NCBI GenBank assembly: GCA_016618085.1
Contig: JABLTG010000091.1
Location: 17,302-81,301, forward strand
Direction of reading: 5' to 3'
Length of the DNA: 64,000 bases
Source: Neovahlkampfia damariscottae
Taxonomy: Eukaryota; Heterolobosea; Selenaionea; Neovahlkampfiida; Neovahlkampfiidae
Shown: positions 1 through 64,000 of the stretch, in pieces
Layout: each line of letters starts with the position of its first letter
Position numbering within the stretch: position 1 is the first letter of the stretch
Made by a program: the position numbers and the translations under genes
The notes under the pieces: generated by a model
What the model was told of the DNA's origin: nothing
Seen by the model: the letters and a program-made list of their open reading frames with translations, nothing else
Database searches by the model: none

Positions 1-637
1 ACCAAATTTATTTGCTCCAATGTTTGATGATGAATTAAAAGTTTTACAATATTATACAAAATTTGTAATGGGATTCAATCCAATAGAATCCAATTCAAAT
101 GTTGGATATGTATCAGCTTTGAATAAATTATCAAAGAAATCATTGATTTATAATAATAAATTAGTTAAGAGTTTTGGATTGATTCATGGTTATCCAAAAT
201 GTAAAACTGTGAATTATTTTGAAGGTATTTGAATAATAGATTTAATAATGAAATAGTTGCAAAGGGTGGTAAATTAGTAAAAGATTATGAATCACATTAT
301 TGGGTTGTATTTCAATTTGAAGATGATAGTGAAATATATGTTGATTTTCAAGCAGCAAGATATTCATTTTTTGATCAATTAGAAGGTTTATAACATATCT
401 ATTTAATTATTTTTTTTTGAATTAGATGGTTCGTTTGTTAAAGTATTTGATCCAGAATCATCTCAAGTTTATAGAGTTGAAAAAGAATCAAAAGTACTTG
501 GTGAAGAATGTCAAAATTTTATAAAAACAAAATATTTGAAAGATCCAAAAGTACAAACACAAGTATTTGATCTATTTGAAGCTGTTATGGAAAAATGTAT
601 TAGAGAATATATTTTAAAAGAAAAGAAGTTTTTATAA
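1..637 (+). CDS. Unrecognised protein, 5' end outside window
   Basis: The frame is already open at base 2, so the first methionine at base 20 need not be the true start. Removing introns at 225-256 and 386-425 joins three exons into one frame ending with TAA at 635-637, giving about 187 visible residues. The protein is charged, shows no membrane segment or signal peptide, and ends in a basic tail. I do not recognise the family. It converges on the AlkB-like gene, with 22 bases between the two stop codons. Confidence 0.7.
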
Positions 638-659
638 AGTCTATATTTTGTTTAACTTT

Positions 660-1517
660 TTATTTAAATTTCAAAAATGATTTTTTAATAGTCTTCTTTA
701 CAACTCTATGGGTTAAAGATATTCTCTTTTCTCTTTTAATTTTATCTCCAATTTTTAATTTTTTTTTTAATAAATGTAAATTTACAATATTGTCTTCTTC
801 TTTTAATTCAAATTCTTCATTTTCATCAATTCCATGTAAATATTCTAAAAATTTAAATTTAATAATATTAGTTGTATTAAACCATCATAAATATCATCTG
901 TAAAGATAATTAAACTTCTTGGTTCTAAAATAAATGAATAATGCTCCTGTTTTTCACTGAATTTATCTTTGGAAAAAGTAATCATGACATAACTTTCAAG
1001 ACTTATACTTCCAACAATATTATCATAAATTGGACCATCTTTATGAGACACTTTTAATCTTATTTTAAAATATATATTTTTAAAATTACTGATTCCTTGA
1101 CCAGGTAAATATTCATTTATCAAAACATGATTTGGTAATTTCTTTTGAAATATTGAACATTCATCTATGATTTAATTTATTTTTTTTGGACTACCATTCA
1201 TTTTTTTTCCAAGTTCGTTTAACCTGTTGAAAAAAGTTGAAAAAGAGATTTTCTATTACCAATCTGGTAGAGGTGAAGACAACATTCCTTGAGCATTTGG
1301 TATTCCACCATGATTTTGTAATCTATTTTTTATTTTTCTTTTCTTACCTTCTATTCAACAAGTTTGTCCATTTGGAAGAATTTTGTGAATAAATCTTCAT
1401 AACAGTTACAAGAATTAAATATTTTACATTTTTAAGTATTTCTTCTTCTTTTTCTTCAGAAATGAATTCAGGTATATAGAAGACGGTGCTAATATTTGGG
1501 ATTTTGAACTTCTCCAT
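660..1517 (-). CDS. ALKBH6: ALKBH6-like 2-oxoglutarate/Fe(II) dioxygenase
   Basis: An AlkB-family oxidative demethylase of the ALKBH6 type, acting on nucleic acid or an unknown substrate. The N-terminus (STVFYIPEFISEEKEEEIL), the stretch NHGGIPNAQGM and the sequence around NEYLPGQGIM follow animal and plant ALKBH6 closely. The iron ligands are visible as HKDG and the later YLHG, and the 2-oxoglutarate-binding arginine lies in SLTHRV near the C-terminus. The gene is split by several introns of about 30-45 nt; removing them restores the family sequence each time. I start at the methionine before EKFKIPN. A CCAATAAAA element lies near 1563, about 50 bases upstream of that start. Confidence 0.88.
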
Positions 1518-1771
1518 TTTTGCACTTGTCCTCAAAATTCGATTCTGTCAAAAAAAACAGTGATCCAATAAAAAATTCTCCTGAATGGGTAGAAGTAGAA
1601 GTTGATTAAATTTCTTTTTTTTTTCAAAAATTGGTTTATTCAAACTATACTCCTACATATAAAAAAATCGCGAGGACTAGACCAATCATGAATCGTGTAA
1701 GTGGCGACTGCCATTGGATGAAAAAAGATTTTTAATTTAAACAAAATAAAATAATAATTATCATTTTTATT

Positions 1772-2283
1772 ATGAAAAAAACTCTATTGTATTCCACAAA
1801 TAAAAACCAGAATTCGAAAGTGTCCAATCACATTTTAGAAATGGAAGCAACAGAAGAAGGAAACAAAGTCAACCTCACTTATGAAATGATTCAAAAGAAT
1901 TTCAGATACTCTATAGATGTTGCTAGCCAAAACTTAGGTGTAACAAAGGAATATTTGAACGAGTCTTGCCGTAAAAATGGCATTAAAAGGTTTGTCACTT
2001 TTTATTTTTTTTTTTACTTTGATGTAGATGGCCATACAGAAAAGGAATGAGATCACTAGAAATTGTTGGAAAACAAGATTCACAAGGAATAACAAAAAAT
2101 GCATTCATGTTGAACCTGGAAGCAGCAGAAAGCTTTAAAGATGCGATAAACAAGAAATTAAAAAGAAAAGAAACGATACCAAACCAAAGTGTGAAACCAT
2201 TAGAAATTGAAAAGCCTTCACTTTCAAAAATCGAAAAAATTGAAAAACCTCGTAAAATGGAATTAAAGAATATTTTAAATTAA
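1772..2283 (+). CDS. RWP-RK domain transcription factor-like protein
   Basis: A small (157 residue) protein carrying an RWP-RK domain, a DNA-binding fold best known from plant nitrate and gametogenesis regulators and also found in some amoebae and other protists. The domain runs from about residue 35: LTYEMIQKNF, then a helix-turn-helix with CRKNGIKRWPYRKGMRSLE. The diagnostic RWPYRK motif appears only after removing the intron at 1990-2027. The C-terminal third is a Lys/Glu/Pro tail without a recognisable domain. CCAAT lies at 1682-1686 upstream. The target genes cannot be told from the sequence. Confidence 0.85.
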
Positions 2284-2312
2284 ATAAAAGTTCATTGTAA
2301 ATAAATAAAAAA

Positions 2313-2898
2313 TCACAAAGATGATTTCAATTGTTTTGGTAAAATTGAATATTCTTCAAGTTCTTTGAATTCTTTTAATGATGCAAAAGTTCTAAATTCA
2401 TCTGCATTTTTGAATTCAATTGAAGACATCTGAAATATGTTTAACTAAAAAACTTTCACTTACTTTTTGATCAAAATTATATTTTTTTAAAACATCTTTT
2501 GTTGTATCATTCATATTTTTAGTATTAAAAAACATGATTAAACCATTATCATATAATTTGTCATCTAAATTCTTAATCCAATTTTCTTCTTTTCCTTTTG
2601 TCCATTCTCTCCAATCGGAAACTATGGAATCTAACAAATTTATATATAATTTTTTTGAATCATTTTGTGTTTTTCCTTTCAAAGAATTCCATTTATCCCT
2701 TTTATTTTTTTTAATTTAAAAATAAATAAACCATTTAGCTCTTTCAATCATTTTAAACCTTGAAGGTTGAATGGTATTGTTATCTCCAAATTTTAATTGT
2801 TTATATATTGCATAGAACTGTAATTTTTGTTCATTTGAAGTTTTTATTTTTGGTCCATGTTGAACAAAATAAATTGCATTGTTGAATTCATCCATCAT
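2313..2898 (-). CDS. Acyl-CoA-binding domain protein
   Basis: An ACBP/DBI-type protein that would bind medium- and long-chain acyl-CoA esters in the cytosol. The domain occupies the first 85 or so residues: FNNAIYFVQHGPKI, FYAIYKQLKFGD, then ERAKWDKWNSLKGK, which are the conserved ligand-contacting segments. The W-D-K-W junction is restored by removing a 37-nt or so intron near 2706-2742. A second intron with a GTAAGT donor lies near 2430-2470. After the ACBP domain there are about 95 extra residues with no domain I recognise, so this is longer than classical 86-residue ACBP. The start is either of two adjacent methionines (2898 or 2895), only 17 bases from the ATG of the divergent NC2-beta gene. 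Confidence 0.85.
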
Positions 2899-2915
2899 TG
2901 ATTTGATTGGTCAAT
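2899..2915. promoter_or_regulatory. 17-bp bidirectional promoter/5' leader with ATTGG box
   Basis: The entire interval between the start codons of the ACBP gene (minus) and the NC2-beta gene (plus) is 17 bases and contains ATTGGTCAAT, i.e. an inverted CCAAT box. It must hold, or overlap with, the core promoter and both 5' leaders unless promoter elements lie inside the coding regions. Confidence 0.7.
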
Positions 2916-3542
2916 ATGTCTAAAAAAATTGAAGAGGATTTGTCTCTTCCAAAATCAACAATACAAAAAATAATAAAAGAACATTTAAAAGCAGATATAA
3001 GATGTTCAAATGAAACTAGAGAATTAATCAGTGAATGTTGTAAGTCTTAATAACTTCCAACTTTTTATTTAGGTGTTGAGTTTGTACAAATGTTGGCAAC
3101 TGAAGCAAATGATATATGTAATAAACAAAATAAAAAGACAATATCTGGTGCTCATATAATTGATTCTTTGAGAAAATTAGGATATGAAAGTTATATAGAA
3201 AAAGCAGAAGAAGTTTTAGAAGAACATAAAGTTGAACAAGAAAAAACTAATAAACCAAAAAAATTCAATACATCCGGTCTAAGTCAAGAAGAATTATTGA
3301 AAGAACAACAAAGATTATTCAATCAAGCACGTAGTAACCATCAAATGACTCATTCAGGGTTATCATCACCTTCAACAGTATTATCGAGTCCTTTGTCAGC
3401 AAATCAACCACAAATGAATGTATTTGATCAAAATTCAAACAGTGGAGCAGGATCACCATTCGTATTTTCATCTTATCAACCACCTAGAGTACAATTGAGT
3501 GAGAAGACTCCAAAAAAAGAAGAAGAAAAAAAAGAAGAATAA
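2916..3542 (+). CDS. DR1: Negative cofactor 2 beta (Dr1) histone-fold protein
   Basis: NC2-beta pairs with NC2-alpha to bind TBP on DNA and block TFIIA/TFIIB recruitment. Exon 1 encodes LPKSTIQKIIKEHLKADIRC and the start of the histone fold; exon 2, after a 33-nt intron at 3040-3072, continues with CCVEFVQMLATEANDICNKQ and KKTISGAHIIDSLRKLGY, matching animal Dr1. The characteristic EELLKEQQRLFNQAR segment follows. The C-terminal tail is Ser/Gln/Pro-rich and ends in a Lys/Glu run. About 197 residues in total. The last 67 bases of coding sequence overlap the convergent gene on the minus strand. Confidence 0.93.
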
Positions 3543-4512
3543 TCATTTATTTCTTTAAATTGTTTATACAATATTTCAATTAAATAAATATAAAATTCAT
3601 CAAAAACTAAAAAAAAACAATCATAAAATAAAATTAAGTATTGATTTAGTTCGTCTATATTTTGTATTTTCAATAAATTTGAAACTAAAATCAAAATTAA
3701 ATCATACATTAATGTAGAGTTGATATCTTTCAATATTTCGTCTTCACTTTCTAAAATAGTTTCTAATTCTTCGGAAATATTTTCTTCATCTTTTTCAATT
3801 TTGAAAGAAAGATAAAATAATATTTTATCAATCTCTATAAATTCTATATTATTAAACAATACTGAAACATAAATCTTTTTAAATTTAAATTCTTCTTCTT
3901 TTATTAAATTCGTAATTATCAAATAAAAGGATGTTACACTTTTGATTAATCTATCATTTAAAATTCATATTTAATTTTACTTGTTTTGAATAAAATTATG
4001 ATTTAAAATTAATGTTTCTTGATGCATAGCAAAGTCAAAATCATGCTCATGATTGTAGATGTTCAAAAATTTAATTTCTTTTAAATTTGATTTGTTGTAA
4101 AAATTTAATAATTCCATTAATTCAGAATTAAACTAATTTAAATATTTTTTAATTAAAAATAATTATTTACAGTTAAATATAAATGATGAGTCAATTTAAA
4201 TATTGATTTTTGTCTTTTTTCTTCAATAATTTCAATTTCTGAATTTTCATTCTTCTTTTCTTTTATTTTTCTCCATAAAGTGTATTTTTCTGAAAATAAC
4301 AAAGTGTCCCATTTCAAAAACGAATTGAAAGAAAATAACTCTTCATTAAACTCTTTCCAATTTAAAACTACAATTTTTAACATTTCATTTTCAATCTCAT
4401 TGAAGTTTGGAAATTCAAAATGTTTTTTTCTTTTGATACTAATTTGGTTCACTTTTGAATTGAATTCACAAAAAATCAATAATTTTTCATTCAGTTTTGT
4501 ATTGAAGTTCAT
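3476..4512 (-). CDS. Unrecognised protein, overlapping NC2-beta 3' end
   Basis: Three exons join in one frame after removing a 38-nt intron near 4134-4171 and a 30-nt intron near 3950-3979, giving about 320 residues. The protein is rich in Phe, Ile, Leu, Asn and Glu with an acidic stretch in the middle, and looks globular and helical, but I recognise no domain. The only in-frame stop lies at 3476, inside the NC2-beta coding region, so the two genes overlap tail-to-tail by 67 bases unless an undetected splice ends this gene earlier. It is divergent from the FKBP gene with 38 bases between the start codons, including ATTGGCCAAAT. Confidence 0.7.
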
Positions 4513-4550
4513 AAGAGAAAAAGTTTTCTTTTTTTATTGGCCAAATTAAA

Positions 4551-5480
4551 ATGAATGTGGTGGACATAACAAAGGACAAAGGAGTCATCAAAGAAATAAT
4601 AAAAGAAGGAAAAGGAAATAATTTGAATGAAAAAGATAGTGTATTCTTAATTCATTATACAGGAAAGAATAAAGATGGAAATATATTTGAAACAACAAAA
4701 AATGAAGCACCAGTTGAATTTGATATTGGAAAAGATGAAATTATCAAAGGTTTAGAATTATCTATACCAACAATGAAAATTGGAGAAATATCTAAAATAT
4801 TAATATTACCTGAATATCATCATGGAAAGTATGTTGAAAAGAAAAAATTAAAAAAAAAAGGAATGGAAGTTTAAATAAAAAGATAAAAAAGAATGAAATT
4901 ATTGAATATGAAATTGAAATATTAAAATGTGAAAAAAAAAAAAAAAATTTTTGGGAGTTGGAATTTGATGAAAGATTAAGAATAGCAGAGTTGAAAAAAG
5001 AAGAAGGAAAAAGTTATTTTTTAGATAAAATATATGATAAATCAAAAAGAAGATATTTAAAATCAATAAAATATTTACAAAACAAAGAGAATTTAAAAGA
5101 AAAAGAAATTAAAAAATTTAATGAAATATCAAATTTATGTTATTTAAATATTGCAGCATGTGAATTAAAATTAGAAAATTATGAAAATGTTATTCATTAT
5201 TGTGATTTATCATTAGAAATTGAAAAAAAAAATAATATCAAAGTAACTTTAAAGTTTGACATTAAAAAAATAGGGATTATTTAGAAGAGCTCAAGCATAT
5301 TCTAACTTATCTGAATTTGAAAAATCAAAACAAGATTTTAATCAAATATTAAAGTTTGATAATATTGAAAAAAAAATTGAAAATCAAGTGAAGAATGAAT
5401 TGAAAATTTTGGAAAAAAATGAATCAAAATATCAAAATCAAATGAAAAAAATGTTTAGTGGAGTATTTAATGAAAAATAA
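4551..5480 (+). CDS. FKBP-type peptidyl-prolyl isomerase with TPR tail
   Basis: An FKBP51/52/AIP-like cochaperone. Residues 10-95 form an FKBP domain (VFLIHYTGKNKDGNIFETT, FDIGKDEIIKGLELSIPTMK, ILPEYHHG). After a 41-nt intron at 4829-4869 a TPR region follows with FDERLRIAELKKEEGKSYF, NLCYLNIAACELKLENY and, after another short intron, GLFRRAQAYSNL. TPRs of this kind usually dock on the C-terminal peptide of Hsp90. Several drug- and substrate-contacting aromatic residues differ from active FKBP12, so isomerase activity is uncertain. The stop (5478-5480) is about 50 bases before the next gene on the same strand. Confidence 0.87.
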
Positions 5481-5532
5481 ATATTTTGAAATATCCAATC
5501 AAAAAACAACTGAGACTTCATTCCAAATTATT

Positions 5533-6980
5533 ATGTCTTTGGAAGATTCTCATGATTTAAAAAGAAAATTCTCTCAAGATGATCTATCTAGTCCAAATAC
5601 TGAAAAAAAGAAAAAGAAATTACCAAAACCTGTACCTCAAGAAGTTGAAACTCCGAAGGTAACAAAATATAATATTTCAAAAAAATAAATAAATATATAG
5701 GCAGGTATAAAGATATTTCAATCTTTTGATGATGAAAATGATGTATTTGAAGATATAAAGGATTCAAGTATTAATAATAAGTCTATTTCACAACCAAATT
5801 ATCAATCTTTAAAAATTCATTGGTTTAATAATTATTATATTAATCATGTATAAGGGACCAGTAATTGAATTTAATGTTTAATTTTATTTGAAAAGACCAC
5901 CAAAAAATATTTTGATTACCAAAAAAAAACATGATGATGAAGTCAATGAAAAATTTGAAGAAATAATTAAATATTTTCAAGAAGAAAAGAAATGCACTGG
6001 TAAAATTTAATACATTTTTTATTTGAATTTTAGTCTACGTTGATCCTTATGTATATGAACAAGAAGATTATGATCACGTTGAAACTTATAGAGAAGAAGA
6101 TCATCCAATTTTACATAAAATTATTGATTTAGTAATTGTTTTAGGTGGTGATGGAACTATATTACATGTATCTAGTCAATTTCCAAATGCTGTACCACCA
6201 ATATTAGCATTTTCAATGGGTTCTCTTGGATTTTTAACTTCATTTGGTAATTAAAACATCATTAATAACCCTTTTCTTTTTTTTTTGAAGATATTAGTAA
6301 TTATAAAGAGACAGTTGAAAAAGTATTTAAAGAGCAAATGTACATGACATTGAGAAATAGATTATCATGTAAGATTATTCGAAAAGATGGAAAAGAAGAA
6401 GAACCATATCAAGTATTGAATGAATTAGTAATTGATAGAGGTTTGAGGTAAATTATATTATGCTTATTAAACATAAAGTCCATTTTTAACTGGTATTGAT
6501 TGCTTTATTTCAAATAAATTCATTACACAAATTCAAGCAGATGGATTAATCATTAGTACTCCAACAGGTTCTACTGCTTATTCAATGTCTGCTGGTGGTA
6601 GTATGGTTCATCCAAGTGTTAATGGAATTTTATTAACTCCAATTTGTCCTCATTCATTGAGTTTTAGACCTGTAAGTAAATATTTGAATCATTAACATGT
6701 AATATAGTTAATTTTACCAAATTCAATTGTTTTGCATTTAAAAATTAATGAAAATGCAAGAGCAACTGCTTATTGCTCATTTGATGGTCGTGGGAGACAA
6801 GAACTAATGAGAGGAGATAAAATTGAAATTAAAATTAGTCACTGGCCATTGCCAAATATCACAAAAACTGATCAAACTTCGGAATGGTTTTTAGGTTTGT
6901 CAAAATTATTACATTGGAATTTGAGAGAAACCCAAAAACCCATAAAAAATCATTCTGAACAAAGAATGAACTTTATGTGA
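5533..6980 (+). CDS. NADK: NAD kinase
   Basis: ATP-dependent NAD kinase producing NADP. After a lysine-rich N-terminus the conserved core is clear: [15 protein letters not shown] (the GGDGT motif), [19 protein letters not shown], and [17 protein letters not shown], followed by [12 protein letters not shown] and [10 protein letters not shown]. Seven introns are removed to obtain about 391 residues; one pair flanks a 6-nt exon at 5855-5860 that restores the tryptophan-rich WDQPPKNILI segment. Exon 1 is exactly 126 nt from the ATG at 5533. The gene ends in TGA. It resembles cytosolic animal NADK in the C-terminal LHWNLR region. Confidence 0.92.
5855..5860 (+). other. 6-nt microexon (GGACCA) in NAD kinase
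   Basis: Flanked by introns 5823-5854 (32 nt, GTTTAA...AAG) and 5861-5895 (35 nt, GTAATT...AAG). Splicing both gives TG-GGACCA-ACCACC, read as W-D-Q-P-P. Skipping it by one 73-nt intron would create an in-frame TGA. Read by eye, no transcript seen. Confidence 0.75.
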
Positions 6981-7068
6981 TTTTGATCAATAATTATTAT
7001 ATTTTTTTTTGGAACATCAAACTTTTGTCTTTCTTAATTTGACCAATCAAATAAGTCCACCTAAATTT

Positions 7069-8196
7069 ATGAACAATGTCGATGTTGAGTACTTTCCAAA
7101 ATTCTCAGAAGTTCCGACGTTTGAAAAATTAGATTTAGAAATACTAAAAATGTACGAAAATTTGATTAAGGAAACTGATACAACTGCAGATGAAAAAACA
7201 ATATTAGCAAACAAAGTTGAACCTCTTTTTATAAATGTTCAATCAAATCATGAAACACCAATTTGTTCACCAATTTTATCGGAAATTGAAACTCATAGTG
7301 TAGATTCACTGCCAAATGAGGAGAATTTATTTTTTGAAGAATTCGAAGGACTACGAAACTTTGTATCTGAACCAAGTCTGTTTGTTGAAGACAAACGAGA
7401 AAATTCATTTGTATCATTATTGAAAAAAACTTTTTCTATGAGAAAATCAACAGATATTAATCAAAAAAATAGAAAGACTCAAAAAAAAAGTGAATCTATT
7501 TCAAGTCCATCCAACGATGAGCCAATGTCAAAAAGTTCAAACTTTATAGAATTTGCAATTAAAAATTCAAATGAAAAATATGATTCATTTATTTCTCCAA
7601 TGTCTTCTCCACGAAAAAAAGGATCAACAGATTTCAGATCAATACTGATTAAAAAAGCGGAGAGAAATTACAAATCTTATACACCTTCTCCTAAACTATC
7701 ACCAAGAACTTTAGATCAAAGTTTAAATTCAGATTCAAGCGAGAATTCACCTCCACAATCATTGCTTTTGAAAAAAAGTATATCATCAATAAATCAACTA
7801 GAAATGAATAAATCAAATTCACCAAAGAGTTCAAGATCAAAATTTCAGAGTTCATTAGAATTTGGAAGATTAATTCAAGGTTCCCCAAAGATTAGTAGTA
7901 TACTACATAGACAAAGAAGAGTTAGATCACCAAAAACACCCAAATCTATGACACCACAAAATATGTCACCTCAAATTTCACCAAGGAAATTAAAAAAGAA
8001 TAATGTCAATTTACCACAAACTAATTCATTAAGAAATCATAAATCCAATTTTTTTCAACAAGTCAAAGATAAGTTATTGAACATTCAATGTGAAGAAATT
8101 CAAGAAATAAAAGAAGAATATTCTGATATTTTGGAATTAAATGTGTTTAGAGATTATAAAAATTTTGATGAAATAAGTTGGAGATTAGGATTGTAA
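7069..8196 (+). CDS. Ser/Pro-rich disordered protein with many SP/TP sites
   Basis: A single open exon of 375 residues. I place the start at ATG 7069 rather than the upstream TTG at 7009, because a CCAATCAAAT element sits at 7043-7052 and would otherwise lie inside the coding region. The middle (roughly residues 130-335) is low complexity and packed with minimal proline-directed kinase sites such as SPRKK, SPKLSPRTL, SPKTPKSMTPQ and SPQISPRK, several with a following basic residue as preferred by CDKs. The C-terminus is more hydrophobic and ends ISWRLGL. No known domain. A cell-cycle phosphoprotein is plausible but this is inference. Confidence 0.75.
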   Translation: MNNVDVEYFPKFSEVPTFEKLDLEILKMYENLIKETDTTADEKTILANKVEPLFINVQSNHETPICSPILSEIETHSVDSLPNEENLFFEEFEGLRNFVSEPSLFVEDKRENSFVSLLKKTFSMRKSTDINQKNRKTQKKSESISSPSNDEPMSKSSNFIEFAIKNSNEKYDSFISPMSSPRKKGSTDFRSILIKKAERNYKSYTPSPKLSPRTLDQSLNSDSSENSPPQSLLLKKSISSINQLEMNKSNSPKSSRSKFQSSLEFGRLIQGSPKISSILHRQRRVRSPKTPKSMTPQNMSPQISPRKLKKNNVNLPQTNSLRNHKSNFFQQVKDKLLNIQCEEIQEIKEEYSDILELNVFRDYKNFDEISWRLGL

Positions 8197-8213
8197 ATAT
8201 TGAAAAATAAAAT

Positions 8214-11200
8214 TTATTCAAGTTGTTTTGTATAATCAATTGAAACAGGATATTTTTGAAAATCTTGACCAGTAACAGGATGAGTTGATTTATCTCTGAA
8301 AGATTTTTTATCTTCTTCTTTTGAATTTAAGCATCTATAATGAATGACAGATAAATCAGGAAATACAGCAAAAACTGAATCACCTATTGGTTGAGTACAA
8401 ACAGAACACATAGTTTTCATATTAACTTCAACTTTTCTTTGTGAAGTAACAAGAGCATGTCTATGATGAGTATCAAGATTTCCAGATTCTGAAACTTTTG
8501 TAAGAACTTTTGATTTTCTATATTTATCTTGAGTTGTTAAAACAGCTTCTCTTAAGAAATGTTCAATTTTTGATAATTCTGTATCTTCTGGAATTAAAGA
8601 TAAAACAGCAGCAGGATCAATATCTCTTGCTCTATAACGTAATAATTCTATTGCCCATTCTTTTTGTTCTAATGATGCTTCTTGACTAAAACAAATTTTA
8701 ACAAATTTTAATAAATAATCATTATAAGTAACAGAAACAGTTGGATTATCTAAGTCTTGTTGTTTTGATTTCTTTTGATTTAATTCATCACAAAATTTTT
8801 CTGCTAAATCTTTATCTTTTAATTTTATTAAAAGAACTTTAATTCCTTCATCATATTCTTTTAAAATTCTATGAAGAATAGATTGTTCTAAATATAAATT
8901 TGTTTGTTGAAGACTTTTTTTAACAATTTCTTTATCATAAAGACATTTTTGTAAATGAACAATTAATGCAGATCTAAATTTTCCAACTAAACCAGGTTCT
9001 TTTCCAGCAGGTACTTTAACATAATTACCAAGAGTATGATTTGATGGCATTAAAGTTGTTAAATTTTTAATTAAAGAAAGAGCATATTGAGTATGATATT
9101 CTTGTTGATCATTTTCTTCAACTTCAATTAAAAATTGAAGATATTGTTGTTGAATAAAAGGATGTGCTTCTAAATATTGTAAAATTGTTTTTGGTCTAAA
9201 AACAACATTTTTTCTTTCTTTTGTAAATATTGCAACTGCTTTTGCTGGATTTTTATCCATTACAGTTTTTGCATATTTTTGAATATTTTGCCAATTATCT
9301 TCTGAACTTAAAATTTCAGTAATTTCATCAATAATATCATTTTCTTCTTTTTTATCTGTAATATCTTTTAAAACTTTTAGAGCATTAACTTTTTCTCCTT
9401 TTGAAACATATAATAATGCTAAAAATCTTTTATGATCATGATATTTTAATAAAGAAACAAAATGTGAATCTCTTGATGCATCACAATTATTCTTATTTTT
9501 TACTAAATTAATAATCTTTTCATAAACTGATGCATCAGAATGAATTCTTGTAAGATATAATTGAAGAAGTGCAAAATCAATTGCTCTTTGTTCTGGTATT
9601 TCTGTTATTGGACAATTTGGATTTCTTATTTTTTCTAAAAATGGTATAAGTGCTGATTCAGCTTTATACATTAAAAGTGAAAGAAATTTTGATTGAAATG
9701 GTCCTTTTCCTGGTTTCATTTTAAAATTTTCTTCATCATAAAAAGGTTGATCATATGATTTTTGAATTGCAATTGATATTTCATTTGGTAATTCTTTTGC
9801 AGGTGATGATAATTTTAATAAATCTAATGGAACTAACATATTTTCAACATGTTTTGTTTTATCAAATGAATATGTATAAGCAGAAAAATCATCTTGTGGT
9901 ACTCCAATTTTAAGAAATTTAGCTAAAATTGGTCTTGCATCAACTGATGCAGCAACATCTGCTGGTAAATCTTTTCTTTTTTTTGCTTCATTTCTACCAC
10001 TAATAAAATTTAAAAATGCTGTTGTAAAATCACAACTTGAAAGTGATCCTAATGCTGTTGCAACTTTTAAACCAATAATATCATCTCTTTTTCCTGACAT
10101 TTCCATTAAAATATTTGCATGTTCAGTTAATGTATCTTTTGTTAATAATGTTCTCATTGTTTCAAATTTTGGTGGAACTAAAATATAAATAGAATTCATT
10201 GAAGATGCATAAAATCTATCTTTTGTACCAGTGAGAAATAATAATGAATCAGCTTGACTTAAATAAGGTGATCCTTCTGGATCTTTTCTACTAATATATA
10301 CTTTTTTACCAGTAAATCTTTCTCTAAATAAATTTCGAACTTCAACTGCTATTTTACCATTGGATTGTTTAACTAAAGCACCAACATATGGAAAAGAAAG
10401 AGCTAATCCACCATGATCAACACCATTTACACCAGGTTCATTACTAAATATAATATCAGAATATTTCATAAATGCTGTTTTTTCCTTTTTTTTCATTTTT
10501 AAATTATAAACTTCTTACATTATCTTCTTTTGAAAAATAAGGAGAAACAATTCCAACTTTATCACTTAACATTTTCTCTGTATTAATATAAACAACATCT
10601 GATCTTTTATCATATTTTACTAAAACAATATGTTTTTCTTTTTCTTTATGTAAATAAATAATTTGTGGTGTATTTGTTCTAACAGAGTCCCACATATTTC
10701 CATATTTTTTATTATTGGTTTCAATTTTTTGACTTTTTGTTGTATAAATGAAATATTTTGGTACACCAGAATTATTAAATGATAAATAATTTCCTGAAAA
10801 AAATAAAGTTTTTAAAGGTTGTGCCATATAAAATGATTCTTGTTCTTTTTTCATATCTGAAATTAAAACACCATCAGAAGTTGCATATTTATAAAATATA
10901 ATTTCTGATTTTTTATGAATAGCAATTCTATGTTTATCTGGATCTTGATCTATACAAAAAAAAAAGGGATAAGTCTAATAATCTTTTTACCTAAACAAAA
11001 ATGATTAATTGAAGCACCAGCAAATTCAATAACACCATTTGAAAATGAACCATCTGAAGCTCTGAAATTCTTTTTTGGAAGTAAAGTTTTCATATCCAAA
11101 ATTTTAATTTTTTTGTTTGAAACATTCATAAAAAATAATAACTGACAAGTTTCATCAAGCAATATTTTTGTAATATGTTTTTGTGTTTCATCTTTATATG

Positions 11201-11417
11201 GTTTTGGTTTAAAATCTTTTGGCCATGTCGCTTTCCATTCATCAACTGAATGATAATCTAATTTAATGTTAAGAAGAAATATTTGTCCCGTTGAGGTTCC
11301 AACATATAAGTCATCTTCATTAGCAGCAGTACACGTAATCATTCCATTAGTTGTTGAGTTCCAAGCATATTTTAAATGTTGTTCTGATGTGTAAATCTTA
11401 TTTTCTAACTTCTCCAT
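8214..11417 (-). CDS. VPS39/TGFBRAP1-family vacuolar tethering protein
   Basis: A subunit of the HOPS or CORVET tether acting in endolysosomal fusion with Rab GTPases. About 1,040 residues in three exons. The N-terminal third is a CNH (citron homology) beta-propeller; the middle contains long helical clathrin-repeat-like sequence (FTKERKNVVFRPKTILQYLE, HPFIQQQYLQFLIEV); the C-terminus is the VPS39-type zinc motif with CSVCTQPIGDSVFAVFPD then VIHYRC. The introns (near 10497-10530 and 10958-10990) have GTAAGA and GTAAAA donors. I cannot separate VPS39 from VPS3/TGFBRAP1 by eye. A CCAATAAAA element lies 8-16 bases upstream of the ATG. Confidence 0.88.
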
Positions 11418-11493
11418 TTTTGATCCAATAAAAAGTATCTTTTCTAATTCACTTCTTATTGGATAACCGAAAAACCAACAAATTTTCTATAAG

Positions 11494-11943
11494 ATGACTT
11501 GTTGTTTTTTCGTTTTCATAAAAAAAATAAATCAACAGATGCAATCACTATTAGAACTTTCAGAAGTCAATTTTCAAATTTATTTGATTGAAACTTTCAA
11601 AGATTTAACCATTTTTAAATTAAACTATATCATAAATAAAAGAAAAACTATTTTATTTGAATTAACTAACTTTTTAGAACATACTAACACTAACTTTTTA
11701 TTACAGTATTTAATTTTGGAGGATGAAAAAGCAAGAAAAGAATTAGAAGTGCTCAAATTTGAAATTATTAAAAATGCAAAACATTATAGTGAAGAAAAGT
11801 TTATTGAAAACATAAAAAAGGTAAGTAAAACTTTTAGGTACACAAGAAAAGTAATTCAAAAGAAACATCATGATATCAAAGAAGAAGAAGAAGAAGTATT
11901 TGGACAAGATTTTATGGATAATCACTCAGTGGAACAAGTGTAA
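11494..11943 (+). CDS. Hypothetical protein
   Basis: An open frame of 149 residues from ATG 11494; a second methionine at 11539 (MQSLLELSEVNFQ) may be the real start. It is helical and ends in an acidic patch followed by FGQDFMDNHSVEQV. A strong GTAAGT at 11821 with an AG at 11861-11862 could define a 42-nt in-frame intron, so the protein may be 14 residues shorter. No family recognised. It lies between two convincing genes with an ATTGG box near 11459. Confidence 0.55.
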   Translation: MTCCFFVFIKKINQQMQSLLELSEVNFQIYLIETFKDLTIFKLNYIINKRKTILFELTNFLEHTNTNFLLQYLILEDEKARKELEVLKFEIIKNAKHYSEEKFIENIKKVSKTFRYTRKVIQKKHHDIKEEEEEVFGQDFMDNHSVEQV

Positions 11944-12014
11944 ATAAATTATATTTTTTGAATTATGACTTTCATCAATTTTGTCCAATAAAAATATTTT
12001 GTGAAAAGAAAAAA

Positions 12015-13523
12015 ATGAGTGGTGAAAAGAAACCAAAAAATTCTGAAAATTTTAAAATTGAAAAAGAAGAAGAATTGAGATTTGAGGTTGAACATAAAAT
12101 GAAGTGTCAAATTAAACTTATAAAAGGCAAAGCAGGTTTTCATCTTTTTTTTCAACTAAAAAAAAAAAAAAGAAATTTTTGGAACAGAAATTGGATTAAA
12201 TCATACATATACTATATCCGGAACAAAGTTAGCAATATTTACTTGGGAAGGTGCTGAAATAAATCTATCTGGTGATTATAAAAATGCTTACACAGCTGGA
12301 AATACACCAATGCCATCTTATATTGATGTAATCCATTATTTATTAATATTAATAATTAAAGTTACATTCAAAAATAGAACAAAATAGAATTAGAACAGGA
12401 AAAGGACAAAAAATAATGATTGCCGGAAATGTTGACACTGGTAAATCTACACTATGTAAAATTTTGGTTGCTTGGGCTGCGAGATTAGGTAAAAATCAAC
12501 CATTTTTAGTTGATTTAGATATTGGTAAGAGTGATTTATATATAAGTTTAATTTTTAAAAAAGGTCAAAATCAAATATCAATACCTGGAACTATATCTTG
12601 TATTCAAATTGAAGGTAGGTCAATAATTTACATAGTTTAATTCATTAAAAAGATCATGTTGATATTGAAGAAGGATTTTCTTTATCATCTCCAATCTCAT
12701 TTTTTTTTGGTCATGAATCACCAGCAAATAATATGAAACTTTATAAATTACAAATTGACAAATTATCAGAATATGTGTCATATAAAATGGATAAAGAACC
12801 TGGAAATAGTTGTTTTGTAAATCTCTTTATAATTTTAATTGATTTTTTAGATTGTATTTTTTTTTTTTTTTTCTAATTTTTGATTCAGAATACTTGTGGA
12901 TGGATTGAAAAAGGTGGTTATGATGTATTATGTCACACAGCAAAATCATTTTCAGTTGATCAAATTTTTGTAATTGACAATGATTTACTAGCTGCAAAAT
13001 TATCAAAAGATTTTCCAAAAATAAAAGTAGAAAAAATAATTAAAAGTGGAGGAGTAAAATAAAATAAACAATTAATAGGTCATTCTTCTAGGTCATATCA
13101 AGAAATAAAACATTTAGAAAATCAACTAGAATGGGAAAGATTCGTGAATATTTTTATGGTATTGAAGACAATTTATCACCACATTCACTTCATTTAAATT
13201 TTGATGAAATTGAAATTGGACAAGTAGGTACTTCATCATCAAAACAAACACCTTCATTCTTATTACCGATTGGACAAAAATCATCTTATGATCCAACTGA
13301 AGTTGAACCTGTTATCATTAATGAACAGTTAATGCATAGTATTTTAGCTGTTTCACAATCAAATGATTTGAATGATATTGCAAATAAACCAGTTTATGGA
13401 TATATTTATTGCACAAATGTTGATATGGAAAAGAAAACAATATCAGTATTATCACCTTCACCTGGAAAATTACCAAGCAAAATTTTAATTTTAGGTACAT
13501 TAAAATGGGTAGATCAATCATAA
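12015..13523 (+). CDS. CLP1: CLP1 polyribonucleotide 5'-hydroxyl kinase / cleavage factor
   Basis: CLP1 takes part in mRNA 3'-end cleavage (CF II) and tRNA splicing. After splicing seven short introns the product is about 417 residues, close to human CLP1 (425). Visible landmarks: EEELRFEVEHK, FGTEIGLNHTYTI, FTWEGAEINLSG, Walker A GNVDTGKST, VDLDIGQNQISIPGT, EEGFSL, INTCGWIEKGGY and KIREYFYG before the C-terminal beta domain ending LGTLKW. A 3-nt exon at 12851-12853 supplies the Ile of INTCGW. CCAATAAAA lies at 11985-11993. The stop is one base away from the stop of the convergent Nudix gene. Confidence 0.93.
12851..12853 (+). other. 3-nt microexon (ATT) in CLP1
   Basis: Introns 12817-12850 (34 nt, GTAAAT...TTTAG) and 12854-12888 (35 nt, GTATTT...TTCAG) leave only ATT between them. 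Including it gives C-F-I-N-T-C-G-W, matching the conserved V-I-N-T motif of plant and animal CLP1. Treating the region as one 72-nt intron would be longer than the other introns here and would delete the Ile. Confidence 0.65.
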
Positions 13524-13524
13524 A

Positions 13525-14186
13525 TTAAAGTTTTGATTTATTTTTTTTCAACCAATCTTCTACTGCTTTCCCTGTTCCAAATTTCCAAGGTTTCAATTCA
13601 TTTTTTGGAACCAATTTGAATGCTTCTAATTCTCTTTTATCAATAAATATTTCACCTTTGATTTGACAATGATCTTTTTATTTAAAAAAATTAATATTTA
13701 CAAACAATCATTAATTGATTCATTTTTTCAAATGGATATAAACCAATTAAACCTGTTAATGTTTAATTTCAATTTTCTAATAGGTAAACCTAAATTTTTA
13801 ATATTTTCTTCTTTTATTCCTAATTCTTCTTGAATTTCTCTCACCACAGCAATTTTAGGATCTTCATTATATTCAAGAAATCCTCAAGAAAATCTTACAA
13901 GAATATAAATTAAATTACCTGTAACCAAACCAAACCAATCTTTTGGCCATCCTAATCCTCTGACTAAAACTATATTTTTTTCATTTTTTTCATTGTAATG
14001 TTCAACCAAAGCCCCAACTACAGGAGTAGGATTGTTGTAAAACTGAAAATGACACATTTTTGTTTCACATTTTAATACTTTCAAGGTGGAACTTGAATCA
14101 TTTTCACGATTAGAAATTAATAATTTTGATCCACAAGTAGGACAAAACTTCATTTTTTTTTGAATGTGTTTGGTTATATTTGACAT
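13525..14186 (-). CDS. Nudix hydrolase with NADH-pyrophosphatase-type zinc ribbon
   Basis: About 185 residues. The N-terminus carries a zinc ribbon, FCPTCGSKL followed by C-x4-C in KCETKMCHFQFYNNPTP. After a 41-nt or so intron the Nudix box is complete: GFLEYNEDPKIAVVREIQEELGI fits G-x5-E-x7-R-E-x2-E-E-x-G. The C-terminal part (LIGLYPFEKMNQLMIVYHC) resembles small fungal and plant Nudix proteins that act on NADH or FAD-like substrates; the actual substrate is not determinable. Four exons. The stop codon is at 13525-13527, one base from CLP1's stop. An ATTGG box lies at 14215-14219. Confidence 0.87.
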
Positions 14187-14230
14187 AAATTATTTGCAAT
14201 AGAAAAAAATGATGATTGGATGAAAATTAT

Positions 14231-15348
14231 TTATTCTCCAAATTCAATACTCAGATTATATAATCTGTAATTATCAAAATCTTGTTCAAATGTAAATTTA
14301 ATTGGTATTTCATCATTATCTGTCACATCAAATCCTTCAATACCTGGTAGTAGTATTACTGTTTGTTTCCAATGTGTTGGAGGATTAAAAGGTGATGTTG
14401 ATAAAATAAAATCATTAAAATAGACATCAAACCAAATTGAAATACCATTCATTGTCAAATTATTTTCATTTTTAATCTTAAATCTACTATTTGATTGAAT
14501 TAATCTTAACTCTTTCACTGAAATCTTCATTAAATCAATATCCAAAACTATTTCTGGTTTTGAAAGTAATTGATTTGTTGAAAGTACTCCAACATATGGT
14601 TTTGAAAATAAATCTTTTTCAAAAAAATTCCCTAGTCTTGAAAAATTCAATCCATGAACGTCGTTCCAATAAGAAACTTTCTCTGTAAATTCATTTTTCA
14701 TATTAACTGGTGAAGAAAAAACTTTTGCTCTGTTTGGAAATAAAATTCCATCCTTTTTTAACCAGGTATCTCTTCCAAATAAAACAGAATTTAACATTGA
14801 CTAAAAAAAAAAAAATGAAAAACTAATCTCACTAATTTACCTCATGGAACAAATAAAATCCCATCTTTAAAATATTAATCATTTTTTTTTGTAAACCCAT
14901 CTTTTTAAATTAGAATAATTGGAATAAAAAGTTACTCTGAAATAATTACATCAACTTTTTCTTTTAAAATAATTTCTTCGATTCTTCCATGAACAACTTC
15001 TACAATATTTGATAAACCATTGTCCTCAATAAGCTGAGAAGCAAGAGAATGAACTTCTGATGCTTCAACTGCATAAACCTTCTTGGCTTCTCCATACAAT
15101 GCTGAAAACATTGAAAGAATTCCTGTACCAGCACCTATATCTATAATATATTGGATATCAGATGCAATAATTTACATACCAAGTACAACTTTATCTTTGA
15201 AAAGGTTCTTGTTTTGAATAATAGCCTCTTTGTATCCATTTGTTCTTGGATCATCTTTTATCATCAAGGAATGAACATCTAAATCATTATAACTGAAAAA
15301 ATATTCTTGGTCTACTTCCAATTTTTCCAGTTCATTTTCTTCTTCCAT
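14231..15348 (-). CDS. Protein arginine methyltransferase (type I-like)
   Basis: A PRMT of about 323 residues. The Rossmann part shows SYNDLDVHSLMIKDDPRTNGY, VLDIGAGTGILSMF (SAM-binding motif I) and AVEASE (post-I). The double-E loop reads IISEWMGFYLFHESML, but only if a 4-nt exon (14897-14900) is recognised. The C-terminal barrel carries the THW loop (PPTHWKQTVILLP). The family methylates arginines in RNA-binding proteins and histones. It is a diverged second PRMT in this window next to the clearly PRMT1-like gene at 54746-55816. ATTGG lies at 15371-15375 upstream of the start. Confidence 0.9.
14897..14900 (-). other. 4-nt microexon (ATGG) in PRMT gene
   Basis: On the minus strand the introns 14901-14935 (35 nt, GTAACT...AAAAAG) and 14865-14896 (32 nt, GTTTAC...TAAAG) enclose ATGG. 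Splicing gives S-E-W-M-G, the invariant PRMT double-E motif; no other splice choice in this stretch restores it. Confidence 0.82.
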
Positions 15349-15429
15349 TTTTCTTTTTGTTCAAAATTTAATTGGTCAGAAAAAAAAATAGAAAAATTTT
15401 TTATTTTTTTTTGGCTTTTTTTTTCAAGT

Positions 15430-16191
15430 TTACAATAAAAGGCAAGTTGATTTTTTAGGTGGATCCGGTTTTTTAACAGCAGCGATGATTGCGGCTTGAA
15501 ATACTTTAGATACTCCTTCTCTTGTCATAGCACTACATTCGACGTAAGTTGAAGCACCAATTTTCTTTTGGAGTTCTTCTCCGTCTTTTACAGTCAATGG
15601 TTTTTCTCCTTTTTGCTCTAATGATTGTAAAGTTGTTTTATCTTTTTTTAAATCAATTTTTGTACCACAAAGGATTATAGGTACATTTGGACAACTGATG
15701 ACATTTGAGTCTTTAATAAAAAGAAACTTACTGGTGTTTAACTTCAGGATACCACTTTGTTTCTGCGTTGTCATATGAAGCTTTACTAACAACTGAAAAA
15801 CAAATAATGAATACATGAGTGCCTGGATAAGACAAAGGTCTAATATTTTTGTAACCTGTGGAAGAAAAATTAATATCTTGTTTGAAAACTAACCTTCTTG
15901 TCCAGCTGTATCCCATAAACCTAAAGTCATGTCTTTTCCGTCAACATTAACAACTTTATTGTAGTTATCGAAGATTGTTGGAATATATCTAAATTTAATA
16001 AAATTCTGAAGTTTCTTACTCATCTGGAAATTTATCTTGTGCATACGAAATTAAAAGGCAAGTTTTTCCTAAAAAGTGTTACATAACCTTGGTTTCTTAC
16101 CAACAGCACCATCTCCTACGACAACACCTAGAAGTTGTTAAAAAAAAAACTTTTCTTTACATTTTATTTCGTCGTCAATAATGTTACTCAT
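15430..16191 (-). CDS. Rac/Rho-family small GTPase
   Basis: A canonical Rho-family GTPase of about 195 residues in six exons. All G-boxes are intact: [14 protein letters not shown] (P-loop), YIPTIFDNY (switch I), [19 protein letters not shown] (switch II with the catalytic Gln), LCGTKIDL, and ECSAMTREG. The C-terminus has a polybasic/proline stretch and the CAAX box CLLL, predicting geranylgeranylation and membrane attachment. It would regulate actin through effectors. Introns split the P-loop, switch I and switch II regions. The start at 16191 ([11 protein letters not shown]) is set by the first intron joining to VVVGDG. Confidence 0.92.
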
Positions 16192-16641
16192 TTTTTCGTC
16201 GTTAAAGTATTTGACAAATCAGAGAGAACTAAATTTTTAAAGAAGTTGATTGGTGGAAAAACTAATTTTAGAAAGATGTTCAACATTTTGTTCTTTGCAG
16301 AACTGAGAGTTCTTCTCGGAAATTATGGTCAAAGTTACATAGAAATTGGGGAATTTTATATCACAGATCCGGACATTTACCTTCCTAATTCAGTAGTTTC
16401 TTCCACTCTTTTTGTTTGAGACTAATTCTAGGATTTCCTTATTTATTGTTCCAACAAATTAAAGAAATGTTAATTTCCTTTTCTTTTTGATCAAAATAAT
16501 ACATCAAGATGATGAATTGAACACCCTAAAAAGCAGAAAAAAATTCCATCTGGTTGGAAAATTGAACAAAATTATGTGATTGGCAGGAATTTCAAATCTG
16601 GAATCTCATTGGCTTTATTGATCACAACAAGATCAAAAAGA
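16192..16641. other. Intergenic region between Rac and CBS genes
   Basis: Divergent spacer of about 450 bases, long for this window. It contains an open stretch on the plus strand (to 16419) that overlaps the Rac first exon in antisense and shows no family resemblance, so I do not call it a gene. Two ATTGG boxes lie near 16579 and 16609, just before the CBS start. An additional upstream exon of the CBS gene cannot be excluded. Confidence 0.4.
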
Positions 16642-17148
16642 ATGAAAGTAGAAGAACTCATGGTCCCAAGAGATGCTTTATGCATTCTTCCTTTAGAAAC
16701 AACAATCGACAGAGTTGCATCTTCCATGGTCACAAGAAACATCAGTTGTGTTATCATAGGAAATGAACAAGAAGATACATATGGATTAATTACAAAAACT
16801 GATTTAATCGATCTTTATTCATGTGGTAAAAATGCTGAAGAAACTGTAGCCAAAGAAGTGATGGAAACCAAAATCCATTTCTGCAATGATAAGGATAGTA
16901 GAGAAAAGATCTCTGGAGATATGATCAAATTTAAAGTCCATCATCTTTTGGTCAGAAATGAAAAGTTAGAGTTAGTCGGTTTAGTATCTACCTATGATGT
17001 TATTAGAAGTATTGCTTTAGAATTTCAAGAGAACTTTCCTTTTATCAGAAATTTATTCGGAATTCAATCAGAAAAACAAAAAAAATGGAAGGAAGATTTA
17101 ACATTTAAATTTGGAAAAGAAGAAAAAGTTGAACCTGAAAAGAAATAA
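16642..17148 (+). CDS. CBS-pair domain protein
   Basis: A single exon of 168 residues made almost entirely of two CBS motifs (Bateman module), which typically bind adenine nucleotides and sense energy state. First CBS: LMVPRDALCILPLETTIDRV to EDTYGLITKTDLIDLY; second: VAKEVMETKIHFCNDKDS to ELVGLVSTYDVIRS. I place the start at M-K-V-E-E-L-M-V (16642) because an ATTGG box lies about 35 bases before it; an in-frame ATG at 16576 would add 22 residues. A lysine-rich tail follows. It stands alone without a catalytic domain. Confidence 0.8.
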   Translation: MKVEELMVPRDALCILPLETTIDRVASSMVTRNISCVIIGNEQEDTYGLITKTDLIDLYSCGKNAEETVAKEVMETKIHFCNDKDSREKISGDMIKFKVHHLLVRNEKLELVGLVSTYDVIRSIALEFQENFPFIRNLFGIQSEKQKKWKEDLTFKFGKEEKVEPEKK

Positions 17149-17152
17149 AAAA

Positions 17153-20100
17153 TTAAATTTCTTCTTCCCAGTTGGTGTAGAATTTACCCAATATCTCTTT
17201 TTGAATTTTAATAATTTCATCTTTTTTCAAGTTAAATGTTAATGAAGAATTCATCAAATTGATTGCTGATTCCATTATTTTTTCCATTTCAAATTTTTTT
17301 CGTTCTTTGTGAGAAAATTCATTCTCAAATTTATCAGCATGTTTTTTGGCATTTTTAATTAAAGGATCAGAAATTCCTGCCATTTTTGCAACTTGAAGAC
17401 CATGAGATTTATCAGTTCTACCTTTTATGAATTTGTACAAAAAAATCAATTTATCCTTTTCAACATCTGATAAGCATTTCATGTGATAAGAATCAATTAA
17501 AGGGTGATTCATCAATTCATCTGTTAATGTATGGTAATGTGTTGAAAAAAAGCATCTACATTTTATCTTTTCAGTAATATATTTCAAAACTGAAAATGCA
17601 ATATTTTGACCATCAAAGGTGGAAGTACCTCTTCCTAATTCATCTAAAATAACTAAAGAATTAGGGGTTGAATTTTTTAATATATTTGAAGTCTCTTTTA
17701 ATTCAACCATAAATGTTGATTCACCAGACATTATTCTGTCTAATGAACCAATTCTTGTGAATATTTTATCAATTGGTGTTAAATTACACTCGCCTGCAGG
17801 TACAGGACATCCAATTTGTGCCATAATAATTGTTAATGATATTTGTTTCAATAAAGTTGATTTTCCAGCCATATTTGCACCTGAAACAATAATTGATTTA
17901 GCATTTTCTTTTCCAATTAAAATATCATTTTCAATGATTGATGATTGATTCTTTGATATTTTTAAAAATGGATGAATATTTGATTTTAATTCAATAAAAT
18001 TTGGTGATTCTAAAGAAGAATAAAAATTTGGAATACATGATTCAAAATGTTTTGATATTTTTGTTAAACTAATTAAACAATCTAATTCAGATAATAATTT
18101 AATTTGATTCAAATAAATTTGATTAAAATTTATAAACTTTTCAAATATATTTTTAGTTATTTCTCTTAAAATTTTAATTTTTAAATCTTGATGTCTCAAT
18201 CTTTCATCCACTAATTTTTCAAGTTCAGGTGTTGTGTATCTATTTACATTTTTTAATGATGAAATGGATTGAAAATAATTTGGTATTTCTTTAAATTTAT
18301 TTGAAATTTCAATAGAATTCATTTGATTTGAATATGATATTGATGCATATTTTAATTCATTCTTAATTTTATTCAAATATTTTTCAAATTCTTCATTAAT
18401 TAATTTTTCATGATTCTTTGAATTCTTATATTCAATAAATGAATCATCATCTTTTGGAATAATAAAATGATTTTTAATTGCATCTTGATGATCAAATAAT
18501 TCTTCAAAATAATTAATAATTTCATTAAACTCATCAAATTCATTTGAATTTAAAATATTTTTAATTAATTTTGATTTAAAAATATCTTCTTCTTTTTTTA
18601 AACATTTAATTATTTTTATAATTTCTGATAAACCATTAATAGTATTAATGAATAATTTAATATTTCTTTCATCTTCATTATAATTTATTGTATTATTCTA
18701 ATTTTATAGTTAATAAAATTATATGATTATTACATTCTTTTTTTCACATAAACAATTTAATTTCATTAAATATCTTTCTAAATCAGGTATTAATTTCATT
18801 GATTTTTCAATATTCTCAATATTTTCAATATTTAAATCTTCAATCGCTTTTTGTCTTTCTTTTATTTTTGAAATTGATTTTAATGGAAATGAAATCCAAT
18901 TTAAAAATAATCTTTTTCCAAATGGTGTAATAGTATAATCTAAAATTGAAATTAAAGAATTCTTTTTTGAATGATCTGTATTATTTCTAAATATTTCTAA
19001 ATTTATTATTGTTTGACCATCTAATATTAAATGATTATCATCTTTCATTTTATATTCTTTAAAATTACATTTTCCAAAGATTTCTTTATCAATATTTTGC
19101 TATTTATTAAAAAAAAAAGTAAGAGTATTATTACTTGTTTTAAATAAAATATACATGCTCCTAAACAAGACATACATAAATCTGAGTTTGAATATTCCTT
19201 TATAATATTTGGCCAATCATCTATTTCAATTAATTATATTTTTTTTAATATACTATTTTTATTGGTTTTAGTTTCAAAATATTTTGATAAATTTAATTGA
19301 TCTTTTGTTGATTTTGAATCCCAAAATTCAATAATTGAAATCAAAAATGTTAATTTTGTGTTAATTGTTTTAATGATACTTTTTGTATGTTTTGAAATAT
19401 TATTTTTTTCAATTAAAATCTCTTTTGGATTTAAAGATTGAATTAATGTCTCAAAATTTGTTCTATGATTATCATCTTCAATTTCACCAATTTGAAATTC
19501 ACCAATACTTAAATCTAAAATAATAATTCCAAATCTTTTTTCAATTTGATCTTCTTTAAAAATTAATAAATATTGTAGATCATTTGATATTATAAAATCA
19601 GAATCTAATGTACCAGGTGTATAAATTCTAATTAATTCTCTTTCAACACAATATTCTTTTGAATTCTAATGATGGGTATATTAATCAAATCTAATACACT
19701 TACATATTCAATCTCTTTATCTTTTAATCTATAATTTGCATCTTTTCTTGTTTCCATTTGTTCAACAACACCACAATTATATCCTTTATCAAGAAATTTG
19801 TTTATCCATTTCTTTAATGATATTTCAGGTACTCCAACATATTTCATATTGACTTCTTCCATCATTTTTAAATCAAATAAATTTCTTCCAATTTCTGCAT
19901 CTTTTTCATATAGACAATAAAATGATGCTTTTTTGAAGAATATTATTGTGTCATAATGATATCTCTTAATGTCCCAATATTGTTTTTCCATGGATGACTT
20001 TATTTTTTTATTTTTTATTTCTTTCTTACCAATGTACTATATTCGGATGATGGAATGAATAATGTCTTACAATCATAATCTTCACTTCCAATTTTATTTT

Positions 20101-20482
20101 GATTTGCATCTTTTATATCAATCAAAAAATTCCATCTTGAAACTTGTTTTTTTCTTTTAATTATTGACCCATTACTTTGACTGCTTGAAGTATCTCTAGA
20201 GTTTGTTGGAGACATCACAGTTTGAAACTTTCGTTTTTTATTTTCATTCATTTTTGATGAAAGAATTGAACTTGTTGACGTAATTGATTTAGGTGGTATA
20301 GTTTTCAATTTATTTATTATTGGTGTCGTATCTTTTTGTTCAGAAGAAAAAGCAGTTTCGTCAATAAATTTTGGAATCTTTTCTTTTTTGACCTTTTTAT
20401 GTTGAGATAACTTTTGTTTCATTAACTGAAATTTCTTTTGATTGTTTGAATGAATACCATTTTTTTGTTCCTCTTGTTGCAT
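17153..20482 (-). CDS. MSH6: MSH6-like DNA mismatch repair ATPase
   Basis: MutS homologue that would pair with MSH2 to recognise base mismatches. The disordered N-terminus is followed by SRWNFLIDIKDANQN and EDYDCKTLFIPSSEY, a signature of MSH6. The mismatch-binding domain starts MEKQYWDIKRYHYD and reads FKKASFYCLYEKDAEIG, where the usual F-x-E is F-Y-C. The lever/clamp region includes LILDGQTIINLEIF and TPFGKRLFLNWI. The ATPase has Walker A GANMAGKST, FMVELKETSNIL, DELGRGTSTFDG and FFSTHYHTL. About 1,020 residues in some seven exons; no PWWP domain and no clear PIP box at the N-terminus. CCAATAAAA at 20510 precedes the start. Confidence 0.92.
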
Positions 20483-20542
20483 GATTTCATTCAGACCAAA
20501 TTCATTTGTCCAATAAAAATGAAGAAAGACGAAAATAAAAAT

Positions 20543-21613
20543 TTATTCTTTTTGATTTTTTTTCCATTCTAAAAATTCTTTAAATTGATTATAATTTTTA
20601 GAAATATCAATTAAAATATCAATAGCTATAATCTTATGAATTATTAAAGTTACAAGTAATAAAATGAAAAATATAAAAATGATATTTACAGATGAGAATA
20701 ATAGTATTTCATTTGCGAAATTTCCAACAAAAAATCCAATTGAACCAACTATTAAAAATAATATTTTTGGATTTTGATTTTTTTGTATTGATGTACTTTC
20801 GTTAAAAAGTTAAAATAATAATAATAATAATACGATATTATAATTGAAAATAAAATGGAAAGAAATAATTTTAAATCATCAAAAAAGTATTGTTTGATTA
20901 ATTTAAATAATTGAAAATTTGTTGAATAACTTAAAGATGCAATAAAAATTGATAAACAAATAAATATCCATCCATAAATTAACATTTGAATTTCAAATTT
21001 ATAAATTTCTTTAAATGATTTTAATTGTTCAATACCAGTTGTTGAAAGTGTTTCTGAAAAATGATTTGATTCTTCATGAATAGTTTTAGTTAAATCTTCC
21101 ATTCTTTTATCTAAAATACTTTCAATAATTTCAGATACTTTATGTCCACTATTTATTAATCCATTCTCAATTCTACTTCCTAATGATGTAAATGATCCTA
21201 AAAAGGTTTATAAAAATATTTGTTTGAATATTACTTTCTAAACTATATCCCCATTCACAAAAACTATCAAGTACCTAATTTTATATTTAAATTAAATTAT
21301 CTTTTTTTTTTTTACACCATCTTTAAATTTATTTCCAAATTCTGAAGCTGAATTTTTTATATTTTTACAAATTTCTTCTGTGCTATCTTGAACTGTACTT
21401 GTAATATCATCAGTTGCATTTTTTAGAGATTCTTCAACATATACACCAATAACTATTTGTTATGATTTTTATAATAAAACAAACCCTTTTAGAACGACGA
21501 CTTTAAAATGAAAAAAAAATTAAAACTTTAGCTGCTTCTTCTCCAAAAGATGAAGAACTTTTGACCAGGACCTGTGATGGAACTCTTGCTAATGCATCAA
21601 AAACGTAATCCAT
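20543..21613 (-). CDS. Multi-pass membrane protein, unrecognised
   Basis: Starts MDYVFDALARVPSQVL and has an N-terminal amphipathic helical region with repeated Glu/Ser/Asn (EESLKNATDDITSTVQDSTE). The C-terminal half has about four hydrophobic segments, including MLIYGWIFICLSIFIASL, LFLSILFSIIIS, FLIVGSIGFFVGNF and IIFIFFILLLVTLIIHK, ending with a charged EFLEWKKNQKE tail. Six or seven exons. A 42-nt intron that encodes a misleading poly-Tyr run near 20790-20830 must be removed to enter the last exon. One junction appears to need a 1-nt exon (21485). Family unknown. Confidence 0.68.
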
Positions 21614-21703
21614 CACAACAGAAGTTAATCACAAGAAAACAAAGGTGATTTAGTAGTTGTATTTGATTGGTTGAATAAACTGGAGTTAAAAAATAAAAGT
21701 GTA

Positions 21704-22631
21704 ATGTCAGCAGGAAAAATTTTTCGTGAATCAATAAAAAAAAACAAGCCACTACAATGTGTTGGTACAATAAATGCTTTCACTGCTCTCATGGCACAAA
21801 AATCTGGACATCAAGCAATATACTTGAGTGGTTCAGGTGTCGCTACTGCTAGTCATGGTCTACCTGATCTTGGTATAACAAATTTAAATGGTAAATATTC
21901 TTTTATTGATTTTTGTTAGATGTTGTTGAAGATGCAAAAAGAATCACCAGTATCACCAAGTTACCACTGTTAGTTGATATTGACACAGGATTTGGAGGTG
22001 CTTTTGGAATAGCAAGAACTATTCAACAATTAGAAAAGGTTGGTGTTGCAGCAGTCCATATTGAAGACCAAATTGCTGAAAAAAGATGTGGTGAGAATAT
22101 TTTTCTTTCTAATAATTTTCAGGACATCGACCAAATAAACAAATTGTTTCTATCAAAGAAATGACTGATAGAATTAAAGTTGCTACTTCTACAAAATCTG
22201 ATCCTGACTTTGTTATAATGGCAAGAACTGATTCTTTTGCGAATGAAGGTTTAGAGAGAGCAATTGAAAGATGTCAAGCTTATATTGAAGCAGGTGCTGA
22301 AATGTTATTCCCTGAAGCAATCACAAAATTATCTGATTATGAAAAGTTCTCTAAAGCATTTCCAAATATACCAATTCTTGCAAATATCACAGAATTCGGA
22401 AAAACCCCATTATTCACAACAGAAGAATTAGAAAGTGTTGGTGTATCAATTGCACTTTATCCATTGTCAGCTCATAGAGCTATGTGTAAAGCGGCAATGA
22501 ATGTTTATTCAACACTTTTAAATGAAAAATCAGCAAAATCTTGTTTATCGAAAATGCAAACTAGAGATGAACTTTATGATATTTTAGATTATCATAAATT
22601 CGAGAATTTTCTTGATGAATTGAACAAATAA
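21704..22631 (+). CDS. prpB: Methylisocitrate lyase (PrpB-type)
   Basis: Cleaves 2-methylisocitrate into pyruvate and succinate in the methylcitrate cycle for propionyl-CoA disposal. The 287-residue protein follows bacterial PrpB along its length: [51 protein letters not shown] (the active-site KRCGH loop), [34 protein letters not shown] and [10 protein letters not shown]. Two introns (21891-21919 and near 22094-22122) split it, the second exactly inside KRCGH. The start at 21704 (MSAGKIF) follows an ATTGG box at 21666. No obvious mitochondrial presequence. Confidence 0.93.
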
Positions 22632-22693
22632 AAAAATCCTTTAAATTAATTGGCCAATTTGATCCAATCAAAATAATTTTAATTTTAGAAATA

Positions 22694-23807
22694 ATGACTA
22701 CATACAAAGAAGAAGTAGAAGAATTTGTAAACGGAGACGAAAATATCTTTGGATTTGAAGTGAAAAGTTATGAAGACTCAAAAATTATAATTACCATCGC
22801 AGAAGAATTTGATTTTGTGATTAATTCTGTTGAAAAAGGAAAGTTTTCAGTTTCTTCTGAAGAAGATATCCTTGAAGATTGGTGTAAAGATGTTAATGGA
22901 TATTGTAACCAAGGGAAAAAGTCAGTAACAGAAGTTCTTCTCAAAGTAAAAAAAAAAAATGTTAACAACCAAAAAAAAAAAAGGCTTCAGACGCTTATGA
23001 TAATATGACAGGTGCAACACCAGTAGAAGAACCATCTCCAATGTTTATGGAAGAAGAAGATAATTTCAACTTTGCTCCAGTTGTAAAAACCTCAAACGAT
23101 ACAGGATATAATCAACTCTCAAAATTAAAAGATCAATTCAAAGTTGATAAAGTCAGCAACAAACAAGCAATTGATCGTCTTATGAAAGTATTCTATTAAA
23201 TTACTTACATCATTTAGGATTATATTGAACTTTGTAAAACTGATCATTCAGATTTAGGTTTTAGTGCTGAACCAATTAATAATGATCTTTTTCATTGGGA
23301 GATTAGATTTTTTAATTTTGATAAAGATATTTGCAAAGACTTTAATAATGATTTAAAAACTTATGCTAAAAGTCATTCAGGACAAGTAAAACAAACTTTA
23401 AAATTTTACATTATAGGATTATATCAAATTAGATATGAAATTTCCTGAAGCGTATCCTTTTAAACCACCATTTATTAGAGTTATTTCCCCAAGATTTGCT
23501 TTTCATACTGGTCGAGTTACAGTTGGAGGATCAATTTGTTTTGAATTATTAACTGGTTCTGGTTGGAAACCAATCAACTCACTTGAAGCTATTTTCCTTC
23601 AAATTAAACTTGAAATGACAATGGTATTCAAAATATAAATTCATATTTAAAAGGGCAAACCTCGTGTTGATTTTGAAAAGGATTATGATTATTCTGAATC
23701 AGAAGCAAAAGAGGCATTCTTCCGTGTTGGTAAATATTAAATATCTTCACTCATTTTTTTAATTTATAGCTGGTGACCATGGTTGGGATACTAATGGATT
23801 GAAATAA
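22694..23807 (+). CDS. UBE2Q-like ubiquitin-conjugating enzyme
   Basis: An E2 of the UBE2Q group of about 300 residues. The N-terminal half is acidic and low in known motifs; the UBC fold begins at YIELCKTDHSDLGFSAEP and contains DMKFPEAYPFKPPFIRV, the catalytic region FHTGRVTVGGSICFELLT (active cysteine in GGSIC) and KPRVDFEKDYDYSESEA. The usual HPN tripeptide is absent, as in other UBE2Q proteins. Six exons; a 40-nt intron near 22948-22986 is purine-rich. CCAAT lies at 22664-22668. Confidence 0.87.
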
Positions 23808-23856
23808 TAAAATCATTTTTTTTTTTTTTTGAATCAATTTGATTGGAGTTTCATTA

Positions 23857-24452
23857 ATGACCAAATACATACCACCACCAAATTTTGGATATGTTGAAGA
23901 AGATTTTACAAGAAGTGGAAGTCCTCAAATTCAAAACTATTCATTTTTAGAAACTTTAAAATTAAAGACTTTAATATTTATGGCAACTGAAACACCAAGT
24001 TCTCAATTTTTGAATTTTTTAGAAGATCAAGAAATTAAATTCATTCATGTAGGTTCAAATATAAAAAAGAATTCTGAATTTATATCAACAATGAATAGTG
24101 GAAAATTATCTGAAGAGAATGTTATTGAAGCACTTGAAATAATTTTAGATTCATCAAAGTGAGTCAAGATTAGTTGATTAAAATTTTTTAGTTTTCCATT
24201 ACATGTAATGTGTAATTTAGGTAGACATAAAACAGGTATTGTAGTTGGATGTTTTAGAAAATTACAAAAATGGAATTTAACTTCAATTTTGTAAGTAGAA
24301 GATTTTTGAATTGAATAAAAAAATGATATAGGTACGAATATAGAAGATATGCAGGTTCAAAAGTTAGATTGGAGAATGAACAATTTATTGAATTATTTGA
24401 TACTGATTTAGTAAAAATACCTTCAAAAACTTTAAAAACATTGTATTTATAA
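23857..24452 (+). CDS. PFA-DSP (Siw14/OCA1-like) phosphatase homologue
   Basis: Related to the plant/fungal atypical dual-specificity phosphatases that hydrolyse inositol pyrophosphates. It begins IPPPNFGYVEEDFTRSGSPQ, typical of the family, and continues FLNFLEDQEIKFIHVG. The signature loop reads CNLGRHKTG, followed by GCFRKLQKWNLTSILYEYRRYA. In active members the Cys-x5-Arg loop is usually HCNxGKHRTG; here the arginine position is lysine and the residue before Cys is Met, so activity is doubtful. Three exons, about 170 residues. The stop is 8 bases from the convergent gene. Confidence 0.88.
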
Positions 24453-24460
24453 ATATATCT

Positions 24461-25296
24461 CTATTTTTTTAAAATAAATAATTTCTCTTCTTTTTCTTTA
24501 TTAATTTGATAAATATTTTCGTTTATTTTTTCAATTTTAAATGTATTTAAACAAAAAGAATAAAAAAATCCAAAAATATCATTTAAATATAGAACATTAT
24601 TTAAATAAAATATTGATTTAATATTTGAATATCCTTTTGAATTTTCATTTAATAATTTTATTTTTTCTTCTTTGTTTAAATTCATTTCAAATAATTTTCC
24701 ATCAAAAGTTATTAAATATAAATGATCATCTTTCTCTTCATTTTGATGACCAACAGCAAATAATTTAGTATTTTTGAAAATACTATGTTCAATTTTTTTC
24801 ATTTCAATTTCTGTAATTTTGAACATTGCACCATCCTCTAAAAGGAATATCTCATTCTTTTCATTTTTTTTAATTTTTTCGTTTTTCATAATTCCATTTC
24901 TCAAAATATAAAAGTCTTCTCCTAATTTCTAATGGATTTTAATGAATAGTTACTTACTTGAAATGTTTCAGGGTGTCTAATTAAAAATTTTTTAATTTGG
25001 TTTGCTTCGTCTTCAGAAACACTGGATCTTTTTATGTACTTCACTATTTCAAGATGACACCATGGTTTTGGATTACTCTCCATTATTTCAATTAATTTCG
25101 TTTTCAATCTTTCTTCTTCTGCGTCCACGAATTCAAATTTTCCATTAGTTACTTGAGGAATGCATTCTAGATTCTTTGATCGACAATTTTGACTATATTT
25201 TTAATATCAATATTAAATTTACCATGGAAAAGTTTTGCTACAAAATGAGAAGTTGTTCTCTATACAAGTGGCACAATCGTACTTCAATTTTTTCAT
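24461..25296 (-). CDS. Cys-rich protein with winged-helix-like and propeller-like parts
   Basis: Built from three exons. Exon 1 gives MKKLKYDCATC...FCSKTFPC, and a 30-nt intron joins it to QNCRSKNLEC, producing C-x2-C-x7-C-x5-C-x2-C-x6-C within the first 35 residues, spacing close to a Zn2Cys6 cluster. A helical segment (PKPWCHLEIVKYIKRSSVSE to KKFLIRHPETF) resembles a small winged helix. The rest is beta-rich with repeats of hydrophobic strands, possibly part of a propeller. I do not recognise the full protein. The start at 25296 has an ATTGG box 11 bases upstream. Confidence 0.65.
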
Positions 25297-25420
25297 TTTG
25301 TAGATGATTGGACGAATATTGAAAGAAATTTCTGACCAATTTAAAATTCTATTATTCTTTTTTTCTTTCCTTTAATTCTGTAAATAATTTTTATTTTTCT
25401 TCCAATGAAATCGTCAGAAA

Positions 25421-27308
25421 ATGAAAAAGAAAGAACAACAACAAAAGAATCCTCATCAACCAAATGCTCAACCCAGAGAACCATTGGAAAATTATGATAT
25501 TCCTCCGAATCATTTTAATTTTCTCGACTCTGATGAACAAAGTTACCAACCACCTTTTTTCCAAAGTCAAGCACAACAACAATACCAACCATTTTTTCAG
25601 ACACCACAATATCCATATATGCCACAACAATCACAACAGCAACCACAACAACAACATCAGTATACACAACCACAACAACAATATCAACCTTTTTTTCAAC
25701 CATTCAACATGAACTTCAATCAGTTTTTTCCAAATAACTTTTATCAACAAACTTTTCAACAACCAAATCCAAATCAACCATTAAATGAAATTTCTCAAGA
25801 AAAATTGATTGAAAATTCATTAAAAAAATTATTGTTAGATGAAATTGAAGAAGAACAAATCAAATTTGAAGATAAAGAAGAAAAGAATCAAATTAAAAAA
25901 AAGAAAAAGAAAAAAGTAAAACATAATTTAAACTAAATAAGATAGATTAATGATAATTTTAAATTTAGTGATAATCGAAATTATAATTTACCTGAATATA
26001 TTTTAGAAAATTCATTAGATTTATCAATGGATAAAGATACAGCAAATAAAATGAATAAACAACTACAAAAATTATATAAATCATTATTACCTTCAAAGAT
26101 AGATGAAGAAAGAAAACAAGATTTTTTTGAAAAATTAAAATTAAAATTACAAAAAGTTTGGCCAGGTAAAAATAATTATTCATTTGAAAATTAAGATTCA
26201 CAAATATATATGTTTGGATCATCTGCAAGTAATTTATGTGTTAAAGGTAAAGCTGATATTGATGTTTGTTTTGTTATTGAAATGAAAGATATTCAACATG
26301 GTCATGGAAAATTAAAAAATAAAAAGAAATTAAAAAAGAAAGAAGAAGAAGAACAAGAAATAGTAGGTGATGAAGAAATAAAAAATAATGAAAAATATAT
26401 TCAACAATCATTTAGAAAAACATTTATTAATCATATTTCTGGAACAATAAAAAAGAGTATTAATATTTATTGTTTAAAATATCTTATTAGATTATATGAT
26501 TGATGTTATACCACTTTTAAATGCAAGAATACCAATTGTAAAATTTAAAGATCCAGTTACAGAAATTGGTTGTGATATTTGTGTTAATAATTTATTAGCA
26601 GTACATAATACACAATTATTAAAATCATATTCTTTATTTGATGAAAGATTTAAACAATTAGTTTATATTGTTAAATATTGGTCAAAATTAAGAAATTTAA
26701 ATGAACCATATCAAGGTACATTAAGTTCATATGCTTATGTTTTATTGTAAATTATTTAATATTTAATAATTTTATATTTAGAATTATTCATTATTTACAA
26801 AATTTAAATGAAAGAGTACTTCCAAATTTACAAGATTTTAATGAATTTAATTCAATGAAACCAAATACAATAGTTGTAGATGGTAATCATCTTCTATTTT
26901 ATTTTAACCAATAGAATATGATTGTACATTTTTTAAAGATATTTTTAAAATTGAAAAATCAAAAAATAAAGTAAACAACATTCCTCACTCTCCTTCTAAC
27001 TCTTTAAGGAATTAACAAGTCAATTATTAACTGGATTCTTTAAATATTATGCATATCAATTTGATTATTCAAATAAAGTTGTGTCTATTAAAAAATCAAA
27101 TTTAACAAAAGAAGAAAAGAAATGGACAAATTCACAAGAACAAAGAAATTATTTTTGTATTGAAGATCCATTTGAATCAGATTTTGATGTTGGAAGATGT
27201 GTAACTATTGATGGTTTAGAATTATTAAAAAATGAATTTATAAGAGCATTTGTCTTATTGTGTAAAAAATCAGATTTTAAAAAAATATCTTCAAAAATAA
27301 ATGTTTGA
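25421..27308 (+). CDS. Cid1/TUTase-like terminal nucleotidyltransferase
   Basis: A non-canonical poly(A)/poly(U) polymerase of about 555 residues. The first 120 residues are Gln/Pro/Tyr-rich and disordered. The nucleotidyltransferase core has [20 protein letters not shown] with the paired aspartates and, after a Lys/Glu insertion, [10 protein letters not shown] with the third aspartate. The PAP-associated domain shows [40 protein letters not shown] and [15 protein letters not shown]. Such enzymes tail mRNAs or small RNAs in the cytoplasm. Uridylation versus adenylation cannot be decided by eye. Six introns of about 30-42 nt. Confidence 0.88.
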
Positions 27309-27332
27309 ATTTTATTGGTCAATTATTGAGTA

Positions 27333-28866
27333 ATGCTTGAAGAACCAATTCAAGGAACAATTGATTCAGAAGTACCATCTGGTCTTGGTTCAGTAAGTTA
27401 AATTAACATTATTTATAAAAGGAATTTGAAACAAATCCAATTGATGAAAGTCAAAATATTACTACCATAGAGAATGAAGAAAATACAAAATCTTTATCTG
27501 AAGACGAAGAAGAATCACCTTCCGCACAGTCATTTATATTTACAATATCAGAAGCAACAAAGAAACCAAAAGAAGGTATTACCTTGTCCTATTGGGTGTA
27601 TAACATTAAAGTTCAAACAACTTTGGAAAAATTTAAAGAAAAAGAGTTTAATGTTTGAATTTAAAATTTACAACTAAAATTTATAGGTTTGGAGAAGATT
27701 CTCTGATTTTGGTAAACAGAATTAAACATTAAATCAATTCATAAGAGTGGTATGTGTATTGTAGTACTTTTAAAATCTATCAAATAGGTTATTTCATGCT
27801 TTAGATGGTGAACACTTGGGTTTGATTATACCACCAATTCCAGAAAAAGATATATTTGGATCACTTGAAAAAATATATGAATTTGATAATTCATCATTGT
27901 TAGAATATAGACAAAGGGCACTATCAAAGTAACTTAATATTTACCCTCATTTTTTTTAGATTTTTATGTAAATATTTCAATATTAACTCTTATTTTCTAG
28001 TTCGTATTGGTGATCATTCTATTTTACAAAAATCTGTTCATCTTGAACATTTTTTGTTGACCAATGATAAAAAATTTAATGAAATAAAATCACAAAAAAT
28101 TGTAACAAAATATACATTACCAAGTATTTTTCAAATGTATTTAAAATAATTAGGTTCAATTGGATCATTTTTTAGGAGTAATAAATCAAAAGAAGATGAA
28201 TTTATTACTCAAACTAAAGAATTTCTTTTTAAACTTGAAGAGTTATTGAAACAATTAAAATATAAATTAGAAAATATGATAAAAGGGAGAGAAGAATTAA
28301 GTATATCAATGAAAGAATTTGGAATTTCATTTAATAATTTATCAATTTTAGAATCATCTTTTGATCAAAATGATTATTCAAAAAATTTGAAAAAGATATA
28401 TTTAAAAAGTGAAGAAATATCAGAAATTATGAAAGATCAAGGTAAAAAACAATCAATGCATATCATTGAAACATTACAATATTATCAGGGTATGATTACT
28501 TCAATTCATAGATCAATTAATATTATTAATTCTTTGAGGTTTGTTGATTTTCTAAATTTAATAATTTAAAGATTAAATCGTGATGATCATTTAGATTTAA
28601 TTGAAAATTCAAAGAAAAGTAAATCTGATCCTGAAATTGAAAAATTAATATTTCATTCAAAAAATATGTACAAAGTAAATGAATATTCATTTTAACATTT
28701 TAAAAAGGAAGCAATGGAAAATTTTATGGTAGATTATGAAAAATTTGGTGCAGAAAGATCATTAGATTTTAAAGTAATGATTGATCAATTCATTTCATTA
28801 GAATTAGATTATTCATCAAATCTTGAAATGACATGGTCATCTTTGATAGATTCAATTGAAAAATAA
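27333..28866 (+). CDS. Sorting nexin (PX-BAR)
   Basis: A PX-BAR sorting nexin of about 420 residues, resembling SNX1/2/4/5-type proteins of endosomal tubules. The acidic N-terminus leads into a PX domain with NVWRRFSDFEWLFHALDG, GLIIPPIPEKD and EYRQRALSKFLCKY, i.e. the phosphoinositide-binding RRF and the PPxP turn. The BAR part follows (FFRSNK... EFLFKLEELLKQLKYKL; IIETLQYYQGMITSIHRS). Eight or so introns; a 4-nt exon at 27746-27749 is needed for the E-W of the PX domain. ATTGG lies at 27314-27318, some 15 bases before the ATG. Confidence 0.86.
27746..27749 (+). other. 4-nt microexon (AGTG) in sorting nexin
   Basis: Between introns 27712-27745 (34 nt, GTAAAC...CATAAG) and 27750-27787 (38 nt, GTATGT...AATAG). 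Splicing gives GATTTTG-AGTG-GTTATTT, read D-F-E-W-L-F, the conserved continuation of RRFSDF in PX domains. Confidence 0.78.
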
Positions 28867-28880
28867 CTAAATTGATTTAT

Positions 28881-29766
28881 TTAAAGTCCTAAAATTTGTT
28901 TCTTTTTTGCTGTGAATTCTTCTTCTGTAATAATACCTTTTGCTTTTAATGAAGCTAATTTTTCTAATTGTGCAAATTCATCATCACCAGAAGAAGAAGA
29001 AGAAGAAGTACCTTCAGATTTTTTTGCAACATCTAAACCTGAACCACCACCACCTGAAACAAATCCCAAAGTTTTCGGTCCTTGAATTGAATTGTAACAA
29101 ACTTAAAAAATGAGAATTGAAACTACAATTACCTTGACAAATGACTTTATGATCTTTGGTATCACATGATTTACCAAGAGTGAGTTTTGCTTTACAGTTC
29201 ATGCACTTAAAGCATTTATCGTGAAAAACATAGTTATGCTAATGGATAAGAAATCAAAAATATCTTACTGCTTTCACTTGTTCGTTCATATAAGCTGTTT
29301 TGCCGCAAGCAATACATTTATTTGATGAAGAACCACCACTACTTTGATAACTCGTGGTGGTAGTTGGTTTTGTTTCAGTTTTTTTAATTGTTGATGTTTG
29401 AGAAACAGTTGGTTTAAATTCACTCGGCTTTTGTGATCCTGAAGTGACATCTAGACCACCTCCTGCTCCTGATGATCCAAAACCTAAAGTTTTAGGTCCA
29501 ACTTGTGAGTTATAGCAAGCTGAAGGTTTTTTTGAAACAAAAAATTGTTTTACCTTGACAATAGACTTTTTTTTCATTTGAACCAGGAACTGATACATCA
29601 CAAGTTTTCCCAAGTACGAGTTTTTTGTTACAATTCATGCCTAAAGTTAAAATATATTGGTTAATGTTTTACATTTGAAACATCTCTCATGGAAATCGTA
29701 TCCATTTGATCTTACAAGTTCATTTTGATAAACTTTTTTTGTACAACGTATACAAGCAGTGGTCAT
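28881..29766 (-). CDS. Two-LIM protein with C-terminal SHOCT domain
   Basis: About 240 residues in five exons. Two LIM domains are present: the first from CIRCTKKVYQNELV through HERCFKCMNCNKKL, the second from CIACGKTAYMNEQVKA through HDKCFKCMNCKAKL, each with the C-x2-C...H-x2-C-x2-C-x2-C pattern and a following LGKxCD. The linker is Ser/Thr/Gly-rich. The C-terminus, EFAQLEKLASLKAKGIITEE followed by EFTAKKKQILGL, matches the SHOCT (short C-terminal) motif, which is common in bacteria and often an oligomerisation module. LIM pairs of this sort usually bind actin or scaffold proteins. The stop is 14 bases from the sorting nexin stop. Confidence 0.85.
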
Positions 29767-29946
29767 GTTATGACTCAAGATTTATTAAACCAATCAAATG
29801 CCATTGCTTTTAAAATTAAAAAAAGTTTAATGAGCTCATGTTTGATTGAAAATAATAAAACAATGAATATTTCCTTTGAACAATAAAATCATTGGTCAAC
29901 TTATCTCCAATCATTGTTATTGGCGGTAGAAAATTGGAACCAAATC

Positions 29947-32900
29947 ATGAGTGAACGTCGAGAAAAATCCTCCAGGAAAAAGAAAGTATCTAGTTCTCTC
30001 GAACAACTTTCAAAATCAAAAAAAGGAAAACAAGAAAGTGTATTGGATCAATACGAGGTTGAAGAAGTTGATGAAACAGTTTTAACTGGAAAACCGACTG
30101 GAACCAAAAAAAATAGTAAACCAAATGAATTTTATTCAACTTTATTTTAGAAAAAAGAAAAAAAAGAAATGATGAAATTGAAAAATCCAAACCTATTCCT
30201 TCAATTTTTTTGAATCAAAAAAAAAATACATCCAGTCCACCAAATAAAAAGATGAAACCTCAACAAGATAGTTATTTAACAAATATTATGTCTGAACTTG
30301 GTGATGATGATGAAGAGGAAGAAGAAGAAAAAGATTTTATGATCACCGAAGAAAAACCAGAAATTGAAACCACCAATCAATTTGATTCTGAAGATGAAGA
30401 AGAAGTTGATTCACCACCTCCAAAACCAAAAACTGAAAAACTTAAACAAGTATCAAAACCAATTATTCCAACATCAAAACCAACTTCAAAACCGCTCATT
30501 CCTGTTACAAAACCACTCATTCCAGTAACAAAAAAAAATGAAAAGAAGGAAGCAAATTTAAATCAAAAATTCAGAATGCCTTCAAGTTCCACTTTGAAAA
30601 CTAAAAAAGTTGAAGAAGTTTCATTGTCTTCAAATTTTCAAATGTATTTAATTGATGCTTATGAAGAAAGAAATCAAAATGATGGAACAATTTATTTATT
30701 TGGAAAGATTCAACTAGAAAATGAGTTTAAAAGTTGTTGTGTTGTTGTTAAGAATCTTGAAAGAAATATATTTTTACTTCCACGTGATAAACATTTGAAT
30801 GATGAAAATGAAGAAGTTACAGAAGATGATATGGATGATGAAATTGAAAGAATAATGAAAGAACAAAAAATTAAAACTTATAAACATAAAATGACCAAAA
30901 GAAATTATGCATTTGAAAAAGAAGGAGTACCTCATGGAAATAATAATTTTATAAAATTAGTGTACCCTGGAACATCACCAATTCTTCAATTTGATGAAAA
31001 GACAAATAATATATTCAGTCATTTATTTGGTCAAAATACATCTAGATTAGAATTATTTTTAATAAAAAGAAAGATTAAAGGACCATGTTGGATTGAAATT
31101 AAAAATTCAAAAGAACCTAAAGTTAATGTTAGTTGGTGTCATTCTGAAGCAATTTGTGAAAATCCAAAAGATATTCAAGTTTTAAAAGAACAATTAACTA
31201 CACCAAATTTAAAATTAATGACAATTAAAACAAGAACTGTTATGAATGAAAAAACTAATTCAAATGAAATTATTATGATTAGTGGATTGTGCCATTCAAA
31301 TGTTACAATTGACTCAAATTGTGAAACTGATAAAAATTTATCAAAATTTACATTAATGAAAAGATTAGAAACAAGTGGTTCAATTCCAAAATTAAATGAT
31401 AATATTATTGAAGTATTTAAAACTGAATCAGATTTAATTGAAGCATTTATTGAAAAAATATATTCATTTGATCCAGATGTTTTAGTTGGACATAATTTTT
31501 TATCTTTTGATTTAGATATATTCTTACATCGAATGAATTCAAAAAAGATATCAAATTGGTCAAAATTAGGAAGATTAAAAAGAAAACAAATACCTAAACT
31601 TCAAAATGGTCCAGGTGGAACATCTACAAGTACATTTCAAGAACAATTAGTTTTAAGTGGTAGATTAGTATGTGATACATATATTTCATCAAAAGATTAT
31701 TTAAGAGAAAGTAATTATAGTTTAAAATCATTAGCAAAGAGTCAATTAAAAAATGAACAAGATATTATTGTTATAAATAATGATTTATCAAGTATTCAAC
31801 CTTATTTTAAAAATGAAAAATCAATTATAATGTTAGCAAGAAATAATGAATATTTTACTTATTTGTCAATGATGTTAATGTTTAAATTAACATTACTTCC
31901 TTTAACAAAAGAATTAGCAAATGCAGCTGGTAATTTATGGTCAAAAACATTAATTGGAAATTCATCTGAAAGAATTGAATATTTATTACTTCATGAATTT
32001 CATTCAAAGAAATTTATTGTACCTGATAAAGATTTCTTTAAAAAGAATAAAGAAAATACAAAAAATACAACAAAAAAGAAAGCAGATTATGCTGGTGGAT
32101 TAGTTATTCAACCACAAAAAGGTCTTTATGATACTTATGTTCTTCTTTTAGATTTTAATTCTTTATATCCTTCAATCATTCTTGAAAAGAATTTATGTTT
32201 TACAACTGTTGTTAGAAATAAACAACAACAACAAGAAGGAGGAGGAGGAGAAGAAAAAGATATTTTATTAAATGAAATTAAAGAAAGTGATGATGTTGTT
32301 TTACCAAAAGTTATAAAATCTCTTTTAGAAAGAAGAAAGAATGTTAAGAATTTAATGAAAAATGAAAAAGATGATTCAAAGAAATGGCAATTAAATATTA
32401 AACAAAATGCATTAAAATTAATTGCAAATAGTACATATGGTTGTTTAGGATTTCCATTTTCAAGATTTTATTGTAAAACTATTGCAGAAATGATTACTGC
32501 ATTTGGAAGAGATAATTTAAGTAGAACAAAAAGTGAAATTGAAGATAAATTGGGACATAAAATCATTTATGGAGATACTGATTCTGTTATGGTTTTAACA
32601 CCATTCACAGATTTTAAAAAAGCAAATGTTTTAGGAAATGAAATTATAAAATATATTAATAAACAACATGAACATCTTCAACTTGGTATTGATGGATTAT
32701 TTAGAAAAATGCTTTTATTAGAAAAGAAGAGATATGTTGCAATATTACATGTTGAAAATAAAAATGAAGAAATTGGATATTCAACAAAAGTTGAAATCAA
32801 AGGAATTGAAATGATTAGAAGAGATTGGTGTGATCTTACAAAAGATGTTTCACAAATGATTATTGATCAAATATTAGGTGATACTTCAAATGAACAAGTT

Positions 32901-33998
32901 GTAAATTCAATACATGAATATCTTAGAAATTTATCAAAGAATATTGAAAATATTTCAATTGAAAAATTCATTTTATCAAAGGAATTATCAAAAGATCCAA
33001 AAGATTATCCTGATGCAAAACAATTACCACATGTTATGGTTGCAAAAAGAATGATTGAAAATGGCCAACCTGTTGCAGTTAAACAAAGAATTCAATATTT
33101 AGTTTGTAATAAAAAACAAAAAGAAGGTGAAGAGGAGATTTCAAAATTATCTTTATCTGAACGTGCTTATCATATTGATGAATTTTATAAAAATCAAGAT
33201 GATTTAGAAATTGATTATCAATGGTATTTAAGTGCTCAAATTCATCCACCAACCGTCAGATTATGCAAATATATTGAAGGAACTAATTCATCTTTATTAG
33301 CAGAATGTTTAGGATTGGATAATATTATTTTAAACCAATATTCAAGCGGAAATAATGGTGAATCATTTGATTGGATAGAAGATGAAGAAGAAAAGTATAA
33401 AAATGTTCAACTTAAACATGATTTATTATGCAACTATTGTCAAGAAAAAATAGAATTAAATTTAAATGAAAGAATATTGAAAACTCTTAAATATGAAAAA
33501 GAAGAGGGAATGAATTCTATTGGACAATTTTCATTTCTTGAATGTTCAAATTGTAATAAAAAATGCTCAAGTGGAAGGATATCAAACTGGATTGTGAAGA
33601 ATATTAGAAGTATTCAAGAATTATATTATAAAAATAATTTAACTTCAAATAATGGTACAACTACAACTATTTCAATTAAAAATGATCATTGTTACATTTC
33701 TGGATCATTGCAATCTATTAATTCAAATGAAATAACATCATCAGATTTATATTTACACTTGAATTATTTTTATCATTTATTTGATTATGAATCCATTTTT
33801 GAAAAATTAGTTGAACAAGAAAAGAATTCAAAAGAGGAATTAAGTCAAATAATGACTCAACTTAAATCTTCAGGTGAAATTAAAGATGTGGAAAAGTTAA
33901 AAAAAAAATCTGAATTTTATCTCGAAAAATGTGGTTTTAGATATATTAACACTACAAATTTGTTTAACATATTCAATTTATTAGAAAATAAAGATTAA
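29947..33998 (+). CDS. POLA1: DNA polymerase alpha catalytic subunit
   Basis: Replicative primase-associated polymerase of about 1,338 residues, slightly shorter than animal POLA1. One 35-nt intron near 30115-30150 separates a basic N-terminal exon from a single very long exon. The inactive exonuclease region (FDPDVLVGHNFLSFDLDIF) is followed by family-B motif A (LLDFNSLYPSIILEKNLCFT), motif B (KLIANSTYGCLGF) and motif C (YGDTDSVMV). The C-terminal CysA module is present (CNYC and CSNC), but the second Cys module is not obvious. The stop codon overlaps the stop codon of the convergent SUN-like gene by two bases. Confidence 0.95.
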
Positions 33999-35700
33999 TC
34001 CTCTTTTAATAATGTATTTAGTCCACCATTATTCTGAATAGAATCCATATTTTCTTCATCTTCTTTTGGAATGTCCAAATAATCAAATATGAGATTTGAT
34101 AAATCTTTAATTCTATTATTTGAATTAAAACTATTTGAGAATATGAAAAATTGAATAAAAATTATCAAAATTAAAAAAATTAAAAAATAAATCAATATCT
34201 GTGATTTCAATGAATATATTAATATTTCATTTTTTTGATTCATTGAATTGATTGTATTATTCATTAAACTTAATTCAAAAAATAATTCTTTTTTAAATTC
34301 ATTTTTTAAATTTAAAATCTCTTTTCTTTTTTTTTGATTAAAGTTTAAAATGTTTTATCTTACGAATGATGTTGTTTTAAATTTTTTAATTTCTTCAAAT
34401 AAGATGTGTCCAATGATGAAAATTTTGAAATAATTTGATTATATTTTTGTTCGTTTCTATTCAATTGATTTTTAAATATTGAAATTCTTTTTTCAATTTT
34501 CTTTATATTTTCAACAAAGATTTGATGTTTCATTTCTTGATTTTTAACTATTTGGGGAATAAAAAAAGAAAAAGTATTTACTTTTTTGTAACAAAAACTA
34601 AAAATGATTAAGAATATATTTTTTGTAGTTACTTTTAAAACATTTAATGGTTTCTTATTCTTCATTTTTAATTTTTTTGATTTCAAAATATCAATTAAAT
34701 TCATTGGTTCATTTTTAAATTTACAAATATTTTCTTTTGATTTTAATCTAACATTACAATTCTTTTCTTCAAAATTAAATTCATTTCTTGAAAAAGATGA
34801 AAAATTTGAATTAAAAAATGTTGGTGATATTTTTGAATGTTGATTGGATAGAGTTGATTTTGAAGTTGATGAAATGATTAAAGTAGAAGATGGTTTTGTT
34901 TGTATTGAATTATCATTAGATTGAGTTGAATTTAAATTTTGATTAATTATTGTTGATGAATTATCATCATCATCATCATCATCATCTATTTTTTCTTCTT
35001 GTTTTAAGTCTTCAATCAAAGTTAATCCATAAACTCTTAATAATGATAATGTACAATAAAATTCATCTAAATGATATGATAAAAATACGAATTTTAAATA
35101 TCTAGTTATTTCTGGTTTTTTTAATGAAAATGTTTGAATTAATCTTCTTTTATCATCTGCATGAAATTTATCAAATAAATCCCATGATTTTGTTGGATAT
35201 TTAGTTGAACCATAAACTTCAAATAATTTAATAGATGATGAAAAATATTCATCATTTCTAATTTGAAAGGAATGCTAAAAAAAAAAAAAAGAATTTGAAT
35301 TAAATAATAAAATGGTACCATTGATATTTCTTCACTCAATTCAACAATGAAATAATTTTCAGATAAATTATTAGTTGGATCTATATGATTATATTTTTAA
35401 GAGATAAAAGTACTAACCCCAATATAAATAACTATTCTTATCTTCGATCAAAATTTTAGAAGTCTTCTTCATTGTTGAACTAGATTCTAATATTTTACTA
35501 CCTGCATCTGCAGAAGCCTTATTTATGATTTAGAATTAAATTAAATACCTAAATTAGTTTAGAAAGAGTTTCAAAAATACAAAATTGAAATTGGTTTCTC
35601 GTTTTTTATCTTCAACCATTTTTTTGACTTCACTCATTTCATATATACTTGAATTTATGATCAAAATGAGAAATATGAATATTAATCTTCGCAGCATCAT
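33995..35700 (-). CDS. SUN-like (Slp1/SUCO family) ER membrane protein
   Basis: A SUN-domain protein of the Slp1/osteopotentia group that acts in the ER with EMP65-like partners. A signal peptide (MMLRRLIFIFLILIINSSIY) is followed by the SUN-like fold: NFASADAGSKILESSSTMKK, ENYFIVELSEEIS, RNDEYFSSSIKLFEVYGSTK, YPTKSWDLF and LSYHLDEFYCTLSLLRVYG. A coiled-coil and one transmembrane segment (ILIYFLIFLILIIFIQFFIF) near the C-terminus complete it. Exons are small: a 16-nt exon lies at 34582-34597, and the 63-nt intron at 35518-35580 contains an internal AG|GT that divides it into two normal-sized introns. I choose the methionine at 35700 because ATTGG lies at 35732. Confidence 0.83.
34582..34597 (-). 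other. 16-nt microexon in SUN-like gene
   Basis: Bounded on the minus strand by introns with GTAACT...TTTTTAG and GTAAAT...AAATAG. It shifts the phase from 0 to 1 and links NVLK to KNQEMKH in frame as a continuous helix. Either skipping it or retaining its flanks breaks the frame or introduces a stop. Confidence 0.65.
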
Positions 35701-36011
35701 TTGGAAGACAAAATACAGTTGTTGAAAGTTGATTGGTTGGAAAATCAATTGAAACAAAATTAAAAAAACAAATAATGATTTCTTCATTTATTCAAACATT
35801 CGAATTTCCATCAAAATTTGAACAAAAAAGGAATTTAGATTTGAGAAAGAACTATTTTTTCAATATTGTTCAATTTTGATATCCAATTCTTTCAGAAAAT
35901 GAAAAACAAATTTTAATTGGGAACCCCTTCCTTCACCTCTAATCCACTCTTCAATGTTATAGCTCATGTTGATTGGTAGAAAAAATATTGTCAACCATCA
36001 GTCTCTCAAAC

Positions 36012-36767
36012 ATGAACAAAAAACAAAAATTAACAGCAAATTTTTCTGTTTTACCTGATGAAATACAAATGGAAATTTTCAGTTATTTTGAATTAAAACC
36101 TCAATTCTTCACAATATCGTGCCTTTCAAAAAATTATCAAAAAAAGTATTCCACAAAGTCAGTTCAGTCAGAAATTTTAAGACAAAATGGTTTATTCATG
36201 CCTATTTTTCACAAAAAATTCATAAATATATTGCCTCAAGAGTTTTACCGTGAAATTATTCATCCAATGATTAACACAAAATATTACTTTAACAAATTAC
36301 ACGAATTAGTGCCAGGAAGATTTCATCAAAACAAAGAAAATATTAGTTTAGAAGTTTTTTTGAATATTAATTCTGAAGTTGATTTTCCACCAGAAATTCA
36401 AATGTTCTACACTCTTTGCTCCAAATTTGAAAAAGATGTTGATCGATGCAGGATAATAGGGTCTGATATTTCGAATATCTACGCTAAAGAAGATCATGTC
36501 ACTGTTGCTCTCTTTGATTTGGAAACACCTTCAGTTGTTAAAGTCGAAATATCTCTAAAAGAAGAGAATTTTGGAAATATCAAAGTCTCAGGAGAGGAAC
36601 CTGAAATTTTGGATAAAATGAATCAAAAATTTGATTATTTTTTGAAAGGTCTTTATAATTATCTGATAGAATTTGAGAATGAAGAATATGATACATTTGA
36701 AGAAAATGTTGATAATTTAGTTTACAACGATGATATTTGGAGAATGTTCATTGATTTTTTTGAATAA
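36012..36767 (+). CDS. F-box protein
   Basis: A single exon of 251 residues starting MNKKQKL at 36012, about 35 bases downstream of an ATTGG box at 35972. The F-box occupies residues 12-50 (LPDEIQMEIFSYFELKPQ, ISCLSKNYQKKY), the SKP1-binding motif. The rest contains no known repeat (no LRR, WD40 or Kelch), but has a strand-rich acidic middle (HVTVALFDLETPSVVKVEIS) and an acidic C-terminus. It probably serves as an SCF ubiquitin-ligase adaptor with an unknown substrate. Confidence 0.78.
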   Translation: MNKKQKLTANFSVLPDEIQMEIFSYFELKPQFFTISCLSKNYQKKYSTKSVQSEILRQNGLFMPIFHKKFINILPQEFYREIIHPMINTKYYFNKLHELVPGRFHQNKENISLEVFLNINSEVDFPPEIQMFYTLCSKFEKDVDRCRIIGSDISNIYAKEDHVTVALFDLETPSVVKVEISLKEENFGNIKVSGEEPEILDKMNQKFDYFLKGLYNYLIEFENEEYDTFEENVDNLVYNDDIWRMFIDFFE

Positions 36768-36829
36768 ATTAAATTATCATAAATGAACCATAGATGTAAA
36801 CTGTTGAAAATGAAAATGATAATATTGTC

Positions 36830-37247
36830 AATTGATTCGAATTGAATCAAATGATTTTATGGTTTTTAATCTTTTTCATTATTACTTTCTTCATCATTCT
36901 GTTCACTTTTAAGATGCACAACAATAAATATGTATACAACTTCTCTAATTCGTCATTCTAAATAAAAAAAATGAGTACATTGATCAATCATCATATTAGG
37001 CTAAGAAAATGTCAATTATCATGTTGAGCAGATAATTGAGAACATCCTCACATTGTATATATCCATAGCGAATTGAAATAACCAAAAAAACTGAAAGACC
37101 TATTAAATTCAACTATTACCATTCAAAAGAAGTGTTTTAAAACAACAATCTGTGATATATCGATCAATAGCTATGACAACAATCCAAGAATAAACCTCTA
37201 TACTCACTCAAAAAAATAATACTGTTCAAAAATAAAATCAATTCCAT
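36830..37247 (-). CDS. Possible small membrane-protein gene, structure unresolved
   Basis: The minus strand here looks coding: an ATG at 37245-37247 lies 15 bases from a CCAATC box at 37262, followed by hydrophobic stretches (MELILFLNSIIFL; KTLLLN; LSVFLVISIRYG; DVLNYLLNMIIDIFL) and a final VVYIFIVVHLKSEQNDEES tail ending in a stop near 36870. Several GT-AG pairs of 22-40 nt can be drawn but I could not find one set that gives a clean frame. The pattern of two close hydrophobic hairpins recalls PMP3/RCI2-like proteolipids only weakly. Bases 36768-36830 hold nothing I can identify. Confidence 0.3.
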
Positions 37248-37311
37248 TTAATAAATTCCGAACCAATCATTTTTCTACTTGATTGAACCACAGAAAATCA
37301 TCAGTGTAAAA

Positions 37312-37923
37312 ATGGTGTCCATAATGTCCTTTTTTTTTTTAGCATATATATTCACTTTTGTGCTTGCTTGCGGGTTATGTGTTCTTTCAGGATACATTGT
37401 AAAACCAAAAAAAAAAAAAATTAATTTCCTAAATTAGTTACTTATCGTTTATGACTATGAAGATGGTCAATATGGATCCATTGATTGTGCCAAATCCATC
37501 AATCAAGTTGTTCCTGTTGAATATGTTTTACTTGGAATCACGTTTTTCGTTTTATTATTTTCACCAGGTATAGTGCTCTTTTGAAAGATTAATTTTTTTA
37601 GATCGTTGGTTACTTTTAATGCTTTTACCATTCATTGTATGGTTATTTTACAAGTAGTTTTTGAAATATTTAATGTTTTCTAAGATATTTTACTGGTAAT
37701 TCTTGGGTGAAACATGATAATCTTTATCAAGATAAATTTAAACTGAAAGTTGAAAATTTTGTAAAGATTGGATGGACAAGGTACTGTGGTTGTTATTATA
37801 TTTTTAAAAATATTTTCAAGTATTATAATGTTCTGTTATTTCTTCTGTTTTGTCAGAGATATCATTTATTTAGTTCAAGAATATAGTCCACATGTTCAAA
37901 GTCATTTAAATTCAAGACTATAA
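37312..37923 (+). CDS. Cornichon/Erv14-family cargo receptor
   Basis: COPII cargo receptor of the ER with three to four membrane segments, about 155 residues. It shows the order of the family: an N-terminal hydrophobic helix ([19 protein letters not shown]), the loop [20 protein letters not shown], then [17 protein letters not shown] and [14 protein letters not shown], a loop ending in [12 protein letters not shown], and a last helix [18 protein letters not shown]. Four introns of about 31-40 nt separate these parts. CCAAT lies at 37262-37266, shared with the possible divergent gene on the other strand. Confidence 0.85.
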
Positions 37924-37964
37924 TAAACATTCATTTTCAATTTTATTGGTTGAATTTGTTGAGG

Positions 37965-39764
37965 ATGAAAAAAATTTTGAACCCATTGTGTAATTTCAAT
38001 AAAAAGTATTATACAAAAAGAATAATACCTGATGGACCAAACCTTCAACATTTTATAACTAATTCAATGATTATAAAAAATGAAGAAGAAAAACAAGTTG
38101 TTGATTTGAATAGTTCAAAAAAGATATATATAGAAACATATGGCTGTCAAATGAATGTCTCTGACACAGAAATTGTTACAAGTATTTTAAAGAAATCAGG
38201 ATATAGTTTTATTGATTCTGATTTAAATGTATTCATTTTTTTTATTTTTTTAATGACTTTAAAAAGGCTGATGTTATTCTAATAAATACATGTGCAATTA
38301 GAGATAATGCAGAACAAAAAATATGGAATAGATTAAAAGATATTAAAGGAATATCAAAAAATAAAAAACAAAAACCAATTGTTGGTATTCTTGGTTGTAT
38401 GGCAGAAAGATTAAAAAAAGATTTACTTGAAAAAGAACAATTAGTTGATTTAGTAATGGGACCAGATTCATATCGAGATTTACCTAATATTATATCAAAT
38501 CAACAAAAACCTGCAATTAATGTTATGCTTTCTTTAGATGAAACTTATGCTGATATATCTCCTGTCAGAAGATCAAATAATAATATATCTGCATTTGTTT
38601 CAATTATGAGGTAATTTGGATTCCAATATATTTTTAAAAATGAAAAAGAGGATGTGATAATAGTAAATTTAAATTATATATTAATAATATTGGATTCAAG
38701 TGTGTTCCTATTGTATTGTTCCATTTACAAGAGGAAGAGAAAGAAGTAGACCAATGAAATCAATTTTAGAAGAAGTAAAACAATTATCAAATGAAGGATA
38801 TAAAGAAATTATACTTTTAGGTCAAAATGTAAATTCATATAGAGATATATCAGAAGAGAATGAAAAAGAAAAAGAAGAAACAAAATTATCAAATGAAGGA
38901 TTTAAAACTATTTATAAAAAGAAGAAAGGTGGTATTAGATTCACTGAATTAATTGATAATGTTTCAAAAATAAATGAAAATATTAGAATTAGATTTACAT
39001 CACCACATCCAAAAGGTATAAAAAAGAGAAATATTAATTAATTTAGATTATCCATCTGATGTAAGTATTTATATGATTGTTTAAATGAATTTAAAAAAGT
39101 TAATTGATTTAATTAAAAATAGACCAAATATTTCTAAATTTTTACATATTCCAGCACAAAGTGGAAATTCAAATGTTTTAAATAGAATGAGAAGAGGATA
39201 TTCAAGAGATTCTTATTTAAAATTATTAAATGAAATTAGAGAAAAGATACCATATGTTACATTTTCAAGTGATTTTATTTCTGGATTTTGTGGTGAAACA
39301 GAACAAGAACATCAAGATACTATTAGTTTAATGGAACAAGTTAAATTTGATCAAGCATTTATGTTTTCATATTCATTAAGAGAAAAAACACATGCACATA
39401 GAAATTATATGTAAAAAAAGAATATATTTTAATAAGTAGAGATGATATTTCAAATGAAATAAAAAAGAAAAGATTAAATGAAATTATTCAAACATTTAGA
39501 ATGAATTTAAATTTAAAAATTAAAAATGAAATTGGAAATATTCATTTAGTTTTAATTGAAGATTTTGCAAAAAAAGATGAAAATTATTTATTTGGAAAAT
39601 CTGATTCAGGTAGAAGTGTAATGATTAAAAATGATGATGAAATTAAATTTGGTCAATTCGTAGCAGTTGAAATTATTGATATCTTAAAATCAACTTTAAT
39701 TGGAAAAGTTATTGATAAAAATATATCTATTAATCAATTTTTTAAAAAATATAAAAATTTATAA
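37965..39764 (+). CDS. CDK5RAP1: CDK5RAP1/MiaB-type tRNA methylthiotransferase
   Basis: Radical-SAM enzyme that adds the 2-methylthio group to N6-isopentenyl-adenosine-37 of (mitochondrial) tRNAs. The N-terminus ([20 protein letters not shown]) is basic with no acidic residues, as in mitochondrial presequences. The MTTase domain has [26 protein letters not shown] and [11 protein letters not shown]; the radical-SAM cluster reads [39 protein letters not shown] and [12 protein letters not shown] follow, and a TRAM-like C-terminus. About 525 residues. The cluster motif is only complete with a 14-nt exon (38649-38662); a second 14-nt exon is at 39047-39060. Confidence 0.92.
38649..38662 (+). other. 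14-nt microexon carrying the first radical-SAM cysteine
   Basis: Introns 38611-38648 (38 nt) and 38663-38700 (38 nt) flank A-GGA-TGT-GAT-AAT-A, read G-C-D-N and split codons. It joins M-R to M-C-S-Y-C, giving C-x3-C-x2-C, so this exon encodes an essential iron-sulfur ligand. Confidence 0.85.
39047..39060 (+). other. 14-nt microexon in CDK5RAP1
   Basis: Introns 39016-39046 (31 nt, GTATAA...TTTAG) and 39061-39099 (39 nt, GTAAGT...AAAAAG) flank 14 bases encoding D-Y-P-S-D, placing SPHPKDYPSDLIDLI in one frame as in other CDK5RAP1 proteins. Confidence 0.82.
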
Positions 39765-39853
39765 TGAATAATTAATTTTTTATATTAAAAACCAATCAAA
39801 TCATTTAACCAATCAACAACCTTAACAATTTTTATTTCCAAAATTGTGAAGAA

Positions 39854-41571
39854 ATGAGTTGTTCATTTTGTAATAAGGTATTTTCAATTGCTACATTTTG
39901 GTTTGGTTATAATTTTGCATGGACATGTTTATCTTCTATTATTGTACTTTAAATATTATAACTAAATACTTCAACAAAAAAAGTTACCTGTTCAAATTGA
40001 AGAAATAGTTGGTAAATCATCAAAAGAGTTTTATTTTTCAATTATAAATGTTGCTGGTTCATTAGTTCATATTTTTTCAACACCAATATTTGGGTATGTA
40101 TCAACACCATTATCTCTTATTATTTTTAAAAGATATATTTCAGATGAATTAAATTCAAAATTTGGAAGATTAATTTGGTTAAAAATATTTGTACCATCTT
40201 CTTGTTTTTTATTTTTTTTATTTTCATTTTTTATTGATGAATATGAATATAATATTTTAATATTAATGATATTATTAATATTTGTACAAATTACAACGGT
40301 ATTTATGTTCATTATAAAACTGAATATATTTAAAAAGGCAGCAACACAAGGACCTTATTCTGGTCTATTACCACAATTAATAAAAAAAGAAAATTATGGT
40401 TTTGCTAGTGGTATGCAATCATTAGTAATTATTATTTTATACATTTATTTATTTCTTATTTAAAAAGGGATTAGCACTTGGTACATTAATAGGTGCTATA
40501 GGTAGTGCATTATTTATGGAATTTTTATTATTTCCAACAAAATATTATGTATCTTATTTTTATTTATGTATAGGTTTTTTTATACCTTCTTTATTTACAA
40601 TATTTGGATTAAAAAATGAAGAATTAACAGAAGAAGATGAAGAAGAAGAAGAAGAAATAATAAAAGAAAGAGTAAAAGAAGATAAAATAAATTTGAATGA
40701 TTTAATGAATAAACCAAAAGAAAGAAAATCATCATCTACAACATCATCACCTATTCCAAGTAATATTGGTATTGGTAATGGTATTAGTAGTGGTACTATT
40801 GGATCAAATGTTATAAAATTTGATACAATCATCCATTCCAACTTTAACAAATCAAATGTTAAGAATTTAAATATATTTCAAAAATTAATTTTAATATTTA
40901 ATGAATTAAAACAAGATGATAAATATAAATTGAGTAATATAATTTTAAATGTATTTCATTTTCCATTTAAAAAATATAAAAAATTATATTTAATTGCATT
41001 TTCAAGTTTATGTCAATTTATTGGAATTAATTTATTTTTACCATTTATTCAATATTATTTAAAAGATTTTTATAAAGAACCAAATCCAATTGTAATGAGT
41101 TCATTAGTTATATCAACATTAATTGCATCATCTGGTTTGGGTACAATATTTGGTGGTATTTTAACTGATAAATTTGGTGCTAGACCAATTATATTTTTAT
41201 CAAATTCAATTATTGCATTAGCTATTTTAATTGAAGTATTTGAAATATTTTTAAACGAATCAACTTTATTTTATTATTTTTTATTATCTTCATTAAAAGG
41301 TTTTGGTTTTGGTTCAACTATAGCATCTGCTAATGTATTTATGATTGAAAATATACCAAGTAAAAATAATTTAGCCAAAGATCTTTCAACTTTATTACAA
41401 ACAGTTAATTTAGGTCAAATTATTGGTACTCTTTTAGGTGGTCAAATATTAAACTATTTTAAAATATTTTCAATTCAATTATCTTATGGTATTTTAAATA
41501 GTACTTCCATTTTATTTTTAATTTTATCAAATTTAATTTTATCTCAAATTGAAGATCATAATGATCTATGA
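39854..41571 (+). CDS. Major facilitator superfamily transporter
   Basis: A multi-pass transporter of about 515 residues. The first helix region is FSIATFWFGYNFAWTCLSSI; after an intron the helix 2-3 loop reads FGYISDELNSKFGRLIWL, the MFS motif G-x3-D-x2-x-x-K-F-G-R. A central cytosolic loop between the six-helix halves is long, acidic and Ser/Gly-rich (EELTEEDEEEEEE; GIGNGISSG). The second half carries a second motif-like IFGGILTDKFGARP. Five introns of 38-45 nt. Substrate cannot be assigned; the sequence recalls the sugar/sucrose-type MFS family. Two CCAATCAA boxes lie at 39792 and 39809. The stop is TGA. Confidence 0.83.
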
Positions 41572-41748
41572 AACGAATATATATAGTTTAGACCAATCAT
41601 TTGGGTATGTTAAATATATCATTAATAATGACTTCAAAAATGAAAGTTATTTCTTTTAATTCAAAAAAATAAAATAAGTCATTTCTTCTAAATTGGACCA
41701 ATTAAATTTTCTTATTTTTCCTCGAGGAAAGCACAAAAAAGAAAGAGA

Positions 41749-42654
41749 ATGACCGATACCAATCTTGGAAGAATATTGGATAAATTGAAAAAAGAAACAT
41801 TAAAAAAGATAGTAAATACAATAGAACAAAAACCAGAAAAAGAAAAAGAAGATTTGATTGACCAAGTTGTAGATTTTGCTTTTGATAAAGGTGTGAAAGA
41901 TTTTGTAAAATCATTAGAAACCAAAAATATGTTTAAAGGATTAGAAGAATCCATTAAAATTGATAAAAAAGAAAAAGAAAAAAGAGAAAAATTAAAAGAT
42001 TTATTTTTTGATCAAATAGAAGAAGATGGTTTGGAAGAATTTTTAAAAAAAATGAAAATGGATACTTTAAATTTATATGTTGAATCTTTAAAATTTAAAA
42101 CAAATGCTGATACAATTGAAGAATTATCAAAAGATATAAATGATGAAATTATTTATATTGGTTCAAGATTTATACTTTCAAAAATATCAATTGATCTCTT
42201 AAATGAAATTTCAAATTCATTAAAATTAAAAAAATTAAAAAAGAAATTACATTTAATTGATTCAATTTTAAAAACTGAGTTTAATGGTATTGAATTGACA
42301 CCATCATCAGATGACGAAGATGAAAATGATGAAGAAGAAGAAGAAGAAAGAGAAGAAGAAAAACAGGAAAATGAGAATATTAATATAAAAGAAAGTCTGT
42401 ATTTTGGTAAAACAAGAGAAGAAATGAAAAAAATTAGACCAAAATTAGAAATTGGAATATCAAAAAATGATTTACAAGATTGTTATTGGGCAGATGAATT
42501 AAAAGAATTTTGTAAAATCAATGGATTAGGATTAAAAGGAAGTAAAACTGATAATATTAGAAAAATTTTAAAATATTTTGAAAAAAAAAGAAAAAATCCA
42601 AATTCAATCAATAATAGTAGTGGTCAGACACCAAATAAAAAAAAGAAAAAATAA
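41749..42654 (+). CDS. SAP-domain-like nuclear protein
   Basis: A single exon of 301 residues. Most of it is helical, very rich in Lys/Glu (KEKEKREKLKDLFFDQIEED), with an acidic Asp/Glu run around residues 190-210. Near the C-terminus LKEFCKINGLGLKGSKTDNI with the following RKILKYF has the length and L-x3-GLxxxGxK pattern of a SAP motif, which binds AT-rich DNA or scaffold elements. It ends in a nuclear-localisation-type lysine cluster. CCAAT lies near 41697. No catalytic domain seen. Confidence 0.7.
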   Translation: MTDTNLGRILDKLKKETLKKIVNTIEQKPEKEKEDLIDQVVDFAFDKGVKDFVKSLETKNMFKGLEESIKIDKKEKEKREKLKDLFFDQIEEDGLEEFLKKMKMDTLNLYVESLKFKTNADTIEELSKDINDEIIYIGSRFILSKISIDLLNEISNSLKLKKLKKKLHLIDSILKTEFNGIELTPSSDDEDENDEEEEEEREEEKQENENINIKESLYFGKTREEMKKIRPKLEIGISKNDLQDCYWADELKEFCKINGLGLKGSKTDNIRKILKYFEKKRKNPNSINNSSGQTPNKKKKK

Positions 42655-42701
42655 ATATATTCTTTTTTTCGAACAAAAGATAGGTTTGTTGATATTTTGA
42701 T

Positions 42702-44273
42702 TTACATAAATTTACAATTATTATTATTTTTTCTTTCTCTTTGAAATTTAAAAAATTCGCATGCATATTTCATTACTTCAGTAAAGACTTCTTCAACACC
42801 ATCACCATCTTTTGAACTAGTTTCTGCGTATGCAATAGCATTTATTTTCTTTGCAATTTGAACACCTTGATCAAAAGTAACAAAATTATCAAAAACGAAA
42901 GAATTATTTTTTGAAAATGAAGATGATGATTTAAAAGATTCTAAATATTTTGTACTTTTTCTCAAATCTAATTTTGTACCACATAATAAAACAGGTACAT
43001 TTGATGCATAATTTGATAATTCTTTTAACCACCTATCAGATGCATTGATTAATGAATTTGAATTTCCAATATCAAAACATAATAAAAATAAATCTGTACC
43101 AACATAAGATAATGGTCTTAATTTATCATAATCTTCTGCACCAGCAGTATCCCATAATGAAACAGTATATAATTGATTTTTATAAATTGCTTTAGTTGAA
43201 TAATTATCAAATACAGTTGGTACATAATCTGATTCAAATATTTTGTTTACATATCTATTTAATAATGATGTTTTACCAACAGCACCATCACCTACTACTA
43301 CTATTTTTACAGTTAAATTATTATTCATTGGATCTCTTTTATATTCATATTCATCTTTTGACCAAGGTGATTTTTTTAATTTCCATTTTCTATTCTTCCA
43401 TTGACCTGTTTTTAATATTTTTAAATCAAAATTATATGATTTTAAAAATATTTCTTTATAACTTTTCGTTTTCTTTTTAAATATTTTTTTTTCCAAGTCT
43501 TTAGTTTCTATTGGATAATATAAAAATGATAAAGGTATCCATAATGAATTTAAACTTGTCATTTTACCCCATCTTTTACAAACTGATGATATTCTACCTA
43601 AATCTTCAGGTTCTAAATATGAAAATATTTCAAATAATATATCAGTTGGAACTTTACTTATATTTTTTATATAAGGTTCACTCGTTAAATAAACTGCATC
43701 TGATAAACAATTTTCAATATATGATTTATGTTTTTTTGTTAAAACTAATGATATCTCTTCTTCAGATAATGATATATTCTTTTTTGTTGTTTCATATAAT
43801 GTTCTAGAATGTAATCTCGTTTTTGTATTCTTATTTATTTCAATCTTTTCTAAATTTAATGGTTCATCTCCATCTCTTTCATTTTCTTCTTTTAAGTGTA
43901 AAGTATTTCTTATATTCGTTTTGGTTGTTGGACTCTTCTTTTTTAAAAAATTTAAAGATTTTGCATTTCTTTTCATTAAATTTTGTTTTAAATTCTCTTC
44001 TTCTTCTGTTTCTTCTTGTCTTTCTTGTTCTCGTTTCAAATGAAGTAAATTATCTGAAAATATTTCTTCATCTTGTTCTTTTTTTATTATTTCTATCTTT
44101 TCTTCTTTATCTTCTTCTTCTTCTGAAAGATCAAATATAGAATCTTCAACTTCCATACTTTTGGTATGAGAAGATTCAACAAACCTCCTCAATTCTGCTT
44201 CAGTTTCATAATAATTAGAGTGCTCTCTTGACCTCTTAGGTGGTGACTCAGGTTGACAAATATTATTAAACAT
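42702..44273 (-). CDS. F-box-Rho GTPase fusion protein
   Basis: A single exon of 523 residues. Residues 1-190 are acidic/basic low complexity. An F-box follows near residues 205-250 (KVPTDILFEIFSYLEPEDLG, SVCKRWGKMTSLNSLWIPLS). From about residue 318 a full Rho-family GTPase domain follows: [56 protein letters not shown] with a 20-residue Ser/Asn insert, ETSSKDGDGVEE, and the C-terminal CAAX box CKFM. The residue equal to Rac/Ras Gln61 is Ala. The layout suggests a membrane-anchored, GTP-regulated SCF substrate adaptor, but this is inference. Confidence 0.9.
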   Translation of the reverse strand: MFNNICQPESPPKRSREHSNYYETEAELRRFVESSHTKSMEVEDSIFDLSEEEEDKEEKIEIIKKEQDEEIFSDNLLHLKREQERQEETEEEENLKQNLMKRNAKSLNFLKKKSPTTKTNIRNTLHLKEENERDGDEPLNLEKIEINKNTKTRLHSRTLYETTKKNISLSEEEISLVLTKKHKSYIENCLSDAVYLTSEPYIKNISKVPTDILFEIFSYLEPEDLGRISSVCKRWGKMTSLNSLWIPLSFLYYPIETKDLEKKIFKKKTKSYKEIFLKSYNFDLKILKTGQWKNRKWKLKKSPWSKDEYEYKRDPMNNNLTVKIVVVGDGAVGKTSLLNRYVNKIFESDYVPTVFDNYSTKAIYKNQLYTVSLWDTAGAEDYDKLRPLSYVGTDLFLLCFDIGNSNSLINASDRWLKELSNYASNVPVLLCGTKLDLRKSTKYLESFKSSSSFSKNNSFVFDNFVTFDQGVQIAKKINAIAYAETSSKDGDGVEEVFTEVMKYACEFFKFQRERKNNNNCKFM

Positions 44274-44401
44274 AATAAGAGGTAAAAAAAATTAAGTTTT
44301 TCTTTCGCTCTGGTTCTTTTAACAAAACTTGAAAAGGGTAAGATGTAAATTCATTGGCTAAAAGTTTTGATTTATAAATAGAACAAAATGGAATGATAAT
44401 T

Positions 44402-45226
44402 TTATTTTATTTCTTCTACAAATATTGAAGAATCATCATTTTGATAATAATTCATATTTTCCTTTTCTGCTTCAATTAATATTCTACAAATAGTTTTTAA
44501 TTAATCAATCACTTGATTACTTTTCAAATTTTTTGAACATTTTTTTTTTTTTTGTGACTTTTTTTGAATTTTCATTTTGTCTTTTAAGTTCTGAAAAACT
44601 TAACATGATTTCATTTTGCTTAATTTTTATTTCTCTCAGTTCTTCAAGCACTGAATCATTTTCATTATATTTTTTGGCAAGACATTCTAAAAGTTCATTA
44701 TTCTCTTCAGTTTTTGAATATATCTTTTCCAATTTCTCATTCATTTTATGTACATCTTCATTGTTTTCTTTCAATTTCTTTTCTAATTCATTAATTTCTT
44801 TGAGCTTTTCTTCAATCTCTGAAACAGTTTAGCATGAATATACAATTTACGATCAAGCTTGGAAAGCATAGCATGTTTGTCCAATAAAATATGCTTTGAA
44901 TTTTTTCCTTTCATTTCTTGGGATTTATTTTGCGACAATAAATTTGAATTAGAAAACGAAGGAGAAATAGATGAATATTGAGAATTACGAAGAATACTTT
45001 TGGATTGCGAACTTGAAATCATTTCTTTCTGTGAGTATTCTGAAGTTTGAGACATTTGAGATTCTATTTGCGAGTCAATTTGGAGTCTAATTTTTCGGAA
45101 AAAAAAAAGTTGATTTTACCTCGTCTTTGATCCGAAAATATCATTTAAGCTTGCAACGGGATTCGTATTTTGACTAACTTTAGAGTACATTGAATACTTT
45201 GAAGCGAAATCGAACAATTGACTCAT
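44402..45226 (-). CDS. Coiled-coil protein
   Basis: About 240 residues from four exons. It starts MSQLFDFASKYSMYSKVSQN; the middle is Ser/Gln-rich, and the second half is a coiled coil with Leu/Ile/Glu/Lys heptads (EIEEKLKEINELEKKLKENN, YSKTEENNELLECLAKKYNE, VLEELREIKIKQNEIML). A 31-nt intron near 44797-44827 and a 37-nt intron near 44480-44516 are needed to reach the last exon, which ends SIFVEEIK. No family recognised; a structural or kinetochore-like component is possible but unsupported. ATTGG lies at 45258-45262 before the start. Confidence 0.68.
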
Positions 45227-45412
45227 TGTCTTGTTTTTCTTTTTCAAAAAAACTGTGATTGGTCCAAATTTTTTAAAGTATTTGTAAATTCATGTTGTAC
45301 AAAGTAACATCAAGATTCAAATTATGTTCACCATTTGGATGTTTCTCCAATTATATTATTCTTTTGTAAAAATTGACCAATCAACAGATTCACTTTACCA
45401 AGTTTCAGAATT

Positions 45413-46630
45413 ATGGGAAATAAAGAATCAAATTTTGGATTATCTGGATCCATAATGGAATCAACTGATGATTTACCAAATTTAAAATTTGGAAATAATA
45501 CTATACAATGTAATAATCCTGATGTATTAAGTAATGTAATGGATATTGATGTATTATTTTGTCCACTTTCATCATTTTTTGAAAATGAATTAAGTTTAAA
45601 TGAATTATTTGTTGGATCCTATATATTTGATTCCAAAGACTTTGATTCACAATTTATTTCTGAAATGTTTAAAGAAATCTTATTAAAAGGAATAGCAATA
45701 TCAACACACGCAGAAATAATAGTTGAAGAAAATATAATAATAGGAGATAAAAAACAAGGATGTTTATTATTATGGGCTAGTAAAAAGTTTAAAAAGAATA
45801 TAACTAAAATGAGAGATGAATTTGAAATAATCAATTATATAAATGAACCTAAAGATAGAAAAAGAGCAAGTGTAATTATAAAGAATGAAAAAACAGGTGA
45901 TTATGAAATGTATACAAGAGGATCATTTAATTTAAATTTATTTTCCAAATATTTTAATTTAGAAGGAAAAGAAATAAAATTAAGTGAAGAATTAAAAAAG
46001 AAATTAAAAAAATATGAAAATGATAAAAAAGAAGAATTTAAAAATGATGAAACTAATGATATTGAATTAATGTTCTTGGGTTATAAAAATTTAGGTAAAG
46101 AAAAAAAGAATTGGAATTTTAAAGATGAATTTAATTTTACTTTAATTTCTTTATTTCTTTTAAATTTTAATACTATTTTAAATTTAAAAGAAAAAATAGT
46201 ATCTTTTAAACATAAAATTATATTATATTCAAAAAAAGATGAAGAAGAATTATTAAAATTTGGACAAAGAATTGGTTTAATATCTGATATATCATCATCA
46301 ATATTAACTAATAAATCATCATCTTCACCAATAATGAATCAATCAACTTTACAAAATATTGAAATTGATTTATTAAGAAATGAATTTAAAAATTATAAAA
46401 TATTCTCACAAGTTGAATCTAATGATTTATTATTATTAATTGAAATTGCACAATCATTAAATCTATTAGTTGGTTATATTTCATCTGGTAATCCAAATGA
46501 TTCAATTTGTTTAAAAGATTCAAATATTGGTTTCTCTTTTTTAAAATCATCAGAATTAGAAATTGATTCATCTGATATTTTAATATTAAATAATTCAATT
46601 GAAACTTTATTTTCTTATTTGAGATTATAA
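45413..46630 (+). CDS. Soluble P-type ATPase-like pseudoenzyme (N and P domains)
   Basis: A single exon of 405 residues with no membrane segments, starting MGNKESNFG, an N-myristoylation-type start. The order of motifs follows the cytosolic loop of Ca2+-type P-ATPases: IDVLFCPLSSFFENELSL stands where the DKTGT phosphorylation loop should be; IGDKKQGCLLLWASKKF matches the GNKTExALL segment; PKDRKRASVIIKN matches FNSxRKRMSV; YTRGSF matches KGAxE; IFSQVESNDLLLLIEIAQ and GYISSGNPNDSICLKDSNIG match the RxxPxxK and GDGxND segments. The phosphorylated Asp and the first Asp of GDGxND are gone, so ATP-driven transport is excluded. CCAAT lies at 45377. Confidence 0.8.
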   Translation: MGNKESNFGLSGSIMESTDDLPNLKFGNNTIQCNNPDVLSNVMDIDVLFCPLSSFFENELSLNELFVGSYIFDSKDFDSQFISEMFKEILLKGIAISTHAEIIVEENIIIGDKKQGCLLLWASKKFKKNITKMRDEFEIINYINEPKDRKRASVIIKNEKTGDYEMYTRGSFNLNLFSKYFNLEGKEIKLSEELKKKLKKYENDKKEEFKNDETNDIELMFLGYKNLGKEKKNWNFKDEFNFTLISLFLLNFNTILNLKEKIVSFKHKIILYSKKDEEELLKFGQRIGLISDISSSILTNKSSSSPIMNQSTLQNIEIDLLRNEFKNYKIFSQVESNDLLLLIEIAQSLNLLVGYISSGNPNDSICLKDSNIGFSFLKSSELEIDSSDILILNNSIETLFSYLRL

Positions 46631-46675
46631 AGGGGATACATGTTGAGTTTGGATTTATTGGGTTTATAAATTATT

Positions 46676-47881
46676 TTATTCTTGTTCAAAATTAATCTTT
46701 GGTATATTTGATAGTGGATATGATAATATTTCTGATTTTCTTTCTTTTTCTTTTTCAACTTTTAATTTATTATTTAAATTATTTAATGTATCAGATTGAT
46801 TTACAGAGAATATAATTTCAGATTTATGTTTCTTTTCATTTATTTTTCTTTTTTCTTTTATTAAATCCTTTTCTTTTTCTTTTTCTTTTTCTTCTTCTTC
46901 TTGTTCATTTAATAAATTATTCTTTTTAAATGAATCTCTTATTAATTTTAAACTTAATTTTTTATTTTTTTGATTCATCCATGAATGATTTGATGAATTA
47001 CTAAAAAATAAATTTTGAATTGAATTCTTTTTTAATTCAATTATTCTTTCAATTGATTTTTTTAATAAATCTTCAAAAAAATGAATAATATTAATTCCTT
47101 CTTTTGCAGAAGAACCATAAAATTGTATTCTATTTGATATTATTTTTTGTAATTCTTTTGTATCTTGTGGTTTAACTTGATTTATACCTCTTTCATTTAA
47201 TTTTAAATCACATTTATTTCCAACTATTACAACACATTGATGATATATTGATTTCTTTTTAATTTCATTATATATTTTTTTAATTAAATTTAATGATTCT
47301 TTATCAGTTACATCATAAACTAATATAAATCCTTTACTACATTTAATTATTTCTGTCATTTTATCATTTCCAATATTCTCTTTTAAAATTATTTATATTT
47401 TATTATTAAAATACTTTCAGAATAAATACCAGATGTATCATTAACCTCTATTTCAAAATTGGTTTCATTGGTTGTAAATTTAGTTGAATCTATATAAAAT
47501 ATTAAGATATTAAATTAAATACATATTAAAGATATAGTTGGATCACTCTCTTCTTCATCATAACTATCAAATAATATTCTATTTATATTTAAATATTATT
47601 ATTCATACAGCTCAGTACTTACCTTTCAATCAATTTAGATTTTCCAACTCCTAATTTCCCAAATATCTAATACATGAATTTTAATAATATATTACAGTCA
47701 ATGATATTAAAACACATTCTTCTTCTGGGATGTCTAATATATCACCAGAAGAAGAATTAGATTTAGTTGAAGAACGTGATGATATTTTTGAAGGTGATAA
47801 ATGATTATTCAGTGATGTTTCTGTTGTTGTTGATTCATTTGATGATTTTCTTGGCAAGTCTTCATCCATCAGTTTTCCCAT
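46676..47881 (-). CDS. Divergent Ras-superfamily GTPase with N- and C-terminal extensions
   Basis: Five exons, about 340 residues. After an N-terminal Ser/Thr-rich region (LSPSKISSRSSTKSNSSSG) the G domain shows a P-loop FGKLGVGKSKLIER, a switch I-like SDPTI, a G3 box reading NDTSGIYSE instead of DTAGQE, GFILVYDVTDKESL, VGNKCDLK (G4) and GSSAKEGIN (G5). The C-terminal 110 residues are highly charged (Lys/Glu runs) and there is no CAAX box. The catalytic Gln and the invariant Ala-Gly-Gln are missing, so hydrolysis should be altered. The ATG at 47881 overlaps an ATTGG box; the next methionine, 12 bases on, may be used. Confidence 0.75.
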
Positions 47882-48024
47882 TGGTTAACTTTTCTACACC
47901 TAAAATGTTAGTTTATAAAAAATTACTTCCAACAAGATGTTCACAGAAAAATTAATTCAAGTTCAATAAAAATTTAAACCAATAGAATCCCAAGTTGAAG
48001 TCTAAAAAAAGAAAGTGAGAAAGA

Positions 48025-48798
48025 ATGAATGAATTGTTTGAAATCAATGAAGATGAATATTTACGAATTACAAATGATTTGAGTCATGATTTAAACCAAT
48101 ATATTTCTATTTCATCTGATAGTTCAGAAAAAGAAGATTTAGAAGAAGGAATAGAAAGAAATCTTTCAAATGCAAAAAAACAAGTAAATAATTAATAAAT
48201 TGAATAATTTTTTTAAGATTGATAGAATGGAATCTGAAATGAATGGTGAATCTGATTATGAAATTCGAAAAAGTTTAGTTGAAAAACTTGAAACATACAC
48301 AAAAGAATGGAAAAAGCATGACATAAATTATAAAAGTACAAAACAAGTAAAAGATAGAGAATCACTTTTTGGTCAAGATAAAACAGAGTCTATTGATGTT
48401 TCAGGTGACGAAGAAGGAAAACAAAAATTAGCAAACAATACAAATATGTTAAGAAATCAAACTGATACAATAAATAAAATGCGTACTATTGGTATTGAGG
48501 TAATAAACTATATTTTATTAAAGATAAAAAGATGAATGAAGAAGCCAATGAAACTTTAATTCGTTTAGGTCAACAAACTGATCAAATTGATGGTCAAATA
48601 AATAAAACAGATGAAATTACTGATAAAGTACATGGTGCAAGAGCTATATTATCAAGAATGACAAGAAGACAAATTTATACTTCTATTATTTTTATTGTTA
48701 TTATTTTAGTTTTAATTGGTATAATAGCACTCATTTTATTTTTAGTTATAAGACCTTATCTTCCAAATTTATCTGGATCAGGTTCAGGTTCTTCTTAA
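48025..48798 (+). CDS. Vti1-like Qb-SNARE
   Basis: Tail-anchored SNARE of about 234 residues. The N-terminal part forms a helical Habc-like region (LEEGIERNLSNAKKQIDRME, RKSLVEKLETYTKEWKKHD). The SNARE motif is NEEANETLIRLGQQTDQIDG followed by QINKTDEITDKVHGARAILS, with Gln at the zero layer. A single membrane helix (IYTSIIFIVIILVLIGIIAL) and a short lumenal Gly/Ser tail end the protein. It would act in endosomal or trans-Golgi fusion. Two introns of about 33-36 nt. CCAAT lies at 47979. Confidence 0.85.
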
Positions 48799-48872
48799 TA
48801 AATTATTTATTTTAACAATGATTTTAATTGGTTGTTTTAATTCAAAAACATTTTTGTTATAAATTTTGAGAA

Positions 48873-50782
48873 ATGAAAAGAACATTAACTATATTATATG
48901 GTAGTCAAACTGGATGTGCTGAAGAGGTTGGTGAAAGAATATATCGATTAGGAAAGAAGAGGTGTTTTGATTGTAGTATTTATTCAATGGATGAATATGA
49001 TTATAAGGTGATATATTTAATAATATTTAATAAATAAAGAATAAATTAGAAAAAGAAATATTTATAATATTTGTTTGTTCAACTACTGGACAAGGTGAAC
49101 AACCTGATAATATGAAAAACTTTTGGAATTATTTATTACAAAAGAAATTAAAAGATGATTATCTATCTAATTTAACCTATACTGTATTTGGTTTAGGTGA
49201 TTCAAGTTATCCACTTTATAACTTTGTTTCAAAAAAATTATTTAGAAGAATAAAACAATTAGGTGGAAATGAATTAATTCAAAGAGGTGATGGTGATGAT
49301 CAAAGTGAATTTGGATATGAAGATGGTTTAAATATATTTTTAGATCAATTATGGAAACAAGCATTCATTAAATTTCCATTAAATAAAAATGATAAAATTA
49401 TAAGTGATGATATTTTAGAAGAATCAAAAATGATTATAAAATATATTGAAGAAGAAGAAGAAGAAGAAAAAGAAGAAGAAAAAGAAAATAATTTAAAATT
49501 AAAATTAATTAATAATGAAAGAGTAACAGATAATGATCATTTTCAAGATGTTAGAAGTATTAAATTTGAAATAATAAATAAAGATAATATATTATCTAAT
49601 AATAAACCAATTCATGAACCAGGTGATATATTAGGTATTAAACCAAAAAATGATAATGATAATATTAAATTAATATTAAAAAGATTAAATTTAAAAGGTG
49701 AAAAAAGAATTAAAATTATAAATAGAGAAAATAATGAAATAATATTTAATAATATATCATTTTTTGATTTATTTAAGAATCATCTTGATATTCAATTTGT
49801 ACCTAGAAAAAGATGTTTTGAAATATTAAAACATTTTACAAATGATGAAAAAGAAAAAGAAAGATTAGATTATTTTTCATCTAATGAATCTATTGTAATG
49901 AATTATATTTGTATAATATTTAAAATATTAAAATAGGATGATTTATATAGATATTCAATACGTGAAAAGAGATCATTTATTGAAGTATTAAATGATTTTC
50001 CAAATGTTAATTTAAATTTAAATTATTTATTTGATTTAATTCCATTTATTAAATTTAGATACTTTTCAATATCATCATTTTTAAAAAATGAAATAGAAAT
50101 GTAAAATAATATGTAATGATGAGTATTAACAAATATTAGATTAGTTGCAATTATTAAATTTGAAACACCTTATAAAAGAATTAGATTTGGTTTATGTACA
50201 AAATACTTGACAAATTTAAATAAAAATGAAATATTATTAAATTGTATTTTAAAGAAGGGATCTATTAAATTACCACAAAATGAATCAATACCAATTGTAA
50301 ATGAATTATTAATATATACTAAATATGATAATATAGATTATGGTAATACATATATTCATAATTAATATTAGATTGGACCTGGTACAGGTGTTGCACCATT
50401 TAGATCATTCATCCAATCAAATAAAAAAAGAAAATTAATATTATTTTTTGGAAATAGAAATGAAAAAAAAGACTTCTTTTTTAAACATGAATTTGAATCT
50501 AATCCAAATTTATTATTATTTAAATCATTTTCAAGGGATGGAAATAAAAATAAATATGTTCAACATTCAATAAAAGAAAATGAAAAATTAATTTTAGATT
50601 TAGTGTTGAATCAAAATGCATATATTTATGTTGCAGGTAATTCAAAAGAAATGCCAAGAGATGTACAAGATACATTTGAATTAATATTAAAAAATAATTT
50701 AAATATTTCATTGGAAGAATCAAAGAAATTCATTTTAAAGTTACAATCAAAAAAAAGATATCAAGTTGAAGCATGGAATTAA
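48873..50782 (+). CDS. NDOR1: NADPH-dependent diflavin oxidoreductase (NDOR1/Tah18)
   Basis: Electron donor for cytosolic iron-sulfur assembly (with the CIAPIN1/Dre2 partner). An FMN flavodoxin domain comes first: TILYGSQTGCAEEVGERIY, FVCSTTGQGEQPDNMKNFW, VFGLGDSSYPLYNF. The FAD domain has RYFSISSF and the NADPH part GPGTGVAPFRSF, FFGNRNEKKDFFF and YIYVAGNSKEMPRDV, ending with VEAW. About 574 residues, near the family's 590-620. A 6-nt exon at 50337-50342 restores PIIMIGPGTG. Five introns. ATTGG lies near 48827. Confidence 0.92.
50337..50342 (+). other. 6-nt microexon (ATTATG) in NDOR1
   Basis: Introns 50297-50336 (40 nt, GTAAAT...ATATAG) and 50343-50371 (29 nt, GTAATA...TATTAG) flank ATTATG. 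Splicing gives P-I-I-M-I-G-P-G-T-G, the conserved start of the NADPH-binding loop (PVIMxGPGTG in relatives). Confidence 0.82.
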
Positions 50783-50919
50783 TAGAGAAAGAAGAAAGAC
50801 TCTTTACTTTCTACAAGTAGTGTTGAGAATGAATGTCATTATAGAAAAATATGAATTGTTCAGTAAAACTCTATACTTCAAAATAAATAAAGTTTACACA
50901 GGAGTCTTAATATCTTTAT

Positions 50920-51189
50920 TTAGATTTTTAATTTTTTTCTATTTTTTTTTTCTTTTTTCTTTTCTTCACTTAAATGACTTTTTAATGATTCTAATTGTCC
51001 TACATAAGAATCACTTAAATTTGAAGCAGTTTCATCAATGAATGCAGAAATAGACATCAAACTATCTTCGTTTTGTTGGGATCTTTCATTCAAAAATTGA
51101 CTAACCATTTGAAGAACATCACTTTCTTTAATATATTTCTCTTCTATTGTTCTTTTTATTTCTTTTGATAATTCTTCTCTTCGTTTCAT
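50920..51189 (-). CDS. Small coiled-coil protein
   Basis: A single 89-residue exon, MKRREELSKEIKRTIEEKYI onward, all helical with a lysine-rich end (EEKKKEKKNRKKLKI). The start at 51189 is supported by a CCAATAAAA box at 51220-51228. Its size and heptads recall subunits of small complexes, but I recognise no family. The ORF on the opposite strand in this stretch is a shadow. Confidence 0.6.
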   Translation of the reverse strand: MKRREELSKEIKRTIEEKYIKESDVLQMVSQFLNERSQQNEDSLMSISAFIDETASNLSDSYVGQLESLKSHLSEEKKKEKKNRKKLKI

Positions 51190-51250
51190 TTTTTTTATGC
51201 ACACAAAAAATGGTTTTGTCCAATAAAATTTTTTAATTTTTTATTCAATT

Positions 51251-52439
51251 TTAATTCCAACTTAAACTTGAAAATGGATCATTTTTGTTATCTTCAAATG
51301 GATTAGTCTTTTTCTCTTCTTTTTTGACTTGTTGAGGTTGTTTTTGAGGTTGTTGTTGAGGTTGTGAAGGTGGAGGATGTTGCATGGCAAATTTTTGTTG
51401 ATATTGTTGTTGAAGGTATTGCTGTTGTTGATGTGGCTGTTGTTGATACTGTTGTTGTTGAAATGGATTTGAATATTGATGTTGTGTAACTTGTTGTGGG
51501 TATTGTTGATACTGTGTTGGGTATTGTTGATTAAATTGACCATTTTGTTGATCATTAAATTGTTGATTTTGTTGAAAAGGGTTAGACTGTTGAAATGGAT
51601 TTGAATTTTGATTTTGTTGATAAAATTGATTTTGTTGAACAAATGGTTGTTGTTGTTGTTGATTATATTGTTGATTTTGTTGACTTTGATTTGATGAACC
51701 AAATAAATCATCAAGGTTCAATTTTTTACTTTTTTCTTCAAACAACAAATTATCATTTTTGTTTGTTGTTCCAAAATTTGAATCAAAATCACCAAATCCT
51801 TGATCAAAGTCAGTTGAAAAATCATTATTTGATTCAAGTTGATCATTCTTTTTTTCATCAAAGTTTGTTTCAAAGTTTGAGTCAAAATCATTATTTGAAT
51901 CAAAATCTTGTTGATGAATTACTTTTAATGTTTCAGGTTTTTGAATTAATGTAGTGATAGATTGTACTTCTGGAAGATCTGAATAAAATTTTTTATCAAC
52001 ATAAGTTTGTTTTATAAATAAATCTAGTTTTGACTCTTGTGATTGTTTTGGTCTTGGATATTTTGTTTCATTCCAATTTCCTCTCCATGTTTTTTGTGCA
52101 ATCATATTACCAGTATTTCTTAACATTTCAACTTGTTCGTCTTTAAAGTTTCTTTAAAATATTAATATTATTATATATATGCTCATTTACGTCATTGATA
52201 TCCCTTTTACTTTAAATTGATATTTTCTGTGTAATCCTGCACATACTGTACAAACAAATATTCCAAAATCTTTTTTCAAATTTTATTTAGTTTTTTTTTT
52301 TAAAAAAAGTTACCCAAAACAACGTTTGGTGTTGATTTTGTATGACAATCCATACAATATCTATTTTCAGAAATTAGAGATAATTTTCTAATTTCTTTTT
52401 GATTTTTTTCAACATTATTGGTTTTAACTTTGGACATTT
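51251..52439 (-). CDS. ArfGAP with Gln/Asn-rich tail
   Basis: A GTPase-activating protein for Arf GTPases. The ArfGAP zinc finger is CMDC and CTVC with the intervening TKSTPNVVLDFGIF, followed by AGLHRKYQFKVKGISM, giving C-x2-C-x16-C-x2-C and the catalytic HR. Three exons build the domain; the third carries NFKDEQVEMLRNTGN and KTWRGNWN. The tail of about 200 residues is full of Gln, Asn and Phe with NPF-like motifs (SNPFQQSNPFQQ) that bind EH domains in endocytic adaptors, and DDLFGSS. It is most like SMAP/AGFG/Gts1-type ArfGAPs. The start at 52439 follows ATTGG boxes near 52478. Confidence 0.87.
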
Positions 52440-52522
52440 TACAATTCTCAATAGTATCTAAAAAACAAATAAAATGATTGGATAATTTTTGACCAATCGT
52501 TGATAAACTTTAAGAAAAACAA

Positions 52523-52752
52523 ATGGCAAAGTCAAAAAATCACACAAACCATAAACAAACAAAAAAAAACCACAGAAACGGAATTAAAAAACCAAAAGCA
52601 CATCAATTGATGTCACACAAAGGAGTAAGAATAATAATACCATAAAACTAAAAATTAAAAAGGTTTACCAACCATTCAGAAAAAATCAACGTTTTGCAAG
52701 AAAAAATAATGAAAAATGGGGAAAACACCAAGAAAACCTCAAAAAAGAATAA
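52523..52752 (+). CDS. RPL29: Ribosomal protein eL29
   Basis: A 63-residue large-subunit ribosomal protein in two exons. [20 protein letters not shown] and [15 protein letters not shown] in exon 1, then (after a 38-nt intron at 52625-52662, GTAAGA...AAAAAG) [20 protein letters not shown]; this matches eL29 of animals and yeast along the basic core ([19 protein letters not shown]). The tail is short, as in fungi and protists. It is missed by simple ORF scans because of its size and intron. A CCAATCG box lies at about 52492. Confidence 0.93.
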
Positions 52753-52783
52753 ATTTTTTACGTAATTTTGAAACTTATAAAAA

Positions 52784-53101
52784 CTAACTATTCATATTTT
52801 TATTTTTGTAAATATCTTCAGCTGTTATATATTCTTTAATTCTATTTCCAACATTTAAAGTATTTGACATTACGTTTATCAAATCTTTTGGTCTTTCTTC
52901 TTTTATTCTTTTCAATTTTTTGGTTCCATTTTCAACAAAATATTCTTCATCTTCACTCATATCTCTTTGATTTAACTCATTCTTTTTTATTCTATGTCGT
53001 ATTTCTTTTATTGATGCATCTTTATTAAAGAAAAAATTCAAAAATTTCAACTTTTTCTAATTTGATAAAAATTAAATAAATTGATTACATTTATTGTCCA
53101 T
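52784..53101 (-). CDS. Hypothetical small protein
   Basis: Two exons (MDNK joined to LKFLNFFFNKDASIKEIRHR) give about 92 residues with a highly charged, helical middle (MSEDEEYFVENGTKKLKRIK) and the end ITAEDIYKNKNMNS. The intron is about 37 nt and starts GTAATC. I do not recognise the family. An ATTGG box is not evident close to the start, though one is seen near 53190. It may be a small RNA-binding or scaffold protein; this is inference. Confidence 0.5.
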
Positions 53102-53232
53102 TTTGTTACAATTATAGAAAAGAAACTTGTTAAAAATATTGACCAAAAATTCATAGGTTTGAACTTCAATTCCTCTTTTTTATTTTTATTGGTTGGTGGG
53201 AAAAGAAAAAAAAAAAAGAAAAAGAGAATAAA

Positions 53233-53544
53233 ATGGAAGAAGAAGAAATTGATTTAAAAAATTTAGCAGATTTACCTTTAGCAAGAGTTAAAAGAATAAT
53301 GAAAAGTGATACTGATGTTAAACTGATATCACAAGAAGCAGTTTTACTTGTAACAAAAGCAGCAGAAAATTTATTAAGTGAATTAGCAAAAGATTCTGTT
53401 ACTCAAACTATTAAAGAAAATAGAAAAACTATTCAATATAAAGATATAGTTAATGCAGTAAAAGATAAAAATCATTTTGATTTTCTTGAAGATATTGTTC
53501 CATCAAAAACTTCAATGAATCAAATTTTAAATAAAAAAGAATAG
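53233..53544 (+). CDS. Histone-fold protein, POLE4/DPB3/CHRAC-like
   Basis: A 103-residue single-exon histone-fold protein. The fold spans LPLARVKRIMKSDTDVKLIS, QEAVLLVTKAAENLLSELAK and RKTIQYKDIVNAV, closely matching POLE4/Dpb3 and the related CHRAC1 and NF-YC subunits. It would pair with another histone-fold partner in DNA polymerase epsilon or a chromatin complex. The arrangement (LPLARVKRIM, KTIQ) favours the POLE4/CHRAC group; a definite choice needs alignment. The stop is TAG, unusual here. Confidence 0.83.
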   Translation: MEEEEIDLKNLADLPLARVKRIMKSDTDVKLISQEAVLLVTKAAENLLSELAKDSVTQTIKENRKTIQYKDIVNAVKDKNHFDFLEDIVPSKTSMNQILNKKE

Positions 53545-53580
53545 AAAAAAAAAAAGTATATATATATTTTTTTGATTTAT

Positions 53581-54510
53581 TTAATAAATGAATCTTTGTT
53601 TTTTCAAAGCAGGTTTTAATATTTGGAATGAACACATTAAACTTTCATCAACACTCATCATAGAACCAGCGTTATCAAATTCACCGCAATAATTTGGTGC
53701 AGAAAATATAGTTACAAGTTGTCTTTTTGCAAAAAATTTATAACCATCTTCAACAACTTGATGTGCACGACAAATTAAATCCAAATCATGTTTTTTTAAA
53801 AATTTTTCAACAATATCACCACCAAAAGTAAATGAAACACCTCTATCATTTTCACCCCAACCTTGAATACCATCTTCTGGATCTGACCAAAGTAAATCAC
53901 ATAAAAGACCTGAATCAGGTACATCTGTTGGTCTAATAACTTTACGAATTTGTTCCATATTATGAAGTTCAGGTGATAAACCACCGTGCATACAAAATAT
54001 TTTTTCATCAACAATAGCAGCAACTGGCATACAATTGAAACATTCTGTAAAAGTTTTCCATAATTTTACACTATATCTTCTTTTGCATTCATCATAAAAA
54101 CCATAAATTCTATTAATTGAAGCACATTCATGGTTTCCACGTAATAAGAAGAAATTTTCAGGATATTTAATTTTATAAGCAAGTAATAAACAAATAGTTT
54201 CTAAACTTTGTTTACCTCTATCAACATAATCTCCAAGAAATAGATAATTTGATTCAGGTGGAAAACCACCATATTCAAAAAGTCTTAATAAATCATAATA
54301 TTGTCCATGTACATCACCACAAATCTTAATTGGAGCTTCAAGTTCTAAAAGTGTAGGTTGTCCACTGAAGATTTCTTTAGACTTTAAAACTATTCCTTTG
54401 ATATCATTTTCAGAAAGATTAACAAGTTTTCCTGGTCTACTTCCTCTAACTTCTAAAAGTTTGGTAAGAATGACATTTATATCAATTTCCAATGTTTTAT
54501 TTTGACTCAT
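53581..54510 (-). CDS. PPP1C: Serine/threonine protein phosphatase PP1 catalytic subunit
   Basis: A single-exon PP1 of 309 residues, close to the family length. All metal-binding motifs are present: [21 protein letters not shown], with [10 protein letters not shown] and [20 protein letters not shown]. The binding grooves for RVxF-type regulators are expected to be intact. It is divergent from the PRMT1 gene; the 235-base spacer contains several CCAAT boxes. The lack of introns in a highly expressed gene contrasts with its neighbours. Confidence 0.97.
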
Positions 54511-55816
<1,306 letters not shown>

Positions 55817-55821
55817 TCCTT

Positions 55822-58530
55822 TTATTTTTTTAAAATAAATATTTTTGGATTATCATTTTTCATTCTTGTAATTTCTTTTTTTCTTTCATTTGAATATTCT
55901 TCCATTAATTGTTGTAATTCTCTATCAAATTGTTCATTTTCTAATTTTTGTTTATTTAATTTTTGAATATCTTCATTTTTTATTTTTTTTGATGAATTAG
56001 ATGATGATGATGATGATGACATTAAATTTAATTTTGAAAATTCATCTAAATTAACATTTTCTTTTTTTTCTTTTGATTGAACATTTAATTTTTTAATTTC
56101 CCAAATTAAATTATTATTTTCACCAAAAGAAGGAATTGAATTTTCTGAAATAAAAAATGAAGAATTCAATTGTTGAATAATTTTTAAAGAAGCATTAAAA
56201 TTCTTTGGCCAAACTAAATTTGGTTTAATTTTTTCTAAAATATCAGCTAAATTCATTTCAATCGTGACAGGTAATCTAATTTGTTTTGAAAGAATATAAT
56301 GTTGAAAATGAATTAAAAATAAATCTAATTTTGAATTTAAATGAATTGAATTTTTAAATATTGGATAACAAGTATCTAATACTTCTAAAATTAAAGTAAT
56401 TCTAAAAGTATCTTGAGGTAAATCATTTTGAATTGAAAAATTTAAAATAATATAAAGACAATCAAATATAATTTTAGAATCAATATTTTTTGAAATATAT
56501 AATTCAGATAATAATTTTATATTAAATAATATTTTTTGAAAAGAGAAATCAATTTCTTGTAATAAAAATAATCTTAAATCTTCAAATATTGAATCAATAA
56601 TAAAAATTAATAAAAATTCATGTAACATTGAAATTGAACCAATTAATTGAGATAATAATGATATATTTGAATATTTACATTTTGTATAATCTCTTATAAT
56701 ATCTGAAATTAAAAATAAATCATCTTTCCAATTAAATTTTCTTATTTTTTTTAAAACTTTATTAAAGTTTTGTTTATTTAATTCATCATGAATAATAAAA
56801 GAATAATATAAATATTTATAATTTATATTTTCATTTTCAATTTTATTTGTATCAAATTCTTGACAAGAATAATATGCTGATTCAATTAATATATTATATT
56901 TTATATCAAATGATTTTATATTTTTATATCTCATCATTGTATCTAATAATAATTTAAATTCATTATGATTTTCAATTGAATAATAATTTAAAAATCTACC
57001 ACATGTTTCTAATAAATGACATGCAACATAAATATTATTTTGATTAAAATCATCTAAACATTTTTTAAATAAATTTTGAATTAAATTTATTTTAATTAAT
57101 TTAAATTTTGTTAATTCACTTAAAAATCTAATATTTTTAATTCTAATTTCTAATATTTGATTTAAGTTTAAATTTTTTGGATAATTTTGTAATAAATTAT
57201 TATTTGATAAATTTTGATTAAAATAATTATTATTTAAATTAGAATTTAAATAAAATAATTCAAATTCTTCAAATAATTCTTTAATTAATTCTTTTTGTAT
57301 TTCTTTAATATTTAAAATATAAACTAATCTTGAATATAATGGTAATAAATCTAATGATCTTTTAGATACATTAAATAATTGATAGATTAATTTCTTTTTT
57401 GAACATTTTAAATAAATAAAATGTTCACACCATTCTTTAATTAAATGTCTATTTACACATGTTGGTAATTTATTCATTAATTCTTCTTCATTTTTATATT
57501 TTAATTTATTTTCTTCTAATTGGTCAAATTCTTCTTTTTCTGTATAAAATAATTTTATATTTTTAGATTGAAATATTTCAGGTAATTCCATTGGTTTTTC
57601 TTTTTCAATTATTTCAAATTCAGGTACTTTTTTATTAATTAAATCACCTAATATGATTGTATTATTATATAATTTTGTCCATAACTTTGATTCGTCTTGT
57701 GTTTTCTTTAATAATTTACATAAATTTTGAAAAAATGTTTCAATTAATTTTGTAAATCTTTCTTCTTTAATTGATTGATTATTTTCAAAATTTAAAAAAT
57801 CATTTCCATTAAATTTAACGAATATTAAAATACCACTTAAAATGATATTTACTTTCTTTTCTTTTTTAATTAAATTTTCTAATAATTCATATAAACTATT
57901 AGTTGCACTTGGATATATTCCTAATGCAATTAAATCACTTAAAATTCTTATTAATAAAAACTTTTTGTTATTCATTTCTGATTCTAATTTGAAATTAAAA
58001 AGAGAAATGAGAATTACCTGAAATAGAATTAGATGAATTTGGAATTGAATTTAATAATTTGTTTAAAAATTGTTGTGTGAATTCTTCATAATATTGATGT
58101 AAAATACAAATTAATTCGATTATTATTTCAACATCATCCATTTGAAATGAATTTAAATCACAAAATACATTAATTGCTTCGGATATATATCTTCTAAAGT
58201 TTAATAATTTTAATCCTTCAACTAATCCTTCTTTTTGTTCTTTATTTAATTCTTTAAATCCTTTTAATTTTTTAACAAAAGCACTAAACTTTTAAAGTTT
58301 TAAAATATTTGTTACCTATTCTTTTTAATAGTACTATCAAGTGTTTTGTAAAAGTTTGGAGATGGTCTTTTTTCATGTGCTTTTACATTTGCATTAAGTA
58401 ACTCTTTTCTTCTTTTTTTAACCTTTTCTAATTGTTCAACTTGTTTTTGCTATTTTGTCAATAGAAATTAAATTATTACTTCTTCTAATCCTTTTTTTAC
58501 TTCTTCAATGGGTGTTAAGTTCGTATTCAT
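55822..58530 (-). CDS. UPF2: Nonsense-mediated decay factor UPF2
   Basis: A helical MIF4G-repeat protein of about 865 residues that bridges UPF3 and UPF1. N-terminal NTNLTPIEEVKKGLEE is joined to SAFVKKLKGFKELNKEQKE and the first MIF4G region (YISEAINVF, IELICILHQYYEEF); a third exon begins NKKFLLIRILSDLIALGIYP and continues through VACHLLETCGRFL, RYKNIKSFDIKYN and LPVTIEMNLADILEKIKP. A Ser run precedes a C-terminal charged segment that resembles the UPF1-binding region. Shorter than human UPF2 (1,272). Introns of about 30-40 nt. Presence of NMD is relevant given the tiny exons in this genome. Confidence 0.85.
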
Positions 58531-58709
58531 CAAGTTTGAATGTTTTCTTATTGGTTCAAAAAAAAAAAAAGTAGAGAGAAAAAAAAGAGATAAACATGAT
58601 TGAAAAAAGTGAAAGATTTGTTGTTTTTGTCAATCATCTTTAAAGAATAGTCAAAAAATGAATAAAATTTTGAAATATATTTAAAAAAATGAGGTTTATT
58701 CGAAAATTT

Positions 58710-58952
58710 TTATCTGAGTCTTCTAGCTTCACGTTCAGATTCTAAGAGAACAAGAATGTCACCTTCTCTAACTGGTCCTTTTACATTTCTTATGATACTT
58801 CTTTCTTTTTCTTGGTCAATTAAATCAACTCTAACTTGAGTGATACCTCCTCTTGAACCTGTACGTCCGATTAATTTTGTGACTTTTGCCAATTTAATAT
58901 CTGAGTTTGATGTTTCAACAGTTTGTTCAACTTGTGGTTGTTCGTCGCTCAT
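58710..58952 (-). CDS. RPS28: Ribosomal protein eS28
   Basis: Small-subunit protein eS28 with 80 residues in one exon. [20 protein letters not shown] and [20 protein letters not shown] followed by [20 protein letters not shown] match the family nearly residue by residue. The N-terminus ([16 protein letters not shown]) is about 12 residues longer than usual. Start at 58952; an upstream in-frame methionine at 59012 would add 20 unrelated residues. ATTGG lies about 20 bases upstream. Confidence 0.95.
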
Positions 58953-59070
58953 TTTAGATTCTTTTCTGATTGGACGAAAAAAATTAAAAAAATCTGGAGA
59001 ATAAATAACCAATCATTTTTCTTATTGAATCCAAAAAATTTGTTTTATTTTGTCACGGTTAAAATTATAA

Positions 59071-60097
59071 ATGGTAAAGAGAGAAGAAAAGACGAAAGAA
59101 CAATTGAGAGTTGATCCAAAATTAATTGCAGTTGATGCTAAATTAATAAAAAATAAAGCAAAAAGAAGTGAAGTGAGAGAAAAACAAAATGTAATAAAAA
59201 AACAACAAAAATCTTTAAAAAGAAAATTAAATAAAGAAGATCCAAATCATGTTCCACAAAAAGTAATTATGCAAGAAGATAGAAGAGAAAAAGATGATAC
59301 TATTGTAGCAGAAGAAGATGATTTAACAGAAATTAAAGAAGAAGAAGAATGTGATGAATTTTTTGTAACTAATAATTTTAAAAATATTAATTATTTAAGG
59401 ATTATTTTAAAGATAATAAACCACCAAAATTATTAGTTACAACAGCTATTAATTTTGTTCAAAAGAAACAACCATCTAAATATTTAATTCAATATTGTAG
59501 AGAATTATTATTAATGTTTCCAAATTCACATTATTGTAGAAGAAAGAATTTTACAATTGAAAAAATACAAAGTTTTGGAATTGAAAATGATTTTACAGAT
59601 ATTATGATTATTGGAGAAAGAAATAATTTTGTTGATTCAATGACATTAATTCATTTACCAGAAGGACCATGTTCATTTTATAGAATTAGTAATATGATTT
59701 CATCAAAAAAAATAAAAAATCATGCAACACCTTCTGATTATTTTCCTGAATTAATTTTAAATAATTTTAATACAAGATTAGGTTTAAGAATTGCAAGAAG
59801 TTTTAATTCTTTAATACCACAAAATCCAGAATTTAAAGGAAGAAGAGTAATTACATTTCATAATCGTAATATTTATTTATTTATTTTTAAACATTAAAAG
59901 AAAGAGATTTTGTATTTGTTAGACATCATCGTTATGAATTTGAAAATAAAGATTCTTGTATTTTACAAGAAATAGGACCATCATTTACAATGAGATTAGA
60001 AAAAGTACAACTTGGTAAATTTGATGGTAAATTTGGTGAATATGAATGGTATCATAGTGCTAAAATGGATACAAGTAGAAGAAAGTTTTATTTATAA
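59071..60097 (+). CDS. RPF1: Ribosome production factor 1 (Brix domain)
   Basis: A Brix-domain 60S biogenesis factor of about 318 residues. The N-terminus is basic (KNKAKRSEVREKQNVIKKQQ). The Brix fold shows LLVTTAINFVQKKQPSKYL, FPNSHYCRRKNFTIEKIQSF, GPCSFYRISN, GRRVITFHN, then QRDFVFVRHHRYEFENKDS, QEIGPSFTMRLEKVQLGKFD and GEYEWYHSAKMDTSRRKFYL, which is the diagnostic Rpf1 C-terminus. Two introns of about 34-35 nt. The stop is 6 bases from SF3A1. Confidence 0.93.
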
Positions 60098-60103
60098 ACA
60101 ATA

Positions 60104-61442
60104 TTATTTTTTCTTTTTTTTTGTTGGTTCTTCATCTTTGTTTGATGATGTAAATATATCTTTTCTTTTTTTTGCAAATTCTGTAATTGAATTTGCTAAT
60201 TCATCATCTTTTGCAATATTTGTTGTTTTAAATTTTTCATTTTCTCTTTCTTTTTGTTCAGACCATTTTGGATTAATTAATTGTACTCTCAAATGTTCAT
60301 TTAATTGATTCATTGGTATTAATTCACCTGTTTTTGGATCTTTAAATATTTCTTCTTTCTTTTTTTGTATTGGTTTCTTTTTAATATAATTCTTTTTAAT
60401 TTTTATATTTTCTTCTTCATCTTCTTCAATATCCATATCTTCTTCTGATTCATTTTGTTTTTCATTATCTTCTTCTTCTTCTTCTTCTTCTTCTGATTCA
60501 TTATTTATTTCATTAAATGTATTTTGAATTAAAGAATCAATTGGATTTATATTTGAATTATTATATAATATATTATCAATAGATGATATTTCTTCCATTT
60601 TTTCTTCTTCTTCTTCTTCTTTTTGATAATTTGTCATATTTGACATAAAATCTTCTAATGTAAAATCAATTTTTTCAACTAAAATAAAATCTGACCAATC
60701 TATTTCATTTTTAATTTCAACTTGATTATTTTTTTCAATTCTTAATTCATTTAAAAATATTTCCCATTCTCCTTTTGAATAAATTAATTGTAATAATTGC
60801 AATTTATTATTTGAATATTTAATTAAATCTTCAATAGTTGATTTTGGTGGAATTAATATTCTTTTATAAATCTCAGTTAATTTTGTAAAAAATGAAAAAT
60901 AACGATGTTGTACTTTTAAAAAATCAAATTGTGAATTTCTACTTTCTCTTCCAGCTAAAGCAGATAAAAATGGTCTTCCATTTCTTGCAACATATTGTGA
61001 TGTTACTGTATTTATTAGAGTTATACATATTTACTTACATTTTATTAAATCTAGTTCAAATGGTTTCATTCCTTCTGGTACTTGTAATCCATAATGATAT
61101 ACTAAAGGGTCTTTTTTTGGTCTATTTCTTTGAATAGCTGTTGTTTTTTTTGATATATTTTGTGTAACTTGTTTCTTTGGTTTTGATACTTCTAAGTTTG
61201 GATTCTTTTTAAAATCTTCAATCCTCATTTTATAATATGAATGGTACGGGTTTTCATTCATTATAAAACCAAATTTAGTTTTACTTCCTTCATTTTTTAA
61301 TATTTTTTTTTCAAAATCTAAGAGAAGTCAAAAGAAATATCTGATTAGATTTACCTTCTCCATTTTTGGCAACATATTGTGCAGCAGTATCTACAACTGT
61401 TCTCAGTTCTGGTGGTGGATAAATTATACCAATGGATGCCAT
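60104..61442 (-). CDS. SF3A1: Splicing factor SF3A1 (U2 snRNP)
   Basis: SF3A1/Prp21 component of the U2 snRNP. Two SURP modules are visible: IIYPPPELRTVVDTAAQYVA and later TSQYVARNGRPFLSALAGRE with the following LKVQHRYFSFFTKL. The middle is acidic (poly-Glu runs). The C-terminus carries EIFKDPKTGELIPMNQLNEH, VQLINPKW and AKDDELANSITEFAKKRKDI. The protein ends in a lysine tract and lacks the C-terminal ubiquitin-like domain of animal SF3A1, as in yeast. About 420 residues, three exons. ATTGG lies near 61490. Confidence 0.92.
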
Positions 61443-61621
61443 CTATTTGTTTCTTTTACCTTGTGTTCAGTTGAAAATTTGAACACTTTGATTGGTTAAA
61501 AATTAGAAAATAAATAAAATCTGTTTTTACTTTAGTTTTCTAATAATTTCAAAAAAGTTGATTCAATAAATATCGTATTTTTTTTAACCAATCACAAAAA
61601 AAGAAAAAAAAGAAAAGACTG

Positions 61622-62227
61622 ATGGAGTTTGGAAAAGTAAATCATAAAATAACTCAAATACCTAGGACTATGATTGTACAATTGATGAAGAAGTTGGGAA
61701 AAGTTTTAAAAAATTAGTTAGACAAGAATCTTTATGTAAACAAAAAAATTATTCACAAATAAAAATCAGCTTGTTTGATTTTAAAAATTGATATGAAATC
61801 TAGAACTGTGGTAGTTGATGATTTCCTTGAAAACACAAATTGGGATGATATTCAAGAAGAAATGAGTGAAACTGCACCTAGATTTTTATTAGTTATTTCA
61901 CCTATTGTTCACAAAGATGGTAAAAATATATATTCATAGTGCTAATATCAATGTAGACAGAAAATCATATCCTTTAGTTCAAATTTATTATAGTCCAGAA
62001 GGTAATATTTACTTTTTTTTTTTTTCAATTCCAAATTAGGTTGTGCAACTGAAGTAAATTCATTTTAAAATTTTAATATTTGACAGCTCAACATGTTATA
62101 TTCAAGAATGAAACCAATTGTTGAAAAAAAATTTAACTTACAGTACACATTCACAGAAAGAGACTCAGAAGAACTCAGTGAAGATTGGTTATTGACTAAA
62201 TTAAATTTAAAACATATAAAAAAATAA
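61622..62227 (+). CDS. GMF: Glia maturation factor (GMF), ADF-homology protein
   Basis: An ADF/cofilin-fold protein that debranches Arp2/3 actin networks. About 145 residues from six exons: MEFGK then DYDCTIDEEVGKSFKKLVRQ, ISLTVVVDDFLENTNWDD, PRFLLVISPIVHKDDRKSYP, LVQIYYSPEG, CATE, LNMLYSRMKP and SEELSEDWLLTKL. It follows GMF-beta along its whole length. A 14-nt exon lies at 62040-62053. An upstream CCAATCAC box is near 61590. Confidence 0.88.
62040..62053 (+). other. 14-nt microexon in GMF
   Basis: Flanked by introns of about 38 nt (GTAATA...AATTAG) and 33 nt (GTAAAT...GACAG). It encodes the remainder of G plus C-A-T-E, matching G-C-K-P-E of animal GMF. Confidence 0.8.
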
Positions 62228-62325
62228 ATTTTTTAATTCAAATAAAATTTTAATTGGTTGAATTATTCCCTCCTTTTTTGTAACCAATCACAACCCATTA
62301 ACAAAAGAAACGTTGAACAGCAGAG

Positions 62326-63153
62326 ATGAGTAGTCAAGCATTTAACGTTGTTTCAAAATTACATAAACTTTCACAACAAGAAAGTAATAGACCTGTAATT
62401 GTGAGAAGAGGTGTTTTAGGATCATTAGGTAGAGGATTACAAATAACTTTTAACACTTTTAAAGTAACTTTTTTAAAAAATGATGATTTAGAAGTACAAC
62501 TTTTAAGTTGTGAAACTTTATCATTATTATCATATCATCCAGATAATCCAAAATTAATGTCAATTGAAACTAACCTTGTTGATACTTTATTAAAGTTATT
62601 GAATGATAATCATACAGATTCAAAAGTTAAAAAGTATTGTTCAGATATTTTAGTTAATTTATCAGAATTTCTTTCTGATGAGATTAAAGATAGTACTTTA
62701 AGTTTAAAAGTTGTTTTAGAAAGTATCAGAAAAAAAAATGAAGATGTTGCACTTGGAAAAAAAAGAAATATTGTTTTATTTGTTGAAAATATGACAAATG
62801 AAATAAATAGACAAAAAGTACAATCAACAGGTCTTCGTGCAACAGGTACAATAAGCTGTCATATTGATTCAAACGAAAAAACAATTTCAATTTATACAAG
62901 AGCAAATACAAAATATGTTTGTTCATTGTTTGAAACTGTTTCTTTGAAAGTAAAATTAGTTTCAGATAAACTTTGTTCAACAGAAATTCAAAAGGAAAAT
63001 GTTCAACAAGAACCTTCTTATTTGAAACCAAAAACTCAATCCAAAGCACTGGTAGTTGACACTTTACAAGAAAGAATTGAAAGAAGAAAAAAAGAGAAAG
63101 AAGAAGAGCAATCGAGTGGTTTTTTATCTTCATTTACATCTTATTTTTGGTAA
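62326..63153 (+). CDS. ARMC1: ARMC1-like armadillo repeat protein
   Basis: A single exon of 275 residues. The N-terminal half has armadillo-like helices (FNVVSKLHKLSQQESNRPVI, LEVQLLSCETLSLLSYHPDN, TLLKLLNDNHTDSKVKKYCS). The second half resembles the heavy-metal-associated-like fold of ARMC1 (NIVLFVENMTNE, TGTISCHIDSNEKTISIYT). The very C-terminus, SSGFLSSFTSYFW, mirrors the conserved aromatic end of animal ARMC1, which docks at the mitochondrial outer membrane. It is the last clear gene before the chromosome end. Confidence 0.8.
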   Translation: MSSQAFNVVSKLHKLSQQESNRPVIVRRGVLGSLGRGLQITFNTFKVTFLKNDDLEVQLLSCETLSLLSYHPDNPKLMSIETNLVDTLLKLLNDNHTDSKVKKYCSDILVNLSEFLSDEIKDSTLSLKVVLESIRKKNEDVALGKKRNIVLFVENMTNEINRQKVQSTGLRATGTISCHIDSNEKTISIYTRANTKYVCSLFETVSLKVKLVSDKLCSTEIQKENVQQEPSYLKPKTQSKALVVDTLQERIERRKKEKEEEQSSGFLSSFTSYFW

Positions 63154-63852
63154 TTCGAAATAAAAATATGTATAAATTCCAATCTGTTTTTTTCACACAT
63201 CCATTTATTCTTTTTCATCAATTCCACTTCCATTGTGAACAAATAAGTGGTGGTTGAGACATATTCCTTTAAATGAATCATTCTCCAGTTTTTACAATTA
63301 ATCGCAACCATTTTCAAGAGAAACAATTTTTTGTTTCTTGAAAAGAAAAGCCACACATTGACCGCTGAGAACTGTTCTGCACTGATCAGATCAAAATTAA
63401 TGGGTTACCATTTCGTTTCGAACTCCTCTTTTTATCAAATGACAATTGCATTAATAAAGAAAATATTGCTCATTAATTGATTGAGATGATCATTTGATGA
63501 AAAATTCCGAAACAAAATAAAAAACTTGTATAAATGAATTGTTGCTATTTTCAATAAATGTAGTAATTGTCTGACGGCACGAAGAATTTTCAAATTCATC
63601 AGATGTTTTTGCTGCAATTTGTACATGGTATACTGTTTTTTCAATCGACTATTTAAAAAAAAACAGAGGTGAAAATAATCTAAACAAATCATTGTGGTTC
63701 AAATGACAAATCAGTACAGTGAAGAGTCAAACTATTGAGACAAACTAGTTTGTAACTAAATAAATGGAACCAGTTTTCAAGCAATCAACATTTCAAATTC
63801 TCTTGATAAGTTTATTTATGATATTGAATTGAGATTGTGTGTTTGGGTTTTT
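63154..63852. other. Subtelomeric spacer with coding-like fragments
   Basis: About 700 bases without a gene I can assemble. On the minus strand some stretches look coding, e.g. EKTVYHVQIAAKTSDEFENS near 63570-63650 and GICLNHHLFVHNGSG before a stop at 63205, but the frames between them contain stops and no clean splice path was found. This may be a decayed gene or an unresolved one. No CCAAT box is seen at the expected place. Confidence 0.35.
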
Positions 63853-63909
63853 GGATTTGGGATTTGGGATTTGGGATTTGGGATTTGGGATTTGGGATTT
63901 GGGATTTGG
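63853..63909 (+). repeat. GGGATTT tandem array (proximal telomere-like repeat)
   Basis: About eight consecutive 7-mers of GGGATTT with no interruption, directly before the TTTGGG array. The G-rich strand runs 5' to 3' toward the window end, the orientation of a right-hand telomere. Confidence 0.85.
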
Positions 63910-64000
63910 GTTTTGGGGGATTTGGGTTTGGGTTTGGGTTTGGGTTTGGGGTTTGGGTTTGGGTTTGGGTTTGGGGTTTGGGTTTGGGTTTGGGTTTGGG
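63910..64000 (+). repeat. TTTGGG tandem array reaching the window end
   Basis: After a short transition (TTTTGGGGGA) the repeat changes to TTTGGG, read as 4 x TTTGGG, one TTTGGGG, 3 x TTTGGG, one TTTGGGG, 4 x TTTGGG up to the last base. G-rich strand toward the 3' end and location at the sequence edge fit a telomere. Confidence 0.85.

What the first reader, a model, noticed from the sequence alone, without database searches (positions are those of the whole stretch)
5823..62086. A genome full of ultra-small exons (3, 4, 4, 6, 6, 14, 14, 14 and 16 nt, perhaps 1 and 0)
In at least eight unrelated genes, restoring an invariant protein motif requires an exon of 3-16 nt flanked by two normal 29-40 nt introns. 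The tiny pieces carry essential residues (PRMT SEWMG, radical-SAM first Cys, NDOR1 IM-GPGTG, PX-domain E-W). Nine such exons in 64 kb is very dense. Exons of 3-6 nt cannot be defined by conventional exon definition, so splicing must work by intron definition, possibly stepwise. Whether a dedicated mechanism exists is inference.
Basis: partly seen in the sequence, partly recalled or inferred. Interest (0 to 1): 0.88.

Follow-up and report, generated by a model that had tools for sequence, protein, structure and literature searches.

The report
Tiny exons between tiny introns
Genes of this single-celled eukaryote are cut by introns of about 35 letters that sometimes leave coding pieces of only 3 to 14 letters between them; these pieces encode conserved amino acids, and they are about as common as randomly placed introns would make them, which suggests that its splicing machinery sets no lower limit on exon size.

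Summary
Nine exons of 3, 4, 4, 6, 6, 8, 14, 14 and 14 nt, each between two GT-AG introns of 29-40 nt, lie in seven window genes (NAD kinase, CLP1, PRMT, PX/sorting nexin twice, CDK5RAP1/MiaB twice, NDOR1-type reductase, GMF). Each restores conserved residues; per site 0-10 of 1000 shuffled gaps did as well. Its 16-nt exon is unproven; its 1-nt exon fits the frame but has no homologue to test it; its 0-nt exon is explained as well by one 63-nt intron. Four more (5, 11, 11, 14 nt) turned up in 173.8 kb elsewhere in the same 20.4-Mb genome. EukProt's gene models include the two 14-nt exons checked but miss the 4-nt and 3-nt exons checked, losing the PRMT SEWMG motif. The density needs no special mechanism: random intron placement predicts 11.9 ± 3.2 exons of 1-16 nt; 13 are verified. 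Best reading: stepwise intron definition within a tight intron-length class (249 of 259 at most 45 nt), so that skipping would need a 67-96-nt intron. No RNA was available. Constitutive microexons are known in plants; the lineage and the compact double-intron module appear new.

The parts
5823..5895 (+). NAD kinase gene: intron 32 nt (5823-5854), microexon GGACCA 5855-5860 (6 nt), intron 35 nt (5861-5895); gives LKIHW-DQ-PPK
   Evidence: coordinates; alignment to PDB NAD kinase 9cr4 (RLTWNKSPK); shuffles 3 of 1000; Pfam uninformative here (71.7 vs 71.7 bits); one non-canonical single excision ties (43 vs 43)
12817..12888 (+). CLP1 gene: intron 34 nt, microexon ATT 12851-12853 (3 nt), intron 35 nt; gives SCF-I-NTCGW
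   Evidence: CLP1_P 177.4 to 170.2 bits without it; residue before NT[CS]GW is I or V in 80 of the 82 relatives with that motif, of 119 examined; shuffles 3 of 1000; 0.0 nats ab initio under a flat length prior; missed in EukProt P0241; an unconstrained single excision scores 54 vs 53 by inserting a long stretch
14865..14935 (-). PRMT gene: intron 35 nt (14901-14935), microexon ATGG 14897-14900 (4 nt), intron 32 nt (14865-14896); gives SE-W-MGF; next exon is 24 nt (14841-14864)
   Evidence: SEWMG in 118 of 119 relatives (the miss, P0134, is a C-terminal fragment); PDB alignment; shuffles 1 of 1000; Pfam uninformative; missed in EukProt P0121, which reads the second intron as protein
27712..27787 (+). 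PX/sorting-nexin gene: intron 34 nt, microexon AGTG 27746-27749 (4 nt), intron 38 nt; gives SDF-EW-LF; upstream exon is 25 nt (27687-27711)
   Evidence: PX domain 64.6 to 35.7 bits when both microexons of this gene are left out; alignment; shuffles 10 of 1000
   Evidence: alignment; shuffles 3 of 1000; 10.5 nats ab initio; one non-canonical single excision ties (42 vs 42)
38611..38700 (+). CDK5RAP1/MiaB gene: intron 38 nt, microexon AGGATGTGATAATA 38649-38662 (14 nt), intron 38 nt; carries the first Cys of CxxxCxxC
   Evidence: RGCxxxCxxC in 119 of 119 relatives; Radical_SAM 92.5 to 79.9 bits without both 14-nt exons; shuffles 0 of 1000; present in EukProt P0001
39016..39099 (+). same gene: intron 31 nt, microexon ATTATCCATCTGAT 39047-39060 (14 nt), intron 39 nt; gives SPHPK-DYPSD
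   Evidence: HPK followed by DF in 119 of 119 relatives (DY here); alignment; shuffles 1 of 1000; present in EukProt P0001
50297..50371 (+). NDOR1/CPR-type reductase gene: intron 40 nt, microexon ATTATG 50337-50342 (6 nt), intron 29 nt; gives IPI-IM-IGPGTG
   Evidence: PIIMIGPGTG exact in PDB relative 7sux; NAD_binding_1 45.8 to 43.1 bits; shuffles 2 of 1000; 0.0 nats ab initio under a flat length prior
62002..62086 (+). GMF (ADF/cofilin family) gene: intron 38 nt, microexon GTTGTGCAACTGAA 62040-62053 (14 nt), intron 33 nt; gives SPE-GCATE-LNMLYS
   Evidence: Cofilin_ADF 75.1 to 63.2 bits; alignment to glia maturation factor beta 1v6f; shuffles 0 of 1000
34548..34632 (-). candidate 16-nt exon 34582-34597 in a Sad1/UNC (SUN) domain gene; unproven
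   Evidence: 1.2-5.6 nats ab initio; outside the Sad1_UNC match
21453..21526 (-). candidate 1-nt exon (21485) in a gene without a family above cut-off; keeps the frame but untested
   Evidence: 16.3-20.8 nats ab initio
35518..35580 (-). claimed 0-nt exon: two abutting introns (32 + 31) or simply one 63-nt intron
   Evidence: 0.0 nats difference under a flat length prior, 3.5 under the learned one

Best explanation
These are constitutive coding microexons of 3-14 nt left between ordinary spliceosomal introns of about 35 nt. Introns sit with little regard to exon length, so where two fall close together a tiny exon remains. The spliceosome recognises each intron as a unit (U1 at the 5' site; a branch site of TTAAT/TTAAC type about 10-13 nt before the end). 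Because the 3' site of the first intron and the 5' site of the second are only 3-14 nt apart, the two introns are removed one after the other. Skipping is disfavoured because it would need a 67-96-nt intron, outside the 28-45-nt class that holds nearly all introns. Shown here: the exons by homology, their residues, the intron-length class, no clear excess or depletion. Inferred: intron definition, stepwise removal, constitutive inclusion, the branch site, the length class as guard against skipping.
For: Nine of nine window cases: two introns plus microexon beat every GT-AG single-intron reading, at the model's own sites. Pfam loses 2.7-28.9 bits in the five window genes where a model covers the place (MiaB, SNX, CLP1, GMF, NDOR1) and 8.0-21 bits in four other loci (L006 10.5, L012 21, L015 8.0 with generic WD40, L019 16.5). 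PDB alignments put the residues on conserved positions; relatives have the motifs. Of 259 introns with both neighbouring exons of 30 nt or more, 249 are at most 45 nt and only four (73, 81, 94, 95) fall in the 67-96-nt skipping range. Verified microexons: 13 against 11.9 ± 3.2 expected; of 1-6 nt, 6 against 4.5 ± 2.1. Introns beside predicted microexons (17 upstream, 18 downstream, unproven ones included) have mean lengths 34.6 and 33.9 against 34.9 nt, and like donor scores. Ten of 13 lengths are not multiples of three. Three U1 copies aligned have the standard 5' end ACUUACCU. A WW + five-FF protein of PRP40/TCERG1 type is encoded. In C. elegans a microexon loses its need for PRP-40 when its upstream intron is made very short (PMC8378409).
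Against: No RNA evidence. Acceptors of the introns downstream of microexons are slightly weaker (p = 0.02, uncorrected). Gene models are home-made and contain errors (a 39-nt in-frame CLP1 intron was missed, Rac and PRMT were fused, the SNX gene was run past its likely end), and the random-placement test rests on them; microexons the finder misses would raise the count. The window alone leans to an excess (1-6 nt: 5 against 2.2, reached in 6.7% of simulations), and with unproven exons counted it shows 13 against 6.5 (1.2%). A non-canonical single excision ties for NADK and SNX 8 and scores one point higher for CLP1. Ab initio support alone is weak for several (0.0 nats flat prior for NDOR1, CLP1, L006).
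Confidence: 0.72

Rival explanations
1. Each site is one longer intron (67-96 nt) and the proteins simply lack the residues.
For: EukProt's model reads CLP1 that way (SCFNTCGW) and its PRMT model lacks SEWMG. For NDOR1 and CLP1 the single intron keeps the frame and is as good ab initio under a flat length prior (0.0 nats). Four of 259 introns do have such lengths.
Against: It deletes SEWMG, the first radical-SAM cysteine and the PX E-W, shifts the frame in ten of the 13 verified cases, and lowers Pfam scores where a model covers the place.
Confidence: 0.03
2. A dedicated microexon system (special enhancers, an SRRM-like factor or a variant U1) enforces inclusion.
For: U1 copies differ in sequence (L025 against L026 and L027); a WW/FF protein of PRP40/TCERG1 type exists.
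Against: Flanking introns look like the others in length and donor score and the number needs no special support. SRRM_C gave no hit, but the control genomes were silent too, so that search says nothing.
Confidence: 0.1
3. Microexons are alternatively spliced switches, as in neurons.
For: Small in-frame exons (3, 6, 6 nt) could be optional without a frameshift.
Against: Only 3 of 13 verified lengths are multiples of three, and the residues tested are near-invariant in relatives.
Confidence: 0.06
4. Clusters arose by a directed process, such as tandem duplication of an intron or insertion of new introns beside old ones, so tiny exons are not chance by-products.
For: Window lean to excess. Protein predictions of close relatives run through the PRMT and CLP1 places without a break (P0143, P0152, P0242), so these introns may be recent.
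Against: Adjacent introns around 17 predicted microexons are only slightly more alike than random pairs (4.35 vs 2.86, sd 5.03); verified counts over both samples match random placement.
Confidence: 0.1
5. The gaps are removed at DNA level (as internal eliminated sequences in ciliates), not by splicing.
For: AT-rich 28-45-nt inserts resemble short eliminated sequences (recalled).
Against: Donor consensus beyond the imposed GT (A at +3 in 206 of 251, A at +4 in 176 of 251), G nearly absent at -3 of the acceptor (1 of 251), TTAAT peaking 10-13 nt before the end, U1 genes present.
Confidence: 0.01

Closest known systems
Constitutive plant microexons of 1-15 nt (PMC8831610 and, for the Arabidopsis APC11 1-nt exon, PMC4674806; passages read)
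   Same: Tiny exons needed for the protein, often missed by annotation; flanking introns thought to be removed one after the other.
   Different: Different lineage; both flanking introns here are 28-44 nt, so that intron-microexon-intron spans only 67-96 nt. Many plant microexons are conserved across vascular plants; here close relatives may lack the introns.
1-nt exon of CYP621A in Fusarium (PMC12940212, abstract read)
   Same: Inferred from frame and a conserved motif.
   Different: One gene family, confirmed by reads; here 13 homology-supported sites in 238 kb, not confirmed by reads.
Neuronal microexons with PRP-40/PRPF40A dependence (PMC8378409, passages read)
   Same: Too small for exon definition; intron definition proposed; a very short flanking intron removes the need for PRP-40.
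   Different: Those are regulated, with long introns; these look constitutive in short introns.
Very short introns of ciliates (PMC5014332, search listing with start of abstract) and of Acrasis kona, 9-95 bp (PMC11589745, passages read)
   Same: Very short introns in protists.
   Different: The listing and passages I saw say nothing of microexons.

Membership tests
Constitutive microexons (plant type) | internal exon of at most 15 nt between two GT-AG introns | tested here: met
   13 sites of 3-14 nt, by homology and sequence, not RNA
Constitutive microexons (plant type) | needed for reading frame or conserved protein residues | tested here: met
   Pfam uninformative for PRMT and NADK
Constitutive microexons (plant type) | inclusion shown in mRNA | not testable with these tools
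   no transcripts of this organism at hand
Constitutive microexons (plant type) | microexon and flanking introns conserved among relatives | tested here: inconclusive
   protein predictions of relatives at 67-71% identity (P0143, P0152, P0242) run through without a break; their DNA could not be read
Regulated neuronal microexons | length a multiple of three, optional | tested here: not met
   3 of 13 lengths are multiples of three; optional use not testable
Regulated neuronal microexons | SRRM3/4 eMIC domain | tested here: inconclusive
   SRRM_C no hit, controls silent as well
Recursive splicing / zero-nt exon | AG|GT ratchet point used inside a longer intron | tested here: inconclusive
   35548/35549 has AG|GT but one 63-nt intron fits as well under a flat prior
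U2-type spliceosomal introns | GT-AG ends with donor and branch-site consensus, U1 snRNA | tested here: met
   GT and AG were imposed by the finder; U1 scores 58.2-68.1 bits, under Rfam's 69.5
Minor (U12) introns | U12-type donor and branch site | not tested
   the gene finder admits GT donors only

The most novel reading that the evidence does not exclude
In this lineage exon length is unconstrained down to one or two nucleotides: a genome of several hundred to about two thousand constitutive microexons in which intron, microexon and intron together fit in 67-96 nt, so that two introns share the space of one assembling spliceosome, and in which a tight intron-length class alone secures inclusion.
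Probability: 0.35. Interest if true: 0.68.

Novelty: new variant of a known kind. Interest (0 to 1): 0.5.

Why it matters
Exons under about 50 nt are reported to splice poorly and often to be skipped where exon definition rules (passages in PMC8378409 and PMC4674806). Here exons of 1-6 nt are about as frequent as random intron placement predicts (6 verified, 4.5 ± 2.1 expected). If RNA confirms this, exon length is not limited by the splicing machinery as long as introns are short and uniform, and the organism becomes a natural test of stepwise intron definition. It is also a practical warning: EukProt's models lose a conserved motif of PRMT and a residue of CLP1.

Tried and rejected
A chain of five consecutive 3-nt exons predicted in L010 (7591-7730, -) was rejected: each gains only 0.0-1.7 nats, and the only Pfam hints of that protein are ankyrin matches below cut-off, lying after the chain. 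Locus L010 was dropped whole; introns over 48 nt were treated there as gene breaks. Dropped as unproven: exons of 0, 1, 2 (872-873, partial gene), 6 (53123-53128, after a 124-nt pseudo-intron) and 16 nt, all in the window. One search is an earlier version of the null that kept their introns (12.4 ± 3.3 for 13); one search replaces it. Tandem duplication of introns: no clear support. U6 and SRRM_C searches were silent in the controls too. Organism: the SSU rRNA search did not complete. Of three single-gene trees, CLP1 (22 rows) groups it with Acrasis kona and metagenomic rows (100/99), PRMT (30 rows) leaves it with metagenomic rows only, and the MiaB tree (26 rows) does not put it with Acrasis; I say only possible heterolobosean relative. 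One search stopped with a script error after three cases and was replaced. Literature on microexons in protists (open PMC papers only): no listed paper, as far as its title and the start of its abstract show, describes dense microexons in a protist. Three were opened: on Creolimax (PMC4739763), which names microexons of 3-15 nt only as part of its alternative-splicing pipeline; a parasite review (PMC4015677), which concerns schistosomes; and a Tetrahymena paper (PMC3274533), which has a mapping option of that name (passages read).
Full report
Setting. The window is 24% G+C, dense with genes on both strands, and lies in a held genome of 20.44 Mb in 307 contigs (contig C298, 17302-81301). Its right end runs into TTTGGG-type repeats like a telomere. 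A CLP1 tree groups it with Acrasis kona and metagenomic rows (100/99); PRMT and MiaB trees do not. A heterolobosean relative is possible, not shown.

Gene models. I trained a small Viterbi gene finder (codon usage, GT-AG introns of 20-130 nt, no lower limit on exon length) on the window and 18 further stretches (L003-L020, 173.8 kb): 142 genes, 322 introns. Of 259 introns whose neighbouring exons are both 30 nt or longer, 249 are at most 45 nt and 251 at most 50; the other eight are 51, 57, 63, 73, 81, 94, 95 and 128 nt, some of them probable model errors. Donors favour A at +3 and +4 beyond the imposed GT; TTAAT peaks 10-13 nt before the 3' end; three aligned U1 copies begin with the standard ACUUACCU.

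The microexons. One search lists predictions and one search gives coordinates of the 13 that homology supports. In the window: NADK 6, CLP1 3, PRMT 4, SNX 4 and 8, MiaB 14 and 14, NDOR1 6, GMF 14 nt. Outside, the finder predicted four exons of 16 nt or less apart from the L010 chain, and all four are supported by Pfam: L006 11 nt (DUF229 protein), L012 5 nt (trehalase, IPGGRFREFYYWDSY), L015 14 nt (WD40 protein), L019 11 nt (short-chain dehydrogenase, YGNFGQANYA).

Tests. (1) Pfam bits with the microexon residues and after an in-frame deletion, which favours the rival: radical SAM 92.5 to 79.9, PX 64.6 to 35.7, CLP1_P 177.4 to 170.2, cofilin 75.1 to 63.2, NAD_binding_1 45.8 to 43.1, trehalase 480 to 459, generic WD40 70.8 to 62.8 (the best-scoring propeller model, WD40_Prp19, below its cut-off either way, 120 to 75.7), adh_short 142.6 to 126.1, DUF229 179.9 to 169.4. 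PRMT and NADK are uninformative: Methyltransf_25 rose from 32.7 to 33.9, PRMT_C 89.8 to 89.7, NAD_kinase 71.7 both times. MiaB and SNX lost both of their microexons at once in this test. (2) PDB alignments place the residues on conserved positions in seven genes. (3) Among the 119 other proteins listed in each search, SEWMG occurs in 118 PRMTs (the miss is a fragment), RGCxxxCxxC in 119 MiaB proteins, and I or V before NT[CS]GW in 80 of the 82 CLP1 proteins with that motif; 37 lack the motif string. (4) For each window site I compared the best one-intron and two-intron splicing against one homologue peptide, then shuffled the gap 1000 times: the two-intron score was reached in 1 (PRMT), 3 (NADK), 2 (NDOR1), 10 (SNX 4), 3 (SNX 8), 0 (MiaB a), 1 (MiaB b), 3 (CLP1) and 0 (GMF); in nine of nine the model's own sites were best. 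A two-intron path better than the best one-intron score arose in 3-534 of 1000 shuffles, so structure alone proves little. (5) If any frame-keeping single excision with any ends is allowed, it stays below the two-intron score in six cases, ties in NADK and SNX 8, and scores 54 against 53 in CLP1 by inserting a long stretch; the ends used there (GT..TT, TA..AT, TT..CA) fit no splice-site class that I recall.

Existing annotation. EukProt holds proteins evidently of this genome (96-99% identical to my models, differing by splicing). P0001 contains both 14-nt exons. P0121 misses the 4-nt exon, reads the second intron as protein and lacks SEWMG. P0241 misses the 3-nt exon. So three genes were checked and two of four microexons are in the models; the other nine sites were not checked.

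How many, and why. Placing each gene's introns at random within its own coding sequence gives 5.8 ± 2.2 exons of 1-16 nt in the window (9 verified; reached in 10.5% of 4000 simulations), 6.0 ± 2.3 outside (4 verified) and 11.9 ± 3.2 together (13 verified; 40%). For 1-6 nt the totals are 4.5 ± 2.1 and 6, in the window 2.2 ± 1.4 and 5 (6.7%). With unproven exons counted, the window shows 13 against 6.5 (1.2%). I see no depletion of tiny exons and no clear excess. The outside sample, which was not chosen for microexons, extrapolates to about 470 in the genome (128-1,204), both together to about 1,117 (594-1,910).

Mechanism. Introns next to predicted microexons have ordinary length and donor score; the acceptors of the downstream ones score slightly lower (p = 0.02, uncorrected). 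Adjacent introns are not clearly duplicates. Protein predictions of relatives at 67-71% identity run through the PRMT and CLP1 places (P0143, P0152, P0242), and P0123 carries eight extra residues right after WMG that would fit a 24-nt in-frame intron (inference from proteins only). I favour plain intron definition, one intron after the other, with skipping barred by intron length: the skip would span 67-96 nt. Precedents: consecutive removal in plants (PMC8831610), intron definition combined with recursive splicing proposed for the 1-nt exon of Arabidopsis (PMC4674806), and release from PRP-40 dependence by a short upstream intron in C. elegans (PMC8378409); passages read. Order of removal, inclusion rate and the guard against skipping are inference.

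Limits. No RNA was available. The 16-, 1- and 0-nt claims stay open or have an equal simpler reading. The models contain errors, for example a missed 39-nt in-frame CLP1 intron (12523-12561) that EukProt's model leaves out.

Noticed in passing
window 63841-64000: Telomere-like array: 24 copies of TTTGGG, mixed by eye with TTTGGGG and GGGATTT units, at the window's right end.
   Followed up: partly
window, 21 sites; upstream of starts in window and L loci: ACCAATCA is enriched (21 against 3.5 expected, 0 of 100 shuffles), and CCAAT/ATTGG lies within 120 nt upstream of 91 of 107 predicted starts against 29 of 107 stretches inside the same genes: perhaps a core promoter element.
   Followed up: partly
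window 12523-12561: CLP1 contains a 39-nt intron that is in frame and free of stops; my finder read it as coding, EukProt's model P0241 leaves it out.
   Followed up: partly
L010 7591-7730 (-): Six GT-AG spacings of 28-37 nt separated by five 3-nt pieces in a row; weakly supported and probably a gene-finder bridge, but odd.
   Followed up: partly
L025, L026, L027 and G000 C275:26043-26203: Four U1 snRNA matches; of the three aligned, L026 and L027 are alike and L025 differs.
   Followed up: no
window about 37314-39764: EukProt protein P0001 fuses a cornichon-family protein with its neighbour CDK5RAP1/MiaB, probably an annotation error (cornichon from the Pfam accession, name recalled).
   Followed up: no
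window 14841-14864, 16101-16127, 27687-27711; L006 5373-5394; L019 1568-1592: Further small exons of 22-27 nt that also carry core motifs (PRMT MGFYLFHE, Rho/Rac P-loop, PX VWRRFSDF, DUF229 MSDHG, SDR YGNFGQ).
   Followed up: partly
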